Origin: Candidatus Saccharimonadota bacterium
GTDB lineage: Bacteria; Patescibacteriota; Saccharimonadia; Saccharimonadales; Saccharimonadaceae
Length of the DNA: 40,834 bases
NCBI GenBank assembly: GCA_027493025.1
Contig: JAPUDQ010000037.1
Span: forward strand, 1 to 40,834
Direction of reading: 5' to 3'
Shown here: positions 1 to 40,834 of the stretch, one piece after another
Numbering within the stretch: the stretch's first letter is position 1
Layout of the letters: every line of letters starts with the position of its first letter
The notes under the pieces: generated by a model
Database searches by the model: none
What the model saw: only the letters and a program-made list of their open reading frames with translations
Told to the model about the DNA's origin: nothing
Program-made: the position numbers and the translations under genes

Positions 1-108
1 GTTTGTAGCGTACCAGATGAAATTAGTTATGTTGCGTTGGGTTTTAGAGAGTAAGAATGTTTTGACGAGTTTGAGGAATGCTTCAGATGTTTTCCTATGC
101 TGTCTCAT

Positions 109-270
109 TTGTCTCAATTTAACCTGTTATAATGGTATATAATGAGGCATATATCATGCCCATTTGTGTATCAAAAAGACGTGAGGATGCGACCTTGAAA
201 ACTACTATAAAGTTCCAGACCGTCGTGTCCCGCCAGAATATAGACAGCGACAAAAGGCTGTTTTTATTTT
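109..270 (+). promoter_or_regulatory. Possible orphan promoter and short transcript upstream of comF
   Basis: An extended -10 element (TGTTATAAT, 125-133) sits in the gene-free left end of the window. About 110 bases downstream is a small hairpin (ACAGC 244-248 with GCTGT 257-261) followed by a T-rich run (TTTTTATTTT, 261-270). Together they could bracket a short non-coding transcript, about 140-270. No convincing -35 box is visible, the hairpin stem is only 5 bp, and I recognise no RNA family. The rest of 1-263 shows nothing else I can support. Confidence 0.22.
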
Positions 271-941
271 GAAAAAGATTCATAGGGTTGTCGGGCAATA
301 ATACCAATATAGATGGGTTGGGCAGTTACCGTTTGAAGCGCCTCTACTCCTGCGGTAATTGTTGCTCCTGTCGTATAGATATCATCGATGAGCAGAATAG
401 GCGTTTCTATGCTACCGCAAGAACGAAATGCGCCATGTTGTCGACGCAATCGCTCGGCCTTAGTATAACCGCGCTGCGGCAAAGCCGTAACACGTAGTAG
501 AAGTGGCTGAACTCGCCAACCGCGTTGCTTTCCAAGCATCTGGACAATTTGCTTCATGTGATCATATCCTCGTTGACGACGATGAGAAGCTATATCAGGT
601 ATATAACAGACCGTTATTTGCGAAGGAAAATCCGGTAATCTTGTAGCCAGCAGCTCTGCCTGAATTTTTGCTGCGGCAAACGTTCGTTCAAATTTGTGTA
701 GATCAATCAGCTTCTTTAGACTGCCAACTCGCTCACCGACCACCCACGCCGACTCATAGGGAGTATGGGCAGAACATTTTAAACAGAGATTTTGTTGAAA
801 TGTAGGAGCAAGACAAACAATACATTGCAAATAGGTGTTTTCCAATACATCATTTTTACAACATTCACATAAAAGCCCTCCAACATCCCCGCAAGAGCAA
901 CAGGTATGGGGTGAAATGATACTGAGAAGTCGATCAAGCAT
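264..941 (-). CDS. comF: ComF family phosphoribosyltransferase (competence-type)
   Basis: A 225-residue protein with the layout of ComF/GntX proteins. An N-terminal zinc-ribbon-like part holds clustered cysteines (C14, C15, C17, C25, C27, C28, C40, C43, C53, C56), and a C-terminal PRTase domain carries the PRPP-binding loop LLIDDIYTTGAT (about 183-194). In known systems ComF is needed for transformation, probably handling incoming single-stranded DNA in the cytoplasm; its exact reaction is unsettled. The frame stays open 72 codons further upstream, but that extension would overlap the divergent Hsp20 gene and has no ComF character. The ATG at 941 starts the normal MLDRLL-type N-terminus. It lies near the pilin/T4SS cluster, which fits a DNA-uptake role, but it is a separate transcription unit. 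Confidence 0.88.
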   Translation of the reverse strand: MLDRLLSIISPHTCCSCGDVGGLLCECCKNDVLENTYLQCIVCLAPTFQQNLCLKCSAHTPYESAWVVGERVGSLKKLIDLHKFERTFAAAKIQAELLATRLPDFPSQITVCYIPDIASHRRQRGYDHMKQIVQMLGKQRGWRVQPLLLRVTALPQRGYTKAERLRRQHGAFRSCGSIETPILLIDDIYTTGATITAGVEALQTVTAQPIYIGIIARQPYESFSK

Positions 942-970
942 TGTAGTTTTTACGTTTACATTAGCTATTA

Positions 971-1000
971 TTGCAGAGTTTTGACATTTTCGGATATAAT
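971..1000 (+). promoter_or_regulatory. Probable promoter of the Hsp20 gene
   Basis: TTGCAG (971-976) and TATAAT (995-1000) are separated by 18 bases, a good vegetative-type promoter. It predicts a leader of about 40 bases before the Shine-Dalgarno-led ATG at 1048. No CIRCE-type inverted repeat was seen, so heat control, if any, is not visible here. Confidence 0.55.
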
Positions 1001-1047
1001 TAGTTAAGAACAATCGTTGAACGTGTATTGAAGTGGAGGATAACATA

Positions 1048-1536
1048 ATGGTGCGAGGACATAAACAAAACGACGATCTTCTTATGGAAGACGAGTTGGC
1101 TGCTGCATTTCTCTCCGATGATGAAGCTCCTGTACAAAACGAGGCATCTGCGCCCATGCAACAACAGGCAAATGCAGAAGAGAGTTGGAATGAGAATGAC
1201 GACCAAGACTTACCGGGACAGCTTGCCGTCGATGTCTATGAAACGGATGAAAAGCTGGTCATAAAAGCGCGGACCGCTGGCGTAAACAAATCAGATTTGG
1301 ACGTGAGTATCTCAGACGGTATATTAACTATTAGCGGCACCCTCAGTAGTGGCGATGACTCTGTCGCAACACATTGGCACGTTCAGGAGTGTTATTGGGG
1401 AGAATTTAGCCGTACGCTAGCCTTACCCGTTCAGGTAAAAGAAGACGAGGTAGAAGCAGTACTCAAAGATGGCGTACTGACCATTAGCTTTACAAAGATT
1501 AAACAAGAACAAGCACGTAAGATTCAGATCATGTAA
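1048..1536 (+). CDS. Small heat shock protein, Hsp20/alpha-crystallin family
   Basis: A 162-residue cytoplasmic holdase chaperone that would bind unfolding proteins and keep them soluble for refolding. An acidic, glutamine-rich N-terminal arm (about 1-50) is followed by the alpha-crystallin domain, which starts at LAVDVYETDEKLVIKA and contains the family's beta-strand signature SDGILTISG. It ends with a second strand motif, LKDGVLTISF, the usual A-x-x-x-n-G-v-L box. The length is normal for the family. The ATG at 1048 follows GGAGG with about 8 bases spacing; a GTG 15 bases upstream overlaps that ribosome site and is less likely. The gene is monocistronic, with its own promoter (971-1000) and a terminator just after the stop. 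Confidence 0.93.
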   Translation: MVRGHKQNDDLLMEDELAAAFLSDDEAPVQNEASAPMQQQANAEESWNENDDQDLPGQLAVDVYETDEKLVIKARTAGVNKSDLDVSISDGILTISGTLSSGDDSVATHWHVQECYWGEFSRTLALPVQVKEDEVEAVLKDGVLTISFTKIKQEQARKIQIM

Positions 1537-1555
1537 TCGGTGCCCCTACGGCTTA

Positions 1556-1588
1556 AATACTCACCAGTATAGTATGGTGAGTATTTTT
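1556..1588 (+). terminator. Rho-independent terminator after Hsp20
   Basis: A perfect 10-bp stem (AATACTCACC 1556-1565 with GGTGAGTATT 1576-1585), a 10-base loop and a run of T follow, 20 bases after the Hsp20 stop codon. Confidence 0.85.
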
Positions 1589-1616
1589 ATTGATTCGCCA
1601 TCGGCTATCTTATGAC

Positions 1617-1660
1617 AAACAAAATATCGTCTACCCTAGGGTAGACGATATTTTGTTTTT
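1617..1660. terminator. Long perfect palindrome, bidirectional terminator between convergent genes
   Basis: A 42-base perfect inverted repeat (1617-1658, 21-bp arms, centre CTAG with no unpaired loop) lies between the Hsp20 gene (+) and the end of the pilin operon (-). On the + strand it is followed by TTTTT; on the - strand the stem also ends in a T-rich stretch. It can terminate the pilin operon and back up the Hsp20 terminator. Confidence 0.8.
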
Positions 1661-1671
1661 ACGCTTTTCGC

Positions 1672-2076
1672 TTATTGACCCGAGGCTAGGTTAGAAGTGA
1701 CGAAGCTTACCGCCGCATAGGCAAGAAAGGCAACGACTATACCAACGATAGCATAAAGAATCGTATTCTTTGCAGCCGTTACCGCCGCTTGATCACCGCC
1801 GGAAACGACATATCGAATACCGCCAATAATAAGCATGATGACGGAAATTGCACCGATAAGAAAGAGCAAGATGTTCGTTACAGTACGAAAAATACCCGTA
1901 TCCCCAAACAAATCAGATGCAACCTTGTTACCTTTTGCACTATCGGCACCTGATTGGATATCGAGATTATTCGCTGCCTGCGCATAGACGATATCGCCGC
2001 TGAGTGCACTGACGCCTAGCGCCACCATTGGAACCATCATTAGTCCAACCATCGCTTTCTTGATAAAACTCTTCAT
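1672..2076 (-). CDS. Small pilin-like membrane protein (T4SS pilin / VirB2-TrbC-like), copy 1
   Basis: A 134-residue protein with an N-terminal signal peptide (hydrophobic core about 8-28, AxA-type end near VYAQA) and two transmembrane helices near the C-terminus. The helices are joined by a short loop with the repeated family motif IIGGIRYVVSGGDQ followed by AKNTILYAIVGIVVAFLAYA. This fold matches the T4SS pilin-like family found widely in Patescibacteria, related in design to VirB2/TrbC pilins that are cleaved and polymerise into a pilus or surface fibre. A clear AAAGGAG precedes the ATG. It is the last gene of a six-gene set and is set off from copy 2 by 69 bases, so it may be expressed at its own level. 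Confidence 0.82.
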   Translation of the reverse strand: MKSFIKKAMVGLMMVPMVALGVSALSGDIVYAQAANNLDIQSGADSAKGNKVASDLFGDTGIFRTVTNILLFLIGAISVIMLIIGGIRYVVSGGDQAAVTAAKNTILYAIVGIVVAFLAYAAVSFVTSNLASGQ

Positions 2077-2145
2077 AATTCTCCTTTATTTATTGTGTTA
2101 GAGCTTGTTTTATTTATAGCAGATAATACGTTATCCGTGAAGCTT

Positions 2146-2544
2146 TTACAGCCTGGAAATAACAAAGTTAACGATTGCATAGGCCATAAAGGCAACAATG
2201 ATACCGACAACTGAGTAGAGGATCGTATCTTTGGCGCTTTTTACAGAACCCTGATCGCCATTTGACGTCGTATACTTAATACCGCCAATTACAATCATGA
2301 TAACCGCTACTGCACCAATAATGAATAAAAGAATGTTTACAACATTCCGAATAAGGCCCGGAAGGTCGGTGTTTGTACCTGTCGGCTGTGTGCAGGAGTT
2401 ATTGGACCATGTGCCACCTGAGCCCTTACATATCTCTTCTTTTGGGTTTTGAGCACTAACCGTAGGTGATATAACTGGGACAATAGCAAATGCTAAGGAT
2501 AGTACCACCCCTGCTGATAATAATTTTAGCCTCCATCGTAACAT
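2146..2544 (-). CDS. Small pilin-like membrane protein, copy 2
   Basis: A 132-residue paralogue of the neighbouring pilin-like proteins: signal peptide (cleavage likely near VSAQN), a short exported segment with a cysteine pair (ICKGSG...NNSCTQ), then two helices around the conserved motif VIGGIKYTTSNGDQ and AKDTILYSVVGIIVAF. The ATG at 2544 is preceded by AAAGGAG at good spacing; the upstream in-frame ATG at 2604 would overlap the preceding gene by 50 bases and breaks the signal peptide pattern. The predicted role is a pilus or fibre subunit of the adjoining T4SS-like machine. Confidence 0.82.
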   Translation of the reverse strand: MLRWRLKLLSAGVVLSLAFAIVPVISPTVSAQNPKEEICKGSGGTWSNNSCTQPTGTNTDLPGLIRNVVNILLFIIGAVAVIMIVIGGIKYTTSNGDQGSVKSAKDTILYSVVGIIVAFMAYAIVNFVISRL

Positions 2545-2554
2545 ATCTACTCCT

Positions 2555-2959
2555 TTATATCCGTGATAACACAAAATTAACGATTGCATAGGCCGAAACG
2601 GCAATAACGACGCCCACTATAGAGTAAAGAATGGTGTCCTTAGCACCTTTTATAGCGTTTTGATCACCGTTAGCTAGGGTATATTTCAGACCGCCAATTA
2701 CAATCATCACAACGGCAACAGCGCCGACGACATATATCATCGTATTGACAATATTCGTCCATGGACTTCCCGGACCGAATAACTTTGTCCCTTTGTCTTT
2801 ACATATCTGGCTACTGGAGTTATCGCCTTCACATGCCGTATCAAGCGGGTTAATAACTGCGCTTGCACCTGTTGATGCAACCAGTCCTACGCATACCATC
2901 GCAAACAGCATAAATAGTACATGTCTCACAAAAGAGGGGACCGTAACAAGTTTTGACAT
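2555..2959 (-). CDS. Small pilin-like membrane protein, copy 3
   Basis: A 134-residue pilin-like protein with a signal peptide (about 1-33, ending ASA), an exported segment with two cysteines (ACEGD and ICKDK), and the two-helix core VIGGLKYTLANGDQ then AKDTILYSIVGVVIAVSAYA. It is the closest relative of copy 2 by eye, sharing NGDQ-x-AK(D)TILYS. Its start codon overlaps the stop of the preceding gene by one base (TAATG), and AGGAGG lies upstream. A disulphide in the exported loop is possible. Confidence 0.82.
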   Translation of the reverse strand: MSKLVTVPSFVRHVLFMLFAMVCVGLVASTGASAVINPLDTACEGDNSSSQICKDKGTKLFGPGSPWTNIVNTMIYVVGAVAVVMIVIGGLKYTLANGDQNAIKGAKDTILYSIVGVVIAVSAYAIVNFVLSRI

Positions 2960-3267
2960 TATCGAGTACCTCCTACTGAATTTACAATGAAGTTTATAAA
3001 CACAAAAACAAGCGTTGAGGCAGCAAGCGCAACGACCGCATAGATGATCGTTTCGCGCGCCTGTTTGTTAGAGCTTGGATCACTTCCGCTTGTCACATAG
3101 AGCAAAGCACCACGGACAATAAAGAATACACAGACCGCACCAAGCGCAACATACACAAGTCCAATAATATTATTGAGAACAGCCCCGTTCGCCGAAACTG
3201 TTGGCAGCTTTATCTCATCTGGCGTTATTTTAATTTGGGCAAAGTAATCAAACAGACTCCGTATCAT
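2959..3267 (-). CDS. Small pilin-like membrane protein, copy 4 (no obvious signal peptide)
   Basis: The shortest member, at 102 residues. Unlike its neighbours it lacks a classical cleavable signal: it begins MIRSLFDYFAQIKITPDE and moves straight to a first helix (about 33-55), the loop motif LLYVTSGSDPSSNKQARETI and a second helix (about 72-95). The loop keeps the family pattern of small residues and Asp before a basic residue and T-I. It overlaps the genes on both sides (ATGA upstream, TAATG downstream), so it is translationally coupled. It may be an inner-membrane partner rather than a polymerised subunit, which is inference. Confidence 0.75.
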   Translation of the reverse strand: MIRSLFDYFAQIKITPDEIKLPTVSANGAVLNNIIGLVYVALGAVCVFFIVRGALLYVTSGSDPSSNKQARETIIYAVVALAASTLVFVFINFIVNSVGGTR

Positions 3268-3689
3268 GAAAAGGCTCCAGCAATGAAGTTTACAATAGCA
3301 ACTGATACCATGGCAATAATAAGCCCAATCGTCGCATCTCGGACTCCGCTTATAGCCGTGCCTATTTTTCCGGAATCGCCACGAGCAATCGCCATCTTAA
3401 AAAGCATAAAGAATATATAGCCCGCGGCCACAAAAACCCCGATTTTTACAAGCGAGTCAAGAACAGGGAAGGCAATTTTGTACAAATCCGTAAGTTTTTC
3501 TAAGCGAGGTTCCCCCGTATCTGCCCCGGGCAAACAAGCGTACCACGGCTGTATACCAAACAGGTTCTTAGCCGATAATCCACAGCTTCCTCCTCCGCCC
3601 TGCGTAGAAGCAGCAAATGCAGGCTGTACTGATAGCACGGCTAGTGTTATCAGTACCAATATACCTATAAAAATCCTTTTGGCCATCAC
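3264..3689 (-). CDS. Pilin-like membrane protein, divergent copy 5
   Basis: A 141-residue protein with a signal peptide (about 1-27, ending AFA), a glycine-rich exported segment with two cysteines (GGGGSCGLSA and WYACLPG), and two helices with a linking loop MAIARGDSGKIGTAISGVRD. The IxxGxSGKI loop is the counterpart of the GGDQ loop in the other copies but clearly diverged. The start is GTG at 3689, immediately followed by ATG, with AGGAGG 9 bases before the GTG; the GTG overlaps the upstream stop as GTGA. It is part of the same coupled array, presumably a specialised or minor pilin. Confidence 0.72.
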   Translation of the reverse strand: MMAKRIFIGILVLITLAVLSVQPAFAASTQGGGGSCGLSAKNLFGIQPWYACLPGADTGEPRLEKLTDLYKIAFPVLDSLVKIGVFVAAGYIFFMLFKMAIARGDSGKIGTAISGVRDATIGLIIAMVSVAIVNFIAGAFS

Positions 3690-4249
3690 CCAAACGTTCC
3701 TCCTGGAACCAAAAAATTAATAATCGCAAACATCAGGAAGTAAATTATAAGTGCAAGTACGGAGTTAGCAATAATCTTGATGCCACTTTGCGTTTTACTA
3801 GGATTTCCTTCGGACGTACTATAAACAATTCCACCGGCGATGATGCCCCCAACAACAGCTATGCCGACACCTATACTAAGAAATTTTAACACTTCGATCA
3901 TGAGACAACGTATGCCGACATCATCTTTACCACACCCCGCAAACGCAAAGGCAGTTTTTGGCGTACAGTTATAGGGGTCATTGGTATCCGTACACTTCAC
4001 TGAGGTTGGCTTTGAATCGTCTTTCATGGTCGTTTCAATCTTTTGAAATTCACCCAGCTTTGCGGTCTCGCAGGCTTTTTTATACTCATCGATAGAACCA
4101 AGCTTCACTTGAATCGTACCGTCTTTACAGACAACCTCTGCTTTTGACGTCGCGTCCATATCGGCACCAGAAACTTGAGAGCTAAGACCTGCCATGCATA
4201 AGAGCGAAAGGACTGTAAGAGTGATGTAGTGTTTCTGTTTCATATTCAT
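3686..4249 (-). CDS. Pilin-like secreted membrane protein with large exported domain, copy 6
   Basis: The first gene of the minus-strand array and the longest, at 187 residues. A signal peptide (about 1-28) leads into an exported region of roughly 95 residues with six cysteines (VCKDG, ACETA, KCTDT, YNCTP, GCGKD, RCLMI). Two C-terminal helices follow around IAGGIVYSTSEGNPSKTQ. The extra domain suggests a tip or adhesive subunit, or a cap for the fibre, which is inference. No clear Shine-Dalgarno precedes either possible start (4249 or 4243). Transcription probably starts in the 165-base gap shared with the divergent T4SS operon. Confidence 0.72.
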   Translation of the reverse strand: MNMKQKHYITLTVLSLLCMAGLSSQVSGADMDATSKAEVVCKDGTIQVKLGSIDEYKKACETAKLGEFQKIETTMKDDSKPTSVKCTDTNDPYNCTPKTAFAFAGCGKDDVGIRCLMIEVLKFLSIGVGIAVVGGIIAGGIVYSTSEGNPSKTQSGIKIIANSVLALIIYFLMFAIINFLVPGGTFG

Positions 4250-4414
4250 TTACGCAGTTATATTGGTTATATTTACCCATACTCAGGCCAAGAAGTAAAG
4301 ACTAAGTCACGGTCTATCGTCATATAGTCTAAAATATATAGTATTCACGGAAGTAATAAAGGCTAGCCATTCATTCAAAAGTGATGTTTAATAGAGCATA
4401 GACACATAATCATT
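4250..4414. promoter_or_regulatory. Divergent promoter region between pilin array and T4SS operon
   Basis: An AT-rich 165-base gap from which both the pilin genes (-) and the T4SS genes (+) must be read. Several -10-like boxes are present (for example CATAAT 4405-4410 on +, and TATAAC-like boxes on - close to 4249), but none has a convincing -35 partner, so I do not assign exact promoters. The shared gap would allow joint control of pilus and secretion genes. Confidence 0.5.
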
Positions 4415-7400
4415 ATGAACACAGCTATACGAGTACTGGTTGGGCATAAGCTGAGGATGGCTCTTTACATACTAGGGGCTATATTATTTATTACTATTAC
4501 GACCGTCAATACCGCCTTTGCTCTATCCGATAGCGAACAGCAGTCATGCTATGACAAATATAACGGTAAAAACCTGAATCAGCAGCAATTTGATGAACAG
4601 GCATTTCAAAAGTGTTTGGACCGAAACGGAGGAAATTGTCAGGCATCTATAGGCGCAGACGATGGTGGAATGAACGCAAATATCACATGTATGAAGCCCG
4701 CTGCAAACAACGCTGGCAACAACGCAAATGATAAAGCACGTGGATACTTTAGTTCCTCAGTTATCACAGCAGCATGTAATGCTTCGCCAAGCAATGACTG
4801 TAAAAATAAGGTCGAGACAGCTTTCACTTCCTGTTTCAATATGTATATTCAAAATGGCCCAAATGGACAGGGATTTGACATGACCGCTCAAGCCTACGAT
4901 ACAAACTGGCTTTCAGACTGTGTTGTCAATAATGCTAAGACTGGAGACAAGACAGCCATTAAAGCTGCGCTTGATAAAACCATATCCGAACACAGTAGTG
5001 AACTTAAGAGCACAGCCACAGCTGACACTACTAACTTGCCCGAAAACACCGTTGAAACATGTCGGATCGACAACATCGGCTGGCTTGTCTGTCCGACTGC
5101 GGCATTTTTGAGTAAGATCACTGACGGGGCATATGCTCTTGTCGAGAAATTGCTTGTCTTTCGTGTTTCTGAAGATCCCCTGAGCACTGACCCGCAGGTT
5201 AACCCAGTATTCTTTATCTGGTCAAATATTCGTAATCTAGCAAACGTTTCGTTTGTCATCGCATTTTTTGTGGTCATATTTTCTCAGGCTACAAGTATTG
5301 GGCTTAGTAGCTATGGCGTTCGCAAGATGCTTCCACGCATTATCGTTGCCGCAATACTGGTTAACCTGTCTTACTACATCTGTATATTTGCGGTCGACAT
5401 ATCCAACATCATAGGAGCTGGGATCGATGGAATCATCCGTAATGTGCCATTTGCCAATGACAGCCTCGGCAAGTCATTACCGCTCGAAGGCGATGGTAAA
5501 TGGGAGACGATAACTTCCGGTATATTGGCTGCCGTAGTAGGCGGTATTGCACTGGGAGCGCTGGCTAAGGTCGGTTTAGCGATCTTACTTCCTTTTATTT
5601 TATTTGCGTTCTTGGCGATCATCACCGCAATCGTCGTACTTGCTGCTCGCCATGCGCTCATCATCATCCTGATAATTCTTTCGCCACTTGCGTTTGTCGC
5701 CTATATTCTCCCAAACACCGAGGGCTTGTTTAGTAAATGGCGTAAAGCGTTCATTACTATGCTCATTATGTACCCGCTCATTGCGATCCTGTTCTCTGGG
5801 TCACGGGTTGCGGGACAGATCCTCATGATGATGTACGAGGGCAACGGTTTTATGAGCGTCCTGATGAGACTCTTTGGGCTCGGGGTTATGGCCTTTCCAC
5901 TCTTTGGTGTACCGTATATTGTCAAGCTCAGCGGTGGGCTTATTGGACGCATCGCCGGAGTTGTGAATGACCGTAGCCGAGGACTCATTGACCGCTCTCG
6001 AAACTTCGGCAAAGAACACGACAAGGTAAAACGTGCTGAATTTGGGCAAAATCTCCGAGATAATAAATGGGGTAAACGCGCCTCTAAATGGGGCTATGGA
6101 AAAAATGGCAGCGAGGATAAGGGCCTGGGTGGTAGGGCAAGAAGAAGATTTGGGCGAATGTTTGGTGCGACTGCAACAAAGGCATCTGGAGCAGCAAATT
6201 GGCAGTACGATCGTAAAAAGGAAAGAGAATCCCGGCTTGAGGAATCTAACCGTCAAGGCGAAGAACAATACTGGGATCGTTTAGACGGCAAAGTCAACAG
6301 AGAGGACTTTATGAAGAATGGTGTTTTAGATGAGCCTGCTTATAACGCAGCTGTAGCAGACGCCAAAAAGAAAGCGGACAAAATGGCCCTAAGAGCTGCC
6401 GGGGTTACGGGAGCAGAAGGCGCAGAACGTATTCGGAGGGTTGCTCGTGAGAAACAAAAGAAAGAATATTTAGCTGATATTGATCGTGCTTCATCGGACT
6501 TTGTTGCCAATGGTGCCTTTGAGGCTGGTGGGTATTACTACGAGTTCGATGATGAGGGTAACGTAGTTGCAGAACACGCCGACCATGGACGTGCGATGAC
6601 AGCTGCTGCAGTAGGTAAAAATCGTGTTGGTGTTGTGCGTGCCGGACAAGAGCGAACGATAGAAAACGCCCAGAAAAATATGATCGACACACGGGGATGG
6701 CGTCAAGACCGGACAAAGTCAATTAAAGTGCAGGCGATTATGAAACACCTCAACGATATTGGCGATGGAGCGGGTATTGGGTATGCGCTTTATGGAGACA
6801 AAAGCCAGGGCATTGAAGCTCTTGCTGATGATCAAGTATCTGACTTCTTAAGTTGGGTCAATGCAGGAAAAATCGCACCGAAACTATCACACCTCGTCAC
6901 TAATGATAACGGTCTCAATGGTGTTAGTGCTGAGGCGATGGTTAATTGGCATGGCAATGAATTTGCCGCAGCAGCTTCTCGCGTCAGGCAATTACGTGAA
7001 CAAGGAAAGTACGGACAAGCTCAAAAAATCCAAGATGCTGTTGAAAACGCCTTTAGCACCCTCAGCACAGACCCTAACCTCCGCAAAGACTTCAAACAAA
7101 AACATGTTGATGCTATGGCTCGCTTTAATCGCATCGTTAGCGGCAATGAAGGCAGAATTGCGCTTCGTGAATATGGCGATTCATTGCGTGATGCTGACGG
7201 TAGATATACTCAAGGTGTTATCACGGATGAGGGCGATCCAAATGTTGGCAAAATCTTACATCCAGAAGGCGGAAAAGTTAATGCAGGTGGAGAGAGCGCC
7301 TCCCTACGTTTCTCTAATGTAACGAAAGACACTAAGATAGAAGATATTCTTGCAGGGGCTACTGAACAATCTAACAATACGTCGCAAACCAACCCCTATG

Positions 7401-7612
7401 CAAATCCAGCCTATGGAACCGGTACAGCAAACGACCCTCTACGACAGCAAGCCCAAACACAGCAGCCTCCAATCCCCACTCCAGATGCTGGCACTCTAAA
7501 TATTCCCCATGGCGGTAGTGGAGGTAATGAACCTGGAACGCCTTACACACCCGCCGGAATGTCCCCCGAACAGTCCGAGGAGTATCATAGGCGCTTTGGT
7601 GGCGGTAGCTAA
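4415..7612 (+). CDS. Giant polytopic T4SS membrane protein (VirB6/TrbL-like)
   Basis: A 1065-residue protein in three parts. A signal peptide (about 1-37, ending AFA) leads to an exported cysteine-rich region (about 38-260, with repeated Cys at SCYDKY, KCLDR, NCQAS, TCMKP, ACNAS and DCKNK). A hydrophobic core of about six to seven helices (roughly 267-512) includes LPRIIVAAILVNLSYYIC and IIILIILSPLAFVAYILP. A long charged cytoplasmic tail (about 513-1065) is rich in Arg/Glu early and Gly/Pro/Gln late. The core resembles TrbL/VirB6 channel proteins of T4SS. The family is far smaller (about 300-400 residues); the exported head and the tail are extras. No strong ribosome site precedes the ATG. 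Its stop overlaps the PrgI-like gene by one base (TAATG). The order channel, PrgI, TraC-like, VirB4 supports the assignment. Confidence 0.72.
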   Translation: MNTAIRVLVGHKLRMALYILGAILFITITTVNTAFALSDSEQQSCYDKYNGKNLNQQQFDEQAFQKCLDRNGGNCQASIGADDGGMNANITCMKPAANNAGNNANDKARGYFSSSVITAACNASPSNDCKNKVETAFTSCFNMYIQNGPNGQGFDMTAQAYDTNWLSDCVVNNAKTGDKTAIKAALDKTISEHSSELKSTATADTTNLPENTVETCRIDNIGWLVCPTAAFLSKITDGAYALVEKLLVFRVSEDPLSTDPQVNPVFFIWSNIRNLANVSFVIAFFVVIFSQATSIGLSSYGVRKMLPRIIVAAILVNLSYYICIFAVDISNIIGAGIDGIIRNVPFANDSLGKSLPLEGDGKWETITSGILAAVVGGIALGALAKVGLAILLPFILFAFLAIITAIVVLAARHALIIILIILSPLAFVAYILPNTEGLFSKWRKAFITMLIMYPLIAILFSGSRVAGQILMMMYEGNGFMSVLMRLFGLGVMAFPLFGVPYIVKLSGGLIGRIAGVVNDRSRGLIDRSRNFGKEHDKVKRAEFGQNLRDNKWGKRASKWGYGKNGSEDKGLGGRARRRFGRMFGATATKASGAANWQYDRKKERESRLEESNRQGEEQYWDRLDGKVNREDFMKNGVLDEPAYNAAVADAKKKADKMALRAAGVTGAEGAERIRRVAREKQKKEYLADIDRASSDFVANGAFEAGGYYYEFDDEGNVVAEHADHGRAMTAAAVGKNRVGVVRAGQERTIENAQKNMIDTRGWRQDRTKSIKVQAIMKHLNDIGDGAGIGYALYGDKSQGIEALADDQVSDFLSWVNAGKIAPKLSHLVTNDNGLNGVSAEAMVNWHGNEFAAAASRVRQLREQGKYGQAQKIQDAVENAFSTLSTDPNLRKDFKQKHVDAMARFNRIVSGNEGRIALREYGDSLRDADGRYTQGVITDEGDPNVGKILHPEGGKVNAGGESASLRFSNVTKDTKIEDILAGATEQSNNTSQTNPYANPAYGTGTANDPLRQQAQTQQPPIPTPDAGTLNIPHGGSGGNEPGTPYTPAGMSPEQSEEYHRRFGGGS

Positions 7613-8586
7613 TGGCAGTCTACAAAGTTCCTCAAGATGTTGAAGCTGACGACAAGCTGATTGGGCCGTTTAGCTTTCGGCAGTTTATTTATCTGATTGT
7701 CGTCGCGATCGGTATTGCGCTTGCGTGGTTTTTGGGAAAGATCTTTATTGGCCTGATCCTTATCCCGCTACCATTTATATTGTTCTTTGGCGCACTAGCG
7801 CTACCACTTCGCAAAGATCAGCCGATGGAGATATACCTTGTGGCGGTTGTTCAGTTTTACTTTAAGCCTCGGCTTAGACTATGGCAGCCAGAAGGCCAGG
7901 TGAACCTTGTTACAATAACCGTACCCCATACTGAGGAAACTTCGCTCACCAAGAATTTTACAAGTGACGAGGCTCAGGCACGCTTGGCCTATCTTTCTGA
8001 TGTCATTGACACCCAAGGTTGGGCAGCGCGAGGAGTGAATGTCTCAGACACGGCCATGGCCAGCCTCAATGATAACGTGACAGCTGAAGCCAGTACGATT
8101 GATGATATGCTTGACGATACGATCGGAATTGGTCGTCAGTTCAATAGTCTCATCGAAGAGCAAGACGAGATTCGCAAACAGCAAATAACCCAAAATTTCC
8201 AGACTGCCATGAGTCAACCGCAACAGGCTTCTAGCACCGCCGCCTTACCCCCTCAATATCAGCCATTTGAATCTACCTCTACAGGATCAAACCCGCTTCC
8301 GCCACCACCGCCTGGAGCGCCAGCTGATATTTCTTCGTATCAAATGTCTGCAACAACACCGCATTCAGCAGCGTCATACGTACGCGCCCCGCAACCGCTG
8401 ACAGAGCAAGCACAAACACAGGTCACTGTACCGGTTGCAAATACTTCGAGAAATGCTAGCGATTTACCCCCTTCGCCTGATATAATGAACTTGGCAAACA
8501 ACCATAATTTATCAATTAGCGGTATCGCCAACGAAGCGCGGCGTCTTCAAGAAGATAATGCCGAAGTGGTGATAAAACTACACTAG
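7612..8586 (+). CDS. PrgI family T4SS membrane protein with long C-terminal tail
   Basis: The first 110 residues match PrgI-type proteins: the start AVYKVPQDVEADDKLIGPFS, then two adjacent helices (about 25-45 and 47-66) and the basic turn after PLRKDQPME. PrgI proteins are small inner-membrane parts of Gram-positive conjugation systems, roughly in the VirB3 position, always next to VirB4. This copy is 324 residues, about three times the usual length; the extra 210 residues are a low-complexity Gln/Pro/Ser tail including PPPPPGAP, probably unfolded and cytoplasmic. It is translationally coupled to the gene before and lies 24 bases before the TraC-like gene. Confidence 0.82.
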   Translation: MAVYKVPQDVEADDKLIGPFSFRQFIYLIVVAIGIALAWFLGKIFIGLILIPLPFILFFGALALPLRKDQPMEIYLVAVVQFYFKPRLRLWQPEGQVNLVTITVPHTEETSLTKNFTSDEAQARLAYLSDVIDTQGWAARGVNVSDTAMASLNDNVTAEASTIDDMLDDTIGIGRQFNSLIEEQDEIRKQQITQNFQTAMSQPQQASSTAALPPQYQPFESTSTGSNPLPPPPPGAPADISSYQMSATTPHSAASYVRAPQPLTEQAQTQVTVPVANTSRNASDLPPSPDIMNLANNHNLSISGIANEARRLQEDNAEVVIKLH

Positions 8587-8610
8587 GTTGTGAGAACGAA
8601 AAGGGTAGGT

Positions 8611-9423
8611 ATGCAATCAAATCAACAACCATCAGCTGGGCAGAACGCTGGATCATCAACGAATGGTCAGGCATTGCCAAATCAAGCCGCACAACCACCC
8701 AAAAATCCAAATAGCTCCCAAAACTCATTGCTTATTTCGGAGATACGCGATGATATGTCGGTCATGAATGACGGTAGTTTTCGAGCAGTTGTGGCGTGTC
8801 AATCTATAAATTTTGATCTTATGAGTGACCGAGAGCGCGGTGGAGTCGAGTACAGCTACCAAAGTTTCTTGAACTCTCTATATTTCCCAGTGCAGATCAT
8901 GATCCGGTCACAGCGTGTTGATATCGGGCCTTATCTTGAACGACTTGCAAAGATGCGTCGCGACCAAGACAATATGCTGCTTGGCGTACTGATGGAAGAC
9001 TACATAGACTTTGTGGACCAGCTCAGCCAAGAAGCAAATATTATGGACAAGACCTTTCATATTGTCATACCATACTATCCTACCGGAGACATTAATAGCG
9101 CTCTTAATAATAGCCGGAATCTACTGAGTGGCATGGTCAAACCCAACAAACAAACGAATATTACCATCGACAAAGTCACGTATGAGAAAGCTAAGGATGA
9201 GATTAAAAATCGTGTTAGCGTTATTACTAACGGCTTATTTCAGATGGGTGTTCGAAGCGCCCAATTAAAAACAAAAGAGCTAGCAGCTCTGTATTACAAT
9301 TTCTATAATCCCGACACTGCCGTTCGACAACCGTTGGTTGATTTTGAAACCGTAACCGGCGCCTATGTCCGTAAAGGCGAAGGCGTTGCAAATCAACCAC
9401 ATCTGAACCCGGAGGTAGAATAA
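8611..9423 (+). CDS. TraC-like T4SS protein (VirB4 N-terminal-like, no ATPase motifs)
   Basis: A 270-residue soluble protein. After a Gln/Asn/Pro-rich lead (about 1-40) comes a domain beginning LLISEIRDDMSVMNDGSFRA, which resembles the N-terminal half of TraC/VirB4 proteins in T4SS loci. It has no Walker A or B motif, so it cannot hydrolyse ATP itself and is likely a partner or split N-terminal module for the next gene. The chosen ATG at 8611 follows AAGGG; a GTG at 8590 would add seven residues. The stop overlaps the VirB4 start by one base (TAATG), indicating coupling and fixed stoichiometry. Confidence 0.75.
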   Translation: MQSNQQPSAGQNAGSSTNGQALPNQAAQPPKNPNSSQNSLLISEIRDDMSVMNDGSFRAVVACQSINFDLMSDRERGGVEYSYQSFLNSLYFPVQIMIRSQRVDIGPYLERLAKMRRDQDNMLLGVLMEDYIDFVDQLSQEANIMDKTFHIVIPYYPTGDINSALNNSRNLLSGMVKPNKQTNITIDKVTYEKAKDEIKNRVSVITNGLFQMGVRSAQLKTKELAALYYNFYNPDTAVRQPLVDFETVTGAYVRKGEGVANQPHLNPEVE

Positions 9424-11309
9424 TGGGATTGTTCGGCGGCAAGAAAACTGATGTCATCGAGGTTGCCGAGGCACAACGCCAGCGAGAGCAACAAGAGATC
9501 GAACAGGAATTCCTGCGCGGTATCACAACCCTCCGCGACACAATCGCTCCCAGCAGTCTTGAGATACAGAGCGCTTATTTTCGACTTGGTACCCGATATG
9601 GCCGAACTCTCTATGTCTATGGCTATCCACGCCAAATATATACCGGCTGGCTAAGTTCAATCATCAATCTCGATGAAGTCATCGATGTCAGCATGTTTAT
9701 TTATCCCGTCGAAAGTCAAGTAGTCCTCAATAATCTGCGTAAAAAGGTTACACAACTTGAAGCAAGTATGTCGATCAATTCAGAACACGGTCGTGTTCGT
9801 GATCCTGCACTGGAAGCCGCGATCCAAGATGCAGAAGAACTGCGCGATCAGCTCCAGGTAGGTGCGGAACGGTTTTTCCGTTATGGTCTCTATATCACGC
9901 TCTATGGTGATAGTCTCGACGAGATTAATTTCATCCAGCATAAAGTAGAAACGATTCTCGGACAACAGCTTGTCATGAGCAAAGTTGCGAGTTCTCAGCA
10001 AGAACAAGGTCTCAACAGTACCGTGCCGCAAATGACCGATCAGCTACAAATTCGTCGCAACATGAACACAGGAGCAATTAGTACCAGTTTTCCATTTACC
10101 AGCGCTGATCTCACCCAAGAAAAAGGCGTATTATATGGTATCAATATGCACAACAACGGCCTCGTAATCTTTGACCGTTTCAGCCTTGAGAATGCCAATA
10201 TGGTGGTGTTTGCAAAGTCTGGCGCTGGTAAATCATTTACCGTCAAGCTTGAAGCACTGCGTACGATGATGATGGGGGCGGATGTTATCATTGTCGATCC
10301 AGAAAATGAATATCAGCGTCTGGCCGATGCAGTGGGGGGAAGCTATATCAGGCTTAGTCTCAACTCACAAACGCGTATCAACCCATTTGACCTACCGCGC
10401 GTCATCGACAGCGAGGATGCTGATGATGCATTACGAGCCAACCTCGTTACCCTCCATGGTCTACTTCGACTCATGCTCGGCGGCTCACAAATGGCTGCAA
10501 ACGGCGCCATCATGCCCGCACTGGCGCCCTCCGAAGAAGCCGATCTCGATCAAGCGCTTATCGATACCTACGCTCGTGTTGGCATTACGTCCGATCCTTT
10601 AACGCACAACTCCGTGCCACCAACCATTAATGATCTTTACGATACACTACTTCATATGGGTGGCAGTGGTCCGCAACTTGCTCAGCGTCTGCGCAAATTC
10701 ACTACCGGAACATTTGCAGGGATTTTCTCTCAGCAGAGCAATATTGATATCAATAATGCCATGGTCGTCTTTAACATCCGCGATCTTGAGGAGGAGCTTA
10801 GACCGGTTGCGATGTACATCGTACTGAGCCATATCTGGAATACGACGCGATCAGAGACCAAAAAACGTATGCTGATTGTTGATGAGGCCTGGCAGCTCAT
10901 GAAATACGATGACTCGGCAAACTTTCTGTTTAGTCTTGCCAAACGCGCCCGCAAATACTATTTGGGATTAACCACTGTTACCCAGGATGTCGAAGATTTT
11001 ATGAGCAGCAAAATGGGTCGGGCGATTGTGGCAAACTCCAGCATGCAGCTATTGCTCAAACAGTCATCTAGCGCCGTTGACGTCCTCAGCGATGTCTTTA
11101 AGCTGACAGAAGAAGAAAAAAAACGACTTGCCAACTTCCCGGTAGGACAGGGGCTGTTCTTTGCTGGCCAAAATCACGTCCATCTCCAGGTTATCGCGAG
11201 CCCAACTGAGCAAGGTCTCATTACGACAAACCCCCAGCAATCCCGCATGATGCAACAACCCCTACAAAATTACGCAGATCAACAACCCGACGGAGCAACA
11301 AATTATTAG
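9423..11309 (+). CDS. VirB4/TraC family T4SS ATPase
   Basis: A 628-residue motor that would power pilus assembly and substrate transfer at the inner membrane. The N-terminal 250 residues are the VirB4-type docking domain. The C-terminal RecA-like domain has Walker A AKSGAGKS (264-271; the usual first Gly is Ala) and Walker B RMLIVDEAW with D487/E488. The conserved GVLYGINMHNNGLVIFDRF precedes Walker A, and TQDVEDFM lies in the sensor region. No transmembrane helix is apparent. It ends in a Gln-rich tail. It starts within the stop of the TraC-like gene and is followed 9 bases later by the M15-containing membrane protein. It is the clearest marker that this operon is a T4SS. Confidence 0.93.
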   Translation: MGLFGGKKTDVIEVAEAQRQREQQEIEQEFLRGITTLRDTIAPSSLEIQSAYFRLGTRYGRTLYVYGYPRQIYTGWLSSIINLDEVIDVSMFIYPVESQVVLNNLRKKVTQLEASMSINSEHGRVRDPALEAAIQDAEELRDQLQVGAERFFRYGLYITLYGDSLDEINFIQHKVETILGQQLVMSKVASSQQEQGLNSTVPQMTDQLQIRRNMNTGAISTSFPFTSADLTQEKGVLYGINMHNNGLVIFDRFSLENANMVVFAKSGAGKSFTVKLEALRTMMMGADVIIVDPENEYQRLADAVGGSYIRLSLNSQTRINPFDLPRVIDSEDADDALRANLVTLHGLLRLMLGGSQMAANGAIMPALAPSEEADLDQALIDTYARVGITSDPLTHNSVPPTINDLYDTLLHMGGSGPQLAQRLRKFTTGTFAGIFSQQSNIDINNAMVVFNIRDLEEELRPVAMYIVLSHIWNTTRSETKKRMLIVDEAWQLMKYDDSANFLFSLAKRARKYYLGLTTVTQDVEDFMSSKMGRAIVANSSMQLLLKQSSSAVDVLSDVFKLTEEEKKRLANFPVGQGLFFAGQNHVHLQVIASPTEQGLITTNPQQSRMMQQPLQNYADQQPDGATNY

Positions 11310-11318
11310 TAGGCAACT

Positions 11319-14300
11319 ATGAGCACCAAGACTCAACAAGAGATTTATGACGCTGAACGTAACCCGAGTCAACCGGATAATATTCTAAATCCAGGACAAG
11401 ATGACTACGACCGTAAATTTAACGATATTACCCGTAGTCCTGATATGCAGGCACTCGACGATCAGGGTAATGCCGCCATCCGCGACCATGAACAACGAAA
11501 TCGGCCTGAAACTGCCGACGATAGTCGTCAGGCTGCCGCAGAAGGTGAGAGAAGAGTTGGGGATACCGCGGCAGGAAAAGCATTATCAACAGCCGCCGAT
11601 ATGAGCGGCAACACCGCCGCCAAAATTGCTGCGCGCGTTGCCTCTCAACTCAAAACTCGCAAAGGCGGTTTGGCAGGCCTAGTCGTTCTTATTGTAGCGG
11701 GCATACTTATCGCAGCCGGATTTCTTGCGCCAAGCCTTCTACTGGTCCACCTAAAAGAGGAGGGGCTTTCATGGACAACCAAATATACCAACCTCGGTAT
11801 GAACAACCGAATTCGCCTGACATATACCGCAAAAATCTTTGGTAATCCCGACAACTGCAAAGGCCCCAAAGCTCTTTGCCGTTTCTATCCTGGGATGAAA
11901 GATTCTGACATAGAAGCACTTCGCAAACAAGGATTTAAGATCGATGAGGGCGATATCGGTGGCAAGGGTAATAAAAAATTTGTCAAAAAAATGACCATGA
12001 GTGTGGATGGGAAGCCGGTTGTCGTGACCCAGAAAAATCTCGCAAAACTCCATGCCACAAATCCAAAAGTTCAGTCAGCTATGAACAATTACATACGCGG
12101 CCGTTCGATAACTCATCGCTCTCTTGGTGCACTCAAAAAGTTCTCAATATTTAATATCGATAGAGCAAAACCGCTTGGCGAGAAGTTCACCAAGAAAGGA
12201 ATGCTCACCTATTTTCGTGAGAAATTCTACGAAGGAAAACATAACCTCGCAAGTAAGTTAAAACCTGGTAGCGACGAAAACTCCGGCGATGCGCGCAAAA
12301 ATAATCTCGCAAAGCTCGCTGATATTGAGGCTGAAGCAGCAGCCGTACGGGGAACCAATATCGTTGAGAATGGACCGAAAGCTATCGTTCCTGATACCTC
12401 AGCCCTGAAGCTAGAAAACGCAGCTAAAATCGGAGCCGGCACCTTGTCGGGTGGATTAAAAGGCGTAGTAATGGGCTGGCTCAATACATTTGATACGGTA
12501 TGTTCGATATACAACACGATACGGATTGTCAATTTCGGAGTCAAAGCGCTCGCCGCAGCCCAACTCATAAAATATGCGGGTATGTTCACTACTATCGCAG
12601 ACAAACAAAAAGTCAGTTCGGCAGACATGGCAGAAATCGCCTTTCTCGCCTCTATACTCTTAGCGCCAAGCAGAATGGAAGCCTCGAAAGGCAAAGATTT
12701 CAGTCAGTCACAAGGCGCCAACCTCATGTTCTATGGCAAAATCACCAACCAAGATAGCCTGCATCGCTTCTCACTCGGATCAGCTGCCTCACAAGCAACG
12801 GATATCATCTTTTCTATTGCCAGTCTGAAGGGCCTGTCAGGAGAAGCCTGCTCGCGAATACTATCAAAATGGGGTCAAGCCGGTCTTTTTGTTGGCGGAA
12901 TCATTACATCGTTATTGACACTCGGTACTGGTGCCGTGAAAGGTGCTGCTGAGGGTGCCGTGAAGGGCTTCATTATTGGCACGATCTTGCAGATCTTGAC
13001 GCCACGACTCATACCGCTTATCGCGGGCACTCTCATCCCGGACCCAAGAACTGACCCGGAGGGGGGCTACGGAGCGGGGAACGCGATTGCCGCCGGTCTC
13101 GGAGCGTTTGGCGGCCAGCTCGGTCGCGCACAAGGCATGCGACCGCTCAAAAAGACTCAACACGCGCTGCTACGCAATAGCCAAGAGTACCGCGTTATGG
13201 CTCAAGCCGATGAGCTCGACAAACAATCGGGCGGCAGTTTCAATCTCGACAATCCTTATAGCATACCCAACAAAGTAGCACTCTCTCTCTATCAACTTGG
13301 GCAGCCAAAATCAAGCCTAAGCGAATATATAGCTAGCGTCGATACTACTATACGAAGTGCAATCACAAAACCGGTCACTCAGACTGCCTCGGCAAGTGTC
13401 GATGATGAATATGGCGGACAATATTGTGCCGATGATCAATTCGCCAGCGTAATGAAAGCAGGTCTTGAAGTTGACCTCGCCAAAGATGCTAACTGCAACA
13501 TCATATACGGACCCGATCCTGCAATTGTACTATCTCCAGATGATATTACCCGTGATGTCGAAACAGTCGACACTCAGCCAGGGGTGTCACGAGACGTAAA
13601 ATACGGCATTAATGACACGTTTTACTGGATGGCTGAGCATGGCTACATCAACCCAGAAACAGGTGATTCTCGCAAAGAATATACTGAATATAAAGAAACA
13701 TGCATGGAAGGAACCGACCCAATCCTTGACAAATGGTCGGCTGATCTTGGTGATGGTACTGATATGTCCAAATGTTATAAACTCGATGGTGATGGTAACG
13801 AAAAAGACAAATACCGCTACTTTAGCGCCTGGAGTATTCATGAAAGCATTCGCGAAAGCACGGAGGCAATTTCCGACAACAAGCTCGGCATAGCCGATGC
13901 GAGTAGCGCCGGTGGTGGCAACGTAACTATCGTTCCAGGTACACTACCGGCTGGCAGTGCTCAAGACATCGCCAAACAACTTCTTCAGTACACCGCTAAC
14001 GGTACAATATCTTGTAACCGTCAAGCCAGAAATTGTCCAGACATCACGAATACAGCCGAGGGTAAACCATTGGGTGGTAATTGTCCGGCTGGCATGACCT
14101 TGGATGCCCGCGTCCTAGGAACCATTCTTGTGCTGACTCAAAAAGGCTACAAGCTAACGCTCTCATCATTATGCTCAGATCACGATATCGACAATGGTGG
14201 ACATCCAAAAGGCAAGGCATTTGACATCAACTTTATCAACGGCGTATGGATTGGTAATGGGTCTGCTTCGGGCTACTGGGGTCCAAGCACTCAGTGGGGT

Positions 14301-14456
14301 CCATTGACCGAAAAAGTCACCCAGGAAATTGTTGCAGTTGGCGCCAAAAACAAAGTCGGTATCGGACAAATCCAGTGTCACCCTAAATGGTCATTCCTTG
14401 ACGGCGTAAACACCTTTGTTGATGACTGTCATCACATCCACGTGGAGTATCCATGA
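11319..14456 (+). CDS. T4SS-linked membrane protein with C-terminal M15-type peptidase domain
   Basis: A 1045-residue protein. A charged cytoplasmic lead (1-115) is followed by a strong helix (about 117-142), a long region with further hydrophobic Gly/Ala-rich stretches (for example GAVKGAAEGAVKGFIIG near 530-550, glycine-zipper-like) and a C-terminal domain of about 140 residues. That domain carries the zinc-peptidase pattern of M15 D-Ala-D-Ala or endopeptidases: H962-PKGKAF-D969, and HIH at 1039-1041 within DCHHIHVEY near the very end, so the three expected metal ligands are all present. The likely job is local cutting of peptidoglycan peptides where the machine spans the wall. It follows VirB4 closely and overlaps the next gene (ATGA). 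The middle 700 residues are unassigned. Confidence 0.72.
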   Translation: MSTKTQQEIYDAERNPSQPDNILNPGQDDYDRKFNDITRSPDMQALDDQGNAAIRDHEQRNRPETADDSRQAAAEGERRVGDTAAGKALSTAADMSGNTAAKIAARVASQLKTRKGGLAGLVVLIVAGILIAAGFLAPSLLLVHLKEEGLSWTTKYTNLGMNNRIRLTYTAKIFGNPDNCKGPKALCRFYPGMKDSDIEALRKQGFKIDEGDIGGKGNKKFVKKMTMSVDGKPVVVTQKNLAKLHATNPKVQSAMNNYIRGRSITHRSLGALKKFSIFNIDRAKPLGEKFTKKGMLTYFREKFYEGKHNLASKLKPGSDENSGDARKNNLAKLADIEAEAAAVRGTNIVENGPKAIVPDTSALKLENAAKIGAGTLSGGLKGVVMGWLNTFDTVCSIYNTIRIVNFGVKALAAAQLIKYAGMFTTIADKQKVSSADMAEIAFLASILLAPSRMEASKGKDFSQSQGANLMFYGKITNQDSLHRFSLGSAASQATDIIFSIASLKGLSGEACSRILSKWGQAGLFVGGIITSLLTLGTGAVKGAAEGAVKGFIIGTILQILTPRLIPLIAGTLIPDPRTDPEGGYGAGNAIAAGLGAFGGQLGRAQGMRPLKKTQHALLRNSQEYRVMAQADELDKQSGGSFNLDNPYSIPNKVALSLYQLGQPKSSLSEYIASVDTTIRSAITKPVTQTASASVDDEYGGQYCADDQFASVMKAGLEVDLAKDANCNIIYGPDPAIVLSPDDITRDVETVDTQPGVSRDVKYGINDTFYWMAEHGYINPETGDSRKEYTEYKETCMEGTDPILDKWSADLGDGTDMSKCYKLDGDGNEKDKYRYFSAWSIHESIRESTEAISDNKLGIADASSAGGGNVTIVPGTLPAGSAQDIAKQLLQYTANGTISCNRQARNCPDITNTAEGKPLGGNCPAGMTLDARVLGTILVLTQKGYKLTLSSLCSDHDIDNGGHPKGKAFDINFINGVWIGNGSASGYWGPSTQWGPLTEKVTQEIVAVGAKNKVGIGQIQCHPKWSFLDGVNTFVDDCHHIHVEYP

Positions 14457-14914
14457 GTCCTACCGTACAATCTGCTTTCAGAAAACTTCTATGGCCGTTG
14501 CTCGTACTGGGGGTTATCCTCATAATTTTCCTTATCTGGTTAGTTACAAACACCTCCAAAACCCCTCAGACACCGACATCCTCACCGCCAACTTTCGACG
14601 CCCAAAAAAACGATGCCTATAGCCCCAAAGAACGTACTGATAACGAATACATCGCCCTCATTAAAAAACAGTACTCCTATCTCAAAGACGAGCCACTAAC
14701 AATTGTCCAAAAAGAACTCGTCCAGCCGCATTGGTATATCATAACTACCTATGAAGGAAGTACAAAGATGCCATTCCGGTATATATTTTATGATGATTAT
14801 CCAAATAGTTCCGCCCTCGTACTGAGCGCCATCGGTTTAGAACACCCAGAATTACCGCAAGCTGATGCCATACCAGAAAATATATTAAAACAACTAGAGG
14901 TAAAAAGCCGATGA
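14453..14914 (+). CDS. Bitopic membrane protein of unknown function in T4SS operon
   Basis: A 153-residue protein with a single helix (about 12-33: LLWPLLVLGVILIIFLIWLV), a Thr/Pro/Ser linker and a soluble domain of about 95 residues, probably outside the membrane. I do not recognise the soluble domain; WYIITTYEGSTKMPFRYIFY suggests beta strands. Start and stop both overlap neighbours by four bases (ATGA on each side), so it is made in step with the two wall hydrolases. By position and topology it could be a VirB8-like assembly or adaptor protein, but size and sequence do not prove this. Confidence 0.6.
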   Translation: MSPTVQSAFRKLLWPLLVLGVILIIFLIWLVTNTSKTPQTPTSSPPTFDAQKNDAYSPKERTDNEYIALIKKQYSYLKDEPLTIVQKELVQPHWYIITTYEGSTKMPFRYIFYDDYPNSSALVLSAIGLEHPELPQADAIPENILKQLEVKSR

Positions 14915-16122
14915 GTAAAAAGCTATCTCAAGCCGGAACGTTATCTTTACTGTGTGGATTTATAGCTGCCGCTATCATTCAACCGTTTACACCCGCTATT
15001 GTAATGGCACAAAACCCCTCAATGTCATCTTACTTTACGAGCCAACAGATAGATACCTATGATCCATCTGGTACCACCAAATCAAACTGCGCTCCTGGTG
15101 ACCCAGGTGCGGGTGGTGACGTACCAAGTGGCGCCAGTAATGCAGAACGAGTTTTTAAGTTTCTCGTCGCACAAGGTCTCACCGCCAATCAAGCCGCTGG
15201 TGTCGTCGGAAACATGATGCAGGAGTCAGGCGGGGGCACGTTTAACCTTGATCCAGCTATTACAAACCCATCTTCTGGTGCATATGGTATCGTACAGTGG
15301 TACGCCGAACGTAAAACTGCTCTCATAAACTACGCCACAAGCGTGGGCAAACCAGTATACGACGTTGATATGCAGATAAATTTTCTCTGGAAAGAGCTGA
15401 CGACTTCATATAAAACGAGCGTGCTTGATCCTATTCGAGCCACAAAAGACTTACGAGAGCCAACCCTTATTTGGTTGGAACGATTTGAGATACCTTGTCT
15501 GCCGGGATCATGCGGAGGTGAGATGACTATTCGTATGCCAATGGCACAGAAGGCTTATGACGCATTCAGCGGCATGGCCCCGAGTACGGGTGTTGGTCCA
15601 GAGGGTTGCAGTAGTACTGGCGCTCAAGTTGATATCTCGGGCTATGCGTTTCCGGTAGGTATCCCAAAAGACCAACTCTTCAACTGGTGCAAGTGGCCGA
15701 TCCAAACATCTGCTCCATACTGCCATCATGATAATACGCCCGCTATTGATATCTCCATAAAGGGTAACCAGCAGAATGCGATTGGCAAGCCAGTTTATGC
15801 TATCTATAACGGCAAAATTGACCGGCTCAACCTGAACTACAATGGTTCGGGTTGTCAAGCTTTTCAACTAGTTGGCGACGATGGGTGGTGGTATTGGTAC
15901 GGCCATATTCGTAGCAGTGTCAAAGATGGACAGACTGTCAAAGCGGGCGAACAAGTAGGAACAATTGGCGAGAGTGTCTGCTCCGCACCCAGCACGAGCG
16001 CTCCGCCACATCTACATATTGACCGCGGATATCCAAAAGGACACTACGGTGGGGAAGTCGGTTTTCGCGATCCAGCCTTTTTGGAGCTTATCAACAAACT
16101 ATATGACGGCTTAAAGAACTAG
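14911..16122 (+). CDS. Secreted bifunctional wall hydrolase: phage-tail-lysozyme-like domain plus M23 peptidase
   Basis: 403 residues with a signal peptide (about 1-34, ending VMAQN). Domain 1 (about 75-225) resembles phage tail lysozyme domains: AERVFKFLVAQGLTANQAAG, then GNMMQESGGG with the likely catalytic Glu at 105, and AYGIVQWYAERK. Domain 2 (about 245-395) is an M23/LytM-type zinc endopeptidase: H272/H273 and D280 in CHHDNTPAID, WYWYGHI, VKAGEQVGTIG and the final H367-L-H369. Together they would cut both glycan strands and cross-bridges, like VirB1/PrgK-type T4SS hydrolases. The H-to-D spacing is longer than the usual HxxxD. It overlaps the gene before by four bases. Confidence 0.88.
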   Translation: MSKKLSQAGTLSLLCGFIAAAIIQPFTPAIVMAQNPSMSSYFTSQQIDTYDPSGTTKSNCAPGDPGAGGDVPSGASNAERVFKFLVAQGLTANQAAGVVGNMMQESGGGTFNLDPAITNPSSGAYGIVQWYAERKTALINYATSVGKPVYDVDMQINFLWKELTTSYKTSVLDPIRATKDLREPTLIWLERFEIPCLPGSCGGEMTIRMPMAQKAYDAFSGMAPSTGVGPEGCSSTGAQVDISGYAFPVGIPKDQLFNWCKWPIQTSAPYCHHDNTPAIDISIKGNQQNAIGKPVYAIYNGKIDRLNLNYNGSGCQAFQLVGDDGWWYWYGHIRSSVKDGQTVKAGEQVGTIGESVCSAPSTSAPPHLHIDRGYPKGHYGGEVGFRDPAFLELINKLYDGLKN

Positions 16123-16132
16123 GGAGTACACG

Positions 16133-16552
16133 ATGACAAATCAACACAGAATTTTACTCATCATAATCCTCGTCTGTCTAACAGCTACCGTTGGATTCTT
16201 ATCACTCGCCAAAAGATCCGAGGACAAAACCCAGCCTATTACAACCGTTCAAGACTATGGTACCGGGTCGCGTCCCCTTATTATTGTCTCAAACCCTAAA
16301 GAATTTCAGCAAAAAGTTGGTGGCGCCCGACAAGCCACCACACTCCTAAACCAAATTTACGCTGAAAACTATAAGCTAACGGGCAAACTCGACAAAGAAG
16401 CTCAGCTCGACGGTGACATTACCCAGAAAGGAAGTCAGACTGATTTTGTACTTAAACTTTCGCCAAGCAACACAAAGCTTTCGGTTACTGTCAAGATGAA
16501 GAACGCTTCGAGTAACAATTATGAGCTTGGTGTACGAAAGGTAGGGAACTAA
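16133..16552 (+). CDS. Small anchored or secreted protein of unknown function
   Basis: 139 residues with an N-terminal helix (about 7-26, LLIIILVCLTATVGFLSL) that may be a signal anchor, followed by an exported domain of about 110 residues. I recognise no family. The domain looks beta-rich and basic (DGDITQKGSQTDFVLKLSP). It sits 10 bases after the hydrolase gene and directly abuts the next gene (stop TAA then ATG), so it belongs to the T4SS operon. Confidence 0.55.
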   Translation: MTNQHRILLIIILVCLTATVGFLSLAKRSEDKTQPITTVQDYGTGSRPLIIVSNPKEFQQKVGGARQATTLLNQIYAENYKLTGKLDKEAQLDGDITQKGSQTDFVLKLSPSNTKLSVTVKMKNASSNNYELGVRKVGN

Positions 16553-17833
16553 ATGAACCGCATAAATAAGATTCTCTATGTTGTTCTTACGCTTTCATTA
16601 CTAGCTATGATAGCAAGTGGCGTCTATGCATTTACAACCCATCTTAAAACCGGCACAACGTCAACTACAAAGATACTCCGATACAATACCTACCAACCCA
16701 CTGGTAAAGACGGAGCAATACGGTATTATACGGGTAATACGTTTGTTTCATACTCCCCGAGCGATGGCTCTACAAAACCACTGACAACACATCGATACAT
16801 CCCCAATATCCAATCTCTTTACTGGCTTGATGGTGGAGTTGTCTTTAGTTTTGAGTCTTATGCTTCTCCCAATAATTTGCTCAAGTCTATCGCTGCAAGT
16901 CGCCCCAACATTCTTACTGAACAAAACAGTCAGGGTACGCCGTACTGGTATTTATCATTTACAGACAATTCTCTCAAGCCACTCGTCGTAGATCAACGTC
17001 CCGATAAACCATTTGCCGTGTATGGCAATGGCGGCTTACTGTTTCGTGAAACCGAAACAAGTTATTCAATCCTCAAATCCGATGGCGGTATTCAGCGCGA
17101 AGTTGTTAAAAATGTATCAAGTGAATTTAGACCTATCGGTTTTGACGATACGTCCTATTACTATCTCGAAAAGATCAATGAGCAGATAGCTGTCAAAAAG
17201 GGGACTCTCGGCTCAGCTAATACAATGCGCGTCACGAACGATCTCTATGCGTCACCAAACCATAGCTACCTTGAACCGGTGGCTATGAGCAATCAAACAA
17301 TATATTACACCAATCAAAATCAGTTAATAGCCTACAACACTTCCTCTGGCGAACGCATTGCACTAACCTCATTTGAAAACGGTCAGTTATATCAGGGAGG
17401 TGCTTCAGACATTACTGCGTATATAAACAATGGTTCAGTTATCTCTGCATACACTCTATCGAGTGGAAAAATAACCAGTCAACATACACTGCAAATCCCT
17501 TCATATATTAGTCCAGTGAGAGTACTTTTTGAAAATGGAATATTCTATGTGAATGGACTTCATGGCGAATTAGTTGCAGCTGGCACGAAACGCGAGATCA
17601 TAGAATCATTTCCTACAGCCTACCATGATCCATTAGAAAAAGCTGTCTCATCATCAGATTTTGCATTGCAACGATCTATAGAGTCAGGAAAAGATAATGA
17701 GTATATTGTAACTTTCATACAGGGCACTACTTCGCAACTACTCGATAAACTTTACGTGGTACTCCAGGCTAAAAATATTGATCCGTATCAATTTACTTTT
17801 ATACTTAACCCCGGTCCTCGTGTTAAAGAGTAA
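16553..17833 (+). CDS. Membrane-anchored, beta-rich protein of unknown function
   Basis: A 426-residue protein with an N-terminal helix (about 8-28) and a large exported domain. The domain has recurring short strand patterns (IRYYTGNTFVSYSPSDG, YWYLSFTDNSLKPLVVD, AVYGNGGLLFRETE, IYYTNQNQLIAYNTSSGERIA) of the kind seen in beta-propellers, though I cannot assign repeats exactly. It is the last gene of the T4SS operon. Its 3' end overlaps the 3' end of recF by 11 bases in convergent orientation, leaving no room for a terminator between them. It may be a surface or periplasm-like scaffold for the machine (inference). Confidence 0.6.
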   Translation: MNRINKILYVVLTLSLLAMIASGVYAFTTHLKTGTTSTTKILRYNTYQPTGKDGAIRYYTGNTFVSYSPSDGSTKPLTTHRYIPNIQSLYWLDGGVVFSFESYASPNNLLKSIAASRPNILTEQNSQGTPYWYLSFTDNSLKPLVVDQRPDKPFAVYGNGGLLFRETETSYSILKSDGGIQREVVKNVSSEFRPIGFDDTSYYYLEKINEQIAVKKGTLGSANTMRVTNDLYASPNHSYLEPVAMSNQTIYYTNQNQLIAYNTSSGERIALTSFENGQLYQGGASDITAYINNGSVISAYTLSSGKITSQHTLQIPSYISPVRVLFENGIFYVNGLHGELVAAGTKREIIESFPTAYHDPLEKAVSSSDFALQRSIESGKDNEYIVTFIQGTTSQLLDKLYVVLQAKNIDPYQFTFILNPGPRVKE

Positions 17834-18857
17834 GTAAAATTGTTGGAAAATCAACTTGGTGATGAGTCGTTGTGATGATCACTTGATTATTTCTATAATA
17901 TTTTGCAAGGTACTCTTGTCGAGAAGTATCTAGTTCAGAAAACACATCATCAAGTAAAAGCAGGGGAGTAGACTGGGTAGATTGTTCCATCTGTATTGCT
18001 TCAATCTGTTTTAGTGCTAAAACTAAGCTACGAACTTCACCGCGAGAGGCGGTTGTCACAAAATCTTTACCATTTAGTAGAAAACGATAATCATCCCGGT
18101 GCGGACCGACGCTCGTTGCGCCAACGGCAATATCACGATCATAGCGGGCTTTGAGAGCATGTATGAGTGCTTGTTTATAATTCGTTGAAAGAGTACCAAT
18201 CGGTGAAAGGTACTCGACTGACAGCGAAGAGTCTTTATGCGCAATCTGCGAATACACTTCGCAAAGTTGTTGATTCCATATAGCAATATATGCCAGTCTC
18301 TCCCGATTGATCACATCCGCTTGCTGTGTTAATAGCATATCCCATACAAACAATTTATCCTCATCAATTTTTATACTATTTTTAAGTAGCCGATTTCGTT
18401 GGCTAATTGTTCGCTCATATCGCCTCAGTACGGTTGCATACCCCGGCTGAAGTACGGTGATACACATATCAATGTATCGGCGTCTTCCTTGCGGAGAACC
18501 ATGAATCAACATCAGATCATCCGGTTCAAACAATACCACTGGTAGATGCCCTGAGACAGGAAAGCGTTTATAATTATGGCCATCGTCGATAAAGGTTCTT
18601 TGATTGTCTGTATAGCGCATCTCCCGTTCACGATCATCAACAAACCCCTTTACACGCCAGCTGTTTTTGGTATATTGCGTAAGGTATTCGTCACTATCAC
18701 GAAACGACTTTCCGGTAGCAAGCACATATATTGCCTCAAGAATATTTGTTTTTCCGCTCCCGTTTGGACCAGATATAACGGTCACACCAGGATCAAAAGA
18801 AAATACACGATCGGCATGAGAACGAAATTGTTTGAGATGAACTTTCGACAAATACAT
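17823..18857 (-). CDS. recF: DNA replication and repair protein RecF
   Basis: 344 residues, a normal length. It is an SMC-like ATPase that binds gapped DNA and helps RecOR load RecA. The N-terminal SKVHLKQFRSHADRVFSF leads into Walker A GPNGSGKTN (30-38), followed by the RecF signature DSDEYLTQYTKNSWRVKG. The C-terminal half has the ABC signature-like SRGEVRSLVLALK and Walker B LLLLDDVFSELD. The order dnaA-dnaN-recF is the classical origin arrangement. It lies 15 bases after dnaN. A TATACT box (18864-18869) ends six bases before the ATG, so a leaderless transcript is possible besides read-through from dnaN. No Shine-Dalgarno is evident. Confidence 0.96.
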   Translation of the reverse strand: MYLSKVHLKQFRSHADRVFSFDPGVTVISGPNGSGKTNILEAIYVLATGKSFRDSDEYLTQYTKNSWRVKGFVDDREREMRYTDNQRTFIDDGHNYKRFPVSGHLPVVLFEPDDLMLIHGSPQGRRRYIDMCITVLQPGYATVLRRYERTISQRNRLLKNSIKIDEDKLFVWDMLLTQQADVINRERLAYIAIWNQQLCEVYSQIAHKDSSLSVEYLSPIGTLSTNYKQALIHALKARYDRDIAVGATSVGPHRDDYRFLLNGKDFVTTASRGEVRSLVLALKQIEAIQMEQSTQSTPLLLLDDVFSELDTSRQEYLAKYYRNNQVIITTTHHQVDFPTILLTL

Positions 18858-18872
18858 GTATCTAGTATACGT

Positions 18873-19964
18873 CTAGCTTTTGAGCGGCATGATGATATGT
18901 GTGTATTCTGCGGTGTTTTTTGGACGTACAACACACGGAGCTAATTTACCACTAAACCCAAACGAAATTTCAGTATCATCAATCACCCCTAAAGCCTCAA
19001 TGATATATCGAGAATTAAGCGTAATCTGCCCATCGCCCGAAGGTTTTGTTTGAATCTCAGAAGTATTTTCACCAAGCTGGGAGGCGAGTGAATGGATCGA
19101 TACAGAGCCAACAGTACTATCGGTTTTGATCGTTACACTACCGCCGCTCTCGCGGGCAAACAGGCTTGCAACTTTCGTAATACGCATCAGTTCGTCTTTG
19201 CTACAGGTAAATAGTACTTCCGAAGAAGAGGGAATTAATTGCCGATAATCAGGAAAAGCTCCCTCAATAAGTCGACTGGTTATTTCGATGTCATTCATCA
19301 AAAATCGTACTTGCTGACTATCGAATAACATTTTTACCTCATCACAATCTTCGGGTAGTACCCGCGTAACATCCTGGAGGGTTTGCGCGGGTATAATTGC
19401 TTTCATCATTTCTTTTGTTGAGATAATTTTTTTCTCACTCAACCGGTAGCCGTCCGTTGCTGCAAAATAAAGAGATTCATCTTGGGTATGCGCATACACC
19501 CCTGTTAATATAGGCCTCGTTTCATCCCGAGAAGTAGTGAGGATTGTCTGTGTAATGGCTTTTTTTATATCTTTTGCCGGAATAATAATTTCTGTGGGGC
19601 TCTCAATGGCTGGTAGTTCTGGGAATTCTTCTGCCGAAACACCGTTAATTGTTGAACGGAAGTTTTCTGTAATGATGTGTAGTTTGTTTTTTTCTAATTC
19701 TAGAGAGATATTATCTTTTGGAAGGTTTGTGATGTACTCACTCATGAGACGCGCCGGAATGGTTATAGAACCTTCTGTTTGGATTTTGGCGCCAATTCGT
19801 TCAGTAATGGCTATCTCGAGATTTGTAGCTGCGAGGAGGAGTTGGTTGTTATCAGTTTTTAAAAGAATGTTACTTAGTACGGGTAGTTGGGCTTTTGCTT
19901 GGGCAACTCTACCGACAACAGCGAGTGCACGAGCTAGATTTTCTTGAGTAACGATGAGTTTCAT
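18873..19964 (-). CDS. dnaN: DNA polymerase III sliding clamp (beta subunit)
   Basis: 363 residues, the usual size for the homodimeric ring that tethers DNA polymerase III to DNA. It shows the three repeated clamp domains: the start MKLIVTQENLARALAVVGR and PVLSNILL in domain 1, TRPILTGVYAH and FAATDGYRLSEK in domain 2, and the C-terminal IIMPLKS, a close match to the typical clamp C-terminus. A ribosome site (AAGGAAA) precedes the ATG. The gene lies directly downstream of the probable oriC and is co-oriented with dnaA and recF. Confidence 0.97.
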   Translation of the reverse strand: MKLIVTQENLARALAVVGRVAQAKAQLPVLSNILLKTDNNQLLLAATNLEIAITERIGAKIQTEGSITIPARLMSEYITNLPKDNISLELEKNKLHIITENFRSTINGVSAEEFPELPAIESPTEIIIPAKDIKKAITQTILTTSRDETRPILTGVYAHTQDESLYFAATDGYRLSEKKIISTKEMMKAIIPAQTLQDVTRVLPEDCDEVKMLFDSQQVRFLMNDIEITSRLIEGAFPDYRQLIPSSSEVLFTCSKDELMRITKVASLFARESGGSVTIKTDSTVGSVSIHSLASQLGENTSEIQTKPSGDGQITLNSRYIIEALGVIDDTEISFGFSGKLAPCVVRPKNTAEYTHIIMPLKS

Positions 19965-20242
19965 TGAGTTTCCTTTCTTATTATTTATATATAGTAGTCA
20001 TAGTAGTAGGTAGTGTGGAAAGTGGGGGAAAGGAGTGTTTTATAGGGGGTCGAAGGCCGTTTTTGGCTGTGTATAAGACTGTGGATTTTATACAGGTACA
20101 AAAGAGGAAAGAGTTGAAGTTTTCCCCTAGGAGAGTGAATAGCGAGGAGTTTTCCATAGAATCCTTTTGGAGCTGTGGATGATGATACACATAGTTATAC
20201 ACCCACCTCTGCACGGGTTGTACACATTTTATACTCAATCTT
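19965..20242. other. Probable chromosomal replication origin (oriC) between dnaA and dnaN
   Basis: A 278-base gap rich in DnaA-box-like 9-mers. On + they read TGTGGAAAG 20014-20022, TGTGTATAA 20068-20076, TGTGGATTT 20080-20088, TGTGGATGA 20174-20182, TGATACACA 20183-20191, TTATACACC 20195-20203 and TTGTACACA 20218-20226. The form TTATACACA (and its complement) recurs in the dnaA upstream region. An A/T-rich stretch lies at the dnaN end (about 19972-19993). Position between dnaA and dnaN, box clustering and an adjacent unwinding-type sequence support oriC. No other gene is credible here. Confidence 0.8.
19972..20028 (+). promoter_or_regulatory. Predicted origin unwinding element with DnaA-trio-like TAG repeats
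   Basis: Reading left to right there is an A/T-rich tract (about 19972-19993), then TAG triplets at 19992, 19995, 20001, 20004, 20007 and 20011 (with one TCA interruption and one extra G). A DnaA-box-like TGTGGAAAG (20014-20022) and a G-run (to 20028) follow. This matches the order and polarity of the DnaA-trio basal unwinding module described in Bacillus subtilis, where DnaA spreads from a box along 3'-GAT-5' repeats into the unwinding site. Confidence 0.6.
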
Positions 20243-21598
20243 TTAACCATAAAGAATATCCCGTATAGCTGATACTTGTTCACGGATAACAAAATCTAGC
20301 TTGATGGCTTTATCAATTTTTTCGACAGAATGTATAGCAGTCGTATGATCTTTGCGACCAAGTTCATGAGCAATTTGCGGAAAACTAAGCCTAAGCTCAC
20401 TTCGTAAAAGATACATTGCAATTTGGCGAGGAAGAACGATGTGCTTGTCTCGTTTTGGACTAAGAATCTCCTTGGTGTCAATTTGAAAATGTTTAGCAGT
20501 TTTGTCAACGACGTGTTTAGCAGTTATGTGGCGGGGACGCATTTGTTTAATGTCACCGAGTAAGGCAGTTGCGGTTTCGATGGTTGGCTCTAGACCACGT
20601 AGTTCGGCATTGGCAAGTACTTGATTGAGGGCACCCTCAAGTTCACGGATATTTGTTTTGATACTATTTGCGATATATTCGGTTGTGTCGGATGGAAGCT
20701 CAAAGCCAGCCTCAGCTGCTTTGGAATTAATAATCGCACAACGAGTTTCAAAATCCGGCATTTGGATGTCAATTGCCATACCCCATTCAAACCGACTACG
20801 TAAGCGTTCGGTGAGGGTAGGGATGCTTTTTGGGGGTTTGTCAGAACTAATGATAATTTGTTTGTTTGCTTGATGTAGGGCGTTGAACGTATGAAAAAAT
20901 TCTTCCTGAGTTTTTTCTTTACCGGCTATAAACTGCATATCATCGACAATCAACACATCAACACCGCGATATTTTGTAGAGAAACCCTTTTTCTTAAATC
21001 GAATACTATCTAAGAATTCATTTACAAATGTCTCAGAGTTAATGTAAAGTACCTTAAGATTAGGTTTCTTTTTGATAATTTCATTACCAACGGCCTGCAT
21101 AAGGTGAGTTTTGCCAAGACCAACCCCGCCATAAATAAAAAGCGGATTGTATTTTATACCAGGGGAGACAGTCACTGCTTGACAGGCTGCGTAGGCTAAA
21201 TCATTATTACCACCAACAATGTAGTTCTCAAAACGATAATGAGGATTAAGTCCATGATCAGAGGAAGAGGCTTTTTTGGTAGCCATACGGCTTTCCGCAA
21301 TTTTGGCAAGTTCTGACGATGTCTCTGGAGTGGACTTTGCGGCACCACCAATAACATAGGTTATTTTACGTGGGGTTATGGAGTTATGTTTTAAAACTTC
21401 AATAATTTGTGGGTTGAACTTAACTTCAAACTGTTGTTTCGCAAAAATATTCGGTACAGAAATCGTCACAATATTTTCTGATGATATATCAAGCAAATCG
21501 GTTTTTTTAAACCACGTTACAAAAGCCGCACGCGATACGGTGAGCTCGATTTCTCCAAGTATTGTCTGCCATAGACGACGGCACTCTGCTTCGCTCAC
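20243..21598 (-). CDS. dnaA: Chromosomal replication initiator protein DnaA
   Basis: 451 residues, the typical length. Domain I (about 1-85) contains LWQTILGEIELTVSRAAFVTWF. A short linker follows, then the AAA+ core from NPHYRFENYIVGGNNDLAYA. Walker A is GGVGLGKTH (157-165), Walker B is VLIVDDMQF with D219/D220, and a sensor 2 helix lies around SNTNI-type REL. Domain IV carries the DNA-binding signature GRKDHTTAIHSVEKI near the C-terminus. I chose GTG at 21598, which has GAGGGG about 6 bases upstream; the longer frame would need TTG at 21658 and adds 20 residues with no family match. DnaA-box-like sites around 21649-21765 suggest autoregulation. Confidence 0.97.
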   Translation of the reverse strand: MSEAECRRLWQTILGEIELTVSRAAFVTWFKKTDLLDISSENIVTISVPNIFAKQQFEVKFNPQIIEVLKHNSITPRKITYVIGGAAKSTPETSSELAKIAESRMATKKASSSDHGLNPHYRFENYIVGGNNDLAYAACQAVTVSPGIKYNPLFIYGGVGLGKTHLMQAVGNEIIKKKPNLKVLYINSETFVNEFLDSIRFKKKGFSTKYRGVDVLIVDDMQFIAGKEKTQEEFFHTFNALHQANKQIIISSDKPPKSIPTLTERLRSRFEWGMAIDIQMPDFETRCAIINSKAAEAGFELPSDTTEYIANSIKTNIRELEGALNQVLANAELRGLEPTIETATALLGDIKQMRPRHITAKHVVDKTAKHFQIDTKEILSPKRDKHIVLPRQIAMYLLRSELRLSFPQIAHELGRKDHTTAIHSVEKIDKAIKLDFVIREQVSAIRDILYG

Positions 21599-21847
21599 TG
21601 ACGACCCCTCGCTTATCAACTTGGACTCTACTATAACGATTTTACGAGTTTTCCACAACTGCTAAACTTGGAGGACAAGTATCGAGCGAACTAGGGAAGG
21701 GGTTATACACAGTTTTTTTATACCTCTGTTAATTCTGGGGAAAAGGAGAGTGTGTTTGTGGAAAACTTTTGTAATGAAAGAATATTTCTACAAAAAAACA
21801 AGTTGACAACTTGAGTTATTCGGCCTCTTGGGGTACTATAGAGTTCT
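21599..21847. promoter_or_regulatory. dnaA/rpmH divergent regulatory region with DnaA boxes
   Basis: A 249-base gap between dnaA (-) and rpmH (+). DnaA-box-like sites are TTTTCCACA 21649-21657, TTATACACA 21703-21711 and TGTGGAAAA 21757-21765. The 21703 box overlaps a TATAAC sequence on the minus strand that could be a dnaA -10 element, so DnaA could repress its own gene (inference). A 15-base palindrome, CAAGTTG-A-CAACTTG (21799-21813), touches the rpmH -35 box. Confidence 0.6.
21811..21839 (+). promoter_or_regulatory. Promoter of rpmH
   Basis: TTGAGT (21811-21816), a 17-base spacer and TACTAT (21834-21839) form a near-consensus promoter. The -10 box ends only 8 bases before the rpmH ATG, so transcription would begin at or within a few bases of the start codon, leaving no room for a ribosome site. 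Confidence 0.6.
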
Positions 21848-21985
21848 ATGCCAAAGCGAACATTTCAACCAAAGAATCGACGCCGTGCTCGTGTGCATGG
21901 TTTTCGAGCTCGAATGAGCAGTAAAGCGGGTCGCCTAGTCCTAAAGGCGCGACGCTTAAAGCTGCGTAAAAAAATTAGCGTTTAG
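21848..21985 (+). CDS. rpmH: 50S ribosomal protein L34
   Basis: A 45-residue, strongly basic protein, [19 protein letters not shown] and onward, ending LKLRKKISV. It matches L34 along its whole length ([24 protein letters not shown]). It binds 23S rRNA in the large subunit. It sits in the conserved rpmH-rnpA-yidC-jag order beside dnaA. The mRNA may be leaderless, because the -10 box ends 8 bases upstream. A hairpin terminator follows at 22006, so much of the transcript would stop before rnpA. Confidence 0.97.
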
Positions 21986-22005
21986 AAATATTTCTAGCTA
22001 AAAAG

Positions 22006-22047
22006 CAAATGCCGTAGTTGTTTAGAAACGGCATTTTGTTATTTTTC
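22006..22047 (+). terminator. Hairpin terminator between rpmH and rnpA
   Basis: A 9-bp stem (AAATGCCGT 22007-22015 with ACGGCATTT 22028-22036), a 12-base loop, then a T-rich tail (TTTTGTTATTTTT). It probably attenuates the operon so that L34 mRNA exceeds rnpA mRNA. Confidence 0.75.
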
Positions 22048-22118
22048 AATAATTTATAATAAAAATCAAACTTTTGCAAACTATCGACGATATTCATGAA
22101 CTATGGCACCATAGATGT

Positions 22119-22487
22119 ATGTTAGCGCAACAAAACCGATTTCATGGCCGAAATAGTATTCGCAGGATTTTTGCTCGTGGAACGACGTTGCGTGGACGAT
22201 ATATGATGATACGCTTTGCGCCTCATAACCCCAAATACCCTAGCCGAGTTGCGGTGGTTGTTTCAAAAAAAGTTTTTAAATCTGCCGTGAAACGTAATCG
22301 GATTCGGCGGAGGGTATACAATATTGTGCGACATAGCATTTCTGAACAAATTCTAACAGCAGATGTTGTTTTTACGATATTTTCGGGTGATGTATTGATG
22401 TTGCCACAAGAAGAATTGGTAGCTGAAATTACAGGTCTTATTGAGCGTACTTTTCGGCCCCACGCTAAACTACCTATAAAAACGTGA
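22119..22487 (+). CDS. rnpA: Ribonuclease P protein component
   Basis: A 122-residue basic protein that assists the RNase P RNA in trimming tRNA 5' ends. Visible hallmarks are the N-terminal QNRFHGRNSIRRIFARGTTL, the VVVSKKVFKSAVKRN strand and the RNR signature helix KRNRIRRRVYNIVR. The ATG at 22119 gives the usual N-terminus; an upstream TTG at 22074 would add 15 residues lacking similarity. No Shine-Dalgarno is seen, and the gene has no clear promoter of its own apart from read-through of the 22006 terminator. Confidence 0.95.
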   Translation: MLAQQNRFHGRNSIRRIFARGTTLRGRYMMIRFAPHNPKYPSRVAVVVSKKVFKSAVKRNRIRRRVYNIVRHSISEQILTADVVFTIFSGDVLMLPQEELVAEITGLIERTFRPHAKLPIKT

Positions 22488-22493
22488 TATAAT
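22485..22493 (+). promoter_or_regulatory. Extended -10 promoter element before yidC
   Basis: TGATATAAT (22485-22493) is a perfect TGn extended -10 box overlapping the rnpA stop codon. No good -35 is visible. Transcription would start about 22 bases before the yidC ATG, which has its own ribosome site (TGAGGT). Confidence 0.5.
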
Positions 22494-22521
22494 AAATCCT
22501 ATATCTAACTGAGGTAACAAC

Positions 22522-23493
22522 ATGTCGTGGTTTGATACTCTTGTCGTGCAACCTATTCTCAACATTTTAATGGCGCTATATGCGCTTACTCCTGGTAATG
22601 ACTTTGGTATAGCCATTGTCGTATTCGCTATTCTTGTTCGTTTGCTGATGTGGCCGCTTATTCAAAAACAACTTCATCAGACCAAACTCCAGCGGCAAAT
22701 ACAACCTGAGCTTAAACGTATCAAACAAAAGGCGGCTGGCGATAAGCAGCTTGAAGGCCAATTAATGTTGGAGTTATACCGTAAAAAAGGCATTAATCCT
22801 TTTGCGCCTTTTGGGGTCTTGTTAGTTCAGTTGCCTATTTTTATCGCCCTGTATCAGATTGTAATGATGATTTCCCTTCACCGTGAGAATATTATTGCGT
22901 ATATATACGAGTTTATGAAAGGCTGGGATCCGATTGCCGTGGTGGTGGCGAATACATCAAAACTCAACGAAAACTTTCTGGGGATTATTGACCTAACAAA
23001 ACCAGTCATTGATCACGGTACGTGGTATATCCCTGCTCTCATATTGGCATTGCTTGCAACATATTTTCAGTATTATCAGAGTAAGCAGATCACACCAGTT
23101 CCTGAAAAGGGCAAAAAACTGCGTGATATTATGAAAGAGTCAGCAACCACGGGTCAGCCTGACCAGGCTGAGTTAAGCGCGGCAATGGGACAGGGTATGC
23201 TTAAGATTATTCCAATCATCGCTCTGTCGTCAATGGTATTGATCCCTATTCCTGGAGCACTCCTACTCTTTTATCTTGCTTCTAGTGTTGTGGCTGTGTG
23301 GCAACAACGGAACGTTCTCAACGAAGATGTTCAAGAAATGAAAGAGCTAGCAGATGAACCAATAGGTGGCGCATCACGCAGCAAGAAACCAGCAGTCACC
23401 AAGCGTACAGATGAGGCGGTCGAGGCTGAGGTTGTGGAGCGTAAGGTTAATAAGCCAGTCCAAAAACGCCGCAAAGGGAGTAAAGTGCGATGA
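22522..23493 (+). CDS. yidC: Membrane protein insertase YidC/Oxa1/SpoIIIJ type
   Basis: 323 residues, the short form without the large periplasmic domain of Gram-negative YidC. It inserts and folds membrane proteins, alone or with Sec. The five-helix core starts with GIAIVVFAILVRLLMWPL, including the conserved Arg in the hydrophilic groove. A charged hairpin follows (QIQPELKRIKQKAAGDKQ, ELYRKKGINPFAPFGVLLVQLPIFIALY). The C-terminal tail (about 275-323) is highly basic (KPVQKRRKGSKVR), as in forms that touch ribosomes. TGA stop overlaps the jag start by four bases. Confidence 0.95.
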   Translation: MSWFDTLVVQPILNILMALYALTPGNDFGIAIVVFAILVRLLMWPLIQKQLHQTKLQRQIQPELKRIKQKAAGDKQLEGQLMLELYRKKGINPFAPFGVLLVQLPIFIALYQIVMMISLHRENIIAYIYEFMKGWDPIAVVVANTSKLNENFLGIIDLTKPVIDHGTWYIPALILALLATYFQYYQSKQITPVPEKGKKLRDIMKESATTGQPDQAELSAAMGQGMLKIIPIIALSSMVLIPIPGALLLFYLASSVVAVWQQRNVLNEDVQEMKELADEPIGGASRSKKPAVTKRTDEAVEAEVVERKVNKPVQKRRKGSKVR

Positions 23494-23951
23494 ATAGAGA
23501 AGAATCAATTGTTTTTGCCAAGAAATATCTTGAGGATATCCTATCGTTTTTTGGACTTAATACGGAAGTATATGCTACTGCTGATGAAGAAGTTATTGAG
23601 TTACATGTTCCATCAACTCATCTCAATGGTTTTTTGATTGGACAACGTGGCGAAACGCTCAGAAGTTTACAGTTTATGATCGCTACAACTCTAAAGAATA
23701 ATGACGCAGAGCTCAATCGAGTGAATGTAGATATCGCTGATTATAAACGCCATCGATATGACCGCTTAGCGGAACAGACTCACGAATGGATTGAAGAGGT
23801 TCGTACAAGTGGTGAACCGAAGCATCTTGTGCCCATGAATGCTGCTGAGCGTCGGGTGGTTCACAAGGCAGTTGGAGAGTATGGAGATATTGAGACTCAC
23901 TCTGAGGGCGAGGGTCGAGATCGGCATGTTGTTCTCACGAAATCTTCGTAA
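23490..23951 (+). CDS. jag: Jag/KhpB-type RNA-binding protein (KH and R3H domains)
   Basis: A 153-residue cytoplasmic RNA-binding protein. A KH-II domain with GQRGETLRSLQFMI (the GxxG loop is QRGE) spans about 20-90. It is followed by a C-terminal R3H domain with NAAERRVVHKAV and the ...GRDRHVVLTK end. Typical Jag proteins of Firmicutes are longer and have an N-terminal Jag-N domain that is absent here. It overlaps yidC (GATGA), the normal pairing. It lies 12 bases from the convergent glycosyltransferase gene with no terminator between. Confidence 0.92.
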   Translation: MNREESIVFAKKYLEDILSFFGLNTEVYATADEEVIELHVPSTHLNGFLIGQRGETLRSLQFMIATTLKNNDAELNRVNVDIADYKRHRYDRLAEQTHEWIEEVRTSGEPKHLVPMNAAERRVVHKAVGEYGDIETHSEGEGRDRHVVLTKSS

Positions 23952-23963
23952 ACTTCCCCATTG

Positions 23964-25073
23964 TTATTTTTCTGAACGTTTCAGGGCAAATTCATAGGCT
24001 GCGACAGTTTGATCAGCCATTCGTTTCCATGAAAACCCAGAAACATGTTCCTTGCCTTTAATGATGAGCTCATCGCGTAGTTTTCTATTGTGCATCAACT
24101 CTTCGACGCAAGCGACAAGTTCCTCGGTCGAATGAGGGTCGAAATACAGTGCCGCATCTCCTGCAACCTCTGGATGGCAGGAAGCGTTGCTGGCGATTAC
24201 CGGAGCTCCCTCATTCATTGCCTCAGTGATCGGCATATTGAAGCCTTCTGAGAGCGAAGCGGCCACGTACGCGAGACAATTTTGAAGTAGCCAGCGTTTT
24301 TCACCATCACTAATATAGCCGAGGAAATGAACGTCAGGTATTTTATGCTTTTTGACGTACGCTTCATGCTCCTCATAAAAAAAATCTTTTTTGCCGCCAA
24401 GCGCGAGATGAAGGTCGGGATATTTTTTCTTGAGTTTAGCGTAGGCGATGATTGTTCGGCGAACATTTTTGTAGGGAAACGCGTTACCGACAAACGTTAA
24501 GAACTGCTTGCCCGCAAGTGCTTTGATTGGCTCTGGTTCAGCGCCGATAATCTCTCCTGCTTCGAGAGTAACGTGTATTTTATCGGCATATTTTTCGCCC
24601 ATATACTCCACGATGTCGTTTTTGACAAATTGAGTCGGGGTAATGATGGCTTTTGACCGCATGATAACCGTACGAATAAGAGAAATAAATACGCCCTTTT
24701 TCATTTTATAAATGAGGCGGTTCATGTCGATATTGTCATAACGGACGAGTGTCAGATCATGAATGGTTGTAACCGAGGGGCCAATCCAGAGAAATGGTTG
24801 CTGTGGCATGGTAAAGTGAACCAAATCAGGGCGATGTGATTCCAGTCGGGCGATGAGACTGGTTTGTTCGCGTACTGAGTATGACTTTTCGTCGGCTGAC
24901 TGAATATCCAGTTTTTCATACCTTTCATACCATTTTGCTACCGTTTTACTTGGGGTCAGGACTATAAAACGGTATTTCTTTGCATAAGAGGCATTCAGAT
25001 GATGCAGGAGGTACTGTGTATAGTGCCCCGTCGAGCTATCAATAGTTCGCGCATCAATAACGATAGTTTTCAT
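23964..25073 (-). CDS. Glycosyltransferase, GT4 family (GT-B fold)
   Basis: 369 residues. It probably transfers a sugar from a nucleotide-activated donor onto a surface glycan at the cytoplasmic face of the membrane. N-terminal MKTIVIDARTIDSSTGHYTQ is an acceptor-side Rossmann start. The C-terminal GT4 domain has FVGNAFPYKNVRRTIIAY, FLGYISDGEKRWLLQNC, and the donor-site motif SLSEGFNMPITEAMNEGAPVI (an EX7E-type pair) followed by HPEVAGDAALYFDP. The frame opens 7 codons earlier, but ATG at 25073 is the normal start. A TGG-TATACT extended -10 box ends 7 bases upstream of it, suggesting a leaderless mRNA. It lies 24 bases after the GT2 gene. Confidence 0.9.
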   Translation of the reverse strand: MKTIVIDARTIDSSTGHYTQYLLHHLNASYAKKYRFIVLTPSKTVAKWYERYEKLDIQSADEKSYSVREQTSLIARLESHRPDLVHFTMPQQPFLWIGPSVTTIHDLTLVRYDNIDMNRLIYKMKKGVFISLIRTVIMRSKAIITPTQFVKNDIVEYMGEKYADKIHVTLEAGEIIGAEPEPIKALAGKQFLTFVGNAFPYKNVRRTIIAYAKLKKKYPDLHLALGGKKDFFYEEHEAYVKKHKIPDVHFLGYISDGEKRWLLQNCLAYVAASLSEGFNMPITEAMNEGAPVIASNASCHPEVAGDAALYFDPHSTEELVACVEELMHNRKLRDELIIKGKEHVSGFSWKRMADQTVAAYEFALKRSEK

Positions 25074-25097
25074 ACGTGCCAGTATACCAGACAATAA

Positions 25098-26111
25098 TTA
25101 TTTGCCGATAAAAAATTTGCGAAACTTCCGTAGTCCTGTCTGATCTGGCGGAATGTCATGCAGAATAATACGGTCGATATATTCGTCATCTACCCGGCGA
25201 CTCTTTTGAATAATTCGGCGCTTTGATAGCATATGGGGAAGAAGCACCCAGCTTGTGAGCCAGCCTTTTAGTGCGGGACGAGCTCTTCCCTTCACGATTG
25301 CATGACCGAGAATAAGACTATAGGTAAGGATGAAGCGTGGGTACATATGTAGCCAAAGGCTAAATGGTACGTTCTTCACAAATACAGCCGGTAGGTTTTT
25401 GAATGTTTGGTAGGTCGCAAGCCCTGGCACAGTACTACTGCTGGCACCAAGTTTGTGATAGGCTTTCGCAGCGGGGGTATAGCGTACTCGCCAACCGCGC
25501 AATTGGGCGCGAAATGAGATATCAACATCTTCGTAGTACATAAAAAATGCTTCATCAAACAGGCCGATATCATCAAACAGCGCGGTTTTCGCAATAAATC
25601 CGCCCCCCGTACTGCCGAAAACATCCCCAGGCTCTTTCGGGGCGGTTTCGATAGATTGGTCTCGCCCGCGCGGACCAGGCAAACCCCACGATGTATAAAA
25701 ATCACCGGTAGTATCAAGCGTTTTGCCGTCACGCCGTGCTAAGATGCCCGTCGCCATACCAACTGAATCATCCGAAAGTTCTTTTATAAGTCCGGCTGCC
25801 CAATTCGGGTCAGCTACCGCATCTGCGTTTAAGGTACCGACGTAAGGATATTTGTGGGATTGTCCCCAACGAATACCAGTGTTGAATCCGCCGGCTGTGC
25901 CGTTATTGCTTCCGGATTCGATAAAGGTTACTGAGTCATGTTGCGCTGCATAAGCCTGGAGTGCCTCGACCGTCTCCTTCGATGAATCATTATCAACAAG
26001 TAGTATTGTAAGGGTAATCCCTTTTTGCACTAGTAAACTATCGGCACACTCGATAGCATCGCCGACATTATTCCAGCAGACAATCATGACGACGAGACTG
26101 TTATTTGTCAT
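25098..26111 (-). CDS. Glycosyltransferase, GT2 family (rhamnosyltransferase-like)
   Basis: A 337-residue GT-A enzyme: LVVMIVCWNNVGDAIECADS and TILLVDNDSSKETV form the nucleotide site, NADAVADP is the metal-binding DxD-like motif, and GSTGGGFIAKTALF then DEAFFMYYEDVDISFRAQLRGW are the catalytic and acceptor motifs of rhamnosyl/GT2 enzymes. A C-terminal hydrophobic segment (about 245-275) may attach it to the membrane. It is divergent from the ABC exporter with only 28 bases between start codons. It is likely to act on the glycan exported by that transporter. Confidence 0.9.
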   Translation of the reverse strand: MTNNSLVVMIVCWNNVGDAIECADSLLVQKGITLTILLVDNDSSKETVEALQAYAAQHDSVTFIESGSNNGTAGGFNTGIRWGQSHKYPYVGTLNADAVADPNWAAGLIKELSDDSVGMATGILARRDGKTLDTTGDFYTSWGLPGPRGRDQSIETAPKEPGDVFGSTGGGFIAKTALFDDIGLFDEAFFMYYEDVDISFRAQLRGWRVRYTPAAKAYHKLGASSSTVPGLATYQTFKNLPAVFVKNVPFSLWLHMYPRFILTYSLILGHAIVKGRARPALKGWLTSWVLLPHMLSKRRIIQKSRRVDDEYIDRIILHDIPPDQTGLRKFRKFFIGK

Positions 26112-26139
26112 ACTTCTATCTTATAATTAGTAGAAGTAT
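26110..26139. promoter_or_regulatory. Palindromic divergent promoter between glycosyltransferase and ABC exporter
   Basis: Inverted repeat ATACTTCTA (26110-26118) and TAGAAGTAT (26131-26139) flank TATAAT on + (26122-26127) and TATAAG on - (26125-26120). Each arm reaches a start codon, so the leaders can be only a few bases. The symmetry could be an operator or simply a mirrored promoter. Confidence 0.6.
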
Positions 26140-26952
26140 ATGTCACTGAAAAACATTATTAGCCGGAGGAATAGAATACTGTTGCGCGAGCTCGTCGTGA
26201 CAGATTTTAAGTTACGCTACCAGGGTTCAGTCCTGGGCTATCTATGGTCGCTTCTGAAGCCGCTGATGTTGTTTGCGATTTTGTACGTTGTGTTCATTCA
26301 CTTTATGCGATTTGGCAGTGGGCAAGATCATTTTGCGGTACAGTTGCTTCTTGGGATTGTTATGTGGACCTTCTTTATAGAGGCAACGAGCCAAGGCATG
26401 CAAGCGATTGTTGCTCGAGGAGATTTGATTCGCAAAATAAACTTTCCGAAGTATATTATTGTAATTTCTGGTACAATTTCTGCACTTATCAACCTCTGTC
26501 TGAATCTCTTTGTAGTGTTTATTTTTATACTTATTAATGGCGTTACTGTCCAATGGAGCTGGCTATTGTTTCCTCTTGTAATTATAGAGCTATACGTTTT
26601 TGCGCTTGCTATAGCATTTTTGTTGGCCGCGCTCTATGTCCGTTTTCGTGATATTGGTCACATTTGGGACGTCTTGTTGCAAGGAGTCTTTTATGCGACA
26701 CCAATTATCTATCCGCTTAGCATGGTAATTTCTGTTAATATGTCAGCCGCAAAAGTATTACTACTGAATCCTGTTGCTCAAATTATTCAAGATGCGCGCT
26801 ATGCGACAATTTCGCATAGCGTCACAACTACGTGGTCCTTTATTGATAGCGTATATTTAAAAGCTATTCCCATAATAATTGTAGTCTTAGCAATTGTATT
26901 TGCTGTATATTATTTTAAGAAAAATCAAAGATACTTTGCGGAGAATGTGTGA
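26140..26952 (+). CDS. ABC-2 type polysaccharide export permease (Wzm/TagG-like)
   Basis: 270 residues with about six helices, the usual size. The N-terminal amphipathic part RNRILLRELVVTDFKLRYQGSV and GYLWSLLKPLMLFAILY match O-antigen/teichoic acid exporters. GVFYATPIIYPLSMV, followed by LLLNPVAQIIQDARYA, is the conserved region before the last helices. It would move an undecaprenyl-linked glycan across the membrane together with the next gene product. No Shine-Dalgarno is evident, and the leader is predicted to be about 6 bases long. The stop overlaps the ATPase start. Confidence 0.93.
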   Translation: MSLKNIISRRNRILLRELVVTDFKLRYQGSVLGYLWSLLKPLMLFAILYVVFIHFMRFGSGQDHFAVQLLLGIVMWTFFIEATSQGMQAIVARGDLIRKINFPKYIIVISGTISALINLCLNLFVVFIFILINGVTVQWSWLLFPLVIIELYVFALAIAFLLAALYVRFRDIGHIWDVLLQGVFYATPIIYPLSMVISVNMSAAKVLLLNPVAQIIQDARYATISHSVTTTWSFIDSVYLKAIPIIIVVLAIVFAVYYFKKNQRYFAENV

Positions 26953-28193
26953 TGGGCAAGACAAATGAAGCTGCGGTAGTTGTAAAAGATTTATATAAGA
27001 GCTTTCGTTTGCCACACGAACAACATAGTGGCTTAAAGCAAGTATTACTGAATATTTTTCGTCCCGCTTCTAAGCGGGTATATGGTTATGAAACCCAGCA
27101 GGTACTTAATGATGTCTCGTTTGAAATCAAAAAAGGCGAATTTTTCGGTATTGTTGGTCGCAATGGCTCTGGCAAAAGTACGCTGCTGAAACTCCTTGCA
27201 GGTATCTACGTGCCAGATAAAGGACTTGTTCAGGTAGACGGTACCCTCACTCCGTTTATTGAGCTCGGCGTTGGGTTTAACCCCGAGCTGACCGGTCGCG
27301 AGAATGTCTATCTTAACGGCGCCCTACTTGGCTTTAATCACGAAGAGATGGATGACATGTATGACGATATTGTTAAATTTGCCGAGCTTGAAAAGTTCAT
27401 GGATCAGAAACTCAAGAACTATTCATCGGGTATGCAGGTACGTCTTGCATTCTCTATCGCGATTCGTGCCCAAAGCGATGTACTTCTCATAGATGAGGTT
27501 CTTGCGGTGGGTGATGCAGTTTTTCAAAAGAAGTGCTTCGACTATTTTAAGCAGCTCAAACACGATAAAAGAACGGTAATATTCGTGAGCCACGATAGAG
27601 AGGCATTACTCCAATATTGTACCCGAGGGGTTCTGATTGATAAAGGTAAGCTAATAGCCGTTGATAGTATCGACTCTATTATTAATGATTATAGTGAGAT
27701 ACTTAACAATCAGTCGATAGCAAGCAGGGCCCCAGATCGACCGCGTAATAGATGGGGTGATGGTAGCGCATCTATTGAGGAGGTATTAGTAAAAGGCAGT
27801 GACTCGAAAAATCACTATCTAACTGACAAAGATAAAACAGTCGATATAGTGGTTAAACAAGTATTTAACAGGCCAATTAATAACCCCGTCTATGGTGTGA
27901 TAATAAGTGACAAGGAAGGAAGGAAAGTATTTATATCGAACACATTACAGATGGGTAACGAAATGAAACCAGTTAAAGAAGGTCAAATGGTAGAGGCTGG
28001 GTGGCGTATACCAAATATATTTCCTATAGGTACATTTACTGTATCACCGGCAGTGGCAAACTCAGACGGAACTATTATTCTTGATTGGAGAAATGACATA
28101 GCTCAGTTTGAGTCTAATAGGAGAATTAACAACCCTTCTTTAGCCTATGTAGACCACACAATAGATATTCGCACTAAAATACAAGAGGCATAA
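26952..28193 (+). CDS. ABC transporter ATPase for polysaccharide export (Wzt/TagH-like) with C-terminal domain
   Basis: 413 residues. The ATPase domain (about 1-245) has Walker A GRNGSGKST, the Q-loop region, signature YSSGMQVRLAF and Walker B VLLIDEVLAVGD, plus the family motif ELGVGFNPELTGRENVYLNG. The C-terminal 160 residues look like a Wzt-C-type beta-sandwich, which in O9a-like systems binds the finished glycan end before export, so the transporter may be selective for a terminal sugar. The start may be ATG at 26952 or the adjoining GTG at 26949. GGAG precedes both. TGATG overlaps the permease stop. Confidence 0.92.
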   Translation: MGKTNEAAVVVKDLYKSFRLPHEQHSGLKQVLLNIFRPASKRVYGYETQQVLNDVSFEIKKGEFFGIVGRNGSGKSTLLKLLAGIYVPDKGLVQVDGTLTPFIELGVGFNPELTGRENVYLNGALLGFNHEEMDDMYDDIVKFAELEKFMDQKLKNYSSGMQVRLAFSIAIRAQSDVLLIDEVLAVGDAVFQKKCFDYFKQLKHDKRTVIFVSHDREALLQYCTRGVLIDKGKLIAVDSIDSIINDYSEILNNQSIASRAPDRPRNRWGDGSASIEEVLVKGSDSKNHYLTDKDKTVDIVVKQVFNRPINNPVYGVIISDKEGRKVFISNTLQMGNEMKPVKEGQMVEAGWRIPNIFPIGTFTVSPAVANSDGTIILDWRNDIAQFESNRRINNPSLAYVDHTIDIRTKIQEA

Positions 28194-28194
28194 A

Positions 28195-29016
28195 ATGATT
28201 CGAGCTATTAAGATTGCCGGTAAATTAAGAAAACCCGACTTTAGCTTTAGGAATTTAGCAGACAGGAGCTCTGGTGTTTGCAATGCATGCGGTAATTATT
28301 CTCAGTTTGACTATGAAGAGATCATTCACGATGATTTAGCTAGGCTGTGGGGAGTTAATGATAAGATTAAACATAGTTATAGTTCACGAGAGTCAAGACA
28401 GTGCAAACATTGTGGTGCAATTTATCGTAACAGACAATATGCGCAAGTTTTATGTGAACACTATGGTTCAAGTTGTACAAAGAGTCTAAGAGATCTGGTT
28501 GCATATAAAGGCTTTCGTGAGCTGTCAATTGCTGAGATCAATGCCTGTGGCCATTTGCACCAATTTCTCAAGGAGCTGTCAAGCTTGGCGTACTCCGAAT
28601 TTGAAGCTGAGGATAAAACGATCTCCTCCGAAAGTTTACTCGAGTTAAGCTATGGGGATGATAGCTTTGATCTAGTATTAACATCGGATACATTTGAGCA
28701 TGTTCCGGATTATAAAACTGCTTTCAAAGAAATACATCGTGTGCTTAAAACGGGAGGTAGCCACATCTTTACGATACCTATCGTGTGGCAGAACGCTACT
28801 CGAAGAAGGGCGGAATACAAAGAAGACGGGACTATTGATTATTTGATGGAGCCCGCTTATCATGGCCCTACGGCTGAGGCAAACCTTGTTTGGACAGACT
28901 TCGGTTACGATATCATTGACGAGATTGATTCATATGGCTTTGACACGACTGTAGAGCACATAAATGTTTTCAATGAATGGGATGTGGGCGGTGTATTTGT
29001 ATCAAGAAAAAAGTAG
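28195..29016 (+). CDS. SAM-dependent methyltransferase-like protein with N-terminal cysteine cluster
   Basis: 273 residues. The N-terminal region has two CxxC pairs (CNACGNYSQF and CKHCGAIYRN, about 30-82) that could hold zinc. The C-terminal part is a class I methyltransferase fold of the Methyltransf_11 type: YGDDSFDLVLTSDTFEHVPD then EIHRVLKTGGSHIFTIPI. The normal glycine-rich SAM loop is replaced by RELSIAEINACGHLHQFL, so cofactor binding is uncertain or atypical. It follows the exporter ATPase by one base. It may modify a glycan terminus recognised by the Wzt-like C-domain (inference). Confidence 0.75.
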   Translation: MIRAIKIAGKLRKPDFSFRNLADRSSGVCNACGNYSQFDYEEIIHDDLARLWGVNDKIKHSYSSRESRQCKHCGAIYRNRQYAQVLCEHYGSSCTKSLRDLVAYKGFRELSIAEINACGHLHQFLKELSSLAYSEFEAEDKTISSESLLELSYGDDSFDLVLTSDTFEHVPDYKTAFKEIHRVLKTGGSHIFTIPIVWQNATRRRAEYKEDGTIDYLMEPAYHGPTAEANLVWTDFGYDIIDEIDSYGFDTTVEHINVFNEWDVGGVFVSRKK

Positions 29017-29027
29017 AGAGAGGGTAT

Positions 29028-29966
29028 ATGGTTAAAACAACGAATAACAACAGCAGCCGTGGAGTGTCTCTGCCGAATGATGGTGAACGAATGGTACCTG
29101 AACTTCATCGACAAACAATGGCATATGGTGATCACATTGCCAGGTATGAATCCGCGATGCCGTTCGTGGATGGTAAAGTTGTGCTCGATATCGCATCCGG
29201 TTCAGGCTATGGGTCAAAAATGCTATCTCGTAAAGCTAAAAAAGTCTACGGTGTTGATATTAACACAGATGCCGTAAAATATGCCCAGGAAAACTACAGT
29301 GCTGACAACATAGAGTTCATCCAGGGCAGTGGCACGGCCATTCCACTAAAAGACGATAGCGTAGATGCGGTTGTCACTTTTGAGACACTTGAACATATCG
29401 AGGAAGCCGAGCAGTTTATAAAGGAAATAAAAAGGGTGTTGCGTAAGGATGGTGTGCTGGTTCTATCTACTCCAAACGATGTTGAATTTCCCGAAGGAAA
29501 TCATTTCCATGTCCATGAGTTCGAGTACGAGGAATTACGTGATATTCTCAAGAAATACTTCAAGAATGCAGATTCATATTATCAAGCGACATGGATATAT
29601 ACGGCCATTGCGGATGCTGACACAATATTGAATCAAAATGACGCTGAGATAAGGACTATTCAGGTTGCGCCAATCGAGAGAGACAAAGCTCTTTTTTTCA
29701 TGTGGGTTTGCAGCGACGAGCGGATTACAGATAAGGTGAAGTCTCTTGGCGTTATTGCCGAGCACTGGAGTGCAAAACAGCGAGATATACACGATAAAAA
29801 GGTCGAAGCCTATATTAAGAAAACCATTCGACACTACGAGAAGATAGTCAAAGCTAAGGACACGCAAATCGCATCACTAAACAAGGATATGTCTGAACTT
29901 CAAGATGAGATTCAGCATATCAATAATAGTTCACTAATGGAACGCATAAAGAGATTAAAGGGATAG
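29028..29966 (+). CDS. SAM-dependent methyltransferase with C-terminal coiled coil
   Basis: 312 residues. It is a clear class I methyltransferase: motif I VVLDIASGSGYGSKML, acidic VYGVDINTDAVKYA, and TFETLEHIEEAEQFIKEIKRVLRKDGVLVLSTPN. From about residue 240 to 305 it is strongly charged and heptad-like (YIKKTIRHYEKIVKAKDT onward), likely a coiled coil. Methyltransferases fused to coiled coils act as chain terminators and rulers in ABC-exported O-antigens (WbdD in E. coli), a tempting parallel. The start at 29028 has GAGAGGG upstream; an in-frame ATG 51 bases earlier overlaps the preceding gene and lacks family sequence. Confidence 0.85.
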   Translation: MVKTTNNNSSRGVSLPNDGERMVPELHRQTMAYGDHIARYESAMPFVDGKVVLDIASGSGYGSKMLSRKAKKVYGVDINTDAVKYAQENYSADNIEFIQGSGTAIPLKDDSVDAVVTFETLEHIEEAEQFIKEIKRVLRKDGVLVLSTPNDVEFPEGNHFHVHEFEYEELRDILKKYFKNADSYYQATWIYTAIADADTILNQNDAEIRTIQVAPIERDKALFFMWVCSDERITDKVKSLGVIAEHWSAKQRDIHDKKVEAYIKKTIRHYEKIVKAKDTQIASLNKDMSELQDEIQHINNSSLMERIKRLKG

Positions 29967-29972
29967 CCTAGT

Positions 29973-32900
29973 ATGAAGCGCTATCTAAAACGTATAATTT
30001 CTCAAAACACTACATTGGAGAAAATAGCCCGATCAGTCGCACCTAAGACATCGGATTATGTGCAGTGGATGACGCAAATTGAGCCAATCCTGATGCGGGA
30101 TCCGCCAATCGAGCAAGAAATTAGCGAAGGGCCGACATTTTCGATCATAGTCCCCTGCTATAATACACCAGACAAATACCTTCTTCCATTGCTAGAATCC
30201 GTAACGAGCCAGACCTATCCAAAATGGCAGCTATGTATAGCCGATGGGTCCACCGATGAGTCTCGACGGTGTCGCATAAAGAAGATGGTGGAGAACGATG
30301 AGCGCATTATTTATGTTGATGTGAAAGAGAACCTTGGTATTGTCGGTAATACCAATATAGCTCTTAATCGTGCAACTGGTGACTATGTGGTATTTCTTGA
30401 TCATGATGACTTGCTTGCGCCCGCTGCCTTAAGTGAGATTGCTCGGGTATTAGTATGGGATCCCTCACTAGACCTAGTGTATTCCGATGAAGACAAGATT
30501 TCTGATGATGGTATGATTAGGCAGACCCCCTTCTTTAAGCCTGATTGGTCTCCAGAATTGTTATTGGGGGTGAACTACATCACGCACATAGTTGCTGCCA
30601 GGCGAAGTATCGTCGATGAAATCGGTGGTTTGAGAGATGGGTTTGACGGCGCACAGGACTACGACTTCTTGTTGCGCTTTACAGAGAAGACTCAGCGCAT
30701 TGGACATATACCTAAAATTTTGTATCATTGGCGTTTAGCAGATGGTTCGACGGCTAAATCCGGTGGCGAGAAAAATTATGCTGATACTGCCGGCAGAAGA
30801 GCATTAGCCGATGCTGTGAAGCGTCGCGGTATTAAAGCGGATGTGGTTGAGATTCCAGAGCGTCCTACAAACTATCGGCTCAGGTATTACCTTCCGACAA
30901 AGCAGCCACTTGTTTCGATTGTAATCCCCTTCAAGGATAAGGCGGATCTGCTCAAGCAGTGTGTAGGCAGTATACTGAAGCTTAGTACTTACGCGAATTA
31001 TGAAATTATTCTTGTCTCCAATAACAGCACCGAATCAGAAACGCACCAATACCTAGACACTATCAAGAGTAACTCGCGTTGCAAGGTGTATTACTGGGAC
31101 TACCCATTTAACTACTCGGCGGTTAACAACTATGGTGTCAAGCAATCCAAAGGTGAGTATTTAATATTGCTCAATAACGACACGAAAGTTATTACACCAT
31201 CGTGGATAGAGGAGCTGATAGGTGTGGCTGCTCAGCCTGATATTGGTGCGGTTGGTGCACTGTTGTATTACCCTAATAATACAATTCAGCATGCGGGTAT
31301 TGTCATGGGAATGACCGGAATGGCTGGTCACCCCTTCCGGCAATTGACGCCGAATGATTGGACACCGTTTGGTATGGCAGCATGGCCAAGGAATTACATT
31401 GCTGTTACAGGAGCTTGCCTTGCGGTCAGTAGGCATAAATACCTAAAGGTCGGTGGTTTAGATGAAACATTTACTATTGCTGGTAATGATGTCGCGCTGG
31501 GCATATCGTTAGTTGAGGCTGGATATCGCAATGTTTTCTGGCCGTTCGCCGAGCTGAATCATTATGAGAGTGTATCGGTAGGCTCATATAATACTGGTAT
31601 CAAGCTCGACTTCACCCATTCAATGCGGTATTATCGGCCATATATTGCCCAGGGGGATAGATACTTTAATTCGAACCTAGATTTAATGAACGAACAGATA
31701 GGAGTAAAGACAATGAAGAGTCTGTCGCAACGGGTTGTCAACGTATATAAAACACATGGTGCTCGTGGTATTGCGATCAAATCAAAAAACTTTATCTACA
31801 CCAAAGCATCTAAGATGAAACGAAAGCTGCCATACACAGCAAAGATCAGTCAGGAGCAGCACGAGGAGTATAGTTTTGTAAGTAATCCTATATTTCTCAT
31901 TAATTCCGAAGATATCAAGAAAAGCAAAGAGGTGACGCGACGGAAATTGGGCAAGATCAAGACTGCCAACTGGTTTGTTCCGAACTTTGATCATATTAAC
32001 TTTGGTGGTATATTTACTATCTTCCGTTTTATCGAGAAGTTATCAATCGAAGGTGTTAATAACCGGATCATTATTTATGACTATCCAGGATTTGATGTCG
32101 ACAGACTCAAAGATGATATTGCAGAACGGTTCCCGCGGCTGCGGGATTATGAAGTAATTATATACGACAATGCCGTACAGACGCTTGAGGAATTGCCAGC
32201 GTGTGATATAGCTTTCTGCACGTTCTGGATATCGGCGTACTTGCTGCTTAAATTCAATAAGACGAAACGCAAATACTACTTTATTCAGGATTATGAACCA
32301 CTCTTTTATGCCGGCGGCTCTACGTACGCGCTTGCTGAGTCGACGTATCGTTTTGGACTAAAGGGCGTTGTCAATACTCCGGGTCTATTAGCGGCAGTCA
32401 ACCAACGTCATGGCATGGAGGGTGTGAGCTTCATACCAGCCGTTGACCAAACGCTCTACAGGCCTCTGACACACAAGCGAAAAGATGGCAAAGTAAAGGT
32501 ATTTTTCTACGCACGACCAAACAATCCACGTAATGCATTCAACCTCTGTATTGGGATTATTCGGATATTACTTGATACTTATGGGGGCAAAGTTGAAATA
32601 ATTACAGCTGGCGCTAAGTGGGATGAGGCTGCATATGGGTTAGGGGGAAGAATACGCAATCTCGGCCTGCTACAGTCTCTAGACGAGGTGGCGGACCTTT
32701 ATCGAAATTGCGACATAGGTGTTGTTTACATGTTGTCTAAGCACCCCTCGTATCAGCCATTTGAGTTTATGGCATCCGGTATGGCGACAGTAACCAACAA
32801 CAATGAAGATAATCTCTGGCTGCTGAAAGATGGCGTTAACTGCTTACTGAGTGAGCCTTCACCAGCAGCTATGGCTGAAGCAGTCGGCCGGTTAATTGAG

Positions 32901-33005
32901 GATGAGGGGTTACGTGAAGCTATCGCAAAGCGTGGGCTAGAAGCACTCTCCTACACATGGACCCAACAACTTGAGACAATATGGAACGAGATTAAGAATA
33001 ACTAA
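29973..33005 (+). CDS. Three-domain glycosyltransferase (GT2-GT2-GT4, WsaF-like end)
   Basis: 1010 residues with three catalytic modules. GT2 domain A (about 50-300) has FSIIVPCYNTPDKYLLPLLE, DHDDLLAP near 141 and YSDEDK. GT2 domain B (about 310-570) has VSIVIPFKDKADLLKQCVGS, LLNNDTKVITPSWIEEL and TGACLAVSRHKY. After a basic linker (about 580-655) comes a GT4 module (about 660-1005) with NFGGIFTIFRFIEKL and YYFIQDYEPLFYAGG, followed by YQPFEFMASGMATVTNNNEDN, resembling the rhamnosyltransferase WsaF. It could add several different sugars in sequence. It is the last gene of the exporter operon, and its stop overlaps the convergent neighbour by four bases. Confidence 0.88.
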   Translation: MKRYLKRIISQNTTLEKIARSVAPKTSDYVQWMTQIEPILMRDPPIEQEISEGPTFSIIVPCYNTPDKYLLPLLESVTSQTYPKWQLCIADGSTDESRRCRIKKMVENDERIIYVDVKENLGIVGNTNIALNRATGDYVVFLDHDDLLAPAALSEIARVLVWDPSLDLVYSDEDKISDDGMIRQTPFFKPDWSPELLLGVNYITHIVAARRSIVDEIGGLRDGFDGAQDYDFLLRFTEKTQRIGHIPKILYHWRLADGSTAKSGGEKNYADTAGRRALADAVKRRGIKADVVEIPERPTNYRLRYYLPTKQPLVSIVIPFKDKADLLKQCVGSILKLSTYANYEIILVSNNSTESETHQYLDTIKSNSRCKVYYWDYPFNYSAVNNYGVKQSKGEYLILLNNDTKVITPSWIEELIGVAAQPDIGAVGALLYYPNNTIQHAGIVMGMTGMAGHPFRQLTPNDWTPFGMAAWPRNYIAVTGACLAVSRHKYLKVGGLDETFTIAGNDVALGISLVEAGYRNVFWPFAELNHYESVSVGSYNTGIKLDFTHSMRYYRPYIAQGDRYFNSNLDLMNEQIGVKTMKSLSQRVVNVYKTHGARGIAIKSKNFIYTKASKMKRKLPYTAKISQEQHEEYSFVSNPIFLINSEDIKKSKEVTRRKLGKIKTANWFVPNFDHINFGGIFTIFRFIEKLSIEGVNNRIIIYDYPGFDVDRLKDDIAERFPRLRDYEVIIYDNAVQTLEELPACDIAFCTFWISAYLLLKFNKTKRKYYFIQDYEPLFYAGGSTYALAESTYRFGLKGVVNTPGLLAAVNQRHGMEGVSFIPAVDQTLYRPLTHKRKDGKVKVFFYARPNNPRNAFNLCIGIIRILLDTYGGKVEIITAGAKWDEAAYGLGGRIRNLGLLQSLDEVADLYRNCDIGVVYMLSKHPSYQPFEFMASGMATVTNNNEDNLWLLKDGVNCLLSEPSPAAMAEAVGRLIEDEGLREAIAKRGLEALSYTWTQQLETIWNEIKNN

Positions 33006-35197
33006 GGAGTGTAGACGCCTTTAATTGGATAGCGCAGACCCGTTGTAGTATCTACTGTAATGAGGCTACTGTATGGTAAGCCTGGATAATTTGTTGCGTT
33101 TACTATTAGGCTACCTCCAGAACGAACCAGTCTGATCTGGTCGTTATCTCGTACTTTGAATAATCTCCCCTCTGCCAAGTTGCCACCTCCGTATGTTAGT
33201 TGGTCTTGGATAGCGTCGGGTATGTTAACGATGATTGACCCGCCTCTTCCAAGCTGCTTGAGATCATCGATAGTCGGGAAGTTATACCATGTTCCATACC
33301 CTGAAGTGAATAAGTCACCTTTACTTGAGCGATAGATATCACTAGTGGGTAGTAAGGGGATGTTGTTTGTGACATTATGACTGACGGTACTGCACTGATC
33401 GCGCGAAACAATCCAATAGTTTTGGTCGAACGTGAGAGGCATACGTCTTCCGTCGGTTGTGATTATGCTGACGGATAAATTTTGGTCAACGAAACAGTGG
33501 CCAAGAGGTTTTGGCGAAACAGTGATTTTATCTCCGGTGTCCGCTATTGCCGGCAGGCTACGATTTGGCCTTGAGCTGAGGTTCCATGCTTTATAGGTTT
33601 CCATTGATGCCACAGGTATGACTTCTTTTTCGGACTCGGCGACGAGACTTATTTCTGACCTGTCATCAAACTTGACGACATCACCTCTCTCTAGCATAGC
33701 CACGCCAACGGGCTGCTGTACGTGATAATCTTGCATCCATCTCGCTTTATCCCATCCACCTAAACGATCAACAATAGCTGGAGAGCTAATAAAACGTTTT
33801 TTGCCACCCTCCATTTTCCATACGTAATTATTATTGATAGCCACAGATGGGAGGGTGATCTCTTGGACTGAAAACCTGTCGATTAATTCGTTGGGGAGTG
33901 TCGCGGTAGTATTAGAATTGAAACAATCCAATCCCCATGTCGTGGAACTATTGGTTTCTCCTGATGGTAGCTGTTTGCATGACTCGATACCAATAGGATA
34001 TCTCTTGCCGTCATCAAAGAAGTACATAGTACCATTACTATCAAAGGATTTTTTGGCAATGCTTGTCGTGATCAATGGTCCGGTAATAAAGCTGCTATCA
34101 AGGAATGACTGACTAACCTCTGCTGCAGAGTAGCGACTAAGCCCATAACTAGCTAGAAGATCTAAAGAGGCGAAGGGGTATTTCTTATTGTCGAAAACCG
34201 CATAGATCTGATGGGTATCTGTTGATTTGAAAAGGGGTGACGATACAGCACCAAGTACCGGACTACCAAACCAGTCATTATATACCCTCCAGAAATTCCT
34301 ATTGCCATAGGTACTACACGCGTCACCGGTACCGTACAGGTTATCAAGGGCGGGTTTGTTTGGTTGGTAGGGCGTGTATGTATAGAGGGCAGCAGTTGCC
34401 ATAGTTTCAATATTGACAGGTCCTGATCCGCAGTCCTTCACGTTGACATCTTGCCATAATACATAGTTGGTTTTGTAGGGTTTTTTGTAGGTCCACCATG
34501 GTTGCGTCATGCTATCGAGGTACCAGCGCATTAATGCTGCTGCTTCATCCATCTGTATAGAAAATCCTCCATAATTGACGTCACACTTATGCCCTTCTGG
34601 AGTATCTGGACAATGTGCGCCCATGGCATAGAGGTATTGATTAGGGAAAGGCCAGCTGTCGGTTGTCAGCGGACCGGCGGATTCTGTGGCAATCTTGACG
34701 AGCAAGACCTTAGGGTTAATGCTGTATTTCTGAGCGGAATTCCAGATAAGCTGGGCGGCGCTTTGCGCACCAGTAGGTATCGGTTTGCCGCCATAATTAT
34801 TGACAGGTAGTTCGGGGCTAGGTGTTGTCTTGGGGGTCTCATAATAATCTTTGAGACAGGTGAAGGAGAAGTTCGTTCCGTAGCCTCTCGCCTGCGCGTA
34901 CTCTGCATGAGTGACTCGTCCGTCGCCACTGTAGTCTGGCGCAGAGTAACCTACTTCAAGTGTTCCCTGGCCGCTTGTATCACAGCTGGGAACCTTATTA
35001 TTCAAAAATGACTGAATCTGTTCTATCGTCATCCCGTTTTTGTCGGTAAATACGCTATCATCAGCAATCCTTCCTGGTCGCCATGACTGCGCCGTGACTG
35101 CTGCTGCTGGCTGGTAGTAAATACCTAATACTGCAAGAAAGCTAAAAAGTAACGTACCAGCTAACGCTATAGGCAGATGTTGTTTAGTGTCATGCAT
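33002..35197 (-). CDS. Secreted lysozyme-like protein with C-terminal repeats
   Basis: 731 residues. Signal peptide (about 1-36, ending AAAVTAQ). A conserved lead (RIADDSVFTDKNGMTIEQIQ, SFLNNKVPSCD) and a lysozyme-like domain follow (about 140-315): NPKVLLVKIATESAGPL with likely catalytic Glu 172, then AMGAHCPDTPEGHKCDVNYG and YNDWFGS. The same arrangement is common in actinobacterial secreted proteins. From about 325 on there are degenerate repeats of some 60-70 residues with the pattern (Y/V)xx(D/G)xKKYPI-x-S (KKYPFAS, KRYPIGI, KKRFISS). Of two adjacent ATGs, 35197 is 7 bases from GGAGG and 35200 only 4. It is the last gene of the operon. It could bind or cut the wall of self or of an actinobacterial partner (inference). 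Confidence 0.72.
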   Translation of the reverse strand: MHDTKQHLPIALAGTLLFSFLAVLGIYYQPAAAVTAQSWRPGRIADDSVFTDKNGMTIEQIQSFLNNKVPSCDTSGQGTLEVGYSAPDYSGDGRVTHAEYAQARGYGTNFSFTCLKDYYETPKTTPSPELPVNNYGGKPIPTGAQSAAQLIWNSAQKYSINPKVLLVKIATESAGPLTTDSWPFPNQYLYAMGAHCPDTPEGHKCDVNYGGFSIQMDEAAALMRWYLDSMTQPWWTYKKPYKTNYVLWQDVNVKDCGSGPVNIETMATAALYTYTPYQPNKPALDNLYGTGDACSTYGNRNFWRVYNDWFGSPVLGAVSSPLFKSTDTHQIYAVFDNKKYPFASLDLLASYGLSRYSAAEVSQSFLDSSFITGPLITTSIAKKSFDSNGTMYFFDDGKRYPIGIESCKQLPSGETNSSTTWGLDCFNSNTTATLPNELIDRFSVQEITLPSVAINNNYVWKMEGGKKRFISSPAIVDRLGGWDKARWMQDYHVQQPVGVAMLERGDVVKFDDRSEISLVAESEKEVIPVASMETYKAWNLSSRPNRSLPAIADTGDKITVSPKPLGHCFVDQNLSVSIITTDGRRMPLTFDQNYWIVSRDQCSTVSHNVTNNIPLLPTSDIYRSSKGDLFTSGYGTWYNFPTIDDLKQLGRGGSIIVNIPDAIQDQLTYGGGNLAEGRLFKVRDNDQIRLVRSGGSLIVNATNYPGLPYSSLITVDTTTGLRYPIKGVYTP

Positions 35198-35715
35198 CAT
35201 GGCACCTCCAGAAGGATTTGCTTAGAAGTGGTAGTTGATCCCGATTGGGCATCTAGAGTAACCGTCCATTGTCCGGAACTGAGTTCGCTTACGGGGATAC
35301 TGAATCCTGCACACGAAGAATATTCTGATTGGTATAGGATTGGCGCAGATCGCGTCACGGTTTGCGTTGCTTTCCGTAATGACATTGTACAAGTGCCGTC
35401 GCTGTAACCGTAAAGCTTTGTGATGATGACAGCATTTCCATCTGTGACGTAGGCGGATAGTCCTAGGTTGTCTGAACTGGCGGGTGGCGAATAGGAGGTT
35501 GACTCTTCGGGCTTTGATGCCTTGTCTTGTGAGGGTGCTGAGGAAGTTGTAGAAATAGAAGGTTCAAGGAGCTCTTTCTTTTTTCCACCGTCTTCATATG
35601 TGACGGGAGGCTTGGCAAAAAACACGGCATATACAGCGTAAGATACGAGGATAACTACTGCGAGAAGAAGATATATCCAAGGGCGACGGTTTTGTTTTTG
35701 TATCATTTTTTTCAT
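35197..35715 (-). CDS. Bitopic membrane protein of unknown function
   Basis: 172 residues. A basic N-terminus (MKKMIQKQNRRPW) is followed by one helix (about 14-34, IYLLLAVVILVSYAVYAVFF), a Ser/Pro/Glu-rich linker and a C-terminal domain of about 90 residues with two cysteines (GTCTMSL and SSCAGFSIP) ending in beta-type sequence. Ig-like folding is possible but not proven. I placed the start at ATG 35715; the frame is open to 35805 but that part overlaps gtrA. A TGG-TATATT extended -10 box (35729-35737 on -) lies 13 bases upstream. It ends inside the start of the lysozyme-like gene. Confidence 0.6.
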   Translation of the reverse strand: MKKMIQKQNRRPWIYLLLAVVILVSYAVYAVFFAKPPVTYEDGGKKKELLEPSISTTSSAPSQDKASKPEESTSYSPPASSDNLGLSAYVTDGNAVIITKLYGYSDGTCTMSLRKATQTVTRSAPILYQSEYSSCAGFSIPVSELSSGQWTVTLDAQSGSTTTSKQILLEVP

Positions 35716-35776
35716 AGCACTTACTGTAAATATACCATAAAATAGCATATTACTATAAGTTTTATGAGTCGGAAAG

Positions 35777-36214
35777 TCAGGAGGGAGTGAAGTGTCGGTA
35801 GACAAATCTCACGCGGAACCAGTAATTCCAGAAGAACGAAAATACGATAGATACAGTTTTAGCGAAGAAGGGATATATAGCTAGGTATTCTACGAGGAGC
35901 GTGACGACTGCGAGCTGGATGGCTAATCCTACGAGGCTTGCGACGAAAATGAGAGTGAATTCTTTGCTTGGTCTGTAATGTGATTTTCCAAAGATAAATA
36001 CCCTGCCGCCGATCCAGTTTAGTATGACACCTGAAATGAAACTGACTATAGTTGCTAACTGATAGTTATTAGAGGACACTAGATATGTTATCTGAAATAT
36101 TACCATCTCCAGTCCTACTATGATGACGGCCATAACGAAATAGCGCATAAGCTTCGGGTTATTTTTGAGGTGTTCGATGATACTAATGTTTTTCATATTG
36201 TTCGATAAAATCAT
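35777..36214 (-). CDS. GtrA family membrane protein
   Basis: 145 residues with four predicted helices and the GtrA pattern: LMRYFVMAVIIVGLEMVIFQ, then FISGVILNWIGGRVFIF, and a last helix ending FFWNYWFRVRFVYR. GtrA-like proteins are thought to help flip lipid-linked sugars (such as undecaprenyl-phosphate-glucose) or take part in cell-wall glycan synthesis. The start is either 36214 or 36196; both lie inside the end of the upstream gene (overlap 32 or 14 bases) and neither has a clear ribosome site. It fits with the flippase-like and GT-C-like neighbours. Confidence 0.88.
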   Translation of the reverse strand: MILSNNMKNISIIEHLKNNPKLMRYFVMAVIIVGLEMVIFQITYLVSSNNYQLATIVSFISGVILNWIGGRVFIFGKSHYRPSKEFTLIFVASLVGLAIQLAVVTLLVEYLAIYPFFAKTVSIVFSFFWNYWFRVRFVYRHFTPS

Positions 36215-38285
36215 TAAAGAGTCTCACGGCTATCGCATAGAAGGCGATAGCGCTTTGAGGATTGATATGGACACGGTACGTTAGCATTCGGCAATAGTGA
36301 ACCGCTTCATGAAATAGAATGGCACGATATTGGTCCGTCGGTAGCTCATTACTAAGATAAGTGGAAAGCCGCTTATAAAGATTATTGTACTGCATGGATG
36401 TCTTCTCTTCAAAAACAATCTTATTTCCCGTAAGCTCAGCAGACTTAATCAGCACCAAGAATTCGTAGCCGGAGTGGAGCGACTGAAACATCTTGCCATA
36501 ATCGGTAACAGCATCGGATATAGCATTCTCGTTATTTGGATCAAGCAGTACAAAATCCTTATTAACAGGGTTAACGATTATGTTGTCGACGGTGAGATCG
36601 CCATGTATCGGGCTCTCGTTGAAGTTCGCTACGTCGCTCATCGCTGTTTTATTTTGCTGAATTTTTTTGATTACTTCATTGAAGTTCATGAGTTTACGGC
36701 CATTGACGATAAGTCGTTCTTCTTCAAGGGCTCGCGATATCGTAGTGCTAGTATTAGCCGCATCACGTACTTTGCCTATGACCTTATTCTCGATATACTC
36801 GTCGAGTTTATGTTGTTGGTCATTAATGATGGTCGGCTTATAAATCTCACTATTCATAAAGTCTAAAATGTTACGCAGCACCCTCCAACTGCTCAGAACA
36901 CTCGAAGAGTGGACGAAGTCGAAGAATGTGATGTAATCGTCGTGGTATGTTAGGTTGATAGCATAACTATCACTATTTTTCTCTTCTTCCAAAACTTTAG
37001 CTGTGTGTTCTAGATGGTGGCGTTGATGTAGCCACTGATACTGGGCAGATAATTTATCAGCAAATTGAGGGAGGGTAATTTTTTTGACCACCATTTTATC
37101 GTTCTGCCACGCTAAGAGAGTGAGGGCATTTGAGCCTCCCTTGAACGTTTTTACGACCGTAAATTCTTTGGCCATTTCGTGATTGTTCAGTATTCGGTTG
37201 AGCTCAACTCCCTTGAAATACGTATCAAGAAAACTACCAAACTCTCCAGATATGTCAACATCGCGATAGAGCTTATTCTTCATAACCTCAACTCGTGATA
37301 GTCGTGAATTGTTGGTAATCGATTGTCTTCTGATCACGTAGTATGTACCCAGAATAATGCTGGGAACTACAAGTATCAGCCAGCTAAGGATGCTGAACGA
37401 TAATATATAGGTGCCATTTTCACCGAGGGTTTGTAGCAGGCCAGCGAGAATCGCACGGTAGCTAACAAGGTATGTCGGGCCAATGGGGGTTGATATACTC
37501 AGGTAGCTGGAGATAGTGCTGCTGGCTATTGACATAAGATGTGGCTGGAGTGCTCCCGCTATAAGAGCGATAGATAGTCCATAGCACAGCCACATAGCAA
37601 CTGATAGGTAGAGATATCGTGGCAGAATATGGTAATTCAGAACAGTTTTTAGGCCGTATATAAGCGACCAGCTCATGAGCCGTAGGCGATTTTTAATCTT
37701 CTGGTTAAAGAGTGCAGTAGAATGATAAATAAGTCGTAGTAAACGCGGATATTGACTGCGGATACTCCAGACGGCAACAACGAGTAGTGCGAGTGAGAGT
37801 AACGCATTGCCGATTACCAGTAGAAACGGCTCCAGTGATGTTTTTGGTAGAAAGAATAGCGGTACTAGTAACGCAAAACTCATCACAACTACAAGATCTA
37901 CAATGCGCTCGAATAGGATGGTACCAAATACCGCTGAACGACTAATTTTAACACCCTTGCCTATGTAATGAGCACGAATAATCTCTCCAAGCCTTAGGGG
38001 GAGTGATGCGTTAAAGAGAAAGCCGATCATCTGGCCTTTGAAGACTTCCATAAAACGTATTGGCCTGATTTGCTCAAGTAATAGGGCGTGTTTTTTGGCG
38101 CGAATGACATGTCCAATTATTTGTAGAAGTATACCGGCTACGACGAGGACAATTCCTGTAGAGTTTACGGCGCTAAATAGCCTAATATCCATATTGTCCA
38201 GTTTGGATATAAAATGAAACGAGGAGATACCCCCAAATATAAGACTAATAACTAAGAGTGTGATGAGTGTGATACGTGTTTTCAT
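36183..38285 (-). CDS. LPG-synthase-TM/flippase-like protein fused to APH-like kinase domain
   Basis: A 700-residue fusion. Residues 1-325 form an eight-helix or so domain of the lysylphosphatidylglycerol synthase TM / UPF0104 type (GHVIRAKKHALLL, then FNASLPLRLGEIIRAHYIGKG, and SRSAVFGTILFERIVDLV), a family linked to lipid or glycolipid flipping. Residues about 370-700 look like an aminoglycoside-phosphotransferase-type kinase: FKGGSNALTLLAWQNDKMVVKK, catalytic loop IHGDLTVDN (H561, D563, N568) and metal-binding Asp at 582 in FVLLDPNNENA. The kinase residues are intact. A membrane-bound sugar or lipid kinase coupled to flipping is the natural guess. The start overlaps the HAD gene (ATGA). 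Confidence 0.8.
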   Translation of the reverse strand: MKTRITLITLLVISLIFGGISSFHFISKLDNMDIRLFSAVNSTGIVLVVAGILLQIIGHVIRAKKHALLLEQIRPIRFMEVFKGQMIGFLFNASLPLRLGEIIRAHYIGKGVKISRSAVFGTILFERIVDLVVVMSFALLVPLFFLPKTSLEPFLLVIGNALLSLALLVVAVWSIRSQYPRLLRLIYHSTALFNQKIKNRLRLMSWSLIYGLKTVLNYHILPRYLYLSVAMWLCYGLSIALIAGALQPHLMSIASSTISSYLSISTPIGPTYLVSYRAILAGLLQTLGENGTYILSFSILSWLILVVPSIILGTYYVIRRQSITNNSRLSRVEVMKNKLYRDVDISGEFGSFLDTYFKGVELNRILNNHEMAKEFTVVKTFKGGSNALTLLAWQNDKMVVKKITLPQFADKLSAQYQWLHQRHHLEHTAKVLEEEKNSDSYAINLTYHDDYITFFDFVHSSSVLSSWRVLRNILDFMNSEIYKPTIINDQQHKLDEYIENKVIGKVRDAANTSTTISRALEEERLIVNGRKLMNFNEVIKKIQQNKTAMSDVANFNESPIHGDLTVDNIIVNPVNKDFVLLDPNNENAISDAVTDYGKMFQSLHSGYEFLVLIKSAELTGNKIVFEEKTSMQYNNLYKRLSTYLSNELPTDQYRAILFHEAVHYCRMLTYRVHINPQSAIAFYAIAVRLFNDFIEQYEKH

Positions 38286-38839
38286 ACGATTATCTTGATT
38301 GTATGTGCTCCAGCGTGTGTTGCGGCTTCAATACCGATTACTGTATCTTCGAATATAACACAGTCGTCTGGCTTGACCCCTAATATCTCGATGGCTTTGA
38401 GATAGCACTCGGGGTGCGGTTTGGCATGGGTGACGTCCTCACCGAAAACTGTAGCGTCAAAAAAATCACTAAGCCCTAAATGCTGAAGAATGTTTTGGGC
38501 GTTAACTCGCTTAGCGGTGGTGGCGATGCCTATCTTGACGCCTTTTTGCTTTGCAGCTTGTAAGAAATTTATCAGATTTGTATTGGGTACAATTAAATTG
38601 GCATACTTTTTATAGGCCTCTACTTTGTAGTGAGCGATTTCTGCTTTGCGAGGAGGTGAAATATGGGGTGCAACAAGTTCCATCATTTCTTCAAATCTAT
38701 GTCCGAAGTGCCGCTTATATGTTACTTCGTCGAACTCATAGCCAGCTTTAGCGAAGGCATCTCTGTATGCCGCGATATTGGCGGGTAATGTATCACAGAG
38801 CGTGCCGTCGAGATCAGTAATGAAAGAGAAATACATCAT
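38282..38839 (-). CDS. HAD-superfamily phosphatase, subfamily IA (beta-phosphoglucomutase/phosphoglycolate phosphatase-like)
   Basis: 185 residues. All four HAD motifs are visible: nucleophile D9 and D11 in FITDLDGTL, T107/T108 in GIATTAK, K140 in AKPHPECY, and E164/D165 in VIFEDTVIGIEAA. A small helical cap lies between motif I and II. The substrate cannot be told; a sugar phosphate is likely given the glycan genes on both sides. Both ends overlap neighbours by four bases (ATGA), so it belongs to the operon led by the 626-residue membrane protein. Confidence 0.9.
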   Translation of the reverse strand: MMYFSFITDLDGTLCDTLPANIAAYRDAFAKAGYEFDEVTYKRHFGHRFEEMMELVAPHISPPRKAEIAHYKVEAYKKYANLIVPNTNLINFLQAAKQKGVKIGIATTAKRVNAQNILQHLGLSDFFDATVFGEDVTHAKPHPECYLKAIEILGVKPDDCVIFEDTVIGIEAATHAGAHTIKIIV

Positions 38840-40716
38840 CTGTATTGTACCTCAAAAACAACATCCCTCTCCAGTGTCTTGCCGTTAAGGGTGGCTGTGC
38901 CGTCACGGTATATATCAGGCTTGCTGAGCTGCACCGCGAGGGGGGAGAGTGATTGTTCCGGGTGGGATGCTGTGACAGTGAAGCAATAATTCCTTGCGGC
39001 AGAGTCGGTTAAGGGTTCAAAATGGATAACATGAAACGAGTTATCTTTGATAAACCATTCATTGAGCTCTACGGATCTAATACGGTGGCGGCAGGACTGG
39101 TCGTACAAGATAAACTGATAGTCTGACCCAACCCGTGCAAGAAAGGTGGAGAAATATATCCCTACGCCATCAAGATTATTGCGTGGTGACTGAAAGGTCT
39201 GAGTGATATGGTTTTTCGTGCCTAAACCGGTAACGTATTGGTTACCGTCAGGCATAAGACCAAACGAGACATGACGCGGATAGTAGGACAGAGTTGAAGA
39301 TGTGCATAACGCTGATCGATCAATATTGTTATATGAGAGGGGTTGCGATGGGTATATCAGTATGGATAGCGATGATGATCGATTGGTCGAGCAGGCTCTC
39401 TGGGCTGATGCGTAGATATTGCCAACCGTCTTCTCCATGAAGTTGGATGTCCCATAGCTGCCAACGTAGGGAGCACACCCCAGAATGATTAAGAGCACAC
39501 CACAGAATACGATCACACGATATCTTGCTTTTGAGATGCGCTGCCATATGGCAGCAATAACGAGAATGGTCCCAACAATCATGATCCAATTTTGGGCATA
39601 GAAGAATTGATCTGGCCCGCTATTATGATATCCAGTGTAGAGTTCGCCGACACCCGTACGCTTCACGATAAAGAGTATGGAAGCGACGAGTGCGGTGTAA
39701 AGACTGAATAAAACAATGTCTCTATGCTGTCGCATACTAGCAATGGCTACACCAATCACGGCAATAGCAATCACGACGACGAACACGTCGTTTATATGGC
39801 GTTGCAGCATAAATATGAATGGGAATAACAGTGTGCGGTATAAGAAAATCTCAATCGTAGATTGTGGTGTGTAGGGTGCATCAAGGTAGCCTTTATTCTC
39901 AGGGATACCACCTACAAACGCAATGATAAGCTGGGGAATTAATAACAGCCCTAAAGCGGCCAATGATATAAATGACACACTGCGAAATACTAATCGGAAC
40001 TTTCGGCGACCGATGTATTGTACGAACGGCAACAGTGCAAAAGGCAGTAATAGATAGACAGTCACATTCGTATAGGCGCAAATGAGTAGCAGTAAATCCA
40101 CTATTATAATTCGTCGTGAGGTGAACGGGAGGTGATTGCGATATATCAATAGTACGAATGCTATGAATATAAAAGCGAACTTAAGGTTCCCGATAGTACC
40201 AATGATCGCATAATCGAAACTAGGCAAGGGGATGAGTAATAACATTAGATACAGTAGAACGAGCAAGTAGCGCGGGCTGATCAGCCTACGCAACAATATT
40301 ATCGGCAGAGAGCATGTCATGCCAAGAAATAGATATGATACAACCGCGAACGATCTTGGCAAGTTTACGAATTCATCATGACCGATGATGACGTTAATTA
40401 ATCCACCTACCTGCTCCAATAAGTACAGTCCCACAACGCCATACCCATTAAATGGTGTTGCTATCGCCCCGAGGAGACCTTTTTCGTGTAGGGTTCTGTA
40501 GAATATGTTGCCGTCTTCGGCATAGAAGTTTGGCTCGCTAAAGTTATTAGGAAAGCGCACGTAAAATACGACAGCGCCTAGGATACTCAATAGTACAAAG
40601 GCGCTAATAACAAAGCGTCTATCATCGCGGTGGCTCCACAACTCTTGCCACCACGTATGGTGGGATACCCAAGAGCGTATGCCAGATAATTTGCTATCTC
40701 GCCTCTTCCCTCTCAT
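38836..40716 (-). CDS. Polytopic membrane protein, GT-C-like
   Basis: 626 residues with about ten or more helices in residues 38-430 and a C-terminal soluble domain (about 440-626) that is probably extracytoplasmic and has paired cysteines. The first outside loop contains NFYAEDGNIFYRTL with the acidic pair E67/D68, the placement of the catalytic Asp/Glu in GT-C glycosyltransferases that use polyprenyl-phosphate sugars. I recognise no named family. It is the first gene of a six-gene operon and would add sugars outside the membrane to the glycan handled by GtrA and the flippase-like protein. No strong ribosome site is seen. Confidence 0.65.
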   Translation of the reverse strand: MRGKRRDSKLSGIRSWVSHHTWWQELWSHRDDRRFVISAFVLLSILGAVVFYVRFPNNFSEPNFYAEDGNIFYRTLHEKGLLGAIATPFNGYGVVGLYLLEQVGGLINVIIGHDEFVNLPRSFAVVSYLFLGMTCSLPIILLRRLISPRYLLVLLYLMLLLIPLPSFDYAIIGTIGNLKFAFIFIAFVLLIYRNHLPFTSRRIIIVDLLLLICAYTNVTVYLLLPFALLPFVQYIGRRKFRLVFRSVSFISLAALGLLLIPQLIIAFVGGIPENKGYLDAPYTPQSTIEIFLYRTLLFPFIFMLQRHINDVFVVVIAIAVIGVAIASMRQHRDIVLFSLYTALVASILFIVKRTGVGELYTGYHNSGPDQFFYAQNWIMIVGTILVIAAIWQRISKARYRVIVFCGVLLIILGCAPYVGSYGTSNFMEKTVGNIYASAQRACSTNRSSSLSILIYPSQPLSYNNIDRSALCTSSTLSYYPRHVSFGLMPDGNQYVTGLGTKNHITQTFQSPRNNLDGVGIYFSTFLARVGSDYQFILYDQSCRHRIRSVELNEWFIKDNSFHVIHFEPLTDSAARNYCFTVTASHPEQSLSPLAVQLSKPDIYRDGTATLNGKTLERDVVFEVQYR

Positions 40717-40737
40717 CTAACGATTATTGTACATGAA

Positions 40738-40767
40738 TTATTAATAAATAGGCAGGTTAGCTGTCAA
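40738..40767 (-). promoter_or_regulatory. Promoter of the glycan operon
   Basis: On the minus strand TTGACA (40767-40762) is followed after 18 bases by TAATAA (40743-40738), predicting a start about 15-20 bases before the ATG at 40716. A second TTGACA lies at 40791-40786. A TACAAT box (40731-40726) even closer to the ATG is an alternative giving an almost leaderless mRNA. Nothing else is supported in 40717-40834. Confidence 0.5.
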
Positions 40768-40834
40768 TAATATAATACTGGGTAATGTCAACCTCTTGGT
40801 ACAAAAGTTAACGTTTTCTCTAAATATTTCAGGG

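Follow-up and report, generated by a model that had tools for sequence, protein, structure and literature searches.

The chromosomal T4SS of Patescibacteria and Saccharibacteria, described for Ca. Southlakia epibionticum (SEML1_0006-0019) and TM7x, is the closest counterpart of the locus analysed here and is the same system. Both comprise VirB4, TrsD, PrgI, a VirB6-type channel (here a candidate) and an array of six pilins, carry peptidase and lysozyme genes behind virB4, and have no linked relaxase or coupling protein (PMC10633639, PMC12102498). The homologous cluster is essential for the epibiotic growth of S. epibionticum (PMC10633639), and a T4SS location near dnaA has been reported in several classes (PMC10633639, PMC12102498). 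The role of the Saccharibacteria T4SS has been called completely unknown (PMC11665869). What is added here to the published system is an exchangeable hydrolase scaffold.

Two further machines are related. The MPF-FATA conjugation machines of monoderms (pGO1, pCF10, ICESa) have the same class of VirB4 and PrgI/TrsD. Unlike them, our locus has pilins, no relaxase, an unlinked VirD4 and no recognised VirB8, and where their VirB1 combines SLT and CHAP domains, it encodes a scaffold-M15 protein and a lysozyme-M23 protein. A second T4SS of some Saccharimonadia (L087-L096) shares a related VirB4 (38-40% identity), TrsD and a pilin. Unlike our cluster, it is sporadic and located away from the origin, and it has one pilin plus a pilin-VirB6 fusion, a small CHAP hydrolase and VirD4 directly downstream.

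The window, by which we mean the whole stretch of 40,834 nucleotides that was analysed, is one entire contig from a 910-kb genome that is 98% complete. A sequence-only reading had described 15 genes facing outward from a 165-base gap. All coordinates and directions of the 15 ORFs at 1672-17833 were confirmed in the sequence, as was the gap of exactly 165 bases between the divergent arms (4250-4414). Both promoters are presumed to lie in this gap; promoter and terminator scans, including the gap, gave nothing above shuffled sequence. The cluster directly adjoins recF-dnaN-dnaA, a feature that the sequence-only reading had missed. The recF gene (17823-18857, minus strand, Pfam SMC_N) overlaps the terminal gene of the cluster by 11 bases and forms a conserved right-hand border, followed by dnaN and dnaA (18873-21658, minus strand) in the origin region.

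The minus arm consists of six VirB2-like pilins, as had been proposed. All six match PF18895 (T4SS_pilin), four of them above the gathering cut-off of 26.6 bits. Counted from the outer end, these four are located at 1672-2076 (134 aa, 3.4e-9, with the same array end in most relatives), 2146-2604 (152 aa in the longest frame, 7.3e-14, also TrbC/VirB2 at 4.1e-7), 2555-2959 (134 aa, 2.9e-11) and 2959-3267 (102 aa, two TM segments, 5.8e-9). The 2146-2604 frame overlaps the neighbouring gene, so its actual start may be internal. The remaining two are pilin-like proteins with scores of 21.8 and 20.8 bits, under the cut-off: 3264-3689 (141 aa, 2.1e-4) and 3686-4249, which adjoins the gap (187 aa, 4.1e-4). 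Across the aligned core, pairwise identity among the six is 20-62%.

The plus arm opens with a polytopic protein of 1065 aa (4415-7612), a channel candidate by its hydropathy, its VirB6 position and its homologues. It has no significant match in Pfam or NCBIfam. Hydropathy predicts about 7 TM segments within residues 8-497 and then a long hydrophilic tail, and homologues are present in every core locus, sometimes as two copies. The assignments of PrgI and VirB4 held, both above cut-off. The PrgI/VirB3-like protein (7612-8586, 324 aa, 2 TM) matches PF12666 (46.7 bits, cut-off 27; 4.7e-12), and the VirB4 ATPase (9423-11309, 628 aa) matches NF045971 (368.7 bits, cut-off 325) and has the Walker A motif GAGKS at residue 267. 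The one PADLOC match, to VirB4, was of the generic ATPase kind. The 277-aa protein encoded between them (8590-9423) had been called TraC-like; it is rather a TrsD-like N-terminal piece of VirB4. It matches NF041427 at 9.3e-8, far under the curated cut-off, and contains positions 232-279 of the NF045975 profile, which then continues from position 278 in VirB4, indicating that the two proteins together represent a split VirB4. No VirB8 was matched by Pfam in the cluster.

Directly behind virB4, the gene at 11319-14456 (plus strand, cassette slot 1) encodes a 1045-aa membrane scaffold, recognised by homology, with a C-terminal enzyme domain. The scaffold has no Pfam matches. In an alignment with 13 relatives (14 sequences), H962, G965, D969, H1039 and H1041 of the C-terminal domain were invariant, a set that fits the H-x6-D and H-x-H zinc site of LAS/M15 enzymes, and a profile of this domain found mainly hedgehog and L-alanyl-D-glutamate peptidase in the PDB. 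Judged from these residues and matches, the domain is a predicted LAS/M15 zinc fold, in agreement with the M15 fusion noted before. The AlphaFold2 model of the scaffold is weak (pTM 0.60) and had no similar structure in the PDB.

Slot 2 (14911-16122, plus strand) encodes a putatively secreted or anchored 403-aa protein, in which a lysozyme and an M23 domain had also been recognised before; it matches Phage_lysozyme2 (PF18013, 4.8e-31) and Peptidase_M23 (PF01551, 3.6e-12). The gp13 enzyme at the tail tip of phage phi29 degrades the Gram-positive wall as DNA enters. Its domain order (PDB 3csq/3csr), an N-terminal lysozyme followed by an M23-type domain, is the same, and the lysozyme domain of our protein aligns with 3csr at 3.7e-7, including the catalytic Glu. 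Unlike gp13, the 403-aa protein belongs to a bacterial T4SS, has a presumed N-terminal anchor, and its second domain is interchangeable among relatives. When the M23 site was judged by H-x3-D and H-x-H, H367-x-H369 was present, and the canonical first zinc-ligand position was occupied by T276, with H273 three residues earlier; with Thr at this position, the activity of the M23 domain is unsure.

Three small single-TM proteins complete the plus arm. The first (14453-14914, 153 aa, TM 13-31) remotely resembles, by alignment and weak profile similarity, a family of small single-TM proteins from other loci. That family, considered as a possible hidden VirB8, models well (pLDDT 92.5, pTM 0.75); the best fold matches were transthyretin-like beta-sandwiches, with TcpC a weak match at rank 14 (E 0.06), and we make no VirB8 assignment. 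Hydropathy places a TM segment at residues 7-25 in both the 139-aa protein (16133-16552), which has no Pfam match and no recognisable family, and the 426-aa protein in the terminal slot (16553-17833). The latter is an orphan: across 295 genomes of the family, a match was obtained only in its own.

The sequence-only reading had presented the cluster as unusual. The machine itself turned out to be the known chromosomal Patescibacteria T4SS and the standard one of the class: VirB4 was matched in 110 of 117 genomes of the class (103 of 108 among high-quality genomes). In the proposed gene-order comparison, which sampled 30 loci from the whole class, nearly all kept the order beside recF-dnaN-dnaA, and comFC, hsp20 and recF-dnaN-dnaA recurred as flanks in relatives. 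Neither our locus nor those of relatives showed an integrase or element boundaries at the cluster.

These data bear on whether the cluster is an ordinary conjugative or integrative element. Its VirB4, PrgI and TrsD are parts of the MPF-FATA type, and the proposed search of the rest of the genome did find a VirD4-family coupling ATPase (as well as a separately encoded ComEC) but no PF03432 relaxase by family search. The ATPase lies on another contig, far from the cluster; such an ATPase was found in all 117 genomes searched, unlinked to the cluster, contrary to the earlier hint of a VirD4-less system. As had been stated, no relaxase or VirD4 was present among the window genes scanned, which were all except a few small ORFs at 22-36 kb. 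None of the 117 genomes had a PF03432 relaxase above cut-off, the core is fixed beside recF-dnaN-dnaA across the class, and it is the separate system of other genomes, with a VirB4 of about 39% identity and VirD4 directly behind, that looks more mobile. With relaxases sought as PF03432, we therefore reject the conjugative element, which is highly improbable, and side with the earlier reading and with published work, which likewise concluded against ordinary conjugation (PMC10633639, PMC12102498).

The variable part of the locus is the hydrolase region. In a comparison based mostly on MAGs, the scaffold was homologous in 55 of 58 loci, while its C-terminal enzyme belonged to about nine unrelated domain types. 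When the last 230 aa were clustered by single linkage, after removal of the conserved linker, the C-termini comprised LAS/M15 (14), M23 (13), VanY (9), M74-like (2) and NlpC/P60-like (2) domains, besides Amidase_2, M14, GDSL and Exo_endo_phos; 12 scaffolds had no C-terminal domain. In slot 2, Phage_lysozyme2 was found in 15 of 27 cases, with M23, C39, CHAP, GDSL, Amidase_2 and GH3 among the other domains. SLT or CHAP occurred in a few relatives. On a VirB4 tree with 56 labelled loci, at least 26 changes of the C-terminal label were required, some inside genera, compared with 29-39 for shuffled labels. A constant N-terminal carrier with unrelated, laterally exchanged C-terminal enzymes recalls polymorphic toxins; unlike these, most of the domains are wall hydrolases, carried by a membrane scaffold within an essential machine.

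Such variety might be functionally neutral if the hydrolases served in assembly as VirB1-type factors, making way for the channel through the thin wall of the epibiont itself, because many wall enzymes would do this. Hydrolases of this kind are normal in T4SS and have two domains in monoderm versions (PMC12102498), the genes lie directly behind virB4, and most of the alternative domains are peptidoglycan hydrolases. However, strains whose core proteins are 97-100% identical differ in their enzymes, the same position can be occupied by domains of the DNase-I fold or by GDSL esterase domains, and some scaffolds have lost the enzyme, so that we consider a purely assembly-related role rather unlikely.

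Comparison of close relatives suggested how the enzymes are replaced. In almost every pair with VirB4 95-98% identical, the scaffold was only 28-40% identical, and independently named public records contain 13 non-identical pairs with VirB4 at 95-98% and scaffold at 30-40%. Between two such genomes (G007 and G091), amino acid identity was 100% for dnaA, 99% for dnaN, 98% for VirB4, 97% for recF, 92% for TrsD and 71-97% for the pilins, and fell to 40% for the channel, 35% for the scaffold, 33% for the lysozyme protein and 21% for the last gene. DNA homology ends at base 10431, roughly 100 bases after slot 1 begins, and returns at recF after 4.4 kb without it. In a third genome (G124), the difference from G007 is confined to slot 1, with the DNA of slots 2-3 still about 83% similar, an arrangement that reads as a mosaic. 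The G007 scaffold has its best match in another genus: it is 44-48% identical to scaffolds of other genera over nearly full length and 32-41% to those of its own genus mates.

Judged by kept flanks, a replaced interior and phylogenetic mismatch, a cassette of surface hydrolases appears to be exchanged laterally among the relatives compared. A reading without lateral exchange would have diversifying selection drive an extremely rapid divergence of the cassette genes in place; a homologous scaffold is present in every strain compared, and 13-30% scaffold identity is typical family-wide. It is nonetheless unlikely as the full account, given the sharp mosaic borders at gene ends, the closest scaffold match in other genera and the substitution of catalytic domains of unrelated fold. 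Very fast in-place evolution does contribute to some degree, since non-catalytic scaffold residues diverge too. The same contigs carry other variable islands, so variability is not unique to the T4SS locus.

Selection might also act through phages or other surface-directed attack, with exposed T4SS parts serving as receptors and the exchange reflecting diversifying selection of the sort seen at phage-receptor loci. The exposed channel, scaffold, lysozyme and terminal proteins vary while the cytoplasmic ATPases are constant, and the terminal protein is an orphan among 295 genomes. Escape of this kind is improbable, considering that catalytic domains and not merely surface loops are swapped, and that the pilins, the most exposed parts, are still 71-97% identical where all else downstream has been swapped.

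We therefore prefer, with a probability of about 0.58, a vertically inherited T4SS at the origin with a laterally exchanged hydrolase cassette acting at host contact; host-contact secretion with interchangeable envelope hydrolases is the most likely function. In such a machine, VirB4, the split-off TrsD and PrgI would power and anchor the polytopic membrane channel, and the pilins would build a pilus or line the channel. With the topology that we infer, the scaffold would display its C-terminal enzyme outside the cell, the tail-lysozyme protein would bring a second, and one or two single-TM surface proteins would close the cassette. At the contact site, the presumably active enzymes would weaken the host envelope, probably together with the epibiont's own wall, so that the machine could move a substrate, for which effector proteins or nucleic acid are the likeliest candidates. 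Relatives appear to replace either the scaffold or the complete cassette laterally between the conserved flanks virB4 and recF, whereby unrelated wall and envelope hydrolases alternate at one position.

As for the presumed direction of transport, a DNA-import device supplying the epibiont with nucleotides, akin to Com/Ced-like T4SS use, has been suggested for Saccharibacteria (PMC11665869), and some relatives have DNase-I-fold domains attached to the scaffold. Import is distinctly unlikely: the genome has a separate ComEC, the VirB4-CedB match is generic only, and the window bears no sign of transport direction. Host-contact secretion also accords with the earlier suggestion that the machine suits an epibiont breaching a host wall. 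Originally a guess, this becomes a more likely inference given the cassette exchange, since the hydrolases differ between near-identical strains whose own walls are presumably the same.

We found no published description of enzyme exchange or lateral replacement of the scaffold; that the wall-cutting parts form a cassette, swapped for unrelated enzymes between close relatives, looks new. Swappable hydrolases could be a means of adapting to different host cells, with cassette exchange following host change. More tentatively, cassette type may set which host wall can be breached, and host range may shift via recombination in the virB4-recF interval. A scaffold that stays fixed while its enzyme swaps in near-identical strains points to a machine part touching a changing target, and the wall enzymes would amount to a hydrolase collection assembled by nature, which may be adapted to the envelopes of Actinobacteria.

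The window is an entire contig of a 910-kb genome that is 98% complete, and, judged by VirB4, most of its nearest named relatives are MAGs of Candidatus Saccharibacteria. The sequence bore out the fifteen T4SS genes at 1672-17833 that diverge from a 165-base gap. Each of the six small minus-strand proteins matches the T4SS pilin family, with scores above the curated cut-off in four. The plus strand encodes, in order, a 1065-aa protein with about seven transmembrane segments, PrgI, a TrsD-like protein, VirB4, a 1045-aa protein (11319-14456, the scaffold), a 153-aa protein, a lysozyme/M23 protein, and proteins of 139 and 426 aa. The gene read earlier as TraC-like is present, but its label needed refinement: a single VirB4 profile leaves the TrsD-like protein at position 279 and picks up in the next gene at 278, so that VirB4 is split here and the former protein represents its N-terminal portion. 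The M15 domain assigned to the scaffold was missed by Pfam. The assignment was nevertheless right, since H962, G965, D969, H1039 and H1041 are common to fourteen aligned M15-type domains and the domain profile matched the structures of hedgehog and L-alanyl-D-glutamate peptidase. The lysozyme belongs to the phi29 gp13 type, and its catalytic glutamate aligns.

The cluster adjoins recF, dnaN and dnaA. A comparison of gene order in a class-wide sample of 30 loci revealed, with few exceptions, a recurring arrangement of [hsp20], pilin array, channel, PrgI, TrsD, VirB4, scaffold, hydrolase, [small proteins], recF, dnaN and dnaA. VirB4 was present in 103 of 108 high-quality genomes, and the cluster is a core chromosomal system. 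Two genomes (G102 and G122, one of them a single contig) yielded only a VirB4 of about 39% identity and no core VirB4, reflecting either loss of the core system or an assembly gap. In genus g2 (L067, L098-L110), the module downstream of virB4 is rearranged, with scaffold homologues on other contigs. Also beside the origin, the window contains an operon for surface glycans, with a Wzm/Wzt-type ABC transporter and a WsaF-type glycosyltransferase, as well as a gene for a membrane protein resembling lysylphosphatidylglycerol synthase (23964-33005 and 36183-38285). A 732-aa protein (33002-35200), long for so small a genome, has an N-terminus resembling a secretion signal and no Pfam match.

The sequence-only reading had proposed a device other than ordinary conjugation, with neither relaxase nor VirD4 in the window. 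No PF03432 relaxase, the sole MOB class searched, exceeded the cut-off in 117 genomes. A VirD4-family ATPase is encoded elsewhere in the genome (TrwB_AAD_bind, T4SS-DNA_transf and TraG-D_C all over cut-off), and every one of the 117 class genomes searched has a homologue. Its gene sits beside cell-wall and division genes, and the ATPase has possibly been recruited to such work; the neighbours (L055:6960-9836, G000:C39) read as ftsQ, murG, ftsW, mraY and ftsI homologues. ComEC is also present in the genome. Some Saccharimonadia carry a second T4SS (L087-L096, e.g. L088:5355-13125), sporadic and away from the origin, which comprises a pilin, a pilin-VirB6 fusion, TrsD, VirB4 (about 39%) and a CHAP hydrolase with VirD4 directly downstream. 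This system is a better mobile-element candidate than the core cluster. At L088:1063-3772, a reverse transcriptase gene adjoins one whose product combines an N-methylation motif with an FGE-sulfatase (C-type-lectin-like) domain; together they resemble a diversity-generating retroelement that targets a pilin-like protein.

The machine itself is already described; the earlier interpretation was partly supported. Tn-seq showed SEML1_0006-0019, including the pilins, to be essential, in a cluster where neither a coupling protein nor a relaxase was recognisable (Wang et al., 2023; PMC10633639). A survey of 2,425 VirB4 proteins of such systems (Quinonero-Coronel et al., 2025; PMC12102498) reported the accompanying TrsD and PrgI, arrays of 2-11 pilin genes, and essential genes for a peptidase and a lysozyme downstream of virB4, along with an unlinked T4CP, rare relaxases and the dnaA neighbourhood.

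The downstream cassette (the genes between virB4 and recF) was extracted from about 70 loci. Across 55 of 58 loci the 1000-aa scaffold proteins form one family of homologues, in which cysteines C395, C511, C795 and C819 are near-invariant, but the C-terminal end was not conserved. It carried LAS/M15 (14 loci), M23 (13), VanY (9), M74-like (2) or NlpC/P60-like (2) domains, Amidase_2, M14 or GDSL in single loci, and no recognisable domain in about 12. Four scaffolds (L057, L058, L126, L131) bear DNase-I-fold (Exo_endo_phos) domains, between one and three each, and in three of the four an M23 domain follows; a host-facing nuclease or phosphodiesterase is possible. The lysozyme/M23 position swaps likewise, pairing Phage_lysozyme2 with M23, C39 or CHAP, or holding GDSL, Amidase_2 or GH3. 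On a VirB4 tree of 56 loci, scaffold domain type changed at least 26 times (29-39 in shuffles), also within single genera.

Comparison of close relatives points to lateral exchange. Between UBA6040 and RYN_407, shown by sequence to be the same records as G007 and G091, DnaA (100%), DnaN (99%), RecF (97%) and VirB4 (98%) are nearly identical, whereas the scaffold (35%), lysozyme protein (33%), last protein (21%) and channel (40%) are not. DNA homology breaks off some 100 bases inside the scaffold gene and returns at recF, after 4.4 kb with none. Compared with RYN_426 (G124), only the scaffold of UBA6040 differs, the lysozyme and last genes being about 83% alike in DNA; the cassette is a mosaic. 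The UBA6040 scaffold shares 44-48% identity with those of other genera versus 32-41% with those of genus mates, and in named records all 13 non-identical pairs with VirB4 95-98% identical have scaffolds 30-40% identical. Variability is not confined to this locus, since variable islands also occur in neighbouring parts of the contigs: G007 and G091 show more islands that lack DNA homology, at 67-76 kb and 82-86 kb of G007, between stretches otherwise about 87% identical (L231-L235). The T4SS locus, however, varies by replacement of homologues at a single place within a core operon. Identity of the window's own scaffold to any in the 294 other family genomes reaches at most 33%, over most of its length, and the last gene of the window's cassette is an orphan, which would fit the same behaviour without proving it.

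Hydropathy (one transmembrane segment near 118-136, a hairpin near 522-569), basic residues ahead of the first segment and the conserved cysteines suggest an N-in, C-out scaffold, whose enzymes would then face outward. Own-wall assembly, the second explanation for the hydrolases, has to contend with near-identical strains that carry different enzymes. Because service to the own wall only would give such strains no need to differ, the exchange speaks for a target that changes, which would most simply be the host envelope. The DNase-I-fold and GDSL domains in the same position would fit an attack beyond peptidoglycan alone. Judged from sequence, host-contact secretion with exchangeable envelope hydrolases is most likely, and DNA import ranks third. 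We found no description of the exchangeable hydrolase cassette in the open-access literature searched, where it appears undescribed, and it is the part of the finding worth following.
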